Part shown: in pieces, positions 1 through 64,000 of the stretch
Layout: every line of letters starts with the position of its first letter
Position numbering within the stretch: the stretch's first letter is position 1
Source of the DNA: Flavobacterium ginsengisoli
GTDB lineage: Bacteria; Bacteroidota; Bacteroidia; Flavobacteriales; Flavobacteriaceae
Direction of reading: 5' to 3'
DNA length: 64,000 nt
Assembly (NCBI RefSeq): GCF_029625315.1
Contig: NZ_CP121110.1
Span: 4,244,501-4,308,500 of the forward strand
Position numbers and translations under genes: made by a program
Notes under the pieces: generated by a model
What the model saw: the letters and a program-made list of their open reading frames with translations, nothing else
Databases searched by the model: none
Told to the model about the DNA's origin: nothing

Positions 1-193
1 GATTTTCTCAAGTAAGAAATTTTAAATTGTTTTACATTTTATACCGAATGAAAGCACGAGTGTTTTTCATTGTTGTAATTGTATTTTTGAAGCTGATCGG
101 GGATTTATATAAAAAGGTTGGAATAAGATTGACTATATTTTTCGTACAAATTACTAATTTATATTCAAAAGCAAATAGCATTTTATATTTCCT

Positions 194-201
194 TATTTTT
201 G
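194..201 (+). promoter_or_regulatory. Probable -7 promoter element of the TPR gene
   Basis: TATTTTTG matches the Bacteroidota -7 consensus TAnnTTTG and lies 4 bases before the ATG at 206, so the transcript would be leaderless or nearly so. No convincing -33 TTG is seen about 20 bases upstream. The rest of bases 1-193 shows no gene I can support. Confidence 0.4.
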
Positions 202-205
202 AAAT

Positions 206-892
206 ATGAAAAAGTCGCTAATTTTCTTTTTGATTGTTCCAATGTACTGTTGGTCACAATCTAATTTTGAGAAAGCAGAGAAATTATTCCGCGCAAAAAA
301 TTACGATGAAGCTAAACTCATATTTGAATTTGTCCTTAAAACAAATCCGTCAGATATAAAGTCACTGGAATATCTTGGAGAAATAGAAGCACATCAAAAA
401 TCTTGGGTAAAAGGTGCGGAATATTTTAAAAAACTAAAAGAATTGAAACCCACAGTGGCAGATTATTTTTTTAAATACGGAGGATGTTTGGCGATGCATG
501 CTGTAGAAGTGAATAAAATTAAAGCATTTTCTATGGTGGGCGATATGAAAGAAGCTTTTGAGAAAGCCATCGAGCTTAATCCAAAACATGTTCAGGCGCG
601 TTGGGCATTGATTGAAATTTATTTACAATTGCCTGGAATTTTAGGCGGAAGCGAATCAAAAGCAATTGCATATTCTAACGAATTAGCACAGTTTTCTCCA
701 ATTGATGGCTATCTGTCAAGAGGAAGAATTGAAGAGTATTTTAAAAGATATGATCTTGCCGAAAAAAATTATAAGAAAGCACATGAAATTGGCAATTCAA
801 AAGTCACATTTCAAAAATTATATAATTTATATTTGAACAAACTAAAAGACACAAAAAAAGCGCAGGATTTAAAACGAAAATTCGAAGCATAA
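206..892 (+). CDS. Secreted tetratricopeptide-repeat protein
   Basis: A 228-residue protein with an N-terminal signal peptide (MKKSLIFFLIVPMYCWSQ, cleavage probably after SQ), so it should be periplasmic. Two to four degenerate TPR units follow: residues about 20-55 (NFEKAEKLFRAKNYDEAKLIF), about 55-90, about 110-135 (AFEKAIELNPKHVQARWALI) and about 175-200 (YDLAEKNYKKAHEIG). TPR arrays hold partner proteins; no enzymatic motif is visible. It lies 14 bases before mpl and is probably cotranscribed with it. The partner is unknown. Confidence 0.8.
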   Translation: MKKSLIFFLIVPMYCWSQSNFEKAEKLFRAKNYDEAKLIFEFVLKTNPSDIKSLEYLGEIEAHQKSWVKGAEYFKKLKELKPTVADYFFKYGGCLAMHAVEVNKIKAFSMVGDMKEAFEKAIELNPKHVQARWALIEIYLQLPGILGGSESKAIAYSNELAQFSPIDGYLSRGRIEEYFKRYDLAEKNYKKAHEIGNSKVTFQKLYNLYLNKLKDTKKAQDLKRKFEA

Positions 893-906
893 AATAAAGA
901 TTCTAA

Positions 907-2262
907 ATGAAAACACATTTCATTGCCATTGGCGGAAGCGCAATGCACAATTTAGCATTAGCATTGCATAACAAAGGATATCAGGTTACAGGAAGTGACG
1001 ATGCTATTTTTGAACCTTCAAAATCAAGATTAGAAAAGAAAGGAATTCTTCCTGCTGAATTGGGTTGGTTTCCAGAAAAAATCACTTCAGATATTGATGC
1101 TATTATTCTTGGAATGCATGCTAAAGCGGATAATCCTGAATTATTAAAAGCACAGGAATTAGGTTTAAAGATTTATTCGTATCCTGAGTTTTTATACGAA
1201 CAATCTAAAAATAAAACTCGTGTTGTAATAGGTGGTTCTCATGGAAAAACTACGATAACTTCTATGATTCTTCATGTAATGCATTATCACAACATTGCAG
1301 TCGATTATATGGTAGGAGCACAGTTGGAAGGTTTTGATACGATGGTTCATTTGACTGAAGAAAATGATTTTGTGGTTTTAGAAGGCGATGAATATTTATC
1401 TTCTCCAATTGACAGACGTCCGAAATTTCATTTATATCAACCAAACATTGCTTTAATTTCTGGAATAGCTTGGGATCATATTAATGTTTTTCCAACGTAT
1501 GAAAACTATGTGGAGCAATTTGAAATTTTCATTGAAAAAATTACAAATGGCGGAATTTTAGTTTATAACGAAAATGATCCAGAAGTAAAACGTGTTGCCG
1601 AAGCGACAACAAATCCGATTCGAAAAATTGCTTATTCGACTCCAGAATATTCGGTAAATGATGGAGTAACTTTATTAAAAACTCCAGAAGGCGATATGCC
1701 AATTGAAGTTTTTGGCGCACACAATTTAAATAATTTGGCAGGAGCAAAATGGATCTGTCAAAATATGGGGGTTGATGAGGCCGATTTCTACGAAGCGATT
1801 GCTAGCTTTAAAGGTGCTTCTAAACGTTTAGAGAAAATTGCTGAAGGAAAAGGAAAAGTGGCTTACAAAGATTTTGCGCATTCGCCAAGTAAAGTGGCCG
1901 CAACAACAAAAGCGGTAAAAGAGCAGTATCCTAATAGAACTCTAGTTGCTTGTTTAGAATTGCATACTTATAGTAGTTTAAATGCTGAGTTTTTAAAAGA
2001 ATATGAAGGTGCTTTAGAATATGCTGATGTTGCAGTTGTTTTCTATTCTCCAGATGCGGTTAAAATTAAGCGACTAGAAGAAGTTACTTACGAGCAAATT
2101 GCTACGGCATTCAATAGAAAAGATTTAATTATTTATACCAATCCAACTGAGTTTAAAGAATATTTGTTCAATTTAAATTTAGAAAATTCTGCACTTTTAT
2201 TAATGAGTTCAGGAAATTACGGAGGTTTAAATTTTGATGATGTAAAAGGTTTGATTAATTAG
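907..2262 (+). CDS. mpl: Mur ligase family protein, Mpl-type (UDP-MurNAc : tripeptide ligase)
   Basis: A 451-residue Mur ligase. Domain 1 has the nucleotide-binding start HFIAIGGSAMHNLA and TGSD. The ATP P-loop GGSHGKTT is at residues 109-116, and a central GDEYLSSPIDRR with WDHINVF follows, as in Mpl rather than MurC. By family knowledge Mpl joins recycled L-Ala-gamma-D-Glu-meso-DAP to UDP-MurNAc in the cytoplasm, a cell-wall recycling step. Full length for the family and intact. Assignment to Mpl over MurC rests on the DEYxxxxxDRRxKF pattern. A hairpin terminator follows. Confidence 0.85.
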   Translation: MKTHFIAIGGSAMHNLALALHNKGYQVTGSDDAIFEPSKSRLEKKGILPAELGWFPEKITSDIDAIILGMHAKADNPELLKAQELGLKIYSYPEFLYEQSKNKTRVVIGGSHGKTTITSMILHVMHYHNIAVDYMVGAQLEGFDTMVHLTEENDFVVLEGDEYLSSPIDRRPKFHLYQPNIALISGIAWDHINVFPTYENYVEQFEIFIEKITNGGILVYNENDPEVKRVAEATTNPIRKIAYSTPEYSVNDGVTLLKTPEGDMPIEVFGAHNLNNLAGAKWICQNMGVDEADFYEAIASFKGASKRLEKIAEGKGKVAYKDFAHSPSKVAATTKAVKEQYPNRTLVACLELHTYSSLNAEFLKEYEGALEYADVAVVFYSPDAVKIKRLEEVTYEQIATAFNRKDLIIYTNPTEFKEYLFNLNLENSALLLMSSGNYGGLNFDDVKGLIN

Positions 2263-2287
2263 AAATTAGTCAATTTGAAAATTAGAT

Positions 2288-2324
2288 AATGTGCCAATGC
2301 TTTTGTAGTTGGCACATTTTTTTT
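2288..2324 (+). terminator. Intrinsic terminator after mpl
   Basis: Stem AATGTGCCAA / TTGGCACATT with an 11-base loop is followed by a run of T to 2324. It separates mpl from the convergent DUF1287 gene. Confidence 0.8.
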
Positions 2325-2335
2325 AGTCTAATTAT

Positions 2336-2966
2336 CTAATTAGAATTTTCATATTTAAAATGTCCAACAATTTTGTATTCAAATAAACAATCTTCTAAAA
2401 CTTGTCCGCCGCCGACGTTATGAACAATTAAATTACGTTTTCCGTCAGCTGATTTTTTATTAGTTACAATTCCAATATGCGGAAGTTTATCATTAATCAT
2501 CCAAGTTACTAATTCTCCAGTTTTGTAATCTTTTGCGTTTTGAGTTACAGGTAATTTGGTTCCTTTTCTTTCAAAAAACACCTCTAGGTTCGGGACTCTT
2601 CTATGATCAATATTGGTATCGGTTTTTGTCATTCCCCATTTTTTTAAATTTGGATAAAGAGAAAAATTTTCAACCATATCTTGATGAACTTCTTTTTGTA
2701 AATCGATATTTAGAACTCGATACGATCGTATTATAACATCTGTGCAAACTCCCTTGTTTTTTGGAACATCGCCATTTGGGTAATCAATTTTGAAATAAGC
2801 AGGATCGTAATCAATCGAGGGATCAATTATTGAAATTGCGGCTTGAGATAATTTTTCGGCAAAAGTTTTAGGTTCGGTATAATTTGAAACAGTCTGCGCT
2901 TTTGTTTTCTTTTTGGTGGCATGATAGAAAAAATAATAAAATAAAGCAGGAGATTAATGGTTTCAT
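2336..2966 (-). CDS. DUF1287-family lipoprotein (frameshifted in this sequence)
   Basis: Starting at 2966, frame one gives a lipoprotein signal, MKPLISCFILLFFLSC followed by HQKENK, with lipobox LFFLSC. The next frame then carries the conserved DUF1287 body: IDYDPAYFKIDYPNGDVP, GVCTDVIIRSYR, then NIDHRRVPNLEVFF and a C-terminal PHIGIV and HNVGGG. The two parts are one base out of register somewhere around 2895-2930, so the intact gene should code for about 209 residues. DUF1287 proteins are secreted and of unknown function; the Cys-His arrangement resembles NlpC/P60-like peptidases, but that is inference. Only the last 113 residues are an open frame here. Confidence 0.7.
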
Positions 2967-3072
2967 TTTCAGATAATTTAGTTTTTAAAGATACTAAAAT
3001 TTAAGAACGGTTAATAATATTTGAAAGATTTTTCTTCTTTTTTAAATATCTTCGCTTCTTAAAATTATTATT

Positions 3073-3762
3073 ATGGAAGGAGGGCATTTCGCTATAAAAA
3101 ATTGGTCTGATGATGATAAACCGCGCGAAAAATTAATGCTCAAAGGAAAAGATGCTTTAAGTGATGCTGAATTAATGGCTATCTTAATTGGTTCTGGAAG
3201 CCGTAATGAATCTGCTGTCGCTTTAAGTAAGCGAATTTTAGCTACAGCCAAAAATCTAACTGCTTTAGGAAAAATGACAATTTCTCAATTAATGCAATTT
3301 AAAGGTATTGGCGAAGCAAAAGCTGTTTCAATTGTTTCTGCTTTAGAGTTGGGTAGGAGGCAACGTATAGAAGATGTTGCGAAACCAAAAAAAATAACTT
3401 CAAGTAAAGCTGTTTTTGATATTATGCAACCCATTATTGGAGAACTTCCGCATGAAGAATTTTGGGTGCTTTTTCTTAATAATTCAAACAAAGTGATTTC
3501 TAAATCCCAATTAAGTAAAGGAGGTATTGCTGGAACAGTTGTAGATATACGATTGGTTTTTAAATTAGCACTAGAGAATGGCGCTACAGCCTTGATTTTG
3601 TGTCATAATCATCCTTCGGGTAGTTTAGTTCCAAGTGATGCCGACAAACAAATTACTAAGAAAATTAAAACAGCAGGAGATATATTAGATGTTAAAGTTT
3701 TAGATCATGTTATTATTACTGAATCAAAATATTATAGTTTTGTAGATGAAGGAATTTTTTAA
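3073..3762 (+). CDS. radC: RadC family JAB/MPN-domain protein
   Basis: A 229-residue protein. Residues 1-100 form the N-terminal helix-hairpin-helix region (PREKLMLKGKDALSDAELMA, then QFKGIGEAKA). A JAB/MPN metal-binding domain follows with HNHPSG (His178, His180) and Asp191 in the SxxD position. RadC was once linked to DNA repair; its actual biochemical role is unclear. Length is normal. The next gene begins 3 bases after its stop, indicating an operon of radC, the HAD phosphatase and the secreted protein. Confidence 0.92.
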   Translation: MEGGHFAIKNWSDDDKPREKLMLKGKDALSDAELMAILIGSGSRNESAVALSKRILATAKNLTALGKMTISQLMQFKGIGEAKAVSIVSALELGRRQRIEDVAKPKKITSSKAVFDIMQPIIGELPHEEFWVLFLNNSNKVISKSQLSKGGIAGTVVDIRLVFKLALENGATALILCHNHPSGSLVPSDADKQITKKIKTAGDILDVKVLDHVIITESKYYSFVDEGIF

Positions 3763-3765
3763 TAC

Positions 3766-4452
3766 ATGAACACCAATATTACCGACATCTTTTTTGATTT
3801 AGATCATACGCTTTGGGATTTTGATAAAAACTCAGAAATGGCTTTTGATCGTATTTTTAAAAATAAGTACCAAGAAATCGCAACTCAAGATTTTATTAAA
3901 GAATATATTCCGATCAATCAAGAATGTTGGAGATTGTATCAGAATGACAAAATTACGCATCAGGAATTGCGTTATAATCGTTTGAAGTTATCCTTTGATG
4001 CTTTGAATTATGTAGTTTCAGATGAGAATATTCTGGAAATTGCAAATGATTATATTGAGTTTCTTACTGATAACAATTATCTTTTTGATGGAGCGATTGA
4101 GGTTTTGGAATATTTGAAACCAAAATATAAACTTCACATCATCACAAATGGATTTGCTCAAGTTCAAGAAAAGAAAATTAATAATGCTGCGCTTGGCAAT
4201 TATTTCAGTACAATCACAAATTCAGAATTAGCAGGTGTTAAAAAACCAAATAGTATTATATTTGATTATGCATTAAAATTGGCAAAAACTTCAAAAGAAA
4301 ACAGCATTATGATCGGAGACGATTTTGAAGCAGATGTAAATGGAGCGTTGAATGCTGGTTTGGATGCTATTTTCTTTAATGAGAAAAAATTAGATATTTC
4401 GGGAAATTATAAACAAATTAACCATTTATTAGAACTAAAAAACTATTTATAA
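3766..4452 (+). CDS. YjjG-type HAD family hydrolase
   Basis: A 228-residue haloacid dehalogenase-like phosphatase. Motif I is FFDLDHTLWDF with nucleophile Asp11 and Asp13. Motif II is the Thr in IITNGF. Lys in GVKKPNS and motif IV GDDFEADVNGA complete the active site. The Trp-Asp-Phe after motif I is typical of YjjG, a nucleoside monophosphate phosphatase for non-canonical pyrimidines. The substrate here is inferred from family only. It sits between radC and a secreted protein with 2-3 base gaps. Confidence 0.85.
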   Translation: MNTNITDIFFDLDHTLWDFDKNSEMAFDRIFKNKYQEIATQDFIKEYIPINQECWRLYQNDKITHQELRYNRLKLSFDALNYVVSDENILEIANDYIEFLTDNNYLFDGAIEVLEYLKPKYKLHIITNGFAQVQEKKINNAALGNYFSTITNSELAGVKKPNSIIFDYALKLAKTSKENSIMIGDDFEADVNGALNAGLDAIFFNEKKLDISGNYKQINHLLELKNYL

Positions 4453-4454
4453 TT

Positions 4455-5246
4455 ATGAAAATTAAAATTTTACTTACTGCTCTTTTATGTTCAGTTGTTG
4501 GATTTGCGCAGTCTGTTAATGATTACAGGGCTGTAATTGTACCTCTAAGATATGATTTTATAAAAACAGATAATCAATATCGTTTGGCTACATTAACCAA
4601 ATCAAATTTATTAAAAGGAGGTTTTGAAGCTTATTATACAAACGAGCAATTACCAGATGGACTTACAGATCGTTGTCAGGTTTTATATATAGATGTGAAA
4701 AAAGACAATGCTTTTTTGGTCACTAAACTTTTTATTGAATTAAAAGATTGTTACGGACAAGTGGTTTACACTTCTGAAGTGGGTAAAAGTAAGGAGAAAG
4801 AATATGAAGTTGCCTATAAAGAAGCGCTAGATAACGCTTTTAAATCGATTTATGGATTGCACTATAAATACAGCGGCAAGTCTGTAGTGCCATCTAGAAC
4901 TGTTGTGGCACAGAAAAATACTGCCGAAACTTTGGCGGCTGCGACAGTTGCTCCTGCAGCAGCTGCAGTAAAAGTAGCGCAAACAAATCCAGTAGCAGCG
5001 ACTGTTTCGCCAGATTTAAAAGATCCTAATTTATTATATGCTCAACCAACAGAATCTGGTTATCAATTAATAGATAAAACTCCAAAAGTAGTTATGAAGC
5101 TTCTTAAGACTTCTCAAGCAAATGTTTACATCGCGATAAAAGATAATGTTCAAGGTTCTTTGATTTTGAAAGAAGACGGACAATGGTATTTTGAGTCTTA
5201 TCAGAATGACAAATTAGTTTCAGAAAAAATTGTAGTTAAATTCTAA
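4455..5246 (+). CDS. Secreted protein of unknown function
   Basis: A 263-residue protein with a clear signal peptide (MKIKILLTALLCSVVGFAQ). Residues about 20-135 form a compact domain starting NDYRAVIVPLRYDF, then comes an alanine-rich linker at about 155-185 (NTAETLAAATVAPAAAAVKVA). A C-terminal domain from about 200 contains VVMKLLKTSQANVYIAIKDN. I do not recognise a named family. It probably belongs to a two-domain Bacteroidota periplasmic or outer-membrane-associated group. It is translationally close to the HAD gene. The linker contains several intact GCAGC/GCTGC motifs, so not every such site is disrupted in this sequence. Confidence 0.7.
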   Translation: MKIKILLTALLCSVVGFAQSVNDYRAVIVPLRYDFIKTDNQYRLATLTKSNLLKGGFEAYYTNEQLPDGLTDRCQVLYIDVKKDNAFLVTKLFIELKDCYGQVVYTSEVGKSKEKEYEVAYKEALDNAFKSIYGLHYKYSGKSVVPSRTVVAQKNTAETLAAATVAPAAAAVKVAQTNPVAATVSPDLKDPNLLYAQPTESGYQLIDKTPKVVMKLLKTSQANVYIAIKDNVQGSLILKEDGQWYFESYQNDKLVSEKIVVKF

Positions 5247-5252
5247 ATACAA

Positions 5253-5274
5253 AATACGGTTTAATAGCCGTATT
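5253..5274. terminator. Possible bidirectional hairpin between convergent genes
   Basis: AATACGG / CCGTATT inverted repeat with an 8-base loop lies at the convergent ends of the secreted-protein gene and rarA, and overlaps the rarA stop region. The T tract is weak. Confidence 0.3.
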
Positions 5275-6538
5275 TATCTTTCCAACGGTTCTTTAGAAAT
5301 TCGCGGGTACTATTCTCTCTAGAATTGTTTCCAGGATTGTAAAGAACCGTTTCTTTTATAGCATCTGGTAAAAATTCTTGTTCTGCAAAATTATTGGCAT
5401 AATCGTGAGAATATTTATATTCGTCTCCATAACCTAATTCCTTCATTAATTTGGTTGGAGCATTTCGTAAATGAATAGGAACAGGCAAATCGCCAGTTTG
5501 CTTTACTAACTGTTGAGCATTGCCAATTGCCATATAAGAAGCATTGCTTTTTGGCGAAGTAGCCAAATAAATAGCACACTGACTTAATATGATTCGGCTT
5601 TCTGGATATCCGATTGTTGTAACAGCCTGAAAAGTATTATTAGCCATTATCAGTGCAGTTGGATTAGCATTACCAATATCTTCGCTTGCTAGAATTAGCA
5701 TTCTTCTAGCAATAAATTTTACTTCTTCGCCGCCTTCAATCATTCTGGCCAACCAATAAACGGCTCCATTAGGATCACTGCCTCGTATAGATTTAATAAA
5801 GGCAGAAACGATATCGTAATGTTGTTCGCCAGTTTTATCATAAAGAACCGTGTTTTGTTGTACAAGTTCAAAAACGCGATCGTTAGTAATTGTAATTTCA
5901 TCACCAGCAGAAGCATTAATGACGAGTTCAAATACATTTAAGAGTTTTCTTCCGTCACCACCAGAAATACGCAATAATGCTTCTGTTTCTTTTAAATTTA
6001 TTTTTTTTGTCAATAAATAGGCATCAGTTTTCATTGCACGCTGCAAAAGAGCTTCTAAATCGGCTTTTGTAAAAGCATTTAGTATATAAACTTGACAACG
6101 TGACAATAATGCAGGAATTACTTCAAAACTGGGGTTTTCGGTTGTAGCACCGACCAATGTTATCCAACCTTTCTCGACAGCGACTAAAAGTGAATCTTGT
6201 TGTGATTTACTAAACCTGTGGATCTCGTCTATAAATAGAATCGGATTTTTAGCCGTAAAAAGTCCGCCACTTTGTTTTGCTTTTTCAATAACATCGCGAA
6301 TATCTTTTACACCAGAATTTATGGCACTTAGAATATAAAACGGTCTCTTTGATTCTTGCGCAATAATTTGTGCCAAAGTTGTTTTTCCTGTTCCTGGAGG
6401 TCCCCAGAAAATCAATGAAGGAATTATCCCTTTTGAAATTTGCTGTGTTAAAGAACCGGTTGGACCAACCAAATGTTGTTGGCTTATATAATCTTCTAAT
6501 TTTTGCGGACGAATACGCTCTGCTAAAGGTGCTTCCAT
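5261..6538 (-). CDS. rarA: Replication-associated recombination protein A (RarA/MgsA)
   Basis: A 425-residue AAA+ ATPase. N-terminal MEAPLAERIRPQKLEDYISQ is the RarA signature. Walker A GPPGTGKTT is at residues 46-54, Walker B LFIDEIHR at 101-108, sensor GATTENPSFE after that, and the C-terminal MgsA region has RGSDPNGAVYWLARM and the SEDIGNA motif. RarA acts at stalled replication forks as a tetrameric clamp-loader-like ATPase. Full length. A -7 promoter element ends 4 bases before its ATG. Confidence 0.95.
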   Translation of the reverse strand: MEAPLAERIRPQKLEDYISQQHLVGPTGSLTQQISKGIIPSLIFWGPPGTGKTTLAQIIAQESKRPFYILSAINSGVKDIRDVIEKAKQSGGLFTAKNPILFIDEIHRFSKSQQDSLLVAVEKGWITLVGATTENPSFEVIPALLSRCQVYILNAFTKADLEALLQRAMKTDAYLLTKKINLKETEALLRISGGDGRKLLNVFELVINASAGDEITITNDRVFELVQQNTVLYDKTGEQHYDIVSAFIKSIRGSDPNGAVYWLARMIEGGEEVKFIARRMLILASEDIGNANPTALIMANNTFQAVTTIGYPESRIILSQCAIYLATSPKSNASYMAIGNAQQLVKQTGDLPVPIHLRNAPTKLMKELGYGDEYKYSHDYANNFAEQEFLPDAIKETVLYNPGNNSRENSTREFLKNRWKDKYGY

Positions 6539-6542
6539 ATTA

Positions 6543-6550
6543 CAAAATTA
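6543..6550 (-). promoter_or_regulatory. Probable -7 promoter element of rarA
   Basis: On the minus strand TAATTTTG matches TAnnTTTG and ends 4 bases before the rarA ATG, suggesting a leaderless transcript. No well-spaced -33 element is visible. Confidence 0.4.
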
Positions 6551-6711
6551 CTATTTTAAGATTTAAATTTCATTCATTCAAAAGTTAAAACAGTTCATGG
6601 AGAGATCGATTGTTCTGATTTGAGACAATTCTTTATCTTGGTATGACAAAATATCAGTAAATTATTTTTGGATAGTTTTTTGAGTTCTGTTAGATGTTAT
6701 TTTCTAAAAAT

Positions 6712-7479
6712 ATGAGCGACACTAATTTTAAGTTTTCAAATTCGGTTATTGGACTTCCATTGTTTTTTGTCCTTTTTTTATGGATAATATATTGGCTTCA
6801 GATTCGCTTTGATTTTGATTTTTACCGATTCGGAATTTACCCTCGCGATTTTATTGGACTGCGAGGTGTTTTCTTCAGTCCATTTATTCATGAAAATTTA
6901 GATCATTTATACAATAATAGTATTCCGCTTGTAATACTATTGGCGGCAATGCAGTTTTTTTATCCAAAACAAACTTTTGGAGTTATAAGTTATGGAATAA
7001 TATTTTCAGGATTGATTACTTGGGTAGTAGGAAGAGAGAATTTTCATATTGGGGCAAGCGGATTAATTTATGTTTTGGTTAGTTTTATTTTTTTTAAAGG
7101 TATTCAGACTAAATATTATAGATTGGTTGCATTATCCTTAACTGTGATTTTGCTTTATGGCGGAATGATATGGTATGTTTTTCCCGATGTTGATCAATCT
7201 ATTTCTTGGGAAGGGCATTTAGCAGGACTTATTACGGGTTTTGTTTTGACTTTATTTTACAAAGCGCCCGAATATGCAAAACCAATTGTTTACGATTGGC
7301 AACGTCCAGATTTTGATCCAAGCCTTGATCCTTTCATGAAACATTTTGATGAAAACGGAAATTTCGTTACTTTTTCTCATGAAAACGAAGAAGAACAAAT
7401 TCAGTATTTTTCGTCAAGCCATCCTGTAAATTATATAGTAATTAAAAAAGCTGATCAAGAAGAAGAAACTGGCCAGTAA
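6712..7479 (+). CDS. Rhomboid family intramembrane serine protease
   Basis: Six hydrophobic segments and the rhomboid catalytic pair: Ser in HIGASGLIYV (Ser116 counted from this start) and His in WEGHLAGLITG. The motif HENLDHLYNN before the second segment fits the rhomboid L1-loop region. The protease cleaves substrates inside the inner membrane. About 255 residues with a soluble acidic tail after about residue 200. The frame is open from an ATG at 6694, but the ATG at 6712 (MSDTNFKF) looks the more natural start. Confidence 0.88.
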   Translation: MSDTNFKFSNSVIGLPLFFVLFLWIIYWLQIRFDFDFYRFGIYPRDFIGLRGVFFSPFIHENLDHLYNNSIPLVILLAAMQFFYPKQTFGVISYGIIFSGLITWVVGRENFHIGASGLIYVLVSFIFFKGIQTKYYRLVALSLTVILLYGGMIWYVFPDVDQSISWEGHLAGLITGFVLTLFYKAPEYAKPIVYDWQRPDFDPSLDPFMKHFDENGNFVTFSHENEEEQIQYFSSSHPVNYIVIKKADQEEETGQ

Positions 7480-7536
7480 TTTTCTTTGAAATAAAAAGAG
7501 TAAATTTGTTAAACTAACAATTTAATTTTGAGCATT

Positions 7537-8041
7537 ATGGAAATGAAGATTGTCGTTTTATTTTTGTTTTTTGTTTTTAATGCGAAAGGCGTTGCTCAAT
7601 GTGAAATAAAAAATAGGGTGCAGGCAGATGGGAGTATGATCTACTATTTTGAGCCAGCAGACTTTTTACACTACAAAATCAAAATCGTTGAAAATTAATA
7701 TTGTTACAGACAAAGAACATTATTTCGTAGCACTGCAGCCCACGCCTTTTCCTGATAAGAAAGAAGGGAAAAAAATTAAGGACGATTTAATAATTCTTCT
7801 AGCAGATAACAAAACATATAAGCTAGCACATTACGATACTCAATATCGACGTAACGATTCTATAATGCAGGTACTTTATTTGATTGACGATAAAGATCTC
7901 GATGCATTTTCTAATTACGAAGCTGTAAGTGCAGATATCAATATGCAGGGAACTGAATTTGTGCGAAGCTATAATTTTAAGCTTCATAAAAATGCTATTG
8001 TTGAACAGCTTAAATGCTTTTTGAAGAAAGAAGAAAACTAA
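7537..8041 (+). CDS. Small secreted protein of unknown function (frameshifted)
   Basis: The ATG at 7537 opens MEMKIVVLFLFFVFNAKGVAQ, a signal peptide, and continues to IYYFEPA. The remainder (FYTTKSKSLKINIV to the C-terminal LKKEEN) is in the next frame. Removing one A at 7661, inside GCAG[A]CT, restores a continuous 167-residue protein reading EPAAFYTTKSK. Without that correction only a 130-residue fragment from a TTG codon is open. No family recognised; it lies convergent to the DUF2490 gene with 2 bases between them. Confidence 0.6.
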
Positions 8042-8043
8042 TT

Positions 8044-8848
8044 TTATTCTTCGTCTTTTACTTCAGGATGTTTTTTGGCTTCAATTTTCTTTTTAAGGTT
8101 TCGAAAAAAATTATTGAAACTTATAGTAAGCGAAGCGGCGTTGGTTGTTTGGTTTCCATTATTTCTTGGAAGATATTCGTTGCAATACGTTAATTCAACC
8201 TGAAAATCATCTGTAAATAAATAACCAGCACCAATATTGAATCGATTTCGATCAAAAAAACTTTCTCCAGTAACATTTGCTCCAGATTTAAAATAAAGTT
8301 CATCTGATGCAATCGCATATACGACTCCGCTTCTTAAAAATTTACTGTTAATGGGCTGTATATATTTAATCTGTTGTCGATATCTAAAAACGTTTTCATA
8401 TTGATCATCATCATTTTTAATATGACGATATTCAGTACGCATTCTTGTACTTAAAGTGTAGCCTGTTTTGTGAAAATAATAAATGCCTTGAAGAGCAAAG
8501 CGCCATTCGGGAGATTCGAACTGACCAATTTCGGGAACATCTCTATTGCTGAAATAGGCAACAAAGGCGGAGAGTTTCCATCTGGGAGAAAAGTAATAAT
8601 GTCCCCAACCTCTAATGGATCTTTGAATAGTGTTTTCGAATAAATTTGGAGATGATTCGGAACTGCTATAAGCTGCAGACAAAATCAATTTCGGTTGCCC
8701 ACTTTTTGCTTAAAGTCTGATTGAACTGTAATTCATTCCAAAACTGATTATACGTAGTATTTTGTCCGTAGCTGTTTGTAATTAATAGAATTACAAACAG
8801 GCATCGGAATATTGTAATTTTTGATTTTGAATTAGATTTTGAAAGCAT
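8044..8848 (-). CDS. DUF2490 family outer-membrane protein (frameshifted)
   Basis: Begins MLSKSNSKSKITIFRCLFVILLITNSYGQ, a signal peptide, then the DUF2490 opening NQFWNELQFNQTLSKKWATEIDF. After one extra base at 8679 the second frame gives AAYSSSESSPNLFENTIQRSIRG and the rest of a beta-strand-rich protein (RTEYRHI, RYRQQIKY, FNIGAGYLF). Corrected length is 267 residues. DUF2490 proteins are predicted outer-membrane beta-barrels of unknown role. On the + strand the extra base turns GCAGC into GCAGAC. Confidence 0.72.
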
Positions 8849-8901
8849 TAATTAAAGGTATTTAATTATTTCATTCGCATCTTAATCTCTCAATGTATTT
8901 T

Positions 8902-9637
8902 TTAGATTCTTTGTCTAACAGCTTCGTATAGAAAAGCACCACAGGCAACAGAGACATTTAAGGATCCTATTGAGCCGAACATTGGTAGCTTGGCCTTTTC
9001 GTCTACTATTTTTAAAACAGAAGGATTTATTCCTCGGTCTTCAGATCCCATAATAATGGCTAATGGTTCTGATAATGATATGTCATATATGTTTTGATCT
9101 GTTTTTTCAGTTGCTCGCTACTGTTTTAATTCCAGAACCTTGCAAATAGAAGATAGCATCTTTTATATGTTCAACTTTGCAGATAGGCACATTGAATACA
9201 GCTCCAGCTGAAGTTTTAACAGTATCACCGTTTACAGGAGCTGAACCTGCTTTTTGTATAATGATTCCATTAACTCCAGTACATTCTGCTGTTCTAATAA
9301 TAGCGCCAAAATTTCTAGCATCTGATATTTGATCTAATATTAGAAAAAGAGGCTTGCTGCCAGACTCAATTGTAGATTCTACTAAATGCTCTAAATCAAT
9401 AAAACCAATAGGAGAGATGGTTGCTACTGCACCTTGGTGATTATTTGGTGTAAGACGATTTAATTTTTCTACAGGAACATAAGAGAAGTTTACGTTTGCA
9501 CGTTTCATTACCTTCATTAAATCTTTCATAAGTTCACCAGAAATGTCTTTCTGAATGAAAACTTTATCCACTTCTTTTCCTGCTTGAATCGCTTCTATGA
9601 TGGCTCTAATGCCAAATATTTGATGTTCTTTTTCCAT
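8902..9637 (-). CDS. rlmB: 23S rRNA (guanosine-2'-O-)-methyltransferase RlmB (frameshifted)
   Basis: SpoU/TrmH-family methyltransferase. From the ATG at 9637: MEKEHQIFGIRAIIEAI, substrate-binding region, then SPOUT motifs LDQISDARNFGAIIRTAE and, after the frameshift, IIMGSEDRGINPSIL and SIGSLNVSVACGAFLYE. It methylates a guanosine in the 23S rRNA peptidyl-transferase region. An extra C at about 9115 (GCTGC read as GCTCGC) splits it; corrected length is 244 residues. The upstream start at 9676 (MVFFYINITY) would run through the promoter and was rejected. Confidence 0.9.
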
Positions 9638-9641
9638 TGGA

Positions 9642-9649
9642 CAAATATA
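9642..9649 (-). promoter_or_regulatory. Probable -7 promoter element of rlmB
   Basis: TATATTTG on the minus strand, 4 bases before the rlmB ATG and just downstream of the Sus-operon terminator. This supports independent, leaderless transcription of rlmB. Confidence 0.5.
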
Positions 9650-9663
9650 GGTAATGTTTATAT

Positions 9664-9693
9664 AAAAAAAAACCATCCCAATTTGGGATGGTT
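9664..9693 (-). terminator. Intrinsic terminator of the SusC-SusD-SusE operon
   Basis: On the minus strand AACCATCCCAA / TTGGGATGGTT forms a stem followed by a T tract. It lies 24 bases after the last gene of the operon. Confidence 0.85.
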
Positions 9694-9716
9694 TAGTTTC
9701 ATTGTTAAAAGAAGAA

Positions 9717-10938
9717 TTAGTCAGCTAAAACTCCTTCTTTGTATGAGAATTTCAATTCTTGACTTGTAGTTCCTTGAACTTTGTCAGTAATTTTGATGAT
9801 TCCAGTGTAAAGAACATCTTGGAAATCTGGATCTGATTCAGTTCCAAAGTTTACTGATCTTGTGATTTTGTAAACAATAACATCACCAACTACCAAATTA
9901 GTTAAAGATGTAACTTTAGTACCTGCGTTGTAAGCATTCTCAGCGACAAATAAGTTAGCAGTTGAGTAGTTTACAGTATTGTCTTTTACGAAATCGATAC
10001 TAACTCCTTCTGATGTAGCGAAACCAAATGGGCTAACGAAATCAATTTCAGAAGCTTCATGGTCTCCAGTTTTGAAACTGAATGTTGACTCACTGTCAGA
10101 AATGTTTCCATTGTGAGAAGCACCAAATACTTGATCAGCAAAAGTTACTGTTGTAGTAATCTCATCTGTTTGAGTTCCTGAAGTTATAATAAATTTGTAA
10201 GTAATTTTATCTCCAGCAACAATTCCACCATAAGTAGAATATGGATAACTATTCAAATCTATAGTCTGTTTAGTAGCAGGCAATGTTCCAGGTAAATTAG
10301 TAAATGTACCAGTATCATTTTTAGACCATTGTCCAACAATACTTGTGATTGTTGTAGCAGCTTTAGTAAGTGGAGCGATATGCACTTCATAAGCAGCAGG
10401 ATCATTAAATTTAATTGCTGAGATACCACTTGAAGTACTGTTTACAAGATCTCCATCAGCGTTTACTACTTGCCAAGTAATTGCTTTTCCAACTACTAAA
10501 GAAAAAGGAGCTCTTGATGTTGTTCCATCAGAATAAGTTGCAAGAATTGCTAATTCAAACGTTCCTGTTTTTCCAGTTAAAGTTGTTACACCACCTTCAG
10601 TTACTGGGAAATTGTCGAAACTTCCTAATGTAGAAGTATTGAAAGTAGCTTTTCCTTCACTTAAAGTTGCATCTGCTACTTTGTCTCCAAATACGATAGG
10701 ATCTGTTGGAGGTGTTTTTGCGAGCATTTTTGAAAATTTCAACTTTAGTCACAGTTACACCTTCTTTAGTGTATGTGTTAAGTGGCAGGTTGTAGTTGTT
10801 ATCCAAACGACTTATACTAGTCGTTGTTGGAACTGCATTACCTCCTGTAGTTGCAAATTCCATATTGTCATCTGCAGAACATGAAGCTAAAGTTGCAATA
10901 AATGCAAATGCGGCTATCTGTTTAATGTATTTTTTCAT
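9717..10938 (-). CDS. SusE/SusF-like outer-membrane lipoprotein (frameshifted)
   Basis: Signal MKKYIKQIAAFAFIATLASC with lipidation Cys20, then a Ser/Thr-rich beta protein of about 406 residues once one extra base at about 10722 is removed (GCAGC read as GCGAGC). The first frame ends at VEIFKNA and the next continues KTPPTDPIVFGDKV. Repeated beta-sandwich-like segments resemble SusE/PKD-type surface glycan-binding lipoproteins. It is the last gene after SusC and SusD, 22 bases downstream of SusD. It may hold the ligand at the surface; the ligand is unknown. Confidence 0.68.
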
Positions 10939-10960
10939 ATTTGTACTGTTAAATATAATA

Positions 10961-12427
10961 TTAGTGTTTGTCCCAGAAAAGTTTAGTAGTTACAGCATTG
11001 TTACCCAATTTTGCAACTGCAGCTTCTAAGTTTGCGACGTTTAATGTCTGCTCGATTCCTGGATAAGAGTAGCGTTTTGGAACTTCAGTGATGTCACCAA
11101 ATGTTACAGGTGGCGCAACTAAAGCAGGGAAGTCTAATCTTCTGTAAGAAGTCCAAGCTTCAAAACCTCTATTATAGTAAGCAATCCAAGATTGTTCTCC
11201 AATTTTTTGTTTCCAAGTTCCTGTTGCAGTAGCATAAGCTACATCAGATCTTGTTAAGTAAGCGACGATATCACCAGCAGCTACACCCCAATCTTGTAAA
11301 GATGCAGTTACAGCAGCGTTATAGTGAGATTCAGCAGTACCTCCAACAGCGATACCTCTTTCTACAGCTTCAGCTAATAAGAATTCAACTTCAGAATACG
11401 TGAAAATTACACCTGGATAAACTGGATCTTTAATAGTTTCAGTAATGTGAGAGAAGTTTCCGTAAATGTTAACTGTTCCGTATACACCACCTTTGTATTG
11501 TCCTGATCCTTCTGGGTACTCAGTGAAGTATTTAGATCTTCTTGGGTCAGAAAGAGCATTCAATTTGTTAACAAATGTATCAGCAGGAACGAAGTCATTA
11601 CGTCCACTAGCTACTAAGTCAAGATATAACGGGTTGTTATTTGTTGTATTTGTAGCGTAAGGCATGTAAGCACCATCAGCACTAGATGTGATTAATCCAT
11701 CTTCTTTAGCCGCTAAAGCTTGTGTGCTAGCGTAAGCGTGATCAACGTCATCCATCATGATAGCCATTCTGAAACGAAGAGAGTTAGCAAACTTAGCCCA
11801 TTTTGCAGTGTTACCACCGTAAATAAGGTCAGCACTACCATAACTGTCAGCAGATTGATCTAATTTATGAGATGCATTAGTTAATACAGTAAGTAAATCT
11901 CTGTAGATAGTTTGAGCGTCATCATATTTAGGTTGTGGATGATTTTCAATATCTAAAGCTTCTGTATAAGGAACATCTCCAAAAGTATCAACTAAGATAC
12001 CGTAGCAGTAAGAAGTTAAAATGTCGATAATTGCAAGTTTATTTTCAATTACCACTAAACCATCAGCAGTTCCAGTGTAGCTTGCTTTTTGCTCTAGCAA
12101 AAGTGTTTTAGCTTCTTTAAAATCTCTTAGTACATCACGGTAGTAAGTAGCCCAGTGACGATCTGGAATTGTACGTCCAGTAAGGTCATATTGAGTTTCT
12201 TGTGGGTATTGTACTTCTGTCCATTGCTGAGCATATAATCTGAATACGTTGAAGTTAACAGATGTGCTAGTAACCTGATCCATCATGAATTTCTCTGCAT
12301 TTGTAAATAAAAATTCAGGAGAAGTAGTGGTAGGGTTTTTTGTGTCTTGGTTCATGTTCCCAAAATCATCAGAGCAAGATGAAAATAAGGCAATGAACGA
12401 TATTAATATTATTAGTCTATTTTTCAT
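10961..12427 (-). CDS. SusD/RagB-type outer-membrane lipoprotein (SusD-like_2 group)
   Basis: A 488-residue protein with a lipoprotein signal ending FSSC (Cys18), followed by SDDFGNMNQDTKNPTTTSPEFLFTNAE. Helical SusD features include RLYAQQWTEVQYPQE, the EAKTLLLEQ helix, RFRMAIMMDDVD and EVEFLLAEAVERG. SusD-like proteins form the surface lid over the SusC channel and capture substrate. It lies 3 bases downstream of SusC. The pattern fits the SusD-like_2 family, often found with peptide or unidentified substrates. Confidence 0.9.
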   Translation of the reverse strand: MKNRLIILISFIALFSSCSDDFGNMNQDTKNPTTTSPEFLFTNAEKFMMDQVTSTSVNFNVFRLYAQQWTEVQYPQETQYDLTGRTIPDRHWATYYRDVLRDFKEAKTLLLEQKASYTGTADGLVVIENKLAIIDILTSYCYGILVDTFGDVPYTEALDIENHPQPKYDDAQTIYRDLLTVLTNASHKLDQSADSYGSADLIYGGNTAKWAKFANSLRFRMAIMMDDVDHAYASTQALAAKEDGLITSSADGAYMPYATNTTNNNPLYLDLVASGRNDFVPADTFVNKLNALSDPRRSKYFTEYPEGSGQYKGGVYGTVNIYGNFSHITETIKDPVYPGVIFTYSEVEFLLAEAVERGIAVGGTAESHYNAAVTASLQDWGVAAGDIVAYLTRSDVAYATATGTWKQKIGEQSWIAYYNRGFEAWTSYRRLDFPALVAPPVTFGDITEVPKRYSYPGIEQTLNVANLEAAVAKLGNNAVTTKLFWDKH

Positions 12428-12430
12428 AGC

Positions 12431-15400
12431 TTAGAATTTTATTGTTAAGTTACAACCAATATTTCTAGTTGTTGGTAAAGAACCGATAGAAAGTCCTTGA
12501 GATCCTACGTTAGATCCTAATCCACTTTCTGGGTCTGCATCTGGAAGATTCTTTTGGATGATCCATAAGTTAGATCCGATAAGTGAAATTCTAGCATCAA
12601 CTAATTTCATTTTTTGAACTAATGAAGATGGTAAAGTATAAGTAATGTTTACCTCTCTTAATTTGATAAATCCAGCATCGTAAACAAATTGACTTCTTGG
12701 TCCGTTAGTGTAAGCATTTGTAATAGCTCCACCTGTAGAGTAAGCAGTTCTTGTTGTGTTTGGAGTTCCATCAGCGTATACACCTGGAAGGATAACACCA
12801 CCACCATTTACTAAACTATTTCTTTTTGGATTTCCAAGATCATTGTTTCCACCTGTTTCGTCAGTTAAACCAGTTCCAACTCCGTACCATTGGTCAGTAG
12901 AGAAAACATCTCCTCCGTGTTTAACATCGATTAAGAAGCTGAAAGATAAGTTTTTGTATGCGAATTTGTTGCGGATACCTCCAATCCAATCAGGATTGAT
13001 GTTTCCAATAATATTGTTTGTAGAAGTATTGATTACGTATCTACCAGTTGCTGGGTTAACGATTCTTTGTCCGTTAGCATCATAAGTATAATCTGTTCCT
13101 TTCAATACACCAAATGGTTGTCCAACAACAGCATTTAAAGTTACTGTACCAGGGAAAGAAGATACTTGTAAGTTACTTACACCATCAGCCAAAGCTGTAA
13201 CCATGTTTTCGTTTTTAGACCAGTTCACATTAACATCCCAAGAAAAACTATTTGTTTTAATAGGAGTAACGTTGAATTGAACCTCGATACCTTTGTTTTC
13301 TACTGTAGCAGCGTTAACATATTTAGAAGTATAACCTGTAGCAGTTGAGTAAGGTACTCTTACAGCTTCTCCGTCATTCACGTTTTTGTATAAACTCACG
13401 TCAAATCCAACTCTTCTGTTTAAGAATTGCATCTCAAGACCGATCTCTTGTGTATTAGTTTTAATAGGTTTAAGATCTGGGTTGTTTTTAATAGAGTTTA
13501 CAGAATACATTTGGTTATTGTTGAACGGATCGTATTTTGTATAAGTATCAACCAATGCTAATGCAGGTGTTCCTAATGGGCTTTCAGAGTAACCTCCTCT
13601 TAATTTACCAAAACTTAACCAGCTAGCATCAATGTTTTTAGAGAAAACCCAGCTACCAGAAACAGAATAACTTGGGATGCTATTGTCGCTTGCAGGCAAG
13701 TTTGAGAAAGCATCTCTACGAGCAGTTGCATCGATGAAATATGTATCTAAATATCCTAAAGAAGCTGAAATGTAGTAACTGTTAACAGAAGCTTTAGTTT
13801 CTCTTTCGTATGGGTATGGGCTTGCAGCTTTAGAGTTTGATAAACTGTAAATACCAGGGATAATTAAACCTCCTTGAGTAGAAGCTGTAATTTGGTTGAA
13901 ATAAGTGTTTCTTATTGTTCCCCCAGCTACTCCACTTAAACTAAAATCTTCTCCGAATTTTTTGTTGTAAGTAAGAATCAAGTCATAGTTTTGCTCAGAG
14001 AAGTTACCATTGTAACGTTGGTATCCTGAAGTCTCGTCAAGAGCATTGATACCAAAAGTTTTTGCAACAGATCCTACAGCAACTCTTTCTTCACGAATCT
14101 CAGAATAAGTATCTGTAGAGATTTTTCCAGTTGCAGAAAGCCAGTCTGTAATTTTGTACGTTAAGTTTGCATAACCGATAAAACGATTTCTACTATCGTT
14201 TTGGTAGTTTTGGTAACGCTCAAAGTAAGGGTTGTTCCAGTATGCAGGAGATCCATCGTCAACAGAAGTTCTGTTCCAAGTGATGTTTTGTCCGCCTGAA
14301 TTGTTGTATGCTTGTTGTAATTGTTTAATATCAACGTTTGTTTGCCACCATTGACGGAAACCAGAAACTAAGTTGTCGCTGTATCCTGTCATGTTTCTAC
14401 CAACTGTTTGTTGTGCAGAAAAGTTAGCAAAAGTACTTAAAGACAATCTGTCTGTAAATTGGTGGTTTAATTTTAAACTGAAGTTATTTTTTCTTAATTC
14501 ACTATTAATTAAAACACCAGTTTGGTCAGTATTTGTATAGTTAAATACAACATTTGTTTTTTCATTTCCATCTTCAAAAGAGATACTGTTCACTAAAGAA
14601 AGTGAGTTTTTGAAGAAAGTGAAAGGATCGTTTGCGACAGCTTGCCATGGAGTTGCTTTTCCGTAGTTAGCATTTCCTGGGTATGCAGAGAATGCATCCC
14701 ATTGGTAAACATTCAATGAAGGATCAAAACGGTTACCTACAGAAGCATCATCTCCCATAAGAACTACTCTATCATTTACACCGTCACCATTAATATCTTG
14801 TGTAGTGTCAAAAGAAGCACCGTATCCAGCTCCATAATTTTTTTGGTATTTAACGAAAGTGCTTTTGTCAGGACTACCAGTTACTACTTCAGAAGAAACA
14901 GTGATTCCTAATCCTTTTCTAGCTTTACCTTTTTTAGTTGTAATCATTAAAACCCCGTTACCAGCTAAGTATCCGTATAATGCAGAAGCCGCAGCACCTT
15001 TTAATACGTTCACACTTTCGATATCTTCTGGATTAATGTCCATCGCGTTATTACCGTAGTCAAATCCTCTAGATCCTGATGATTGAGCTGTTGTTCCGTC
15101 GTTTGTGTTGTTAGCGTTGTTGATTGGCATACCATCAATAACGATTAACATCTCATTACTTTGACCAATAGCTTTAACCCCTCTAGAAATTGCACTTGTA
15201 GAACCTCCAAAGTTAGTGTTTCTTGTAATGTTAACACCGGCAACTTTACCAGAAAGTTCGTTTAAGAAGTTACCACTAGAAGTACCATTTCTTAAATCTC
15301 CTCCTTTTACCTCTTGTGTTGCATAACCAAGAGATTTTTTCTCTCTTTTAACACCTAAAGCTGTTGTTACTACAACGCTTTCAAGTTCTTGAGCATCTCC

Positions 15401-15685
15401 AGCCAATTTTACGTTAACTGTTGATGAAGTTGCGACTATTTCTTGAGTTTTCATCCCAATGTAGCTAAATACCAATACTTGGCTTGATGATGCTTTGATA
15501 GTATATTTACCATCAAAATCGGTTTGCGTTCCAGCTTTGGTTCCTTTAACTAATACACTAACACCTGGTAGAGGCATCCCTGCATTGTCAGAAACTGTTC
15601 CCGAAACAGCTCTTTCTTGCGCAAAAGAAAGTTGCGCAACTAGTACTAATAAAAGCACTAAGAATCCATTGAACTTTAGTTTCAT
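12431..15685 (-). CDS. SusC/RagA family TonB-linked outer-membrane transporter
   Basis: A 1084-residue receptor: signal peptide 1-22 (ending LSFAQ), a carboxypeptidase-regulatory-like domain at about 25-100 (VSGTVSDNAGMPLPGVSVLVKG), a plug with the TonB-region VVVTTALGVKREKKSLGYA and VIDGMPINN, then a 22-strand barrel ending in aromatic KF. It imports a large ligand energised by TonB. First gene of the minus-strand operon with SusD and SusE. Intact, and the longest open frame in the window. Confidence 0.95.
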   Translation of the reverse strand: MKLKFNGFLVLLLVLVAQLSFAQERAVSGTVSDNAGMPLPGVSVLVKGTKAGTQTDFDGKYTIKASSSQVLVFSYIGMKTQEIVATSSTVNVKLAGDAQELESVVVTTALGVKREKKSLGYATQEVKGGDLRNGTSSGNFLNELSGKVAGVNITRNTNFGGSTSAISRGVKAIGQSNEMLIVIDGMPINNANNTNDGTTAQSSGSRGFDYGNNAMDINPEDIESVNVLKGAAASALYGYLAGNGVLMITTKKGKARKGLGITVSSEVVTGSPDKSTFVKYQKNYGAGYGASFDTTQDINGDGVNDRVVLMGDDASVGNRFDPSLNVYQWDAFSAYPGNANYGKATPWQAVANDPFTFFKNSLSLVNSISFEDGNEKTNVVFNYTNTDQTGVLINSELRKNNFSLKLNHQFTDRLSLSTFANFSAQQTVGRNMTGYSDNLVSGFRQWWQTNVDIKQLQQAYNNSGGQNITWNRTSVDDGSPAYWNNPYFERYQNYQNDSRNRFIGYANLTYKITDWLSATGKISTDTYSEIREERVAVGSVAKTFGINALDETSGYQRYNGNFSEQNYDLILTYNKKFGEDFSLSGVAGGTIRNTYFNQITASTQGGLIIPGIYSLSNSKAASPYPYERETKASVNSYYISASLGYLDTYFIDATARRDAFSNLPASDNSIPSYSVSGSWVFSKNIDASWLSFGKLRGGYSESPLGTPALALVDTYTKYDPFNNNQMYSVNSIKNNPDLKPIKTNTQEIGLEMQFLNRRVGFDVSLYKNVNDGEAVRVPYSTATGYTSKYVNAATVENKGIEVQFNVTPIKTNSFSWDVNVNWSKNENMVTALADGVSNLQVSSFPGTVTLNAVVGQPFGVLKGTDYTYDANGQRIVNPATGRYVINTSTNNIIGNINPDWIGGIRNKFAYKNLSFSFLIDVKHGGDVFSTDQWYGVGTGLTDETGGNNDLGNPKRNSLVNGGGVILPGVYADGTPNTTRTAYSTGGAITNAYTNGPRSQFVYDAGFIKLREVNITYTLPSSLVQKMKLVDARISLIGSNLWIIQKNLPDADPESGLGSNVGSQGLSIGSLPTTRNIGCNLTIKF

Positions 15686-15769
15686 TTTTAAATATTTTGA
15701 ATTAGTATCGCAAAACTCTTAATAATTTGTTAACTTTCCTAATAAATAAAAATCTTTTTTTGGTAAACT

Positions 15770-17476
15770 TTAAAATTTAACATTATAACATATGTTTACG
15801 ATAGTGTTATATAATTGTATTTCTTGCTGATTTTCCTGACCATTCGTGAGAATAATTCGTAAAATTCCGTTTTTTGTTTGTATTCCTGCACCTATCCCGA
15901 TTCCTATTAAATTCTTAATTTTTTTAGGATTTGAAATATTGGTTAAGTCTTGATATATAGCGTAATCCGTAATTGAATGAATGTATGCGCTTTTTGAAAA
16001 CATATATCGATATTCTGTAAGAATTGCTGAATAAAAGTTTGCTTGAAGACTATTTTCTGAAAATCCTCTAATTGAGTTCATTCCGCCAAATCGAAATAAT
16101 TCGTTCGAAATGTAATTTTTACTGTCTAAGTAAAAATTTTGAGAATTTATGTTAATGTAATTTTTGCTATTTAGTTCAAAATTATATGTTGCATTTAAAT
16201 TTAGGTAGAATTGTTTGCTTGGATCTGCGGTCTCAGGATCATTATTTGTTTCTCGTTTTCCAAAACCTACGATTGTGCTTAAAAAAGCTTTTCCAGGCAT
16301 TAAGCTATTATTTGGATCTATTCTTTTGTATTCATATGTGGATGTCAGATAGGAGTTGTTGAAATCGCTAATTGTAGAATTGTTGGCGTTTTGAATATCG
16401 CTCGATTCGGTTGACTGATAACCAAGATAGATTTTAGAATTGTAGTTTAAATAATAGCCGAGATTAATATCTGTTTTTGTATTCTGAAAAGTACTGTCTT
16501 GTTTAAAAATGTTTAATTGTGCCTTTATTCCAAGTGGTGATTGAAATAGATATGGAATCTCAAGCTTTGTGTTGAAAGTTTTTTGTTGATTTCCGTCGCT
16601 TTTCCAGTATAAGGAAAATTTTTCGCCAGCTCGAAGTATATTGGTTAATGAAATATCTAGGTAGCCATTTAATATTAGCTTTTTGTTTTCGTCATTGGAA
16701 AAGCCAATATAACCATCAAAATTGTTTGCTTTCCTTTTGTCAAGATAGGTATAGACTTTGGTTGAGTCTGGTGTAAATAAAATTTCTGGGTATTTAGGTT
16801 GAGAAACAAACTCAAAGCTATTGATGTCATCATGAAGTTTTTTGACAGTTTCTTGATTGAAAGTTTTGTTTAGGTATTTTTTGTTTAGTTGTTTTACTGC
16901 TCCTTTCGGAAAATAATCTTTTAAAGCAGGATTGGTATAATTTATAATAATGGAATTTAGGGTTCGTTTTTTTTCGGAATTAAAATTTAAGTCAGCGTAA
17001 ATTATCGAATTCTTTTTTTTGATATTTTGTAGTTTGATTTTAGAAAATGCAAAACCTGCTTTTTCATTCTCTGATATTTCTTGATTTAAGAAATTTTCAA
17101 GTTCTGAATAAGGTATAATTATGCTGTCATTTTCTGTTTTTTTTGACTCATGAGAAAAATTATTTATACCTATATATATATGTACTTCTTTTATTCTGTT
17201 TTTTAGATCTATTAAAACGTTATATATGGTGTCGTTTGTTCTTTTGTTTTCCAGTACTTTAGAGTCAATATAGCCTTGTTTTGCAAGTCTGTTTATTACT
17301 GTCGTAATTTCGCTGTTTATTGATTTAATATTTGGATGTTTTTTTGTGTAAGAAATCGAGTCAATGGTTTGATTCTGTTTTTTATTAATTCCGTTTATAT
17401 TAAGGTAGAAAGATTGCGCAAAACAATTAGCCGATAAGAGAAAAATGAGTATGTAATAAAATTGTTTCAAAAGCAA
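15770..17476 (-). CDS. Omp85/TpsB-like outer-membrane protein with POTRA-like N-terminus
   Basis: A 568-residue protein with signal peptide MLLKQFYYILIFLLSANCFAQ. Residues about 25-240 look like POTRA modules (NRLAKQGYIDSKVLENK). A beta-barrel follows with the L6 signature FRFGGMNSIRGFSEN, matching the VRGF/Y motif of Omp85 proteins, and a terminal aromatic residue. Family members insert or export proteins or lipids across the outer membrane. The sequence is shorter than BamA or TamA and no partner gene adjoins, so the cargo is unknown. It is divergent from rpsL. Confidence 0.75.
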   Translation of the reverse strand: MLLKQFYYILIFLLSANCFAQSFYLNINGINKKQNQTIDSISYTKKHPNIKSINSEITTVINRLAKQGYIDSKVLENKRTNDTIYNVLIDLKNRIKEVHIYIGINNFSHESKKTENDSIIIPYSELENFLNQEISENEKAGFAFSKIKLQNIKKKNSIIYADLNFNSEKKRTLNSIIINYTNPALKDYFPKGAVKQLNKKYLNKTFNQETVKKLHDDINSFEFVSQPKYPEILFTPDSTKVYTYLDKRKANNFDGYIGFSNDENKKLILNGYLDISLTNILRAGEKFSLYWKSDGNQQKTFNTKLEIPYLFQSPLGIKAQLNIFKQDSTFQNTKTDINLGYYLNYNSKIYLGYQSTESSDIQNANNSTISDFNNSYLTSTYEYKRIDPNNSLMPGKAFLSTIVGFGKRETNNDPETADPSKQFYLNLNATYNFELNSKNYININSQNFYLDSKNYISNELFRFGGMNSIRGFSENSLQANFYSAILTEYRYMFSKSAYIHSITDYAIYQDLTNISNPKKIKNLIGIGIGAGIQTKNGILRIILTNGQENQQEIQLYNTIVNICYNVKF

Positions 17477-17567
17477 TTGTTTTGTTAGTTAAATGTAAAG
17501 CAAATATCTAATGTTTCTTTGTTAAATCATAGATATAAATAATGTTGTTGAAAATTAATGATTTAAC

Positions 17568-17599
17568 GTTTGTATACTGAAAAATATTTTATACATTTG
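17568..17599 (+). promoter_or_regulatory. Promoter of the rpsL operon
   Basis: TTTG at 17569-17572 and TACATTTG at 17592-17599 with a 19-base spacer match the Bacteroidota -33/-7 consensus closely. The resulting leader of about 45 bases contains CCCCGTAAAAAGCGGG, a possible small hairpin. Confidence 0.75.
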
Positions 17600-17652
17600 C
17601 AACCCCGTAAAAAGCGGGAATTTAATAAACATAATAATTTTTAGTATTAATT

Positions 17653-18036
17653 ATGCCAACAATTCAACAATTAGTAAGAACAGGAAGAACTCAGATCACT
17701 AAGAAGAGTAAATCGGTTGCTTTAGATTCTTGTCCTCAAAGAAGAGGGGTTTGTACGCGTGTTTACACTACTACACCAAAAAAACCAAACTCTGCAATGC
17801 GTAAAGTTGCGCGTGTACGTTTGACAAATGGTAATGAGGTGAATGCTTACATCCCAGGAGAAGGACATAATCTACAAGAGCACTCGATAGTATTAGTGCG
17901 AGGTGGAAGGGTAAAAGATTTACCAGGTGTTAGATATCATATCGTTCGTGGAGCGCTTGACACGTCAGGAGTTGCAGGAAGAACGCAAAGAAGATCTAAG
18001 TACGGTGCTAAACGCCCAAAAGAAGCAAAAAAGTAA
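17653..18036 (+). CDS. rpsL: 30S ribosomal protein S12
   Basis: A 127-residue protein starting [12 protein letters not shown], with the decoding-site loops [15 protein letters not shown] and [15 protein letters not shown]. It lies at the 30S decoding centre. The Lys in PKKPNS is the usual streptomycin-relevant residue. First gene of the str-like operon: rpsL, rpsG, fusA, rpsJ; no tuf gene is present in the cluster. Confidence 0.98.
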
Positions 18037-18060
18037 TTTAAAAACTTTTAAGAAAAAGAC

Positions 18061-20707
<2,647 letters not shown>

Positions 20708-20717
20708 TTTTAAGAAA

Positions 20718-21023
20718 ATGAGTCAAAAAATCAGAATAAAACTAAAATCTTACGATCACATGTTGGTAGATAAATCTGCTGAAAAGATCGTAAAAACAGT
20801 AAAAACTACTGGAGCGGTTGTAACAGGTCCAATTCCGTTGCCAACTCACAAAAAACTTTTCACTGTATTGCGTTCTCCGCACGTTAACAAAAAAGCGAGA
20901 GAGCAATTTGAAGTAATGTCATACAAGAGATTGATTGATATTTATTCATCTTCATCTAAAACAATTGATGCTTTAATGAAACTTGAATTGCCAAGTGGTG
21001 TTGAAGTAGAGATAAAAGTATAA
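20718..21023 (+). CDS. rpsJ: 30S ribosomal protein S10
   Basis: A 101-residue protein starting [14 protein letters not shown], with the assembly loop [30 protein letters not shown]. Part of the 30S head and of the NusB antitermination complex. In E. coli rpsJ heads the S10 operon; here it closes the rpsL-rpsG-fusA unit and is followed by a strong terminator, then a new promoter before rplC. Confidence 0.98.
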
Positions 21024-21045
21024 TTTTTTTTATATTTTTTTATAT

Positions 21046-21078
21046 AAAAAGCGAGTCAGAAATGTCTCGCTTTTTTTT
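21046..21078 (+). terminator. Intrinsic terminator after rpsJ
   Basis: AAAAAGCGAG / CTCGCTTTTT stem with a 10-base loop, then T to 21078. It separates the rpsL-rpsJ unit from the rplC unit. Confidence 0.85.
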
Positions 21079-21328
21079 GTTTTTAAAAATGCCTTTAGTT
21101 GGTTGATTTTGTGAAGTTTTAGTTTTGAATTTTTCTAATGAATTTCTTTAAAGGCCTTTGTTTTAAAGTGATGCAGGATTTTTTTGTTATGATTTTGTTG
21201 GTTAATTGTTAAGTGTAGTTTGTTTGTGTGTTGGAAAAAATAGGTTGAAATTTTGAATAATCTAAGTTGTTTTTAGTGTTGCTTTTGAGCTTGGATTTTG
21301 ATTATGAGCGATTTAATTTTTGTAACTG
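21079..21328 (+). other. Noncoding G/T-rich spacer between rpsJ and rplC
   Basis: Stop codons occur in all frames and the + strand is rich in G and T with few C. I see no gene, tRNA or repeat here. The stretch ends at the rplC promoter. Confidence 0.5.
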
Positions 21329-21360
21329 TTTGGTATATTCAATTTTAATGTCTACTTTTG
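21329..21360 (+). promoter_or_regulatory. Promoter of the rplC (S10-spc) transcription unit
   Basis: TTTG at 21329-21332 and TACTTTTG at 21353-21360, 20 bases apart, match the Bacteroidota consensus. It follows the rpsJ terminator and lies 69 bases before rplC. Confidence 0.7.
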
Positions 21361-21364
21361 CACT

Positions 21365-21402
21365 CCCTGTTTGGAAATTTCTGTTATTTTCAAATTGAAG
21401 GG
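21365..21402 (+). promoter_or_regulatory. Leader hairpin upstream of rplC
   Basis: CCCT at 21365-21368 pairs with AGGG at 21399-21402, and TTTGGAAAT (21370-21378) pairs with ATTTTCAAA (21386-21394), giving a two-part stem with a 7-base apical loop and a small internal bulge. It begins about where transcription should start. No T tract follows, so an attenuator or ribosomal-protein binding site (by analogy with the L4-bound S10 leader) is more likely than a terminator. The protein that would bind is inference. Confidence 0.5.
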
Positions 21403-21429
21403 AATTTTAGTAATTAATAATTAATATTT

Positions 21430-22047
21430 ATGTCTGGGTTAATTGGTAAGAAAATCGGCATGACTAGTATTTTCGACGAAAACGGGAAAAACATTCCTTG
21501 TACAGTAATCGAAGCTGGGCCATGCGTTGTTACCCAAGTCAGAACCAACGAGGTTGACGGGTATGAAGCGTTGCAACTTGGTTTCGATGACAAAAACGAG
21601 AAACATTCTACTAAAGCGGCTTTAGGTCACTTTAAAAAAGCTGGAACTGTTGCTAAGAAAAAAGTCGTTGAATTCCAAGATTTTGCAACTGAACAAAAAT
21701 TAGGAGATCTTATTGATGTTACTATTTTTGAAGAAGGAGAATTTGTAGATGTACAAGGTGTGTCTAAAGGTAAAGGTTTCCAAGGTGTTGTTAAACGTCA
21801 CGGTTTTGGTGGTGTTGGACAAGCTACTCATGGTCAGCACAACCGTTTAAGAGCGCCAGGTTCTGTAGGAGCTTCTTCTTATCCATCTAGAGTATTCAAA
21901 GGAATGCGTATGGCTGGAAGAATGGGAGGAGAAAATGTAAAAGTTCAAAACCTTAGAGTTTTAAAAGTAGTTGCTGAAAAGAATCTACTTGTTGTTAAAG
22001 GATGTATTCCTGGGCACAAAAACTCTTATGTAATCATTCAGAAGTAA
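21430..22047 (+). CDS. rplC: 50S ribosomal protein L3
   Basis: A 205-residue protein: [20 protein letters not shown] at the start and the L3 extension loop [20 protein letters not shown] reaching toward the peptidyl-transferase centre. One of the first proteins assembled into 50S. First gene of the S10-type unit. Its stop overlaps the rplD start (TAATG). Confidence 0.98.
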
Positions 22048-22676
22048 TGGAAGTAAAAGTATTAGATTTCAACGGAAAAGATACTGGAAGAAAAGTTCAA
22101 CTTTCTGATTCAGTATTCGCAATTGAGCCAAACAATCACGCTGTATATCTTGATGTTAAGCAATATCTTGCTAATCAAAGACAAGGTACTCATAAAGCTA
22201 AAGAAAGAGCTGAAGTAACTGGAAGTACGCGTAAGATTAAAAAACAAAAAGGAACTGGTACTGCTCGTGCAGGAAGTGTTAAGAATCCATTGTTTAAAGG
22301 TGGTGGAACAGTTTTCGGACCAAGACCAAGAAGTTATTCATTCAAATTGAATAAAGGATTGAAGAGATTGGCTAGAAAATCAGCTTTCTCAATCAAAGCA
22401 AAAGAGTCAAATATTGTAGTTTTAGAAGACTTTAATTTTGAAACGCCAAACACTAAAAATTTCATTAACGTTTTGAAAGCTTTAGGGTTAGAGAGTAAAA
22501 AATCTCTATTTGTGTTGGGTGAGTCAAATAAAAACGTATATTTGTCGTCACGTAATTTAAAGGCTTCAAATGTTGTAACTAGCTCAGAATTAAGCACTTA
22601 CGCAATATTAAACGCTAATAATTTGGTGCTTTTAGAGGGTTCTTTAGAGTTAATTGAAGAAAATTTAAGTAAATAA
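22047..22676 (+). CDS. rplD: 50S ribosomal protein L4
   Basis: A 209-residue protein starting [19 protein letters not shown] at the TAATG overlap with rplC; an in-frame ATG at 22002 inside rplC is not the start. The tunnel-lining loop [20 protein letters not shown] and GPRPRSYSF are present. In E. coli L4 represses its own operon, which makes the leader before rplC of interest. Confidence 0.97.
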
Positions 22677-22683
22677 TAGGAAT

Positions 22684-22974
22684 ATGAGCATCATTATTAA
22701 GCCTATAGTAACGGAAAAAGTAACCAAAGAAAGTGAAGTTCTAAACCGCTTCGGATTCGTTGTTAACAAAAAAGCAAACAAAGTTGAGATTAAGAAAGCT
22801 GTTGAGGCTGCTTATGGAGTAACTATCGTTTCTGTTAACACAATGAATGTGAGACCAGATAGATCTACTAAATACACTAAAAGTGGTTTAATCAGTGGAA
22901 AGACAAATGCTTATAAAAAAGCAATTGTACAAGTACAAGAAGGAGAAACAATTGATTTTTACAACAATATCTAA
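22684..22974 (+). CDS. rplW: 50S ribosomal protein L23
   Basis: A 96-residue protein: MSIIIKPIVTEKVTKESE, RFGFVVNKKANKVEIKKAVE, then VSVNTMNVRPDRSTKYTKSG. L23 sits at the tunnel exit and docks trigger factor and SRP. Normal length, 7 bases after rplD. Confidence 0.97.
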   Translation: MSIIIKPIVTEKVTKESEVLNRFGFVVNKKANKVEIKKAVEAAYGVTIVSVNTMNVRPDRSTKYTKSGLISGKTNAYKKAIVQVQEGETIDFYNNI

Positions 22975-22983
22975 GATAGAAAA

Positions 22984-23808
22984 ATGTCAGTAAGAAAATT
23001 AAAACCTATTACCCCAGGTCAGCGATTTAGAGTTGTGAATGGTTATGACGCCATTACAACTGATAAGCCGGAACGCTCTTTGATAGCGCCGATAAAAAAC
23101 TCTGGAGGTAGAAATAGTCAAGGAAAGATGACCATGCGTTATACGGGTGGTGGTCACAAGCAGAGATATCGTATCATCGATTTCAAAAGAACTAAAGATG
23201 GAATTCCAGCTACAGTGAAATCAATCGAATACGATCCAAATCGTACTGCGTTCATCGCTTTGTTAGCTTATGCTGATGGAGAGAAAACTTATATTATCGC
23301 TCAAAATGGATTGAAAGTTGGTCAGAAATTAGTTTCTGGACCAGAATCTCAACCAGAGATTGGTAATACATTACCTTTAAGCAGAATTCCTCTTGGAACT
23401 GTTATATCTTGTATTGAGTTACGTCCAGGACAAGGAGCTGTTATTGCTCGTTCAGCTGGAACTTTTGCTCAGTTAATGGCAAGAGACGGGAAATATGCAA
23501 CAATTAAAATGCCATCTGGTGAGACAAGATTAATCTTGTTAACTTGTTCGGCTACAATTGGAGCTGTTTCTAATTCTGACCATCAATTAGTTGTATCTGG
23601 AAAAGCAGGTAGAACAAGATGGTTAGGAAGAAGACCTAGAACTAGACCAGTAGCGATGAACCCAGTTGATCACCCTATGGGAGGTGGTGAAGGACGTTCT
23701 TCTGGAGGGCACCCACGTTCAAGAAACGGATTGCCAGCTAAAGGTTACAGAACTCGTTCTAAGAAAAACCCGAGTAACAAGTATATCGTAGAACGTAGAA
23801 AGAAATAA
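22984..23808 (+). CDS. rplB: 50S ribosomal protein L2
   Basis: A 274-residue protein starting [15 protein letters not shown]. Conserved [18 protein letters not shown] and the C-terminal [17 protein letters not shown], the loop whose His is important for subunit association and peptidyl-transferase function. Intact and of normal length. Confidence 0.98.
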
Positions 23809-23814
23809 TAAGAT

Positions 23815-24093
23815 ATGGCACGTTCATTAAAAAAAGGACCTTTCGTTCATTATAAATTAGACAAGAAAGTTCAAGAAAACGTAGAAAGTGGTAAAAATGC
23901 AGTTGTTAAGACTTGGTCTAGAGCTTCAATGATTACTCCAGATTTCGTTGGACAAACTATCGCAGTTCATAACGGCCGTCAATTTGTACCAGTTTACGTA
24001 ACAGAAAACATGGTAGGTCACAAATTAGGAGAGTTTTCACCAACTAGATCTTTTAGAGGTCATGCTGGAGCAAAAAATAAAGGTAAAAAATAA
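23815..24093 (+). CDS. rpsS: 30S ribosomal protein S19
   Basis: A 92-residue protein: [39 protein letters not shown] and [18 protein letters not shown]. It binds the 30S head next to S13. 6 bases from rplB and 6 from rplV. Confidence 0.98.
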
Positions 24094-24099
24094 GAAGCA

Positions 24100-24513
24100 A
24101 TGGGAGTTCGTAAAAGAGAAACAGCAGATGCGAGAAAAGAGGCTAATAAGTCTATCGCTTTCGCAAAATTGAATAACTGCCCTACTTCACCTAGAAAAAT
24201 GCGCTTAGTAGCGGACTTGGTAAGAGGTCAGAAGGTAGAAAGAGCACTTAACATTTTAAGATTCAGTTCTAAAGAAGCTTCAAGAAAATTAGAAAAACTA
24301 TTATTATCTGCAATCAATAACTGGGAGCAAAAAAATAGTGAAGGTAATTTAGAAGAAGCTGGATTATTTGTTAAAGAGATCAGAGTAGATGGTGGAATGA
24401 TGTTAAAAAGACTTCGTCCAGCTCCGCAAGGTCGTGCACACAGAATCAGAAAACGTTCTAATCACGTAACAATCGTGCTTGGAGCTATCAATAACACACA
24501 AAGCAATTCTTAA
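24100..24513 (+). CDS. rplV: 50S ribosomal protein L22
   Basis: A 137-residue protein with [20 protein letters not shown] and the tunnel-loop region [20 protein letters not shown], whose beta-hairpin lines the exit tunnel. It has an N-terminal extension ([19 protein letters not shown]) compared with E. coli L22. Confidence 0.97.
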
Positions 24514-24518
24514 GCGAC

Positions 24519-25277
24519 ATGGGACAAAAGACAAATCCAATTGGAAATAGACTTGGTATCATCAGAGGATGGGACTCAAACTGGTATGGTGGAAATGATT
24601 ACGGTGATAAATTAGCCGAAGATCACAAAATCAGAAAGTATATCCATGCTCGTTTATCAAAAGCTAGTGTATCAAAAGTAATCATCGAGAGAACTTTGAA
24701 ACTTGTAACCGTTACTATCACTACTGCTAGACCTGGTATCATTATTGGAAAAGGTGGACAAGAGGTAGACAAGTTAAAAGAAGAACTTAAGAAGGTTACT
24801 GACAAAGAGGTTCAAATCAACATCTTTGAAATCAAAAGACCTGAGTTAGATGCTTATCTTGTGGCGACAAGCATCGCTCGTCAAATCGAAAGCCGTATTT
24901 CTTACAGACGTGCAATCAAAATGGCTATTGTTGCTTCTATGCGTATGAACGCTGAAGGTATCAAAGTTTTGATTTCTGGTCGTTTGAATGGAGCTGAGAT
25001 GGCGCGTTCGGAAGGTTTCAAAGAAGGTAGAATTCCTCTATCAACTTTCAGAGCTGACATTGATTATGCTCTTGCTGAAGCTCACACTACTTATGGTAGA
25101 ATGGGGATTAAAGTATGGATCATGAAAGGTGAAGTTTACGGTAAGAGAGAACTTTCTCCACTTGCTGGAATGGATAAAAAACAATCTGGTACAGGTGGTG
25201 GAAAAGGTGGAGATGCTCCTAGAGGCAAATCTAACTTTAACAAAGGTGGAAAACCAGACGCTCGTAAAAGAAAGTAA
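24519..25277 (+). CDS. rpsC: 30S ribosomal protein S3
   Basis: A 252-residue protein: [22 protein letters not shown]-domain motif [20 protein letters not shown], and the C-terminal domain with [20 protein letters not shown]. The tail after about residue 215 is rich in Gly and Lys ([20 protein letters not shown]), a lineage extension. S3 lines the mRNA entry channel. Confidence 0.97.
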
Positions 25278-25296
25278 ATTTTTAAACTAAAGAAAA

Positions 25297-25722
25297 ATGT
25301 TACAGCCTAAAAGAACAAAATACCGTAAGGTACAAAAAGGTAGAATGAAAGGTAACTCTCAAAGAGGGCATGAGCTTTCAAATGGAATGTTTGGTATTAA
25401 ATCTGTACATGAAGATGGAATGTTCTTAACTTCTCGTCAAATCGAAGCTGCACGTATTGTTGCAACTCGTTACATGAAAAGAGAGGGACAATTATGGATT
25501 AAAATTTTCCCAGACAAACCTATTACTAAGAAACCTCTTGAAGTACGTATGGGTAAAGGTAAAGGAGCAGTTGAGTATTGGGCTGCTGTTGTTAAACCAG
25601 GAAGAATTATGTTTGAAGTTGGAGGAGTTCCTTTGTCAGTTGCAAAAGAGGCGTTACGTCTTGCGGCTCAAAAGCTTCCAGTAAAAACTAAGTTCGTCGT
25701 TGCTAGAGATTTCGAAGCATAA
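25297..25722 (+). CDS. rplP: 50S ribosomal protein L16
   Basis: A 141-residue protein: [20 protein letters not shown], then [20 protein letters not shown] and the loop [20 protein letters not shown] that contacts the A-site tRNA region. Intact. Confidence 0.98.
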
Positions 25723-25734
25723 TTTATATTTATT

Positions 25735-25926
25735 ATGAAACAATCAGAAATAAAAGATCTTTCTGCAGCGGAGTTGCAAGAAAAGCTTAGTCAAACTAAG
25801 AAAGTATATGCTGACCTAAAAATGGCTCATGCTATCTCTCCAATTGCTAACCCACTTCAAATTAGAAGCGTTAGAAGAACAGTTGCAAGATTAGCTACAG
25901 AGTTAACTAAAAGAGAGTTACAATAA
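25735..25926 (+). CDS. rpmC: 50S ribosomal protein L29
   Basis: A 63-residue two-helix protein (MKQSEIKDLSAAELQEKL, ending VRRTVARLATELTKRELQ). It binds near the tunnel exit beside L23. Normal length. Confidence 0.95.
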   Translation: MKQSEIKDLSAAELQEKLSQTKKVYADLKMAHAISPIANPLQIRSVRRTVARLATELTKRELQ

Positions 25927-25943
25927 TTGTATTCTGCTGAAAG

Positions 25944-26204
25944 ATGGAAGAAAAAAGAAATTTAAGAAAAGAAAGAATAGGTGTTGTTACTTCAAATAAG
26001 ATGGATAAATCTATCGTTATTTCTGAAGTAAGAAAAGTAAAACACCCATTATACGGTAAGTTCGTGTTGAAAACAAAAAAATATGTTGCACACGACGAAA
26101 AAAACGACTGTAACATTGGTGATACTGTAAGAATTAGCGAAACGCGTCCTTTAAGTAAAACAAAATGTTGGAGATTAGTTGAAATCTTAGAAAGAGCTAA
26201 ATAA
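25944..26204 (+). CDS. rpsQ: 30S ribosomal protein S17
   Basis: An 86-residue OB-fold protein: [39 protein letters not shown] and [20 protein letters not shown]. It binds 16S helices 7 and 11. Two bases separate it from rplN. Confidence 0.97.
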
Positions 26205-26206
26205 TT

Positions 26207-26575
26207 ATGGTACAACAAGAATCAAGACTAAAAGTAGCAGATAACACGGGAGCTAAAGAAGTTTTAACTATTCGTGTTTTAGGAGGTACTAAAAGAAGAT
26301 ATGCCTCTGTTGGTGACAAAATTGTAGTTTCTATCAAAGATGCAACTCCAAACGGAAACGTTAAGAAAGGAGCTGTTTCAACTGCAGTTGTTGTGCGTAC
26401 TAAAAAAGAAGTGAGAAGAGCCGATGGTTCTTATATCCGTTTCGATGACAATGCATGTGTTCTTTTGAATGCTGCAGGGGAAATGAGAGGAACTCGTGTT
26501 TTTGGTCCGGTAGCAAGAGAACTTCGTGAAAAACAATTCATGAAAATTGTATCATTAGCACCAGAAGTGCTTTAA
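26207..26575 (+). CDS. rplN: 50S ribosomal protein L14
   Basis: A 122-residue protein: [40 protein letters not shown] and the C-terminal [21 protein letters not shown]14 forms part of the intersubunit bridge B8. Start of the spc-type gene order. Confidence 0.98.
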
Positions 26576-26586
26576 TTCGTTTTAAG

Positions 26587-26901
26587 ATGATAAAGCTAAA
26601 AATAAAATCAGGAGATATCGTAAGAGTTATTGCTGGAGACCATAAAGGTGCTGAAGGTAAAGTTTTACGTGTTTACCGTGAAAAAAACAAAGCGATAGTT
26701 GAAGGTGTGAACTTGGTTTCAAAACACACTAAACCAAGTGCTAAAAACCCTCAAGGTGGTATCGTTAAGAAAGAGGCTTCTATTCAAATTTCTAACATTG
26801 CTTTAATTGATCCTAAAACTAAGGAGACAACTAGAGTAGGTATTAGAGTAGAAGGAGATAAGAAAGTAAGATTTTCAAAAAAATCTAATCAAGTACTATA
26901 G
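26587..26901 (+). CDS. rplX: 50S ribosomal protein L24
   Basis: A 104-residue protein with a KOW motif ([20 protein letters not shown]) and [20 protein letters not shown]. An assembly initiator for 50S. Two bases from rplE. Confidence 0.97.
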
Positions 26902-26903
26902 TA

Positions 26904-27454
26904 ATGGCATATACACCTAGACTAAAAGAAGAATATAAGAGTAGAGTAATCTCTGCTCTTAAAGAAGAGTTCGGATATACAAACGTAATGCAAGTTCCAA
27001 AACTTGAAAAAATCGTTTTGAGCCGTGGAGTTGGTGCAGCTGTATCTGATAAAAAACTTATTGACTATGCGGTTGATGAGTTAACAAAGATCACTGGACA
27101 AAAAGCAGTTTCTACAATCTCTAAGAAAGACGTTGCGTCTTTCAAATTGAGAAAAGGAATGCCTATTGGAGCAAAAGTTACTTTACGCGGAGAAAGAATG
27201 TATGAGTTTTTAGATAGACTTATTACTTCAGCTTTGCCACGTGTTAGAGATTTCAGTGGTATTAAAGCTACTGGTTTCGACGGAAGAGGTAACTACAATC
27301 TTGGAGTTTTAGAGCAAATCATTTTCCCAGAAATTGATATTGATAAAGTAAACAAAATTTCAGGAATGGATATTACTTTTGTTACTACTGCAAAAACTGA
27401 TAAGGAAGCAAAGTCATTATTGGCTGAATTAGGATTACCTTTTAAAAGAATTAA
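26904..27454 (+). CDS. rplE: 50S ribosomal protein L5 (3' end frameshifted)
   Basis: [20 protein letters not shown] to [10 protein letters not shown] is normal L5. In this sequence the frame then runs on as RIKTWLKNQ and overlaps rpsN by 19 bases. Restoring one A in the AAAA at 27444-27447 gives the usual ending PFKKN and a stop at 27452-27454, 3 bases before rpsN, for 183 residues. I annotate that end. L5 binds 5S rRNA and contacts the P-site tRNA. Confidence 0.93.
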
Positions 27455-27457
27455 GAC

Positions 27458-27727
27458 ATGGCTAAAGAATCAATGAAAGCCCGCGAGGTGAAAAGAGAGA
27501 AAACGGTAGCTAAGTATGCTGAGAAGAGAAAAGCTTTATTAGAAGCTGGAGACTACGAAGGTTTACAAAGATTGCCTAAAAATGCTTCACCAGTTCGTTT
27601 ACACAACCGTTGTAAATTAACAGGTAGACCTAGAGGTTATATCCGTCAATTCGGTATTTCACGTGTAACTTTCCGTGAAATGGCTAACAATGGGTTAATT
27701 CCAGGAGTTAAAAAGGCTTCTTGGTAA
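27458..27727 (+). CDS. rpsN: 30S ribosomal protein S14 (zinc-independent form)
   Basis: An 89-residue protein: [20 protein letters not shown], then [20 protein letters not shown] and [18 protein letters not shown]. It lacks the two CxxC pairs, so it is the long zinc-free type. Promoter-like sequence overlaps its last codons and precedes rpsH. Confidence 0.97.
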
Positions 27728-27751
27728 TCTCGCAATAAGTTATTACTTTTG
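27721..27751 (+). promoter_or_regulatory. Probable internal promoter before rpsH
   Basis: TTGG at 27721-27724 and TACTTTTG at 27744-27751, about 19 bases apart, match the -33/-7 consensus. The first element overlaps the end of rpsN. Confidence 0.55.
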
Positions 27752-27784
27752 CAAACCAAAAAATAATTTTTAATTGATTAAAGG

Positions 27785-27808
27785 TTCGGGAAACGAGTGT
27801 TTCCCGAA
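27785..27808 (+). promoter_or_regulatory. Perfect 10-bp leader hairpin before rpsH
   Basis: TTCGGGAAAC (27785-27794) and GTTTCCCGAA (27799-27808) are exact complements around a GAGT loop. No T tract follows, so it is not a standard terminator. Its place between a promoter and rpsH, 24 bases before the ATG, suggests a translational or autoregulatory element; S8 is the classical spc-operon regulator in E. coli. Confidence 0.6.
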
Positions 27809-27832
27809 AACCATAATCGCAATCAAATACAT

Positions 27833-28231
27833 ATGTATACAGATCCTATTGCAGATTATTTGACTAGAGTTCGTAACGCTGTGGCTGCAAACCACAAAGT
27901 TGTTGAAATTCCAGCTTCTAATCTAAAAAAAGAGATAACTAAGATCTTATTTGATCAAGGTTACATCTTAAGTTACAAATTTGAGCAGAACACAGTACAA
28001 GGTTCTATCAAAATTGCTTTGAAGTATGATAAAGATACTAAAGAGCCTGTAATCAAAGATATCCAAAGAATTAGTAAACCTGGTTTACGTAAGTACGCAG
28101 GTGCTGCCAAATTACCTAGAATCCTTAACGGATTAGGAATTGCTATTGTTTCTACATCAAAAGGTTTGATGACTGGAAAACAAGCTAAGCAATTAAATGT
28201 AGGTGGTGAGGTAATTTGTTACGTATACTAA
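27833..28231 (+). CDS. rpsH: 30S ribosomal protein S8
   Basis: A 132-residue protein starting MYTDPIADYLTRVRNAVAAN. An in-frame ATG at 27797 lies inside the leader hairpin and adds 12 non-conserved residues, so it was rejected. The C-terminal VSTSKGLMTGKQAKQLNVGG is the conserved S8 rRNA-binding region. S8 binds 16S helix 21 and, in E. coli, its own mRNA. Confidence 0.97.
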   Translation: MYTDPIADYLTRVRNAVAANHKVVEIPASNLKKEITKILFDQGYILSYKFEQNTVQGSIKIALKYDKDTKEPVIKDIQRISKPGLRKYAGAAKLPRILNGLGIAIVSTSKGLMTGKQAKQLNVGGEVICYVY

Positions 28232-28249
28232 TTTTAAACACTAGATAAG

Positions 28250-28793
28250 ATGTCAAGAATAGGTAAAAGCCCAATTGTAATCCCTGCTGGTGTAACTGTT
28301 GAAGTTAAAGACGGTATTATTACAGTAAAAGGAAAAAAAGGTCAACTAGTTCAGGAGTTTTCGGACGTAGCTGTAAAAGTTGAAGGCGATCAAGTTTTAG
28401 TTGAAAGATCGTCTGATCATAAAGACCATAGAGCAAAACACGGATTATTTAGATCTTTGATCAATAATATGATTGTTGGTGTTTCTGAAGGTTTCACAAA
28501 AGAACTAGAATTAGTTGGAGTTGGTTATAGAGCTTCAAACCAAGGTCAAAAATTAGATTTAGCTCTTGGATATTCTCACAATATTGTTTTAGAAATTGCT
28601 CCTGAAGTAAGTTTAGAAACAATATCTGAAAAAGGTAAGAACCCTATCGTAAAATTAACATCATTTGATAAACAACTTTTAGGTCAAGTTGCTCGCGAAA
28701 ATCAGAGGATTCCGTAAGCCAGAGCCATACAAAGGAAAAGGTGTTAAATTTGTGGGTGAAGTATTAAGAAGAAAAGCAGGTAAATCAGCTTAA
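28250..28793 (+). CDS. rplF: 50S ribosomal protein L6 (frameshifted)
   Basis: [20 protein letters not shown] to [10 protein letters not shown] in one frame. An extra C at about 28694 (GCTGCG read as GCTCGCG) moves the tail [20 protein letters not shown] and LRRKAGKSA to another frame. Corrected length is 180 residues, normal. L6 lies near the factor-binding site of the 50S subunit. Confidence 0.94.
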
Positions 28794-28804
28794 AATATAA
28801 GATT

Positions 28805-29155
28805 ATGTCATTAACAAAATCTGAAAGAAGACAGAGAATTAAATTCAGAATTAGAAAATCGGTTAGTGGTTCTGCTGCAAGACCAAGACTTTCTGTATTT
28901 AGAAGTAATAAAGAAATTTACGCTCAAATCATTGATGATGTAAATGGAGTTACTATCTTAGTCGCATCTTCTAGAGAAAAAGAAATAGGAAAAGGTACTA
29001 ACGTTGAAGTAGCTGCTGCTGTTGGAAAACTAGTTGCGGAGAAAGCGTTAAAAGCCGGGATTGATACTATCACTTTCGATAGAGGTGGGTATTTGTATCA
29101 CGGTCGTATTAAATCATTAGCAGAAGGCGCAAGAGCCGCTGGACTTAAATTCTAA
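28805..29155 (+). CDS. rplR: 50S ribosomal protein L18
   Basis: A 116-residue protein: [40 protein letters not shown] and [20 protein letters not shown]. It binds 5S rRNA with L5. Intact. Confidence 0.98.
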
Positions 29156-29161
29156 TATATT

Positions 29162-29683
29162 ATGTCTAAATACAAAAATGTAGAATTGGTAAAACCTAGT
29201 GGTCTTGAATTAAAAGATCGTCTAGTTAGTGTTAATCGTGTTACTAAAGTTACAAAAGGAGGTAGAGCTTTTGGTTTTTCTGCTATTGTAGTTGTAGGTG
29301 ATGAAAATGGAGTAGTTGGTCACGGATTAGGAAAATCTAAAGACGTTTCTGAAGCAATTGCGAAAGCAGTAGAAGATGCTAAGAAAAATTTAGTTAGAAT
29401 TCCTTTGAATGGACAATCTGTTCCTCACGAACAAAAAGGTAAATTTGGTGGTGCACGTGTATTCTTAATTCCAGCATCTCATGGTACTGGGGTTATTGCT
29501 GGTGGAGCTGTTCGTTCAGTTCTTGAGTCAGTAGGTATTCACGATGTATTGTCTAAATCTCAAGGATCGTCAAATCCACATAACGTAGTAAAAGCAACTT
29601 TTGATGCTTTATTGCAAATGAGAAGCGCTCATACTGTTGCAAAACAAAGAGGTGTTTCTTTAGAGAAAGTTTTTAAAGGTTAA
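29162..29683 (+). CDS. rpsE: 30S ribosomal protein S5
   Basis: A 173-residue protein: [40 protein letters not shown], then [20 protein letters not shown]. It acts with S4 at the mRNA entry site and in decoding accuracy. Intact. Confidence 0.98.
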
Positions 29684-29693
29684 TTAGGAAATT

Positions 29694-29876
29694 ATGGCTA
29701 AATTATTAGTAAAACAAGTAAGAAGCAAAATCAACTGCCCTCTTTCTCAAAAGAGAGGTTTAGAAGCTTTAGGTCTACGTAAAATTGGACAAGTTGTGGA
29801 GCATGAGTCAAATCCTGCTATCCTTGGGATGATAAACAAAGTTAAACACTTAGTTTCTGTTGAAGAAGCTAAATAA
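29694..29876 (+). CDS. rpmD: 50S ribosomal protein L30
   Basis: A 60-residue protein: [20 protein letters not shown], then [20 protein letters not shown]. Normal length and position between rpsE and rplO. Confidence 0.96.
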
Positions 29877-29887
29877 CAAATACTGTT

Positions 29888-30340
29888 ATGAATTTAAGTA
29901 ACTTACAACCTGCTGAGGGATCTACACACAATCAAAATAAAAGATTAGGTAGAGGAGAAGGTTCTGGAAAAGGTGGTACCGCTGCACGTGGACACAAAGG
30001 AGCAAAATCTCGTTCTGGTTATTCTAAAAAGATTGGTTTTGAAGGAGGGCAGATGCCACTTCAAAGACGTGTACCTAAGTTTGGTTTCAAAAACATCAAT
30101 CGTAAAGAATACGAAGGTGTTAATTTAGATACTCTTCAATTATTAGTTGATAACGGTGCAATTACTGATTCTGTTTCTATGACAGAGTTCGTAGCAAATC
30201 GTCTAGCTACTAAAAATGAAATCGTTAAGATTTTAGGTAGAGGAGAATTGAAAGCAAAATTAAAAGTAACTGCCCACAAATTTACTGCTACTGCTAAAGC
30301 TGCTATTGAAGCTGCTGGTGGAGAAGCTGTAACTATATAA
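29888..30340 (+). CDS. rplO: 50S ribosomal protein L15
   Basis: A 150-residue protein: MNLSNLQPAEGSTHNQNKRL, GRGEGSGKGGTAARGHKGAK and FEGGQMPLQRRVPKFGFKNI. A 50S assembly protein. secY starts 13 bases downstream, the usual arrangement. Confidence 0.98.
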   Translation: MNLSNLQPAEGSTHNQNKRLGRGEGSGKGGTAARGHKGAKSRSGYSKKIGFEGGQMPLQRRVPKFGFKNINRKEYEGVNLDTLQLLVDNGAITDSVSMTEFVANRLATKNEIVKILGRGELKAKLKVTAHKFTATAKAAIEAAGGEAVTI

Positions 30341-30353
30341 CTTATCTATTAAG

Positions 30354-31698
30354 ATGAAGAAATTTATTGAATCAATAAGTAATGTTTGGAAAATCGAAGA
30401 ACTAAAGAATAGAATCTTAATTACTTTAGGATTACTTTTAGTATATCGTTTTGGAGCACACGTTACGCTTCCTGGAATTGACGCAACGCAATTGACTGGT
30501 TTAGCGGGACAAACTAAAAATGGTCTAGGGTCTATTCTAGACATGTTCACCGGGTGCTTTCTCTAAGGCTTCAGTATTTGCCTTAGGTATCATGCCTTAT
30601 ATTTCTGCGTCTATTGTTGTTCAGTTAATGGGAATTGCGATTCCATATTTACAAAAACTTCAAAATGATGGGGAAAGTGGTAGAAAAAAGATTAATCAAA
30701 TCACTCGTTGGTTGACAATCGCTATCACATTGGTTCAAGGTCCAACTTATATCTATAATTTATACAGAACATTGCCTAGTAATGCATTTTTGCTAGGCTT
30801 TAATTCACCTGAATTTTTGTTCTCGTCAGTTATCATTTTAGTTACAGGTACAATTTTTGCTATGTGGCTTGGTGAGAAAATTACAGATAAAGGTATTGGA
30901 AATGGTATTTCATTGTTAATTATGGTTGGTATTTTAGCACGTTTACCGCAAGCTTTTATTCAAGAGTTTACAACACGTGTTACCAATAACAATGGAGGTC
31001 CAATGTTATTAGTTATTGAAATTATTGTGTGGCTATTAGTTATCATTTCTTGTGTATTGCTTACAATGGCAGTACGTAAAATTCCAGTACAATACGCTCG
31101 TCGTACAACAACTGGAGATTACGAACAAGATTTGGCAGGAGGTAATAGACAATGGATTCCTCTAAAGCTTAATGCTTCTGGAGTAATGCCAATTATTTTT
31201 GCGCAAGCAATTATGTTTATCCCTGCAGCAGTGGCTGGATTGTCTAAATCAGATACATCACAATCTATTGTTGGTGCATTTAGTAATATGTTTGGTTTCT
31301 GGTATAATTTTGTTTTTGCAACTTTAATTATTGTATTTACATTCTTTTATACTGCAATCACCGTTCCTACTAACAAAATGGCTGATGATTTAAAAAGAAG
31401 CGGTGGTTTTATTCCAGGCGTACGTCCAGGAGCAGAAACTTCTGATTTCCTTGATAAAGTGATGTCTTTAATAACTTTCCCAGGATCTTTATTCCTTGCT
31501 TTGATTGCTGTGTTCCCAGCTATTGTTGTAAGTATTATGGATGTACAACAATCTTGGGCAATGTTTTTTGGAGGTACCTCATTAATAATTATGGTTGGTG
31601 TTGCAATAGATACTATTCAGCAGATCAATTCATACTTGTTAAATAAACATTATGATGGTTTAATGAAGACTGGTAAAAATAGAAAAGCGGTAGCTTAA
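30354..31698 (+). CDS. secY: Protein translocase subunit SecY (frameshifted)
   Basis: Ten-helix channel of the Sec translocon. First frame: [44 protein letters not shown]. The next frame resumes [20 protein letters not shown] and continues to the C-terminal [19 protein letters not shown]. Around 30553 the conserved plug-region Gly-Gly-Ala is read as ACCGGGTGCTTT, consistent with loss of two bases from GGTGGTGC. Corrected length is about 448 residues. The cytoplasmic loop [12 protein letters not shown] is intact. Confidence 0.94.
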
Positions 31699-31705
31699 TA
31701 TATTT

Positions 31706-31921
31706 ATGGCAAAACAATCAGCAATAGAACAAGACGGATCAATCATTGAAGCATTGTCAAATGCGATGTTCCGTGTAGAGTTAGAAAATGGACATATTGT
31801 AATTGCTCATATTTCTGGAAAAATGCGAATGCATTACATCAAGTTATTACCTGGTGATAAAGTGAAACTAGAAATGAGTCCTTATGATTTGTCAAAAGCA
31901 AGAATTACTTATCGATATTAA
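31706..31921 (+). CDS. infA: Translation initiation factor IF-1
   Basis: A 71-residue OB-fold protein: [40 protein letters not shown] and the ending KARITYRY. It binds the 30S A site during initiation. Located between secY and rpmJ. Confidence 0.98.
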
Positions 31922-31933
31922 AGGATATTCACT

Positions 31934-32049
31934 ATGAAAGTTAGAGCATCAGTAAAAAGAGAAGTGCCGAGTGCATTATCGTGCGTAGAAAAGGGAGACT
32001 GTACGTAATAAACAAAAAGAATCCTAGATTTAAACAAAGACAAGGATAA
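31934..32049 (+). CDS. rpmJ: 50S ribosomal protein L36 (frameshifted)
   Basis: ATGAAAGTTAGAGCATCAGT starts MKVRASVKK. The A run at 31954-31958 lacks one base; with it the protein reads [20 protein letters not shown] and ends NPRFKQRQG, 38 residues. 116 bases are present where 117 are needed. L36 is the smallest 50S protein. Too short and broken to appear as an open frame. Confidence 0.92.
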
Positions 32050-32051
32050 TT

Positions 32052-32426
32052 ATGGCAAGAATAGCAGGGGTAGATATCCCAAAAAACAAAAGAGGTGTTA
32101 TCGCACTTACCTATATTTTCGGATTAGGAAAAAGTAGAGCTATTGAGATTTTAGAAAAAGCTCAAGTTAGCCAAGATAAAAAAGTTCAAGATTGGAATGA
32201 TGATGAGATCGGAGCGATTCGTGAAGCTGTTTCATTTTACAAAATTGAAGGAGAATTACGTTCTGAAATTTCTTTAAACATTAAGCGTTTAATGGATATT
32301 GGATGTTACAGAGGTATTCGTCATAGATCTGGTCTTCCATTAAGAGGACAAAGAACTAAAAACAACTCAAGAACAAGAAAAGGTAAAAGAAAAACTGTTG
32401 CTAACAAGAAAAAAGCAACTAAATAA
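32052..32426 (+). CDS. rpsM: 30S ribosomal protein S13
   Basis: A 124-residue protein: [37 protein letters not shown] and the basic tail [20 protein letters not shown]. It lies at the 30S head and contacts the P-site tRNA. It starts 2 bases after the rpmJ stop. Confidence 0.98.
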
Positions 32427-32434
32427 TAAGTAAT

Positions 32435-32818
32435 ATGGCTAAAGCAACTGCAAAAAAACGTAAAGTTATCGTTGAATCAACGGGTGAGGCTCATATTTCT
32501 GCCACTTTTAATAACATTATTATTTCTTTGACTAATAAGAAAGGTGAAGTTATCTCTTGGTCTTCAGCTGGTAAAATGGGTTTCAGAGGTTCTAAAAAGA
32601 ACACTCCTTATGCAGCTCAAATGGCAGCGGAAGATTGCGCTAAAGTAGCACTTGAGGCAGGACTTAAAAAAGTGAAAGTTTATGTAAAAGGACCAGGTAA
32701 CGGACGTGAGTCTGCTATCCGTTCTATTCATAACGGTGGAATTGAAGTTACTGAAATTATTGATGTTACTCCAATGCCACACAACGGATGTCGTCCTCCA
32801 AAAAGACGTAGAGTTTAA
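32435..32818 (+). CDS. rpsK: 30S ribosomal protein S11
   Basis: A 127-residue protein: [40 protein letters not shown] and the ending [18 protein letters not shown]. It forms the platform of the 30S subunit. Intact. Confidence 0.98.
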
Positions 32819-32841
32819 TTTTTTATTTTTATAGTATAACC

Positions 32842-32895
32842 AAGGTAGAACATAGATTATCGAAGGATTAGACCTGAATTCATAATTTCTACCTT
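32842..32895 (+). promoter_or_regulatory. Leader hairpin between rpsK and rpsD
   Basis: AAGGTAGAA at 32842-32850 pairs exactly with TTCTACCTT at 32887-32895, with a 36-base intervening region that could itself fold. A T8 tract follows just before the rpsD ATG. By analogy with the S4-bound leader of rpsD in Bacillus and the alpha operon in E. coli, it may be an S4 autoregulatory site or an attenuator. The binding protein is inferred. Confidence 0.5.
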
Positions 32896-32909
32896 AAATT
32901 TTTTTTAAA

Positions 32910-33514
32910 ATGGCAAGATATACTGGTCCTAAAACCAAAATCGCTCGTAAATTTGGCGAGGCAATCTTCGGAGATGATAAATCTTTCGAAAAAGAAATTA
33001 CCCACCTGGACAACACGGGATGGCTAAAAAAAGAGGAAAAAAATCTGAGTACGCTGTTCAATTAATGGAAAAGCAAAAAGCTAAATATTCTTATGGAATT
33101 TTAGAAAAACAATTCAGAAATTTATTCGAAAAAGCATCAGCAACTAAAGGGGTTACTGGTGAAGTTTTATTACAATTATGCGAAGCAAGATTAGATAATG
33201 TTGTTTTTAGAATGGGAATTGCTCCATCTAGAAGAGGTGCGCGTCAAATCGTTTCTCACAGACACATTACTGTAAATGGAGAGGTTGTTAATATTCCTTC
33301 TTACCACCTTAAGCCTGGTGATAAAGTTGCAGTTCGTGAAAAATCTAAATCTTTAGAAGCTATCGAACGTTCTTTATCAAATTCAAGTCATGTTTATGAA
33401 TGGATTACTTGGAACAATGATCTTAAAGAAGGAACTTTTGTTTCTGTTCCTGCAAGACTTCAAATTCCAGAAAACATTAAAGAACAATTAATCGTAGAGT
33501 TGTACAACAAATAA
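32910..33514 (+). CDS. rpsD: 30S ribosomal protein S4 (frameshifted)
   Basis: [20 protein letters not shown] to DDKSFEK is followed, after one missing A in the run at 32989-32993, by [20 protein letters not shown] and the rest. The S4 domain contains [20 protein letters not shown]. Corrected length is 201 residues. S4 nucleates 30S body assembly and is a usual autoregulator. Confidence 0.95.
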
Positions 33515-33535
33515 TAATTGACTTAGTCGAAATTT

Positions 33536-34529
33536 ATGGCAATATTTAATTTTCAAAAGCCCGATAAAGTTATCATGATCGATTCAACCGATTTTGAAGG
33601 TAAATTTGAGTTTAGACCTTTAGAACCTGGTTACGGATTGACAGTTGGTAATGCACTTAGAAGAGTTTTGCTTTCAGCGTTAGAAGGTTATGCAATTACA
33701 TCTGTTCGTATCGAAGGTGTAGATCATGAGTTTTCTACTATTTCAGGTGTTGTAGAGGATGTTACCGAAATTATCCTTAATCTAAAACAAGTACGTTTCA
33801 AACGTCAGATCGAAGATATAGATAATGAATCAGTTACTATTTCTGTTTCTGGTAAAGATCAACTAACAGCAGGTGATTTTCAAAAATTTATCTCAGGTTT
33901 TCAAGTTTTGAATCCAGACCTTGTTATCTGTAATTTAGATTCTAAAATCAAATTGAACTTCGATTTAACAATCGAGAAAGGTAGAGGATACGTTCCTGCT
34001 GAAGAGAACAAAAAACAGAATGCCTGCAATTGGAACAATTTTTACAGATTCTATTTTTACTCCGGTAAAAAATGTAAAATATGCAATCGAAAATTTCCGT
34101 GTAGAGCAAAAAACAGATTATGAAAAATTAGTTTTTGAAATTAAAACTGATGGATCTATTAATCCTAAAGATGCTCTTACTGAAGTCGCTAAAGTTTTAA
34201 TTCACCATTTCATGTTGTTTTCTGACGAAAGAATTACACTTGAGGCTGACGAAATTGCACAAACAGAATCGTATGATGAAGAGTCATTGCATATGAGACA
34301 ATTGCTTAAAACTAAGCTTGTTGATATGGATTTATCTGTGAGAGCATTAAATTGCTTGAAAGCGGCTGAAGTTGATACACTTGGTGATTTAGTATCGTTC
34401 AATAAAAATGACCTAATGAAATTCCGTAATTTCGGTAAAAAATCTTTAACTGAACTTGATGAACTTGTTGCAGTTAAAAATTTGACTTTCGGAATGGATT
34501 TAGCTAAATACAAATTAGATAAAGAATAA
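33536..34529 (+). CDS. rpoA: RNA polymerase subunit alpha (frameshifted)
   Basis: N-terminal domain: [30 protein letters not shown]. An extra C at about 34023 (GCTGCA read as GCCTGCA) shifts frame before [20 protein letters not shown]. The C-terminal domain is [20 protein letters not shown] to [19 protein letters not shown]. Corrected length is 330 residues, normal. The alpha dimer nucleates RNA polymerase assembly and its CTD contacts activators. Confidence 0.96.
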
Positions 34530-34591
34530 TTTACTTCATATTTTGCTCTCCATAGTGGATTGTAGCAAGATGAAGATAAAAAAAACACGTC

Positions 34592-35083
34592 ATGAGACAC
34601 GGAAAAAAATTCAACCACTTAAGCAGACAGACTGGACATAGAAAAGCTATGTTGGCTAATATGGCTTGTTCTCTTATCGAGCACAAACGTATTAACACTA
34701 CTGTTGCTAAAGCTAAAGCGCTTAAACAATTCGTTGAGCCTTTAATCACTAAATCAAAAGAAGATACGACTCACAATCGTCGTATTGTTTTTGCTTACTT
34801 ACGTAACAAATACGCTGTAACTGATTTGTTCAGAGATGTGGTCGCTAAAGTAGGTGACCGTCCAGGAGGATACACTCGTATCATTAAAGTTGGAAATCGT
34901 TTGGGAGATAACGCTGATATGGCGATGATCGAACTTGTTGACTTCAATGAACTTTACAACGGAGGTAAAAAAGAAGTTAAAAAAGCTAAAAGCCGTCGTG
35001 GTGGTAAAGCTAAAAAAGCTGAAACTGCTGCTCCAGAAGCTCCTGCTGCTGAAACAGAAACGACTACTGAAGCTTCTGAATAA
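34592..35083 (+). CDS. rplQ: 50S ribosomal protein L17 with Ala/Glu-rich tail
   Basis: A 163-residue protein: [40 protein letters not shown] and [20 protein letters not shown] are L17. After about residue 125 comes a low-complexity tail of Lys-Arg-Gly then Ala, Pro, Glu and Thr, longer than in E. coli L17 and typical of Bacteroidota. The last gene of the supercluster, followed by a terminator. Confidence 0.96.
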
Positions 35084-35111
35084 TTATGAAAGTAATCATT
35101 CTATAGAAATC

Positions 35112-35148
35112 AAGGATAAACTAATTTTTAGTTTATCCTTTTTTTTGA
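35112..35148 (+). terminator. Intrinsic terminator after rplQ
   Basis: AAGGATAAACTAA with TTAGTTTATCCTT forms a long stem around a short loop and is followed by a run of T. It closes the ribosomal protein supercluster. Confidence 0.88.
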
Positions 35149-35224
35149 TTTTTTTGAAACGGAAGAAATGTAACTTATTTAAAATGATAGGTTTTATTTT
35201 TACGAATGAAAGTTTTAAAAAATC

Positions 35225-35255
35225 TTGGAAGGGCTATTTTAAAGAAGTAAATTTG
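35225..35255 (+). promoter_or_regulatory. Promoter of carA
   Basis: TTGG at 35225-35228 and TAAATTTG at 35248-35255 with a 19-base spacer. The leader to carA is about 70 bases; no riboswitch-like structure is recognised in it. Confidence 0.6.
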
Positions 35256-35329
35256 CAAAATATCTAATTACACTTAAAACCTTTATATTGGTTTTATATC
35301 TTGATTAAAAAAACAATTCAAATTAAATA

Positions 35330-36439
35330 ATGAAATACACAACACGACAAAGCGCCATCTTATTACTTAGTGATGGAACAATCTTTCACGGAAAATCTAT
35401 CGGAATTAGCGGTAAAACTTTCGGTGAAGTTTGTTTTAATACTGGAATGACAGGGTATCAGGAAATTTTTACTGATCCTTCTTATTTCGGTCAAATTATG
35501 GTTGCTACAAATACACATATCGGAAACTATGGTGTTAATGATTCTGAAGTTGAATCTGATAGTATTAAAATTGCCGGTTTAGTTTGTAAAAACTTTAGTT
35601 TTAATTATTCTAGAGAGAATGCTTCAGGAAGCTTGGAAGATTATTTTGCTAAACAAAATTTAATCTGTATTTCTGATGTTGATACTCGTGCACTTGTAAG
35701 TTACATTCGTGACAATGGAGCGATGAATGCTGTAATTTGCACAGATGGAACTCCAGTTGAAGATTTAAAGAAAGAATTGGCGAATGTTCCAAATATGGAA
35801 GGTTTAGAATTAGCTTCTAAGGTTTCTACTAAAGAACCATATTTCTTCGGAGATGAAAATGCAACTTATAAAATCTCAGCTTTAGATCTAGGAATTAAAA
35901 AGAACATTTTAAGAAACCTTGCTAAAAGAGATTGTTATATTAAAGTATATCCATTTGATTCAACTTATAAAGATATGACTGAGTTTAATCCAGATGGATA
36001 TTTCTTGTCAAATGGGCCAGGGGATCCAGATCCATTGTTTGGAGCGATTCAAGTAGCAAAGGAAATATTAGCAGATAACAAGCCTTTGTTCGGAATCTGT
36101 TTAGGACATCAGGTAATCGGTTTGGCAAATGGTGTTGAAACCTATAAGATGTTTAATGGACACCGTGGAATTAATCACCCGGTTAAAAATATCATCACAG
36201 GTAAAGGCGAAATAACTTCTCAAAATCACGGATTTGCTGTTAAGAGAGAACAATTAGAGAATCATCCAGAGCTTGAAATAACTCATGTTCACTTAAATGA
36301 TGGAACTGTTGCGGGAATGAGAATGAAGAATAAAAATTGTTTTTCAGTTCAATATCACCCAGAGGCTAGTCCAGGACCACACGATTCGTCATATTTGTTT
36401 GACCAATTCGTAGAGAATATTAAAAGTAGTAAGGTCTAA
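35330..36439 (+). CDS. carA: Carbamoyl-phosphate synthase small subunit
   Basis: A 369-residue glutaminase subunit. The N-terminal domain has FGEVCFNTGMTGYQEIFTDP. The class I amidotransferase domain has YFLSNGPGDP, the nucleophile Cys in FGICLGHQVIG, and the His/Glu pair in QYHPEASPGP. It supplies ammonia to CarB for pyrimidine and arginine synthesis. carB is not adjacent in this window. Confidence 0.96.
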   Translation: MKYTTRQSAILLLSDGTIFHGKSIGISGKTFGEVCFNTGMTGYQEIFTDPSYFGQIMVATNTHIGNYGVNDSEVESDSIKIAGLVCKNFSFNYSRENASGSLEDYFAKQNLICISDVDTRALVSYIRDNGAMNAVICTDGTPVEDLKKELANVPNMEGLELASKVSTKEPYFFGDENATYKISALDLGIKKNILRNLAKRDCYIKVYPFDSTYKDMTEFNPDGYFLSNGPGDPDPLFGAIQVAKEILADNKPLFGICLGHQVIGLANGVETYKMFNGHRGINHPVKNIITGKGEITSQNHGFAVKREQLENHPELEITHVHLNDGTVAGMRMKNKNCFSVQYHPEASPGPHDSSYLFDQFVENIKSSKV

Positions 36440-36537
36440 AACGATGTAGTTAATAAATAAAGGTGTTTAATGTCTAAAATGCGTTTATAGTATTAAATAT
36501 TTTTATAATTTCGAAAAAAAATATAATTTATTAATAA

Positions 36538-37842
<1,305 letters not shown>

Positions 37843-37862
37843 TTTCTGAAATTATATATTGG

Positions 37863-37897
37863 AAAAAACCATCCGCCGCGGCGGATGGTTTTTTTTT
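37863..37897 (+). terminator. Intrinsic terminator after eno
   Basis: CCATCCGCCGCGGCGGATGG perfect GC-rich palindrome between runs of A and T. It stands out against the AT-rich surroundings. Confidence 0.92.
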
Positions 37898-37995
37898 GGA
37901 CTTTTAACAAATTCATAGCAGTATTCTTTTTTAAATTAGTCTTAAATTCATTAGATTTGATAAATTATTATTTAAAGAATTATTTCCAGTATATT

Positions 37996-39273
37996 ATGTC
38001 AAAAATAGCTACATTAGAAATAGATGGTAAAAAGGTTGAACTTCCGGTAATCACAGGGAGTGAAAACGAATCAGCTATCGATATCAACAAATTACGTGAT
38101 TTAACAGGTTATATTACCCTTGATCCAGGTTATAAAAATTCAGGATCTTGTACAAGTGAAATCACTTTCCTAGACGGAGAAGAAGGAATTTTACGTTACA
38201 GAGGATATTCTATTGAAGACCTTGCTGAAAAAGCCAGTTTCTTAGAAGTATCATATCTTTTGATTTTCGGTGAATTACCTACAGCTAAACAATTAGAAGA
38301 TTTTGAAAATGGTATTAAAAAACATTCTTTGGTAAACGAAGAAATGAAAAATATCATTGACGGTTTCCCTAAAACGGCTCATCCAATGGGAGTGTTATCT
38401 GCTCTAACGAGCGCTTTAACGGCTTTTAATCCTAAAGCGGTTAATGTTGATAACGAAAAAGAAATGTACGAAGCTATTTGTAAAACAATGGCCAAATTTT
38501 TAGTGATTGCTACATGGACTTACAGAAAATCTATGGGTTATCCTTTAAATTACTACGATAATACAAAGGGTTATGTAGAAAGCTTTATGCAATTAATGTT
38601 TAAATTGCCTACAGGACCTTACGCTGCAAATCCTGTAATTGTAAATGCCTTAGATAAATTATTCATTCTTCATGCAGATCACGAGCAAAACTGTTCTACT
38701 TCAACTGTAAGAATGGTAGGTTCTTCTCATGCAGGTTTATTTGCTTCAGTTTCTGCAGGAGTTTCTGCTTTATGGGGGCCACTTCATGGTGGAGCTAACC
38801 AAGCAGTACTTGAAATGCTTGAAGAAATCAATAAAGACGGTGGTGATACAGATAAGTTCTTAGCGAAAGCGAAAGATAAAAATGATCCATTCCGTTTAAT
38901 GGGATTCGGACACAGAGTTTACAAAAACTTTGACCCAAGAGCTAAAATCATCAAAAAAGTCGCAACAGAAGTATTAGAGACTTTAGGTGTTGAAGATCCG
39001 ATTTTAGATATTGCAAGAAAATTAGAAAAAGCAACTCTTGAAGATGAGTACTTCAAATCAAGAAACTTATATCCAAACGTTGATTTCTATTCTGGAATTA
39101 TTTACAGAGCTTTAGGAATTCCAACAGATATGTTTACTGTTATGTTTGCAATTGGAAGATTACCAGGTTGGATTGCGCAATGGAAAGAGATGCGTGAAAA
39201 TAAAGAGCCAATCGGAAGACCAAGACAAATTTATACAGGACATCCTTTACGAGAGTTTAAGTCTAATAAATAA
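37996..39273 (+). CDS. gltA: Citrate synthase
   Basis: A 425-residue type II citrate synthase. Start MSKIATLEIDGKKVELPVIT at 37996; the open frame reaches back to 37885 but the upstream part overlaps the eno terminator. Catalytic residues are in LHADHEQNCSTSTVR, GFGHRVYKNFDPRA and the Asp of VDFYSGIIY. It condenses acetyl-CoA and oxaloacetate. A terminator follows directly. Confidence 0.96.
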   Translation: MSKIATLEIDGKKVELPVITGSENESAIDINKLRDLTGYITLDPGYKNSGSCTSEITFLDGEEGILRYRGYSIEDLAEKASFLEVSYLLIFGELPTAKQLEDFENGIKKHSLVNEEMKNIIDGFPKTAHPMGVLSALTSALTAFNPKAVNVDNEKEMYEAICKTMAKFLVIATWTYRKSMGYPLNYYDNTKGYVESFMQLMFKLPTGPYAANPVIVNALDKLFILHADHEQNCSTSTVRMVGSSHAGLFASVSAGVSALWGPLHGGANQAVLEMLEEINKDGGDTDKFLAKAKDKNDPFRLMGFGHRVYKNFDPRAKIIKKVATEVLETLGVEDPILDIARKLEKATLEDEYFKSRNLYPNVDFYSGIIYRALGIPTDMFTVMFAIGRLPGWIAQWKEMRENKEPIGRPRQIYTGHPLREFKSNK

Positions 39274-39279
39274 AAAACG

Positions 39280-39309
39280 AAAGCTTCACTTAACTGTGAA
39301 GCTTTTTTT
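39280..39309 (+). terminator. Intrinsic terminator after gltA
   Basis: AAAGCTTCAC / GTGAAGCTTT stem with a 6-base loop and a T tract. Confidence 0.88.
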
Positions 39310-39335
39310 ATATTTGCTCAAAATACAATAAAGTT

Positions 39336-40250
39336 ATGTTGCAATTAAATGTAAAGAATGAAACGTCTCGACTTCGTGCTGTAGTTCTGGGTTCTGCGGT
39401 TAATAATGGACCGACCCCAACTATAGAAGAGGCTTATGATCCTAAATCATTGGAACATATTAAAGCAGGAACTTACCCTGTAGAAAAAGATATGGTTGCT
39501 GAAATGGAAGCTTTTAATGCTGTTTTTCAGAAATATGATGTAACTGTTTATCGTCCAGAGATGATTGAAAATTACAATCAGATTTTTGCTAGGGATATTG
39601 GGTTTGTAATTGATGATATCTTTGTAAAATCGAATATTCTTCCAGATAGAGAACGTGAATTAGATGCTATTCAATATGTAATTGATCAGATTGATCCATT
39701 AAAAGTAGTTCGTCCTCCAGAAGAAGTTCATATCGAAGGAGGAGATGTGATGCTTTGGAATGATCATATTTTTATCGGAACTTATAAAGGAAGCGATTAC
39801 AAAGATTATATTACTGCAAGAACAAATATGCATGGTGTAAACTATATTAAATCATTATTCCCTAATAAGATTGTAAAGGAATTTGATTTAGTAAAATCTA
39901 AATTGGAAGCAAGAGACAATGCTTTACATCTAGACTGCTGTTTTCAGCCTGTAGGAAAAGACAAAGGAATTATCTATAAAAGAGGTTTCCGTGAAGAAGC
40001 AGATTATCTTTATTTAGTGAAACTTTTTGGGAAAGAAAATCTATTTCATATCGAAAGAAACGAAATGTATAATATGTTTTCGAATGTGTTTTCAATTGAT
40101 GAAAATGTGGTAGTTTCTGAAAAGAATTTCACGAGATTAAATAACTGGCTTCGTGAAAATGGTTTTATCGTTGAAGAAATTCCATATGCTGAAATTTCAA
40201 AGCAAGAAGGTTTGTTAAGATGTTCGACGCTTCCATTAATTAGAGACTAA
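39336..40250 (+). CDS. Dimethylarginine dimethylaminohydrolase-like amidinohydrolase
   Basis: A 304-residue guanidino-group modifying enzyme of the pentein fold. Motifs: FARDIGFVIDD, HIEGGDVMLWNDH and the C-terminal nucleophile in EGLLRCSTLPLIRD. DDAH enzymes hydrolyse methylated arginine to citrulline; arginine deiminase and amidinotransferases share the fold, so the substrate is not proven. It stands directly before ctlX, another member of the same superfamily. Confidence 0.8.
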   Translation: MLQLNVKNETSRLRAVVLGSAVNNGPTPTIEEAYDPKSLEHIKAGTYPVEKDMVAEMEAFNAVFQKYDVTVYRPEMIENYNQIFARDIGFVIDDIFVKSNILPDRERELDAIQYVIDQIDPLKVVRPPEEVHIEGGDVMLWNDHIFIGTYKGSDYKDYITARTNMHGVNYIKSLFPNKIVKEFDLVKSKLEARDNALHLDCCFQPVGKDKGIIYKRGFREEADYLYLVKLFGKENLFHIERNEMYNMFSNVFSIDENVVVSEKNFTRLNNWLRENGFIVEEIPYAEISKQEGLLRCSTLPLIRD

Positions 40251-40320
40251 AAAAAACAATTTTAAATTTCAGGCTTCTAGAAAAACTTGAAACCTGAAAC
40301 TTGAAACAAAAAAATAAAAA

Positions 40321-41256
40321 ATGAAACAAACTACTAATGCTATCGTGATGATTCGCCCAGTTGCATTCAGAATGAATGAACAGACGGCTGTAAATAATTA
40401 TTATCAAAAAGTATTGGACGGACTTTTACCAAGTACGGTTAATGCTAAAGCGCAACAAGAATTTGATGCTTTTGTTGAAAAGCTAAGAGCTGTTGGAGTA
40501 GATGTAACTGTTGTAGAAGATAATTTGGAAACGGATACTCCAGATAGTATTTTTCCAAACAATTGGGTTTCATTTCATGAAAACGGAGATGTAGCGCTTT
40601 ATCCAATGTTTGCTGAAAATCGTCGTCAAGAACGTCGGGAAGATATTTTGGATACTTTGGAAGAAAAAGGATTCGAAATTGCAAATATCATGGATTATAC
40701 TTCTGCAGAAGAAGATGGCATTTTCTTAGAAGGAACAGGAAGTTTGTTATTAGATAGAGCAAACGGAAAAGCGTATTGCGCATTATCGCCAAGAGCAGAT
40801 GAAGAATTGTTTATAGAATTTTGCGAAGATTTTGATTATGCTCCTGTAATTTTTGAAGCTTTTCAAACCGTCGATGGTGAACGTAAATTAATTTATCATA
40901 CCAATGTGATGATGTGTTTGGGTGAAACTTTTGCTGTAATTTGCGCAGATTCTATTGATGATAAAAAAGAACGCAAAATGGTTTTGGATAACTTAAAAGA
41001 TGACAAAAAAGAGGTTATTTTAATCACAGAAGATCAAGTGAATAATTTTGCGGGAAATATGCTGGAGGTTAGAGGGAAAGATGATAAGAGATACATTGTA
41101 ATGAGCGCATCGGCACATCAAAGTTTAACTCCGAAACAAATTTCGCAATTAGAAAATCACGCTGAAATTTTAAGTTCGAGTTTAGATACAATTGAAGCTT
41201 GTGGTGGAGGAAGTGCCAGATGTATGATGGCAGAAGTTTTCTTGCCAAGAGCTTAA
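40321..41256 (+). CDS. ctlX: Citrulline utilization hydrolase CtlX family
   Basis: A 311-residue pentein-fold protein. Motifs: SIFPNNWVSFH, GIFLEGTGSLLLDR, LIYHTNVMMCLG, and the C-terminal nucleophile in ACGGGSARCMMAEVF. CtlX-type hydrolases occur with arginine or citrulline catabolism in Bacteroidota. It lies 70 bases after the DDAH-like gene with no terminator between, so a shared transcript is likely. Confidence 0.85.
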   Translation: MKQTTNAIVMIRPVAFRMNEQTAVNNYYQKVLDGLLPSTVNAKAQQEFDAFVEKLRAVGVDVTVVEDNLETDTPDSIFPNNWVSFHENGDVALYPMFAENRRQERREDILDTLEEKGFEIANIMDYTSAEEDGIFLEGTGSLLLDRANGKAYCALSPRADEELFIEFCEDFDYAPVIFEAFQTVDGERKLIYHTNVMMCLGETFAVICADSIDDKKERKMVLDNLKDDKKEVILITEDQVNNFAGNMLEVRGKDDKRYIVMSASAHQSLTPKQISQLENHAEILSSSLDTIEACGGGSARCMMAEVFLPRA

Positions 41257-41280
41257 ATAAAATGAATAGATGAAAAAAGA

Positions 41281-41316
41281 AAAAGGGATGAAATTATTTA
41301 AATTTCATCCCTTTTT
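41281..41316. terminator. Bidirectional terminator between ctlX and marC
   Basis: AAAAGGGATGAAATT and AATTTCATCCCTTTT are perfect complements with a 5-base loop, with T runs on both strands. It serves the two convergent genes. Confidence 0.9.
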
Positions 41317-41341
41317 CTTTTGGATCGTAGAGTGATATTAG

Positions 41342-41968
41342 TTAAAAATTTCCTTTAATAATATTGATTATAGCGCTTACTATATATTGAATTCCGATTG
41401 AAATAACTATAAAACCAACAATTCTAGAAATTGCAACAATACCCGAGGCTCCCAATATTCTAGCTAAATAATGTGCGCTTTTTAGAATAGCGAAAATAGC
41501 TACTGCAATTGCAAAAATTGCTAACGAAGAAATTATGATTTCGTTTAATTCATGGTGCTCTTGGTAAAAAGCAATTAAAAGAGACATTGATCCAGGTCCA
41601 GCAAGCATTGGAATTGCAAGCGGAGTGAGGGCAATATCGTTTCTATGCTGGGCTTCATTTTCAATTTTTTTGTTGATTCCTCTTTTCTTGTTGAACTTGC
41701 CAGATAGCAAAGAAAAGCCAGAGTTTACAATTACAATTCCGCCAGCAATTCTTAAAGCATCGATGCTAATGCCGAAAAAAGTTAGAACATATTGGCCAAT
41801 AAAATAAGAAACCAATAGTATGATAAAAACATTGATGGCCGTCCAAAGTGAGATTCGGGATCTTTCTTTTTGAGAGTCATGTTGAGTTAGTCCAACAAAA
41901 ATTGGTACAGTTCCGATTGGATTAAGTACCGAGAATAAAGCGACAAATAAGTAAATAAATAATTCCAT
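41342..41968 (-). CDS. MarC family integral membrane protein
   Basis: A 208-residue protein with about six transmembrane helices: MELFIYLFVALFSVLNPIGT, VPIFVGLTQHDSQKER, LRIAGGIVIVNSGFSLLSG, TPLAIPMLAGPGSMSLL. These match the MarC/UPF0056 family of the inner membrane. Despite its name, MarC has no proven role in antibiotic resistance. Function unknown. Confidence 0.9.
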   Translation of the reverse strand: MELFIYLFVALFSVLNPIGTVPIFVGLTQHDSQKERSRISLWTAINVFIILLVSYFIGQYVLTFFGISIDALRIAGGIVIVNSGFSLLSGKFNKKRGINKKIENEAQHRNDIALTPLAIPMLAGPGSMSLLIAFYQEHHELNEIIISSLAIFAIAVAIFAILKSAHYLARILGASGIVAISRIVGFIVISIGIQYIVSAIINIIKGNF

Positions 41969-42095
41969 GTTGTATTGGTTAGTGAAGTAAATGTAGTTAT
42001 TTTTTGATGCTTTTAGGTGAAATTATGTTATAATAATATTTTTATTGGTGTCAATTCTGGCTTATAAGGCATAAAGTTAAATCGTTCTTTTTGAT

Positions 42096-42103
42096 TACTT
42101 TTG
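42096..42103 (+). promoter_or_regulatory. Probable -7 promoter element of the CoA-binding protein gene
   Basis: TACTTTTG matches TAnnTTTG and lies 17 bases before the ATG at 42121. No clear -33 element. Confidence 0.45.
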
Positions 42104-42120
42104 CAATCTAAATTAAAACT

Positions 42121-42486
42121 ATGAAAAGTAAAAAAACATTGGTTATAGGAGCGTCGACAAATCCAGAGCGTTATTCTTATAAAGCGGTAAATATGTTGGT
42201 AGGAAAAGGACATTCTGTATTAGCAATCGGTCAAAAAGCTGGCGAAGTTGCTGGAGTAAAAATTCAAACTAAAGCAATACCAGTTAAAAATATTGATACT
42301 ATTACTCTATATTTAAATCCTGTTCGTCAGAGAGATTATTATAATTACATTATTGAATCGCATCCTAAAAGAGTAATCTTTAATCCTGGGACAGAAAATC
42401 CTGAATTGTATCAATTATTAGAGCTTAATGATATTCAAGTTGAAGTAGCTTGTACATTAGTTTTGTTGACTACAAATCAATACTAA
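42121..42486 (+). CDS. CoA-binding domain protein (YccU-like)
   Basis: A 121-residue Rossmann-fold protein. TLVIGASTNPERYSYKAVNM is the nucleotide-binding start and GHSVLAIGQKAGEVAGVKI and NPGTENPELYQLL match the CoA_binding_2 family. It has no attached ATP-grasp domain. Physiological role unknown. Confidence 0.88.
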   Translation: MKSKKTLVIGASTNPERYSYKAVNMLVGKGHSVLAIGQKAGEVAGVKIQTKAIPVKNIDTITLYLNPVRQRDYYNYIIESHPKRVIFNPGTENPELYQLLELNDIQVEVACTLVLLTTNQY

Positions 42487-42603
42487 ATTATTGTTTGTTA
42501 CTTTTCTTTTAGTCTCGAAAAGAAAGGGGTTTCGTAATAAAACAGCAATAGCATAAAGCTTTGAATTTAATGGCTGTAATGTAGGCTAAACCATTAAAAG
42601 TAT

Positions 42604-42611
42604 TACTTTTG
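42604..42611 (+). promoter_or_regulatory. Probable -7 promoter element of recR
   Basis: TACTTTTG ends 5 bases before the recR ATG, suggesting a leaderless transcript. No clear -33 element at the expected spacing. Confidence 0.45.
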
Positions 42612-42616
42612 TCGTC

Positions 42617-43237
42617 ATGGAATTTTCATCAAAATTAATTGAAAAAGCAGTAGGCGAAATGTCGCAATTACCTGGTATAGGTAAACGTACAGCACTTCGG
42701 CTAGTTCTTCATTTGCTAAAACAACCGAAAGAACAGACTGCTTTTTTATCTCAAGCATTGATGAATATGCGTGAGGATATTAAGTTTTGTGAAAGTTGCC
42801 ATAATATTTCTGATACTAAGATTTGCGAGATTTGCGCTAATCCAGTTAGAAATCATGAAACAATATGTATTGTAGAAGATATTCGAGATGTTATGGCAAT
42901 TGAAAATACGGGCCAGTTCAAAGGGATATATCATGTGCTTGGTGGGAAAATTTCGCCTATTGAAGGAGTTGGTCCTAATCAGTTGAATATTTCTAGTTTG
43001 GTAACAAAAGTGAAATCTGGAAATGTGTCAGAGATTATTTTTGCATTAAGCTCAACAATGGAAGGGGATACGACAAATTTTTATATATATAAACAGATTG
43101 CAGACACTAAGATTATAATTTCGACAATTGCTAGAGGGATATCAGTAGGAGATGAATTAGAGTATGCAGATGAAATAACACTAGGACGAAGCATCTTGCA
43201 TAGAGTACCTTTTGAAAAAACATTTAAAAATAATTAA
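42617..43237 (+). CDS. recR: Recombination mediator protein RecR
   Basis: A 206-residue protein. Helix-hairpin-helix [17 protein letters not shown], zinc-finger cysteines C58, C61, C70 and C73, then a Toprim domain with [12 protein letters not shown] and [15 protein letters not shown]. With RecO it loads RecA on gapped DNA. Full length. Confidence 0.96.
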
Positions 43238-43309
43238 CTTAACCCCAAATAAAAGTTAGGTTTTTCCGAACATTAAAGGAAAAGCCATATTTGCGATAAA
43301 ATTGAACGA

Positions 43310-44100
43310 ATGACAAAAAAAGTTTTTTTCTATTCTTATTAATTTCAGCATTATTTACCTCATGTATTCCAATTAAAGATTTGGTTTACCTTCAAGATAA
43401 AAATAATTCAGGAGAACAAACAGCAATTGCAGCGGTAGAAGCAAAACCCTATAGATTGCAAGTAAACGATGTTTTAAAAATCAATATAAAAGCTATTGAT
43501 TCAAAATTGGTTTCTATTTTTAATACAACAGAAGGTGAAAGTAGTCAGGCAGGAAAAACTGAATCCAGTTTATACTTTGATGGATTTACAATTGATGATC
43601 ATGGTAATATTAGGATGCCAATTTTGGGAGAAATAAATGTAATTGGCTATACTCTTGAAGAGGTTCGTGTAAAAATTGAAAAGAAATTACTTGAAGAATA
43701 TTTTAAGAGCGAAGCTAATATTTTTGTTACAGTTAAATTAGCTGGTTTTAGATATACTATTAATGGAGAGGTTGGAATGACAGGAACAAAAACACTATTT
43801 AAGGATAATGTAACTATTTTGGATGCTGTTGCAAATGCGGGAGATATTACTACGGTTGGTAATAGAAAAGAAGTAACCATAATTCGTCAGACACCAACGG
43901 GTGTGCAAATGCATGATATTGATCTTACTGATGTGAATGTAATGAAGTCACCTTATTATTATTTACAGCCAAATGATTACATCTATGTAAAACCCTTAAG
44001 ACAAAAAACTTGGGGAACAGGCCAAACAGGGATACAATCTATAGGAACAATAATTACATTATTATCTTTGGCAACAACAGTTTACCTAATTATAAAGTAA
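43310..44100 (+). CDS. Wza-type polysaccharide export lipoprotein (frameshifted)
   Basis: Starting at 43310, MTKKVFF then, after restoring one T in the T7 at 43323-43329, LLISALFTSC, a lipoprotein signal. YRLQVNDVLKINIKAIDSKL opens the Poly_export domain; TINGEVGMTGTKTL and VTILDAVANAGDITTVGNRK form an SLBB-like domain; residues about 245-263 make a C-terminal membrane segment. Corrected length 263 residues. Predicted outer-membrane channel of the first export module, paired with the kinase downstream. Confidence 0.85.
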
Positions 44101-44115
44101 AAATAGATTTTTAAA

Positions 44116-46563
44116 ATGTTAGACATTAAAGACTTCGCCATTTTTGAAAATCATTCTCATTTTGATTTTAAAGGGTTTCTGTTGAAAATTGTGGGATACT
44201 GGAAATGGTTTCTTATAAGTTTGATTATTACATTTACAATTGCTTATCAGATAAACGTTCGTAAAGAAAAAATTTACGGAATGCAGACAATGATTTCTAT
44301 TAAAGAAGAAAGTAATCCTTTTTTTACCTCAAATACAAGTTTGGTTTTCAATTGGGGAGGGGTTTCTGATCAAGTAAATGGTATTTCTACAATTCTTCAA
44401 TCAAGGTCTCATAATGAGTTGGTTGTAGATAAACTTCAATTTTATATTGATTATTTAGAACAAGGAAAATATAATTTAATAGATTCTTATGGAGCTGTGC
44501 CATTTTATGTCGATATTGATAAAACAAAAGGACAGCTTGTAAATACATTAATTAGTGTAAAATTTTTAAATGAAAACGAGTATGAAATAAGGATTCCATT
44601 TGAGGTTAATTCTGTTTCGTTAATAACTTACAGCAATAATTCTTATAATAATACGTCAGTACAACCTATAATGTTTGTTAAAAAATATAAAGTCGGAGAA
44701 CGTGTTAATCTTCCATTTTTAAATTGGAAAATTCAAATAACAGATAATCCAGGTTTTTATAAAGGAAAAGAATACTTTATTAGATTTAATGATTTTGATG
44801 GAACAGTCTCTCGTTATAGAGGTGTAAATGTAGATTCAGGAAAAAGTAGTGGGTCATTATTGACTTTGTCTATGCAGGGTACTAATAAGGCAAGAATGGT
44901 TGATTATTTGAACGCAACTGTTAAAATGCTTATTAAGATACAACTTGATGGAAAAAATCAATTTGCTACGAATACTATCAGATTTATTGATAGTACACTA
45001 GTAGCAATGGAATCACAACTTAAGCAAACGGGTAACGAATTAAAATCTTTTCAAAAAGATAAAAAGATTTATGAAATAGAAGATGGAGGTTCTAGAGTTT
45101 CAGAGAAAATAATGAATTTTGATGTTGAAAAAGATCAAGTTACAAGAAAAATAGCTTATTATAATTCATTAAGATCATATTTAAATAGTAGTGATGATTA
45201 TTCTAGATTACCAGCCCCTTCTGTTGCAGGAATTGAAGATCCGAATGTTGTTGCAAATGTGTCAAAACTTATTGCACTTTCTACACAAAGATCTGAAATG
45301 GCTTATGCAGTAAAAAGTGAAAAAATATTTAAAGATTTTGACAATCAAATGGCTGCAGTAAAAAATGTTCTTCAAGAGAATATTGTTACCGCAAAAGCGA
45401 CTTTAATATATGATTTATCGCTATTAAACGCGAAAATTGGTCAAGCCGAAAGTACTGTTAAAAAACTTCCAGCCGAACAGCAAGAATTATTGAAGATTAA
45501 AAGAAAATATGATTTGAATGACAATATCTATACTGAATTTCTTCAAAAAAGAAATGAAGCAGAAATTGTAAGGGCATCTAATTTATCTGATATTCATTTT
45601 ATTGATCCCGCAAAAGATATTGGAGGAGGATTGATCGGGCCCAAAACCTCAATGAATTATATACTGGCATTGTTTATTGGGATTTTAATTCCCTTGCTTT
45701 TTATCCTTGTGATTTTTTTTATTAATAATTCGATTCAGAATACTGAGGATATAACTAAATTAACTCAAATTCCTTTATTAGGAGTAATTGGTCTTAATGT
45801 GAATTCGAGCAGTTTGGCGGTTTTTGAGAAACCAAAATCAGCACTTTCTGAATCTTTTAGAGGAATACGTTCTTCGCTTCAGTTTTTATATAAAAAACAA
45901 CAGCTTACCGGATCAAAAACTTTAATGATTACTTCTTCAATTAGTGGGGAAGGAAAAACTTTCTGTTCTATAAATATAGCGACTGTTTTTGCTTTAAGTG
46001 AAAAGAAAACAGTAATTGTAGGTCTAGATTTAAGAAAACCAAGGTTGGCAGATGAATTTCAATTAAAAAACCCTTTAGGAGTTGTCAACTATCTAATAAA
46101 ACAAAATAGTTTAGAAGAAATTACCAATTCGACAGCTATTCCAAATTTAGATGTAATCCTCTCGGGTCCAATACCTCCAAATCCTTCAGAGTTAATTTTA
46201 AGCGATGGTATGAGGGAATTGATTGACGAATTGAAGCAGAAATATGATTATATAGTTTTGGATACTCCACCTGTTGGTTTGGTCGCAGATTCATTAGAAT
46301 TGGTTCAATTTGCAGATGTGACATTGTATATTGTGAGACAGAATTATACTAAGAAAGATATGATAACGTTGTTGAATACAAGACTTAAACGCGGAGAGTT
46401 AAGTAACGTGAGTATTGTGTTGAATGGTTATGAAAATAAGGCAAAATATGGTACAGGTTATGGATATGGTTACGGTTATGGAGCATATTCGAATGGTTAT
46501 CATGAGGAAGAGATCAAAGAAGGATTTTGGAAAGCGTTTGTAAATCGAATTAGAAAAAGCTAA
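44116..46563 (+). CDS. Polysaccharide co-polymerase with BY-kinase domain (Wzc-like)
   Basis: An 815-residue inner-membrane protein: N-terminal transmembrane helix at about 34-50, a Wzz/GNVR periplasmic region with coiled coil at about 280-460, a second helix at about 515-540 (LALFIGILIPLLFILVIFF). The cytoplasmic tyrosine kinase has Walker A ISGEGKTF at about 610, Walker A' LDLRKPR and Walker B VLDTPPVG at about 712. The tail is a tyrosine cluster (GYGYGYGYGAYSNGYH), the expected autophosphorylation site. It controls capsule or exopolysaccharide chain length. Confidence 0.93.
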   Translation: MLDIKDFAIFENHSHFDFKGFLLKIVGYWKWFLISLIITFTIAYQINVRKEKIYGMQTMISIKEESNPFFTSNTSLVFNWGGVSDQVNGISTILQSRSHNELVVDKLQFYIDYLEQGKYNLIDSYGAVPFYVDIDKTKGQLVNTLISVKFLNENEYEIRIPFEVNSVSLITYSNNSYNNTSVQPIMFVKKYKVGERVNLPFLNWKIQITDNPGFYKGKEYFIRFNDFDGTVSRYRGVNVDSGKSSGSLLTLSMQGTNKARMVDYLNATVKMLIKIQLDGKNQFATNTIRFIDSTLVAMESQLKQTGNELKSFQKDKKIYEIEDGGSRVSEKIMNFDVEKDQVTRKIAYYNSLRSYLNSSDDYSRLPAPSVAGIEDPNVVANVSKLIALSTQRSEMAYAVKSEKIFKDFDNQMAAVKNVLQENIVTAKATLIYDLSLLNAKIGQAESTVKKLPAEQQELLKIKRKYDLNDNIYTEFLQKRNEAEIVRASNLSDIHFIDPAKDIGGGLIGPKTSMNYILALFIGILIPLLFILVIFFINNSIQNTEDITKLTQIPLLGVIGLNVNSSSLAVFEKPKSALSESFRGIRSSLQFLYKKQQLTGSKTLMITSSISGEGKTFCSINIATVFALSEKKTVIVGLDLRKPRLADEFQLKNPLGVVNYLIKQNSLEEITNSTAIPNLDVILSGPIPPNPSELILSDGMRELIDELKQKYDYIVLDTPPVGLVADSLELVQFADVTLYIVRQNYTKKDMITLLNTRLKRGELSNVSIVLNGYENKAKYGTGYGYGYGYGAYSNGYHEEEIKEGFWKAFVNRIRKS

Positions 46564-46573
46564 ATTTTGACAA

Positions 46574-47557
46574 ATGAAAAATGAGATAAAAAGTACGATC
46601 TTGATTACAGGAGGAGCTGGATTTATTGGCTCAAATTTGACTGAGTATTTTTTAGACTTAGGTTATAAGATTGTTTGTCTAGACAATTTTTCTACAGGTC
46701 ATCGTCATAATTTAAAAGATTTTTTAGATAATCCTGATTTTAAATTAATTGAGGCTGATATTAGAAGTTTAACAGATTGTAATTTGGCGGTTCAAGGAGT
46801 AGATTACGTTTTACATCAGGCAGCTTTAGGTTCTGTGCCTCGATCAATCAAAGATCCGATTACTACAAATGATGTAAATGTTTCTGGGTTTTTAAATATG
46901 CTTACTGCTGCACGAGATGCTAAAGTAAAACGATTTGTATATGCAGCAAGTTCGTCGACTTACGGAGATTCTCAAGGATTGCCAAAGGTAGAAAATGTTA
47001 TAGGAAAACCATTGTCTCCTTATGCAATTACAAAATATGTAAACGAATTGTACGCAGAGATTTTTAGTAAAACATATGGGTTAGAAACAATCGGACTTCG
47101 TTATTTTAATGTTTTTGGAAGAAAACAAGATCCTAACGGAGCATATGCAGCTGTAATTCCAAAGTTTGTAAAACAATTTATGAATCATGAAAGTCCCGTA
47201 ATTAACGGCGATGGAAATTATTCACGCGATTTTACTTATATCGATAATGTTATACAAATGAATGAGTTGGCTATGACTTGTCAAAATCCAGAGGCTGTTA
47301 ATACTGTTTATAATACAGCATTTGGAGATAGAAATACATTAAATGACTTAGTTGGCTATTTAAAAAAGTTTTTATCAGACTTTGATCCAAAAATAAAGGA
47401 TGTGCCAGTTATTTACGGCGAAAATAGAGCGGGAGATATCCCTCATTCTTTAGCAAGCATCGAAAAAGCAAAAAGAAATCTGGGTTATAATCCAAAATAT
47501 TCTTTGCAAGACGGATTAAAAGAAGCTGTTGAATGGTATTGGCATAATTTAAAATAA
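46574..47557 (+). CDS. UDP-N-acetylglucosamine 4-epimerase, WbpP/TviC-like
   Basis: A 327-residue extended short-chain dehydrogenase. GGAGFIGSNL binds NAD; HQAALGSVPRSIKDP is typical of WbpP/TviC; Ser/Tyr/Lys catalytic set in AASSSTYGD and SPYAITKYVNE. It interconverts UDP-GlcNAc and UDP-GalNAc (or the uronic acid forms). Inference: works with the TviB-like dehydrogenase at 49781. Confidence 0.85.
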   Translation: MKNEIKSTILITGGAGFIGSNLTEYFLDLGYKIVCLDNFSTGHRHNLKDFLDNPDFKLIEADIRSLTDCNLAVQGVDYVLHQAALGSVPRSIKDPITTNDVNVSGFLNMLTAARDAKVKRFVYAASSSTYGDSQGLPKVENVIGKPLSPYAITKYVNELYAEIFSKTYGLETIGLRYFNVFGRKQDPNGAYAAVIPKFVKQFMNHESPVINGDGNYSRDFTYIDNVIQMNELAMTCQNPEAVNTVYNTAFGDRNTLNDLVGYLKKFLSDFDPKIKDVPVIYGENRAGDIPHSLASIEKAKRNLGYNPKYSLQDGLKEAVEWYWHNLK

Positions 47558-47584
47558 ACTTAAGATCAAGATAAAATAGATCAA

Positions 47585-48976
47585 ATGAAAATTACAAAAA
47601 TTTGTCGCATTGGTGCAGGATATGTTGGTGGACCTACAATGGCGGTTATTGCTCAAAAATGTCCACATATTCAGGTTACAGTTGTTGATTTAAATGAACA
47701 AAGGATAGCAGATTGGAACGATCCGAACCCTGAAAATATTCCAATATATGAACCTGGTCTTTCTGAAATTGTATCTGAAGCAAGAGGTAGAAATCTATTT
47801 TTCTCTACTGATGTTGATAAAGCAATAGATGAGGCTCAAATGATATTTATTTCAGTAAATACTCCAACTAAGACTTATGGAAAAGGAAAAGGGATGGCTG
47901 CTGATTTAAAGTATATTGAATTGTGTGCAAGGCAAATTGCAAGAGTTGCCAAACAAAATAAAATTGTAGTTGAAAAATCGACTTTGCCTGTTAGAACGGC
48001 TGAAGCAATTAAAAGTATATTGGATAATACAGGGAATGGTGTTCAATTTCAAATTTTATCTAATCCAGAATTTTTGGCAGAAGGAACTGCGGTCGCCGAT
48101 TTGTTAAATCCAGATCGAATTTTAATTGGTGGAGACACAAATCAAGAAGGAGAAGAAGCAATTAATTCATTAGTTGATGTCTATGCAAATTGGGTAAGTA
48201 AAGATAGAATTTTGACAACAAATGTTTGGTCTTCAGAATTATCTAAACTTACAGCAAATGCATTTTTAGCACAACGAATTTCTTCAATCAATGCAATGTC
48301 AGAGCTTTGTGAGAAAACAGGTGCAGACGTAAATGAAGTTGCGAAAGCAATTGGTATGGATAGCAGAATAGGGCCAAAATTCTTAAAAGCTTCTGTAGGA
48401 TTTGGAGGTTCTTGTTTTCAAAAAGACATTCTAAATTTAGTTTATATCGCAAAATCATATGGATTAAATGAAGTTGCAGATTATTGGGAACAAGTAATTA
48501 TTATGAACGATCATCAAAAAGAAGATTTTCAAATAAAATTGTTCAGACATTATATAATACAGTAGCTGATAAGAAAATTGCCTTTTTGGGTTGGGCCTTC
48601 AAAAAAGATACAAACGATACAAGAGAATCTGCAAGCAATTTATGTTGCTGACGATTTAATAAACGAGCAAGCAAAAATTTCAGTTTACGATCCTAAAGTT
48701 TCTAAAAACAAGATGTTAAGTGATTTAGATTATTTAGAAACAAGAACAGGTGAAGAAAATAGAAGTGCATTAAATGTGTTTGATAATGCCTATGAAGCAT
48801 GTAAAGATGCGCATGCAATTGCAATTTTAACTGAATGGGATGAATTTACGATGTACGATTGGAAGAAGATTTATGATTCGATGCATAAACCAGCTTTTAT
48901 ATTCGATGGAAGAAATATTTTAAATGCTAAACAATTAGAATCAATTGGATTCGTTTATAATGGTATAGGATCATAA
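47585..48976 (+). CDS. ugd: UDP-glucose 6-dehydrogenase, eukaryotic-type sequence (two frameshifts)
   Basis: [20 protein letters not shown] and [15 protein letters not shown] resemble animal-type UGDH more than E. coli Ugd. Catalytic Cys in [19 protein letters not shown], acid in [11 protein letters not shown]. One A is missing from the run at 48516-48520 (NDHQKERFSNKIV expected) and one A is extra at about 48633 (GCAGC read as GCAAGC, between TRESA and AIYVADDL). The shifts cancel; 463 residues. It makes UDP-glucuronate for the glycan. Confidence 0.93.
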
Positions 48977-49037
48977 ATTGGTTTTGTGATTATTGTAAAA
49001 TGAAGTAGTAAAAACTGCGTCATCATAAATAAAAAAA

Positions 49038-49502
49038 ATGAATTGGTACGTAGTTTATACAAAACCTAAATGGGAAAAGAAAGTTGCAGATAGACTTATT
49101 CAACAGGGAATAGAGTGTTATTGTCCATTAGTAACACAAGTAAAGCAATGGTCAGATCGTAAGAAAAAAGTTGAAACACCTCTTTTTAGTTCCTATGTTT
49201 TTGTTCAATTAGCTGATTCAGATCGTAATTTAGTCTTTCAAGTTCAGGGAGTAGTTAGGTACCTATTTTGGTTGGGAAAACCCGCAATTGTAAAAGATCA
49301 AGAGATTGAAATTATTAAAAAGAGTTTAACGGCTCCAAACCTAAGTGATATTTCAATTTCTAGTATTCAGGTTGGAGATAAAATCAAATTAGAATCAGGC
49401 GTATTTAGCAATCAGAATGCAATAGTTCAGCAGGTATCTAGTAATTATTATGTGCTAGTGCTAGAAACATTAGGATGTGTTTTGAAGATAAAGTATAAAT
49501 GA
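49038..49502 (+). CDS. UpxY family transcription antiterminator (NusG-like)
   Basis: A 154-residue protein: MNWYVVYTKPKWEKKVADRL is the NusG N-terminal domain, CPLVTQVKQWSDRKKKVETP and LFSSYVFVQL continue it, and about residues 110-154 form the KOW domain (IQVGDKIKLESGVFSNQNAI). UpxY/LoaP-type NusG paralogs travel with polysaccharide loci and let RNA polymerase pass termination sites in them. Here it lies inside the locus, directly before a promoter and structured leader. Confidence 0.9.
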   Translation: MNWYVVYTKPKWEKKVADRLIQQGIECYCPLVTQVKQWSDRKKKVETPLFSSYVFVQLADSDRNLVFQVQGVVRYLFWLGKPAIVKDQEIEIIKKSLTAPNLSDISISSIQVGDKIKLESGVFSNQNAIVQQVSSNYYVLVLETLGCVLKIKYK

Positions 49503-49656
49503 TTTAAAAAATTAAGATGCAACAGAAGAGAAAGTCATTTTATGATTTTTTTCTTCTGTTTTTTATTATGTATTTATTTACAGTCTGATTAATAGATTGT
49601 TGGAAAAATTAGTTTTTTTTTAGTAATTCGTTTTGTAAGTATTACGGGAAACCGTA

Positions 49657-49687
49657 TTGAATAACTAGACTTATTATGTTATATTTG
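49657..49687 (+). promoter_or_regulatory. Promoter downstream of upxY
   Basis: TTG at 49657-49659 and TATATTTG at 49680-49687, 20 bases apart. It should start the transcript that carries tviB and the genes after it. Confidence 0.65.
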
Positions 49688-49709
49688 CCGAAAATGATTA
49701 ATTTAGGTA

Positions 49710-49746
49710 TCTGAGTCAGAATTTTGTGACTGAGAACGGCGAAGCC
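49710..49746 (+). promoter_or_regulatory. Structured leader element before the tviB-like gene
   Basis: TCTGAGTCA (49710-49718) and TGACTGAGA (49727-49735) pair except for one G-G mismatch, and GGCGAAGCC (49738-49746) forms a second tiny hairpin. The element lies in the roughly 90-base untranslated leader just after upxY. It may be the site where UpxY is recruited, as ops/RfaH or LoaP hairpins are; this is inference from position. Confidence 0.45.
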
Positions 49747-49780
49747 ATGAGTTTTATTGACCAGAAATAAATTAAAAAAT

Positions 49781-51069
49781 ATGAATTTGAAAGCTAAAGT
49801 AAAAATTGCAGTTATAGGTTTAGGTTATGTGGGACTACCATTAGCTCGATTATTTGCTACAAAATACCCAGTAGTGGGATTTGATATAAATGAATCACGA
49901 GTAGAGTCTTTAAGATCTGGAACAGATACTACTTTAGAAGTAGAAGATGATGTCTTAAATGAAGTTTTAGTAGATAGTTTAGATGGAGAAAAAGGATTGT
50001 ATTGTACTACATCAATAGATGATATTAAAGAATGTAATTATTATATAATCACTGTTCCAACCCCTGTCGATAAAAATAATAGACCTGATTTGACTCCCTT
50101 GTATAAATCAAGTGAAACGGTTGGAAAAGTTTTGAAAAAAGGAGATGTCGTTATTTATGAATCGACTGTCTATCCGGGAGTAACAGAAGAGCAATGTGTT
50201 CCCGTTTTAGAAAAAGTTTCAGGCTTAAAATTTAACGAAGACTTTTTTGCAGGATATTCTCCAGAAAGGATAAATCCTGGTGACAAAGAACACACAGTCG
50301 AAAAGATATTAAAAGTTACTTCGGGCTCAACTACTGAAATAGGTTTAAAAGTCGATGAACTATATAAGTCTGTAATTACGGCAGGGACACATTTGGCACC
50401 TACAATAAAAGTTGCAGAAGCAACAAAAGTTATTGAAAACTCTCAGCGTGATATTAATATTGCTTTTGTTAATGAATTGGCTAAAATATTCAATTTAATG
50501 AATATTGATACCCAAGAGGTACTTGCAGCGGCATCGACAAAATGGAATTTTTTGCCTTTTAAGCCAGGACTTGTAGGTGGACACTGTATTGGTGTTGATC
50601 CCTACTATTTAGCACAGAGAGCGCAAGAATTTGGTTATCATCCTGAAATAATTTTAGCAGGAAGACGTTTAAACGATAGCATGGGGGAATATGTCGCTTC
50701 GCAAATCGTAAAGTTGATGATAAAAAAGGTATTTCTGTTAATGGCGCTGAATTATTAATGCTGGGCATTACTTTTAAAGAGAATTGCCCAGATGTAAGAA
50801 ATACTAAAATTGTTGACGTGGTAAGAGCTTTGAAAGAATACGGAATATTGGTGAGTATATTTGATCCCCTTGCAAATGCACATGATGTAATAAAAGAATA
50901 CAATTTAGTAACATTTAACTCTATTCCAGATAATAAATTTGACGCTATAGTTCTAGGAGTTTCACATTCTGAATTTTTAGAATTAGATTTTGCTAAACTG
51001 CAAAAAAAGAATAGTTTATTATATGATGTTAAAGGAGTCTTAGGGACTATAGCTGATAATAGATTATAG
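49781..51069 (+). CDS. tviB: Nucleotide-sugar dehydrogenase, TviB/VipA type (frameshifted)
   Basis: [20 protein letters not shown], then [54 protein letters not shown] and the Cys motif [15 protein letters not shown] match UDP-GlcNAc/GalNAc 6-dehydrogenases. One A is missing from the A6 at 50722-50727; the restored reading gives [20 protein letters not shown]. Corrected length 429 residues from the ATG at 49781; the frame reaches an earlier ATG-like start at 49757 that falls inside the leader. It forms the uronic acid of a UDP-HexNAc. Confidence 0.92.
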
Positions 51070-51096
51070 GTCTAACCTTTTTTTATTTTAGAGAAA

Positions 51097-52104
51097 ATGG
51101 AAACAAAAAATTCAATAGTACATGTGGTTTTAACAGGAGGTGTAGGTAGCAGATTATGGCCACTTTCACGTAAAAGCCAGCCTAAACAATATCTAGAAAT
51201 ATTTGAAGGTAAATCTTTATTTGAAATGACTGTTGAACGTAATAGTCACTTGGCAGATAAAGTAATGGTTGTTGGTAACGTTGACAATCATCATTTAAGC
51301 GGTAAAGTAATGGAAAAAACTAAAACTTCGTACATTAATATTGTAGAAGCAACACCAAGAAATACTGCTGCGGCTATTGCCTTTGCTGCCTTTGCTTCAA
51401 AGTCAGACGATATACTAATTATTACCCCTTCTGATCATATTATTGATAAAATGGAGGATTATAATGCAGCAATTCAAGAAGCAATTTCAAAAGCTAATGA
51501 CGGATTTATAGTTACTTTTGGAATCATTCCAACAAAACCAGAAACAGGCTATGGTTATATAGAATCCAAAGGTGATGAAGTATTATCATTTCGTGAAAAA
51601 CCAAATGAAACCACGGCGAAGGAGTTTATCTCAAGAGGTAATTTCCTTTGGAACAGTGGAATGTTTTGTTTTAAAGCAGATGTTTTGTTGAATGAATTAA
51701 AACAATTTCAGCCGGATGTTTATGAAAAATCTAAAATAGTTTGGGAGGCATCTAAAGAAGGATTTTTGGATTTAGATTTATCATTGCAAATTCCATCTAT
51801 AAGTATTGATTATGCTGTAATGGAACGAAGCAAAAAAATAAAAGTAGTGCCAGCTTCTTTTTCATGGTCGGATTTGGGCTCTTTTGAGTCAGTATATGAA
51901 TATCTTGTTTCAAAAGGTCATCCAATAGATTCAAACGGAAATATGGTTATTGGATGTGACAGCCATACTACTTTCTTAGGATTAAGAAATACCATTTTTG
52001 TGCATACAGAATCTGCTAATTTAATTTTGCAAAAAGAAAATTCGCAAGATGTAAAAGATATATACAACGAATTAGAAAGACAAAATTCGGAATTATTAAA
52101 ATAA
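51097..52104 (+). CDS. manC: Mannose-1-phosphate guanylyltransferase
   Basis: A 335-residue nucleotidyltransferase with the pyrophosphorylase signature TGGVGSRLWPLSRKSQPKQY and the later motifs TPRNTAAAIAFA, ITPSDHII, FREKPNETTAKEF, GNFLWNSGMF and SFSWSDLGSFES. It makes GDP-mannose. It lacks the C-terminal cupin isomerase domain of bifunctional ManC/AlgA. gmd/fcl are not in the window, so whether mannose or fucose is the final sugar is open. Confidence 0.9.
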   Translation: METKNSIVHVVLTGGVGSRLWPLSRKSQPKQYLEIFEGKSLFEMTVERNSHLADKVMVVGNVDNHHLSGKVMEKTKTSYINIVEATPRNTAAAIAFAAFASKSDDILIITPSDHIIDKMEDYNAAIQEAISKANDGFIVTFGIIPTKPETGYGYIESKGDEVLSFREKPNETTAKEFISRGNFLWNSGMFCFKADVLLNELKQFQPDVYEKSKIVWEASKEGFLDLDLSLQIPSISIDYAVMERSKKIKVVPASFSWSDLGSFESVYEYLVSKGHPIDSNGNMVIGCDSHTTFLGLRNTIFVHTESANLILQKENSQDVKDIYNELERQNSELLK

Positions 52105-52122
52105 AGAAATCAAAAATATAAA

Positions 52123-53169
52123 ATGAAAAAAATTCTTATAACTGGCGGTGCAGGATTTATAGGATCACATGTAGTGAGACGTTTTGTAAATAAATATCCA
52201 GAATATCAAATTTATAATTTGGATGCCTTGACATATGCTGGAAATCTGGAAAACATTAAAGATATTGAAAATAAGCCTAACTATAATTTTATTAAGGGAG
52301 ATATTGTAGATGAAGCTTTTATAAACGAACTATTTTCTCTACATAATTTTGATGGCGTTTTACATTTAGCGGCAGAATCTCATGTAGATCGTTCAATAGA
52401 AGATCCCTTAGCATTTGTAAAAACAAACGTTATTGGCACAATGAATTTGTTAAATGCGACTAAAAATCAATGGAAGAATAATTTTGATAATAAAAGATTC
52501 TATCATATTAGTACAGATGAAGTTTACGGAACTTTAGGAGAAGAAGGATTATTTACAGAAACAACACCTTACAATCCTAATTCTCCTTATTCTGCTTCAA
52601 AGGCAAGTTCAGATCATTTTGTTAGAGCTTATGGTGAAACTTATGGTTTGCCTTATGTTTTAACTAATTGCTCAAATAATTATGGATCGTATCATTTTCC
52701 AGAAAAATTAATTCCTTTATTTATTAATAATATTATAAATAATAAACCTTTACCTGTTTATGGCGATGGAAATTATACAAGAGATTGGTTATTTGTTGAA
52801 GATCATGTTGCTGCAATAGATTTAGTTTTTCATAAGGGAAAAAATCATGAAACATATAATATTGGCGGTTTCAACGAATGGAAAAATATAGATTTGGTAA
52901 AATTACTTTGTCAAATTATGGATGAAAAATTAGGAAGAGCCAAAGGTACTTCTAGGGAATTGATTACCTATGTAAAAGACAGACCAGGTCATGATTTGAG
53001 ATATGCTATTGATGCTTCTAAAATAAATATAGAACTTGGATGGAAACCATCTGTAACTTTTGAAGAAGGCTTAGAAAGAACAATCAATTGGTACCTAAAT
53101 AATGAAGAATGGTTACAGAATGTTACATCTGGCACATATAAAGAATACTACAAAAAACAATACTCATAA
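52123..53169 (+). CDS. rfbB: dTDP-glucose 4,6-dehydratase
   Basis: A 348-residue short-chain dehydrogenase. GGAGFIGSHVVRRF binds NAD; HLAAESHVDRSIEDP; catalytic STDEVYGTLG and YSASKASSDH; NNYGSYHFPEKLIP and GDGNYTRDWLFVEDH. First dedicated step to dTDP-rhamnose and other 6-deoxyhexoses. rfbA, rfbC and rfbD are not in the window. Confidence 0.94.
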   Translation: MKKILITGGAGFIGSHVVRRFVNKYPEYQIYNLDALTYAGNLENIKDIENKPNYNFIKGDIVDEAFINELFSLHNFDGVLHLAAESHVDRSIEDPLAFVKTNVIGTMNLLNATKNQWKNNFDNKRFYHISTDEVYGTLGEEGLFTETTPYNPNSPYSASKASSDHFVRAYGETYGLPYVLTNCSNNYGSYHFPEKLIPLFINNIINNKPLPVYGDGNYTRDWLFVEDHVAAIDLVFHKGKNHETYNIGGFNEWKNIDLVKLLCQIMDEKLGRAKGTSRELITYVKDRPGHDLRYAIDASKINIELGWKPSVTFEEGLERTINWYLNNEEWLQNVTSGTYKEYYKKQYS

Positions 53170-53219
53170 ATTAAATTATTCTTACTTAAATTTATTTTTT
53201 AAGATTAAATAAAATCAAC

Positions 53220-55639
53220 ATGAAAAAAATAATATACGTTCTTATTTTGTTTTTTACTTTTCTATTTTCATATAATGTTAAAGCACAAGATATTTTAAAA
53301 AGTAAAGACTTAAGTACAATTAAAGTTGATTATTTATCTGATGATGACTTGTCTAAAATTAGTACACAACTTAAAAGTAACAATACTACAATAGAACAAG
53401 TTGAGCCAATGGCCCTATCAAGAGGAATGAGCCAGACTGAATACGATAAATTGAAAACCAAACTTAACGAGTATTTAGCAAAACAAAACAAGGGTATTGA
53501 CGAAAAACCAAAAAAACAAGAAGATAAGGTTGAATTTGGAAGAAAACAAGATAAAATTAAAAATGAAAAGGTTAAAGACTCTGCAAATGTTTTAATTTTT
53601 GGTTCCGAATTGTTTGATAATCCTACGTTAAATTTTGAGCCTGATTTAAAAATGGCAACTCCTGTAAATTATGTATTAGGACCAGGCGACGAATTGCAAG
53701 TAAGTGTTTATGGTGTTCAAGAGTACAATGCGTCAATACCAGTCTCTCTTGAAGGGAAAGTTGCTATTCAATATGTGGGACAGATTTCAGTATCTGGAAT
53801 GTCTATTGAAGTCGCTACTAAAAATAAAAGTCGCTATTGCAAAAGTATATAGTACTGTTCGTTCTGGGCAATCTCAGGTAAGCGTTAGCTTAAGTCAAAT
53901 AAGAACAATCAAAATAACTATAGTAGGAGGTAAACAACCTGGAAATTACTCAATTTCTTCTCTAGCTACAGTTTATAACGCTCTACATTTAGCGGGTGGT
54001 CCAGGAAAAAATGGAAGTTATAGAAATATTGAATTAATTAGAAATAATAAAGTATATAAGAATATTGATATCTATAGATTTTTAGTAAAAGGAGATCAAT
54101 CTGACAATGTTACTCTAAAAGAAAATGATGTAATAAGAATTCCAGCATATAGTCAGCGAGTTACTGTAGAAGGAGAAGTTAAGCGTCCCGGTATTTTTGA
54201 AATGAAGAAAGGAGAAACTTTTTCCGATTTATTAAATTTTGCTTCAGGTTTCAATGAATTTGCTTATACAGCTTCAGTAAATGTATTACAAAAAACGGGC
54301 AAAGAATTTAAAGTGCATGATATAAATGAAAGCGAATATAATTCATATCTTCCTCAATCAGGAGATGTTTTCAGGATTACAAAAATTTTAAATCGTTTTG
54401 AAAATAGAATTAAAATAGAAGGTGCTGTTTTTAGACCAGATTATTATTCTTTTACTGAGGGGATGCGAGTGTCTGATCTTATTACTAGAGCTGAGGGACT
54501 GAAAGAAGATGCCTATAGTAAAAGAGCAAGAATAGTTCGTCTAAAAAATGACCTAACGACAGAGATTATTAATGTAGATCTAGATTCTGCATTGTCTGGC
54601 GATTTAAATGCAGATATTGAATTAAAAGAGAAGACATAGTTACTGTTTATTCTATTTTAGATTTTAGAGAAGAATATAAAGTTACTATTGATGGAGAAGT
54701 AAAAAATCCAGGAGAATATGATTATTTAGAAAATTTGACTCTTAACGATTTAATTGTGCAAGTTGGCGGTTTGACAGGGTCAGCATCTAAAAGAGTTGAA
54801 ATTGCTAGAATGATAAAGTCTGACTTTATCGATGATTCAGATCCAAAACGTATTGAATTAGTCCAATTTGAAATTACCGCAGATAATAATGAACAAGCCA
54901 AGAATTTTATTTTAAAACCTTTTGATGTAGTTAATATTCGAAGAATAGCTGTTTATGAAAAACCGCAAATGGTAGTTATAAAAGGAGCTGTTACATATCC
55001 TGGGAAATATGTTTTAGCAAATAAAAAAGAAACTGTTTATAATGTTGTAATGAGAGCTGGCGGACTTACCTCTGTGGCCAATTTGGAGGGGATGAAAATT
55101 CTTAGACCAATTAAGGAAGATCAAATTGAAAAATTAAAAAGTGTTGATTTGAATTTAAAAACGGATACGCTAAATAATAAATTAATAAATAAACTTGAAA
55201 ATGAATTAAAGTTTTCGACAATTCCAATTAACTGGGAAAAAATAGTAAAGAATAAAAATCATTATTCCAACGTGACACTATTCCTGGTGATGAAATTGAG
55301 GTTGCAGTTTATAATGAAGGGGTAAAAGTAACAGGAAACGTATTGTTAACATCTGAAATTCCATATCGAAGTGGAAAAGGCTTTAAATATTATATTAATT
55401 CTGTTGGAGGAGTTGATAGTAAAGGTTGGAAGAAAAAAGCCTACATTATTTATCCAAATGGAAAAGCTGATGTAACAAAATCATTCTTGTTTTTTAGATT
55501 TTATCCAAACGTAGAGCCAGATTCACAGATAGTTGTTCCTGAAAAACCTGAAACTAAAAAGATGAGCACAGGAGAATGGGTAAGTATAGGAAGCGTATTG
55601 ACTAGTCTAGCATTATTGATTGTAACAGCTTTTAAATAA
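53220..55639 (+). CDS. SLBB-domain polysaccharide export protein (three frameshifts)
   Basis: Signal peptide MKKIIYVLILFFTFLFSYNV (cleavage near KAQ), then a Poly_export domain (NYVLGPGDELQVSVYGVQEY) and several SLBB repeats (IVGGKQPGNYSISSLATVYN, EGEVKRPGIFEMKKGETFSD, EGAVFRPDYYSFTEGMRVSD, DGEVKNPGEYDY, KGAVTYPGKYVL). A C-terminal membrane anchor starts at SIGSVLTSLALLIVTAF. Frame breaks at about 53820 (A run), about 54628 and about 55278. Corrected length about 806 residues, far longer than the first Wza. Second export channel of the locus. Confidence 0.85.
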
Positions 55640-55646
55640 TTTTAGA

Positions 55647-56708
55647 ATGAATAAAACTATAGATAACGACGAAATTTCACTAAAAGAATTATTATCGATT
55701 GCATCGGATTGGTATGCATATTTGCTTTCTAAATGGAAAATTATTTTAATAGTAGGAATCATTGGAGCTTCTTTAGGTGTAATATACTCTATAATTAAAA
55801 AACCTACATACAAAGCGACATTATCTTTTGCTTTAGAGGATGAAAAAGGAGGAGGTATTGGTGGTGCTTTAGGACTCGCAAGTACATTGGGACTTGATTT
55901 AGGAGGGAGTGCTGGAGGTATATTTACAGCGACCAATTTAACAGAACTTTTTAAATCAAGAGCAATGGTTGAAAAGACGTTGCTGAGTCCTGTTGTAATA
56001 AATGGTAAAACAATTTCTTTGGCAGAGATGTATATTCAAAACAATGAATGGAGAGAAAATTGGAATGAAAAGCCTCAATTAAAAAGCATTCAGTTTTTAC
56101 CAAATCAACAGCGACAAGAATTTACTAGGGCAAAAGATAGTATTTTAGGAGAAATCTATAAAAAACTTTCAAATTCTGGTTTAATTGTTGCCATTAAAGA
56201 TAAAAAAGTATCGATAATTACAATGGAAGTTTCATCTACAGATGAACTATTTTCTAAATATTTCTGCGAAGCATTAGCGAAGCAGGTAGGTAAATTTTAT
56301 ATTGATACAAAAAGTAAAAAGGCCAGAATGAATATGGATATTTTGGAACATCAAACAGATTCTATCCGAAATGAACTTAATGGAGCTATAACGGGAGTTG
56401 CAGTAGCTAATGATAATACTTTTAATCTGAACCCTGCTCTAAATGTACGTCGTGCTCCTTCAGTTCGCAGACAGGTAGATGTACAGGCTAATACAGCTAT
56501 ATTAACAGAATTGGTAAAACAAACAGAGCTTGCAAAAGTTACTTTAAGAAGAGAAACTCCTTTGATTCAAGTTATTGATAGACCAATTTTGCCACTAGAA
56601 AAAGAAAGATTTGGTAAATTAAAAGGGATTGTTTTAGGAGGCTTTTTATTTGGTTTTATTACCATTGCCTTTTTAACCATTAAGCGTATCGTTAAACAAT
56701 TAGTTTAA
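55647..56708 (+). CDS. Wzz-type chain-length determinant without kinase domain
   Basis: A 353-residue inner-membrane protein: N-terminal helix at about 34-51 (IILIVGIIGASLGVIYSII), a periplasmic region with LGLDLGGSAGGIF, PxxP-like VIDRPILPLEKERFGKLKG and a C-terminal helix at about 325-345. No Walker motifs. It pairs with the SLBB protein 7 bases upstream; the first module instead has the Wzc-like kinase. Confidence 0.88.
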   Translation: MNKTIDNDEISLKELLSIASDWYAYLLSKWKIILIVGIIGASLGVIYSIIKKPTYKATLSFALEDEKGGGIGGALGLASTLGLDLGGSAGGIFTATNLTELFKSRAMVEKTLLSPVVINGKTISLAEMYIQNNEWRENWNEKPQLKSIQFLPNQQRQEFTRAKDSILGEIYKKLSNSGLIVAIKDKKVSIITMEVSSTDELFSKYFCEALAKQVGKFYIDTKSKKARMNMDILEHQTDSIRNELNGAITGVAVANDNTFNLNPALNVRRAPSVRRQVDVQANTAILTELVKQTELAKVTLRRETPLIQVIDRPILPLEKERFGKLKGIVLGGFLFGFITIAFLTIKRIVKQLV

Positions 56709-56740
56709 AAATTTTATAACAAAAATCAATAATAACAATT

Positions 56741-57750
56741 ATGTTAGATAATAAAACAATATTAATTACTGGAGGAACAGGGTCATTAGGAAAGGCACTA
56801 ACTAAACATATACTTGAAATTTGTCCTACAATTAAGAAGTTAATTATTTTTTCTCGAGATGAGCAAAAACAATTTCAAATGGCTCAAGAGTATCCACAAC
56901 AGCAGTATCCTCAAATTAGATTTTTTTTGGGAGATGTTAGAGATGAACAAAGATTAATAAGAGCTTTTCAAGGGGTTGATTATGTTATACATGCGGCTGC
57001 TATGAAACATGTTCATTTGGCTGAGTATAATCCAGATGAATGTATTAAAACAAATATTGGAGGAGCTCAAAATGTAATACATGCCGCTATGCAAACTAAT
57101 GTGAAAAATGTTGTGGCTTTATCTACAGATAAAGCTTGTGCGCCTATTAATTTGTATGGAGCTACAAAATTAACATCAGATAAGTTATTTGTTGCGGCAA
57201 ATAATATTAAAGGAGTTAATCCTATTAGATTTTCAGTTGTAAGATATGGTAATGTAATGGGGTCTAATGGTTCTGTAATTCCATTTTTTATTAATAAAAA
57301 GAAGAACGGAAAATTACCAATTACTGATGTAGCAATGACACGTTTTAATATTTCTCTTCAAGGAGGAGTGGATATGGTTATGCATGCGTTAGAACATGCC
57401 TGGGGAGGGAAATTTTTATACCGAAAATTCCTTCATATAGAATAACAGATGTTGCAGAAGCAGTAGCTCCTAATTGCCCAATTGATATTGTGGGGATTAG
57501 ACCAGGTGAAAAGATACATGAAGAAATGATTACTGCGTCTGATTCCTTTTATACATATGATTTAGGGAAATATTATACGATTTTACCTTCTATTCCTAAT
57601 TTTAAACTTGATGATTATTTAAATCATTTTAAAGCAAAAAAAGTTGAAGAAGGTTTTTATTATAATTCAGGAACAAATGAAGACTGGGAGACTGTTGATA
57701 GTTTGAGAAGTTTGATAAAAGAACATGTAGATGCAAATTTTGAAGTGTAA
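56741..57750 (+). CDS. pseB: UDP-N-acetylglucosamine 4,6-dehydratase (inverting), PseB (frameshifted)
   Basis: First pathway step to pseudaminic acid. ITGGTGSLGKALTKHIL binds NADP, FSRDEQKQFQM, HAAAMKHVHLAEYNP, STDKACAPINLYGATKLTSD has the catalytic residues. One base is missing near 57410 in GGAGGGAAATTTTT; restored it reads GGEIFIPKIPSYRITDV, then GIRPGEKIHEEMI. Corrected length 336 residues. Stop overlaps the pseC start (TAATG). Confidence 0.93.
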
Positions 57751-58905
57751 TGAGAAATAAAGTTATACCATACGGTAGACAAGAAGTAACAGATGAAGAT
57801 ATTAAAGTTGTAATAGAAACTTTAAAATCAGATTTTTTAACCCAAGGACCGAAAATAAAAGAATTTGAGGAAAAATTTGCTAAATCGGTTGATGCTAGGT
57901 ATGCTGTAGCTGTCAATAATGCTACTGCAGGCCTTCATATAGCAGTTATGGCTCTTGGATTAAAAGAAGGAGACAGGGTAATTTCTACTCCAATTACTTT
58001 TGCAGCCTCAGCTAATTGTGCACGATTTGTGGGAGCAGAAGTTTGGTTTGCAGATATTGATCGGGATACTTATTTATTATCGCTCGAAAAAACAAGAGAA
58101 TTAATTTTAAGCAAACCGAAGGGCTTTTTTAAGGGAATTATTCCTGTAGATTTTGCTGGATTGCCTGTAAATTTAGAAGATTTTAGAAAACTAGCAAATG
58201 AACATGATCTTTGGATTTTAGAGGATGCTTGTCATGCACCAGGAGGATACTTTATAGACTCAAAAGAACAAAAACAATTTTGTGGAAATGGAGTCTATGC
58301 GGATGCAAGCAGTTTTTTCATTTCATCCCGTAAAACATATTGCGTGTGGAGAAGGAGGTATGGTCACAACAAACTCTGAAGAAGTATATAAAAAATTATT
58401 GCTATTGCGTTCTCACGGAATAACGAAAGAAAACATGTCAGAAAACCATGGAGGTTGGTTTTACGAAATGCAAACCTTAGGTTTCAATTATAGAATAACT
58501 GATTTTCAGGCTGCCTTAGGAATATCTCAATTAGCTAGAAATGAAAGAGGAGTTATCATTAGAAATGAAATTTCTGATCGTTATAAAAAAGCTTTTTTAG
58601 GAAAAGTGAAATTTCAAACTTTGCCAGAAAATTTTTTAAATGCACACCATCTTTTCGTAATTGAAGTCAATGATAGAAAAGGATTATATGATTATTTGCA
58701 TGAAAATAAAATATATGCCCAAATACATTATATTCCTGTTCATAAGTTGCCTTATTATAAAGAGATTGGATATAATACAGATACAGATTTGAGCAAATCA
58801 GAAGATTATTATTCAAAATGTATTAGTTTGCCAATGTACCCAACTTTGAGCGCTGAGGAACAAGATTTTGTTATAATGAAAACACTCGAATTTTTAAATG
58901 TCTAA
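57750..58905 (+). CDS. pseC: UDP-4-keto-6-deoxy-AltNAc aminotransferase PseC (frameshifted)
   Basis: PLP-dependent DegT/DnrJ/EryC1-family enzyme. IPYGRQEVTDEDI, VNNATAGLHIAVMALGLKEG, EDACHAPGGYFI and, after an extra A at about 58307 (GCAGC read as GCAAGC), AVFSFHPVKHIACGEGGMVT with the PLP-binding Lys. Corrected length 384 residues. It adds the 4-amino group on the pseudaminic acid path. Confidence 0.93.
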
Positions 58906-59591
58906 TCTTTGTATAATTCCTGCAAGGGGAGGAAGTAAGCGAATTCCGCGAAAAAACATCAAGTTATTTCTGGGTAAACCAATAATTGCTTATTCAATTG
59001 AAGCGAGCAATTAATTCTAAATTATTCGATGAGGTAATGGTTTCTACTGATGATCCAGAAATTGCTGAAATAGCAACAAAATTTGGAGCAAATGTACCAT
59101 TTTTCAGAACAGAAAAAACAGCAAATGATTTCGCTACAACTTTTGATGTAATTGAAGAAGTTCTTCTAAACTATAAAGATTTAGATCAAAATTACGATGT
59201 AGTTTGCTGTCTTTACGCTTGCGCACCGTTTGCAACTTCAATTAAACTTACTGAAAGTTTAGAAGTTTTAGAAAAGAATAATTATGATAGTGTTTTTCCT
59301 GTTATGCAATTCGGATTTCCTATTCAAAGAAGTTTAAAATTTGAAGATGATAAGATTAAATTTTTCTACCCTGAATTTAGTTTGTCAAGATCACAGGATT
59401 TAGAGAAAAGTTACCATGATGCTGGACAATTTTATTGGATGCAGGTTGATAAATGCTTGCCAGAAAAAAAGATTTTAACCGGAAATAGTGGGAGTATAGT
59501 TATTTCTGAAATGGAGGGTCAAGATATTGATAACGAAGTGGATTGGAAATTAGCTGAATTAAAATATGAATTGCTACAAAGTATTAAATAA
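58898..59591 (+). CDS. pseF: Pseudaminic acid cytidylyltransferase PseF (frameshifted)
   Basis: MSNLCIIPARGGSKRIPRKN carries the nucleotidyltransferase signature; the ATG at 58898 overlaps the pseC stop. An extra G at about 59005 (GCAGC read as GCGAGC) separates AYSIEA from AINSKLFDEVMVSTDDPEIA. Later DSVFPVMQFGFPIQRSLKF and YHDAGQFYWM are PseF-like. Corrected length 230 residues. It activates pseudaminic acid as CMP-Pse. Confidence 0.92.
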
Positions 59592-60123
59592 CCAGAAATA
59601 TTCTGAAGGAGATTTTTCAATCATACCAATTCGTTACGAAGATCGTTTAGATATAATGAAATGGCGTAATGAACAAATTTATCATTTGCGTCAAGATAAA
59701 CCATTAACAGTTGAAAGTCAGGAAAATTATTTCAATAATATAGTGTCTAAGCTTTTTGACCAAGAAAAACCAAACCAAATTTTATTTTCTTTTTTAAGAA
59801 ATGAAGAGTTTGTTGGTTATGGAGGATTGGTTCACATTAATTGGGTTGATAAAAATGCTGAGATATCATTCTTAATGAATACAAATTTAGAAAAGGAATT
59901 TTATAGTTCTTTTTTGTTGAATTTTCTAAGTTTAATTGAAAAAGTTGCATTTAGTGATTTAGATTTGTTTAAAATTTACACATACGCTTTTGACGTGCGA
60001 CCACAGCTTTATCCAATACTTGAGCAATCTAATTTTTTTAAAGAAGCCGTATTAAAGAATCATTGTTTCTATTATGGAAGTTTTAAAGATGTTATTATAC
60101 ATAGTAAATTTAATATATTGTGA
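59566..60123 (+). CDS. GNAT family acetyltransferase in the pseudaminic acid locus
   Basis: A 185-residue protein with an Acetyltransf_3 pattern: SIIPIRYEDRLDIMKWRNEQ, ILFSFLRNEEFVGYGGLVHI, NAEISFLM, and a C-terminal ILEQSNFFKEAVLKNHCFYY. Overlaps pseF by 26 bases. It may place a second acyl group on the sugar or stand in for part of the pathway; its substrate is unknown. The GNAT fold is also fused to or next to pseG in some loci. Confidence 0.75.
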   Translation: MNCYKVLNNQKYSEGDFSIIPIRYEDRLDIMKWRNEQIYHLRQDKPLTVESQENYFNNIVSKLFDQEKPNQILFSFLRNEEFVGYGGLVHINWVDKNAEISFLMNTNLEKEFYSSFLLNFLSLIEKVAFSDLDLFKIYTYAFDVRPQLYPILEQSNFFKEAVLKNHCFYYGSFKDVIIHSKFNIL

Positions 60124-60689
60124 TGGGATGTAAATATACTTACGTAAATTTCACTGATTTAAATAATGAAGAATTATTATTGGTATTTAATTGGAGAAAT
60201 AATTACGAAGTAAGAAAATGGATGTATAGTACTGATTTAGTTGAGTTAGATAACCATTTTAATTTTGTTGAAAGATTAAAAACGGATAAATCTAAATTGT
60301 ACTTCCTTGTAAAAAGAAATGATTTGCCGATTGGTACTTTTTCACTAACTGGAATAGAAAATGGAGAAGCCGAATGGGGTTATTATGTGGCTCCAGATTA
60401 TCATCATAAAAATATAGGAGTTGAATTTTATTATTATGCATTAGAATATATTTATTTGGTATTAAAGATGAAAAATGTGAAAGGATACGTTTTAACTACT
60501 AATAAGTCAGCAAATTCATTTAGTGATCTCTTTGGTTTTTCAAAAGTAATATCAAAATTTACTAGTTCGGGAAATAACAACGATGAATATTTTTTTAGAG
60601 AAATGTCTGAAAATGTGTGGGAAGAAAAAGTTAGAAAAAATAAAAAAATCGAAAGGCTCTTAGAATTGACGGTAAAATCAACAATTTAA
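60123..60689 (+). CDS. pseH: UDP-4-amino-sugar N-acetyltransferase PseH-like
   Basis: A 188-residue GNAT protein with the PseH pattern NWRNNYEVRKWMYSTDLV, LYFLVKRNDLPIGTFSLTGI, GEAEWGYYVAPDYHHKNIGV and LKMKNVKGYVLTTNKSANSF. It acetylates the 4-amino group made by PseC. The ATG at 60123 overlaps the stop of the previous gene; a GTG at 60120 is also in frame. Confidence 0.85.
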   Translation: MGCKYTYVNFTDLNNEELLLVFNWRNNYEVRKWMYSTDLVELDNHFNFVERLKTDKSKLYFLVKRNDLPIGTFSLTGIENGEAEWGYYVAPDYHHKNIGVEFYYYALEYIYLVLKMKNVKGYVLTTNKSANSFSDLFGFSKVISKFTSSGNNNDEYFFREMSENVWEEKVRKNKKIERLLELTVKSTI

Positions 60690-60794
60690 TATTGATCAAT
60701 TAAGAGTTAATTAATGTGTTTGTGATTTCTTTGCTGTTGTATATTAGTAATTTAAGATTTTACAAAACATTCGTGTTTAAAAAAATAAAAAGTA

Positions 60795-61817
60795 ATGGAA
60801 GCGTTTTTAAATGGAATCTCGTATTATTTGCCAGAAAAAGTTTTGGATAATTCAGAACTTTCTTCGATGTTTCCTGAATGGTCTGTTGAGAAAATTTCTC
60901 AAAAAACAGGAATTATTAGCAGACATATCGCGGATGAGGATGAATCATCAAGTGATATGGCAATTAAGGCCTTGGAGAATTTTATAAATGACTATAATTT
61001 TGATAAATCATTAATAGATTATATCATTCTTTGTACTCAGACACCAGATTATCTCCTTCCAACTACAGCTTGTATCATTCAAGATAAAGCAGGATTATCA
61101 AAGAGATGTGGAGCAATAGATGTTAATTTAGGATGCTCTGGATATATATACGGATTGGGTCTTGCAAAAGGACTTGTTTCTACGGGGCAAGCTAAAAATG
61201 TGATTTTGATTACTTCTGAAATGTATTCAAAAATTATTCATCCGAAAGATAAGTCTAATCGAACAATTTTTGGGGATGGTGCAACGGCAACATTAATAAC
61301 ATCTGAACCTAATTATAAACATTTTTCGGCGAAGATTAAAAACTTTAAATACGGAACAGACGGTAGTGGATTTGACCATTTAATCGTAAAAAATAGTGGA
61401 GTTAAAATAGATAGAGAGAATCAAAAAGATTTCTATGATGAGGAGGATAATTTTGTATCTAACGATGATTATCTTTATATGAATGGTAAGGAAATTTTTA
61501 ACTTTACTGCATTTGAAATACCAAAATTAGTGGCTAATACGCTTGAAGTCAATGCTCTTTCTTTAGCAGAGATTGATATGGTAATTTTTCATCAAGCAAA
61601 TGCTTTTATGCTTGATTTTATTAGAAAAAGATGTGGTATTGATTCAGATAAATTCTATGTTTCAATGAGCGACATAGGTAATACTGTTTCATCAACAATT
61701 CCTATTGCGCTTAGTCGAGTAATAAAAGAAAATAGGTTTAAAACAAATCAAGAAGCCTTGCTCTGCGGTTTTGGAGTTGGTTTGTCAATGGCGGGAGTAG
61801 TAATTGAAATTTGTTAA
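60795..61817 (+). CDS. Beta-ketoacyl-ACP synthase III-like protein (first copy)
   Basis: A 340-residue thiolase-fold enzyme: FLNGISYYLPEKVLDN, RHIADEDESSSDMA, TQTPDYLLPTTACIIQ. Catalytic triad Cys114 in NLGCSGYIYG, His265 in VIFHQANAF and Asn295 in DIGNTVSST. It shares long identical stretches with the copy at 62072. KAS III condenses acyl-CoA with malonyl-ACP; these O-antigen-type copies probably act on a special chain. Placed inside the Pse gene set, 105 bases after pseH. Confidence 0.9.
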   Translation: MEAFLNGISYYLPEKVLDNSELSSMFPEWSVEKISQKTGIISRHIADEDESSSDMAIKALENFINDYNFDKSLIDYIILCTQTPDYLLPTTACIIQDKAGLSKRCGAIDVNLGCSGYIYGLGLAKGLVSTGQAKNVILITSEMYSKIIHPKDKSNRTIFGDGATATLITSEPNYKHFSAKIKNFKYGTDGSGFDHLIVKNSGVKIDRENQKDFYDEEDNFVSNDDYLYMNGKEIFNFTAFEIPKLVANTLEVNALSLAEIDMVIFHQANAFMLDFIRKRCGIDSDKFYVSMSDIGNTVSSTIPIALSRVIKENRFKTNQEALLCGFGVGLSMAGVVIEIC

Positions 61818-61834
61818 ATTAAAAATATAAAAAT

Positions 61835-62071
61835 ATGGAAAAAGAAATTTTTGTTTCAAATGTTAGACAACAATTTATTGATGCTGAAGAGATTGTTTTA
61901 GAAATGTCTACTGAATTTAGACAATTAGATAGTTATGATTCATTGACTGGAATGACTATTATGGTTATGATAAAAGATGAGTACGGTGTTGATATTTCTG
62001 AAAGTGATTACAGAGCAAAGAAAACTGTGCAAGAGCTATATGAATATGTGTTAGCAAAAACAGAAAAAGTA
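61835..62071 (+). CDS. Acyl carrier protein
   Basis: A 78-79 residue helical, acidic protein with the phosphopantetheine site in LDSYDSLTGM (DSL, Ser36) and GVDISESDYRAKKTVQELYE. It has no stop here: the frame runs GAA AAA GTA ATG into the next KAS III. An A-run change at 62064-62068 would restore a TAATG stop/start overlap, as at rplC-rplD and pseB-pseC. It would carry the chain for the flanking KAS III enzymes. Confidence 0.85.
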
Positions 62072-63090
62072 ATGGATGCCTATATTAATGGTATTTCTTA
62101 CTATTTGCCCGAGAAGGCAATTACAAATGATGAGTTGCAAGAGATCTTTCCTGAATGGGAAGTTGATAAGGTAGCATCTCGCATTGGCGTAGAAAAAAGA
62201 TATTTGTCATCAACTACTGAATTTACAAGTGATTTAGCTATCGCAAGTGCAAATAAATTAATTGAGGATTATAACATTGATAAATCCTCAGTTGATTATT
62301 TGATTATTTGTTCACAGACGCCTGATTATTTATTGCCTGCAACTTCATGTATTGTACAAGATAAGACAGGTTTGCCAAAATCAATTGGAGCATTAGATAT
62401 TAATCTAGGCTGTTCTGGTTATATTTATGGTTTAGGCTTTGCAAAAGGATTAATATTTTCGGGCCAGGCTAAAAATATCATTTTTGTGACTTCTGAAACA
62501 TTAACAAAATTTATCCATCAAGACGATAAAGCTAATAGAGCTTTATTTGGCGATGCTGCAACAGCGACATTTATTACATCTGAACCAAATAAAGATTTTT
62601 TTCTGCAAAGATAAAAAACTTTAAATATGGTACCGATGGAAGTGGTTATGATAAATTGATAATTAAAAATAGTGCTGGACATTTAAATAAAAAGGAATCG
62701 AACAGTATTTTGGATGACGATGGAAACTTTGTTTTAAATGACGATTATTTGTATATGAACGGTACTGAGATTTTTAATTTTACAGCTTTCGAAATTCCAA
62801 AATTAATAAAAAACATTTTAGATGTAAATAATCTAACATTAGATGATTTATCTATGACTGTACTACATCAGGCAAATTCATTTATGCTTGATTTTATTAG
62901 AAAAAGAAGTGGCATTGCTTCAGAAAAGATGTATATTAATTTACTCGAAACAGGAAATACTTTATCTTCAACAATTCCAATAGCGCTTTGTAAATTAATT
63001 GAAAACAATCAGATAAAAGAGCATAATAAAATTTTATTATCGGGATTTGGTGTTGGTTTATCCATGGCAGGTGTAATAATCGAAAATTAA
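62072..63090 (+). CDS. Beta-ketoacyl-ACP synthase III-like protein (second copy, frameshifted)
   Basis: Starts MDAYINGISYYLPEKAITND, colinear with the first copy. Catalytic Cys in NLGCSGYIYG, His in VLHQANSFML, Asn in ETGNTLSSTI. One T is missing from the T7 at 62596-62602; restored it reads DFFSAKIKNFKYGTDG, exactly as in the first copy. Corrected length 339 residues. In this sequence it is fused in frame to the acyl carrier protein. Confidence 0.88.
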
Positions 63091-63101
63091 AAATTAAAGA
63101 A

Positions 63102-64000
63102 ATGAAAATTAGGAATATTTCTATAAATGAAAATTCACCAGTATTTATAATTGCTGAATTATCAGCAAATCATAATGGAAGTTTAGAAGTAGCTTTAGAA
63201 ACTGTAAGAGTCGCAAAAAGGGCTGGTGCTGATTGTATAAAATTGCAAACATATACTGCAGACACAATAACTCTTGATTCCCAAAAAGATGATTTTATGA
63301 TAAAAGGATCAATATGGGATGGAAAGAATTTACACGATTTATACAAAGAGGCTTATACGCCGTGGGAATGGCATAAAACTATTTTTGAGGAGGCAGAAAA
63401 AGTAGGTTTAGTTTGTTTTTCATCACCTTTTGATAAATCATCGATAGATTTTTTAGAAAATTTAAATACACCTGCATATAAAATTGCTTCGTTTGAAATA
63501 ACAGATATCCCATTAATTGAATATGCAGCATCTAAAGGTAAACCTATTATCATTTCTACTGGTATTGCAGAGCAAGAAGATATAGAGTTGGCATTAGATG
63601 CTTGTCGAAGAATGGGAAATAATGATATAGCATTATTAAAATGTACTTCTAGTTACCCTGCTCCTATAGAAGAAGCAAACATGAGTATGGTAAAAGACTT
63701 AGCAGAAAGATACAATATTATTAGTGGATTATCTGATCATACTATGGGGGCAACAGTGCCTATTGTTGCCACAGCTTTTGGTGCTAAAATAATCGAGAAA
63801 CATTTTATCCTTGATCGAGCAATAGGAGGGCCAGATGCTTCTTTTTCTATGAATGAAGAAGAATTTGGCGCTATGGTAAAAGCTGTGAGAGAAGCAGAAA
63901 GTGCTATTGGTGTGGTTGATTACACATTAACGGAAAAACAAGTTGCAGGTAAAGATTATTCTCGTTCATTGTATGTTGTTGAAGATATTAAAGCTGGGGA
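63102..64000 (+). CDS. pseI: Pseudaminic acid synthase PseI (3' end outside window)
   Basis: NeuB-family aldolase. From the ATG at 63102: FIIAELSANHNGSLEVALET, DCIKLQTYTADTITL, TPWEWHKTIFEEAEKVGL, FSSPFDKSSIDFLENL, LLKCTSSYPAPIEEANM, GLSDHTMGATVPIVATAF, EKHFILDRAIGGPDASFSM, then the start of the SAF antifreeze-like domain (SRSLYVVEDI). It condenses phosphoenolpyruvate with the 6-deoxy hexose to give pseudaminic acid. Partial: 299 codons seen. Confidence 0.93.
   Translation, partial: MKIRNISINENSPVFIIAELSANHNGSLEVALETVRVAKRAGADCIKLQTYTADTITLDSQKDDFMIKGSIWDGKNLHDLYKEAYTPWEWHKTIFEEAEKVGLVCFSSPFDKSSIDFLENLNTPAYKIASFEITDIPLIEYAASKGKPIIISTGIAEQEDIELALDACRRMGNNDIALLKCTSSYPAPIEEANMSMVKDLAERYNIISGLSDHTMGATVPIVATAFGAKIIEKHFILDRAIGGPDASFSMNEEEFGAMVKAVREAESAIGVVDYTLTEKQVAGKDYSRSLYVVEDIKAG

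Follow-up and report, generated by a model that had tools for sequence, protein, structure and literature searches.

Misread GCWGC sites in a Flavobacterium genome assembly point to consensus errors at a modified motif

Extra bases break the frames of several genes in a Flavobacterium genome assembly (5.41 Mb, one contig), and they fall in the pentamer GCWGC (GCAGC or GCTGC; on double-stranded DNA its sites are identical with those of the asymmetric GCAGC). These bases are very probably absent from the cell and would represent consensus errors of the assembly, probably from nanopore reads, at 5-methylcytosine in GCWGC. The essential genes rpsG, fusA, rplF, rpoA and eno are all frame-broken at this motif, which points to a sequencing artefact rather than biology. 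Methylation of the misread sites, where the sequencer stumbles, is the most likely cause. A preliminary description of the window (the whole 64,000-nt stretch analysed here) had proposed that a modified GCWGC causes systematic errors in the consensus; recurrence in two distant regions, five clean congeners, the error spectrum and a methyltransferase gene support this proposal. Sites were compared column by column with an aligned genome of the same species, G100, in three regions (around the window, 1.00-1.10 Mb and 2.50-2.60 Mb) totalling 442,958 well-aligned columns.

Twelve single-base insertions in GCWGC had been described in the window, and 11 of the 12 align as one-base insertions of this assembly relative to G100 (Table 1). 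All 11 lie at most one base from the position given, and the one at 58307 sits in a more diverged stretch of the alignment. The twelfth, at 59005, is outside the G100 coverage; the late start of the PseF profile match behind it is consistent with a predicted frame break there. Over all aligned columns of the window, 12 of 15 one-base insertions are in GCWGC, namely the 11 reported ones and another at 2893; the remaining three (7530, 58792 and 60743) are all in diverged stretches. Within the 54,564 well-aligned columns of the window, all 10 one-base insertions lie in the motif, although its 99 sites occupy about 0.9% of these columns. As had been stated, many GCWGC sites are intact (58/99 unchanged). 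The earlier list missed 31 substituted sites; frame repair could not reveal the excess of substitutions over insertions. The gene names (rpsG, fusA, rplF, rpoA, eno, PseC, PseF and UDP-sugar dehydrogenase) hold on family matching, and the ORFs 7649-8041 and 9717-10742 matched no protein family. In eno, an A run is also shortened, near 37114.

Table 1. Affected GCWGC sites in the window
Feature	Coordinates	Extra base at	Gene or context
Two GCWGC sites, extra base	within 7657..10725	near 7661 and 10722	ORFs without family match
GCWGC site, extra base		near 8679 (within 7657..10725)	DUF2490 gene
GCWGC site, extra base		near 9115 (within 7657..10725)	RlmB-type rRNA methyltransferase gene
GCWGC sites, extra base	18442..18687	near 18443; near 18685	rpsG end; fusA start
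GCWGC site, extra base	28691..28696	28694	near rplF 3' end
GCWGC site, extra base	34022..34027	34023	inside rpoA; the rpoA halves are found in overlapping ORFs
GCWGC site, extra base	36895..36900	36896	inside eno
GCWGC site, extra base	48631..48636	48633	UDP-sugar dehydrogenase gene, C-terminal domain
GCWGC site, extra base	58304..58310	58307	pseC; two ORFs match PseC profile positions 2-180 and 178-376
Putative twelfth site, reads GCGAGC	59002..59009	59005	pseF; PseF profile match of the ORF begins only at position 31
Additional GCWGC site, extra base, unlisted earlier	2890..2896	2893	outside all ORFs of at least 100 aa
31 more GCWGC sites, substituted, without extra base	214..52811		a few may be natural differences
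Four of these 31 substituted GCWGC sites	18740, 19325, 19535, 20372		fusA ORF

Of the 548 GCWGC sites in the three regions, 271 are read differently from G100: 194 carry substitutions and 73 one extra base. The differing sites number 209/431 around the window, 27/43 at 1.00-1.10 Mb and 35/74 at 2.50-2.60 Mb, and 72 of the 110 one-base insertions in these regions are located in GCWGC. Insertions, the error type first described, account for about a quarter of the misreads (73/271). The count of indels per pentamer that had been suggested as a check placed GCWGC first for insertion among 507 pentamers; it also ranks first of the 507 for substitution, with a substituted share of 36% against a median of 4.7%. 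When a more distant relative served as reference, GCAGC/GCTGC showed the top insertion rate among pentamers with at least 20 placements, 18/272 versus 0.0009 elsewhere (Fisher p 2.9e-27, which is indicative since overlapping placements are not independent). GCCGC came second in that count (5/93), probably through sites where this assembly has W and the relative S. Such a concentration of errors in one short motif, repeated in two distant regions, is characteristic of modification-mediated consensus error. A/T runs are also shortened (20/102 runs of eight and 13/28 runs of nine), in agreement with a long-read-only consensus.

The error spectrum is narrow. In 233 of the 271 misreads of the three regions, the change, seen on the GCTGC strand, affects only the C-T pair and turns it into other pyrimidines; around the window this holds for 180/209. 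The other 38/271 fall outside the pyrimidine pattern and are partly natural differences. The commonest change around the window is a swap of C-T to T-C (79/209), and C-to-T at the first cytosine makes up 22/209. This choice among pyrimidines at or beside one base is again the behaviour of modification-mediated consensus error, and the base it indicates is the first cytosine in the motif.

Of seven relatives retrieved as stretches, five formed the control set; G100 served as the reference and G008 was left out. These five other Flavobacterium genomes kept 171/177 GCWGC sites and had no insertions, despite their greater divergence from G100. A separate count under other filters gave one insertion in G069, at the edge of a GCWGC site. 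Error intrinsic to the sequence or the software, in which GCWGC would be badly read without modification through a fault of basecaller, coverage or polishing, is unlikely. It could appeal to the fact that outcomes at GCWGC are not fixed by the flanks: positions -2, +1 and +2 influence the outcome, yet no rule for a longer motif dividing failing from intact sites was found, and sites with equal two-base flanks were concordant at 0.311 versus 0.316 when shuffled, so that no simple k-mer rule emerged. Against it, GCWGC is clean in three near-complete congeners (G121, G069 and G148), the related GCSGC is almost free of errors (173 sites with one insertion and 20 substitutions, too weak a signal for GCSGC to be included in the error motif), CCAGG has no indels in 192 placements, and the error pair begins at the cytosine that is methylated by enzymes of the C5 family.

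A search for a GCWGC methyltransferase, also suggested at the outset, yielded a fitting candidate. A C5-cytosine methyltransferase gene (PF00145 at 285 bits; also TIGR00675) lies beside a Vsr gene about 236 kb before the window, and this adjacency is retained in all seven of the relatives' loci examined. A stretch of its recognition region aligns as near-identical to that of an enzyme of plasmid pAF22, whose neighbour matches PF09504 (Bsp6I-family nuclease) at 35.9 bits. PF09504 matched nothing in the genome under study, and the control for this search matched in no genome either. The second C5 enzyme found in the genome adjoins an HpaII-type nuclease, which leaves the Vsr-linked enzyme for GCWGC; judged from its sequence, this candidate may have GCWGC as its target. 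That a different enzyme made the modification, or that it is of a different type such as 4-methylcytosine, is quite unlikely. GCWGC has been reported as an m4C motif in Chloroflexi, where M.AbaBS3I is backed by digestion (PMC6329791), and the methyltransferase families were searched in part, with two partial N6_Mtase matches slightly above the cut-off. The genome has no match to PF01555 or PF02086, however, and the pairing of the other C5 enzyme again favours the Vsr-linked one.

Real mutations in the strain, arising through a mutator, the methyltransferase with Vsr, or gene decay, are hardly credible: the assembly does show the changes, and first-cytosine C-to-T is expected from methylcytosine deamination, but the leading T-C swap is no deamination product, genes for ribosomal proteins, EF-G, RNA polymerase alpha and enolase would be broken, and G100 and all five controls carry the same methyltransferase (80-95% identity in the controls) and are clean. 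Programmed frameshifting was rejected, as substitutions predominate and the insertion at 2893 lies outside any ORF of at least 100 aa.

Consensus error at methylated GCWGC may thus be pictured as follows. The Vsr-linked enzyme would methylate the first cytosine, and the assembly would have been built from native-DNA long reads, probably nanopore. The basecaller may misjudge the methylcytosine and the following T and write another pyrimidine pair or a triplet, while reads of the GCAGC strand would be called right. The consensus would then resemble a coin toss between strands, and this would account for the roughly half of sites that appear intact. Some observations speak against this explanation. 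Bsp6I-type enzymes are listed for GCNGC, whereas GCSGC is nearly spared; such sparing would require either that the enzyme is specific for W or that methylated CpG is called correctly. The enzyme's target is deduced from sequence and from neighbours in relatives. In addition, the errors in Listeria were reported as mismatches, and insertions are also present here. The lack of a simple k-mer rule for the flanks and the 38 misreads outside the pyrimidine pattern likewise weigh against it.

This kind of error is already known, from Dcm sites in Klebsiella and from GCAGC/GCTGC in Listeria. In Listeria monocytogenes ST87, modification-mediated nanopore errors were described at the same pentamer; they survived polishing, and a methyltransferase was suspected (PMC10687267). 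That paper discusses M.BatI as a model, whereas the candidate here is another enzyme; its errors were mismatches, which amplification removed, and the Flavobacterium assembly has frame-breaking insertions besides its substitutions. In Klebsiella pneumoniae, nanopore errors likewise concentrated at a C5-methylated motif, with homopolymer errors as a second class (PMC6591954); that motif is the Dcm site CCWGG, unlike the indel-free CCAGG of this assembly. Nanopore data from 32 species similarly contained strand-dependent ambiguous positions with T/C only or A/G only (PMC11610573), although the motifs were RACG/CGTY (with RA/TY shared) and the main text mentions no insertions. Searches of the open-licence PMC literature gave no earlier account of such errors at GCWGC in a Flavobacterium.

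C5 methyltransferases of the GCNGC/GCWGC type include a Bsp6IM homologue (PMC9465063) and M.BatI, itself an orphan without partner nuclease (PMC8936443). The candidate, set beside them by their descriptions, shares the C5 methyltransferase fold family, and their first-cytosine target fits the error spectrum; it differs in being chromosomal and beside Vsr. The latter arrangement resembles Dcm-Vsr, whose target is CCWGG; CCAGG here has ten substitutions in its 192 placements, though a Dcm-trained basecaller would read CCAGG right anyway. We lean toward the view that in Flavobacterium of this group a methyltransferase and Vsr form a conserved pair that has no recognised partner nuclease and corresponds to Dcm-Vsr, but for GCWGC. 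The pair would methylate the first cytosine genome-wide, and its target, the modified base and the confusing strand could be read from the consensus errors in a single assembly, with no need of raw signal.

Scaled to 5.41 Mb, the assembly would contain roughly 900 false one-base insertions and roughly 3,300 misread GCWGC sites, some of the latter being natural variation (for the median pentamer, the share that differs is 4-5%). The majority of the misreads, being substitutions, keep frames open and so escape frame-based quality checks. Until independent reads have corrected this assembly, it is an unreliable source for pseudogene counts, gene presence and strain distances. A deficit of GCWGC together with an excess of GTCGC/GCTTGC might serve to recognise further assemblies with this problem and hint at the targets of methyltransferases.

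CCWGG was considered as an error motif and rejected: a first count gave three deletions specific to this assembly in CCWGG contexts of relatives, but the comparison with G100 left CCAGG without indels, and at region position 313543 the deletion proved to be a contraction of CCCGG. Around the window, 8 of 140 CCGG sites lose a base, the highest value of any tetramer, against 0/41 in the two distant regions. CCGG, which would match the HpaII-type system, is at most a tentative second error motif.

The preliminary description had placed twelve extra bases, from 7661 to 59005, inside GCAGC or GCTGC (GCWGC). Alignment with a same-species reference genome (G100) made the insertion positions exact and recovered eleven of them. 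The twelfth, at 59005, lies beyond the alignment; it reads GCGAGC, and the PseF profile match in the ORF behind it starts only at profile position 31. Relative to G100, one-base insertions lay inside GCWGC in 12/15 cases over all aligned window columns, and in 10/10 cases in well-aligned columns, defined by a mismatch of no more than 5% over the 60 columns on each side. In a first set of alignments with three congeners (G006, G015 and G008), 35 of 53 one-base insertions specific to this genome and covered by at least two relatives showed a GCWGC-plus-one hexamer, which is expected by chance at 1.5% of positions. The GCWGC context was found in none of the 176 one-base indels specific to a single relative (67, 46 and 63). 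When insertions were counted per pentamer of G006, a comparison proposed in the preliminary description, GCAGC/GCTGC ranked first (18/272 vs 0.0009 for the rest).

Most GCWGC misreads are substitutions, which are beyond the reach of frame repair. In well-aligned columns, GCWGC sites differed from G100 at 209/431 positions around the window (4.04-4.51 Mb; a separate count leaving out HSP ends gave 430 sites), 27/43 at 1.00-1.10 Mb, and 35/74 at 2.50-2.60 Mb. The pooled 271 differing sites (of 548) comprised 194 substitutions, 73 single-base gains, 1 single-base loss, and 3 larger changes. The substituted share was 36%, the highest of 507 pentamers (median 4.7%). The window alone had 41/99 differing sites, and four substituted sites fell in the fusA ORF. 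Some differing sites are natural, since the string of this genome was shared with a relative in 12 of 297 comparisons at sites covered by relatives. Despite the many misread sites, the window sequence as read has 67 GCWGC, above the mean of 48.9 in dinucleotide shuffles (1/100 reached 67).

The errors were concentrated on the C-T pair of the GCTGC strand, which became TC (79), CC (28), TT (22), CTT (19), CTC (17), TCT (14), or CCT (1). These changes cover 180/209 misreads around the window and 233/271 across the three regions. Such pyrimidine-type changes are the output expected of a basecaller if the first cytosine of GCTGC is marked; the mark would blur both the identity and the number of pyrimidines. 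Sites were affected in both orientations, and a near-even vote between the correctly and incorrectly read strands may explain why about half of them fail. In an excerpt of one report (PMC11610573), the choice between purines or between pyrimidines depends on the strand, at positions that methylation is presumed to disturb. Flanking positions -2, +1, and +2 influenced the outcome (mutual information above all 500 shuffles); among sites with equal two-base flanks, concordance was not above that of shuffled sites (0.311 vs 0.316).

A second class of errors was found at A/T runs. Among 73 one-base deletions at 4.04-4.51 Mb, A/T runs at least five long accounted for 55 and CCGG for 8; in well-aligned window columns, such runs accounted for 12/13. 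Runs of eight were one base short in 20/102 cases, and runs of nine were one or two short in 13/28. The CCGG deletion rate around the window (8/140) was the highest of any tetramer (next, 1.3%); no CCGG deletion was found at 41 sites in the two distant regions. At window position 30551, a five-G run preceded by CC is short by two bases relative to G100. The order of errors, GCWGC and then A/T-run deletions, resembles the nanopore consensus profile outlined in part of PMC6591954, in which errors at methylated motifs are followed by homopolymer errors.

Features discussed in the text, with their positions
Feature	Position	Remark
A/T-run deletions (examples)	window, near 31953, 32988, 37114, 43314, 48515, 50721	second error class
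HpaII-type restriction-modification pair (C5 methyltransferase + RE_HpaII)	L001 1306-3629 = G000:C1 about 3.19 Mb	nuclease gene after methyltransferase gene, PF09561
Vsr-linked C5 methyltransferase	G000:C1:4007468-4008451	~236 kb before window
Vsr and C5 methyltransferase genes	L002 1037-2439 = G000:C1 about 4.01 Mb	convergent, ends overlapping

Five Flavobacterium relatives scored against G100 served as controls. They kept nearly all GCWGC sites (G121 38/38, G069 40/42, G148 24/26, G006 38/38, G015 31/33) and had no GCWGC insertions, with an overall base difference from G100 of 1.8-2.6% vs 0.6% for this genome. It is unlikely that methylation causes real mutation at GCWGC, because all five clean controls carry an ortholog of the Vsr-linked methyltransferase (94%, 94%, 80%, 95%, and 89% identity, respectively). 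The clean controls say little about the sequencing platform.

The methyltransferase search suggested in the preliminary description revealed two C5 methyltransferase genes. PF01555 and PF02086 had no match across the genome, and PF02384 gave two partial matches barely over the cut-off. HpaII recognizes CCGG, and the first enzyme probably acts on this target, since an HpaII-type nuclease gene follows it. MspI is also given with CCGG in an excerpt of PMC8936443. The second enzyme is paired with Vsr; among translations of the other ORFs in its 3.9 kb locus, no nuclease was recognized. The pair is kept in 7/7 relatives' loci examined, and orthologs of the enzyme with at least 80% identity occur in 13 other genomes among 150 searched. 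The enzyme's nearest plasmid relatives among the matches listed, in a search limited to 5000 records, share about 50-54% identity with it; the one on Lactococcus plasmid pAF22 adjoins a Bsp6I-family nuclease, and a Priestia relative sits near Vsr and an NgoFVII-family nuclease. The recognition regions of C5 methyltransferases lie between the later conserved motifs, where a stretch of ~30 residues is almost identical in the Vsr-linked, pAF22, and Priestia enzymes and is absent from the HpaII-linked enzyme in the alignment. For a Bsp6IM homologue of Mycoplasma agalactiae, GCNGC is given as the target in an excerpt of PMC9465063.

The GCWGC misreads are an artefact with a probable cause, and the main value of the finding lies in quality control. 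Both the kind of error and the motif are known: the sections available of two reports describe nanopore errors at GCAGC/GCTGC in Listeria (PMC10687267) and mismatches linked to 5mC in Neisseria (PMC12506013). New here are the host, the effect size, the insertions breaking essential genes, the error spectrum, which implicates the GCTGC strand's first cytosine, and the candidate enzyme paired with Vsr.

The window covers positions 4,244,501-4,308,500 of a Flavobacterium genome; of 18 relatives from the genus that were searched, 16 matched an 8 kb piece of the window. The genome is a single contig of 5,414,540 bases with a completeness of 95.5%, compared with 99-100% for most close relatives; false frame breaks could be a cause of this shortfall. 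G100, listed as the same species, is 97-99% identical to it in large alignment blocks of the region examined. Surface polysaccharide genes occupy window positions 43381-59591 (a Wzc-like kinase, nucleotide-sugar dehydrogenases, PseC, and PseF), and their divergence from G100 grows toward the window end.
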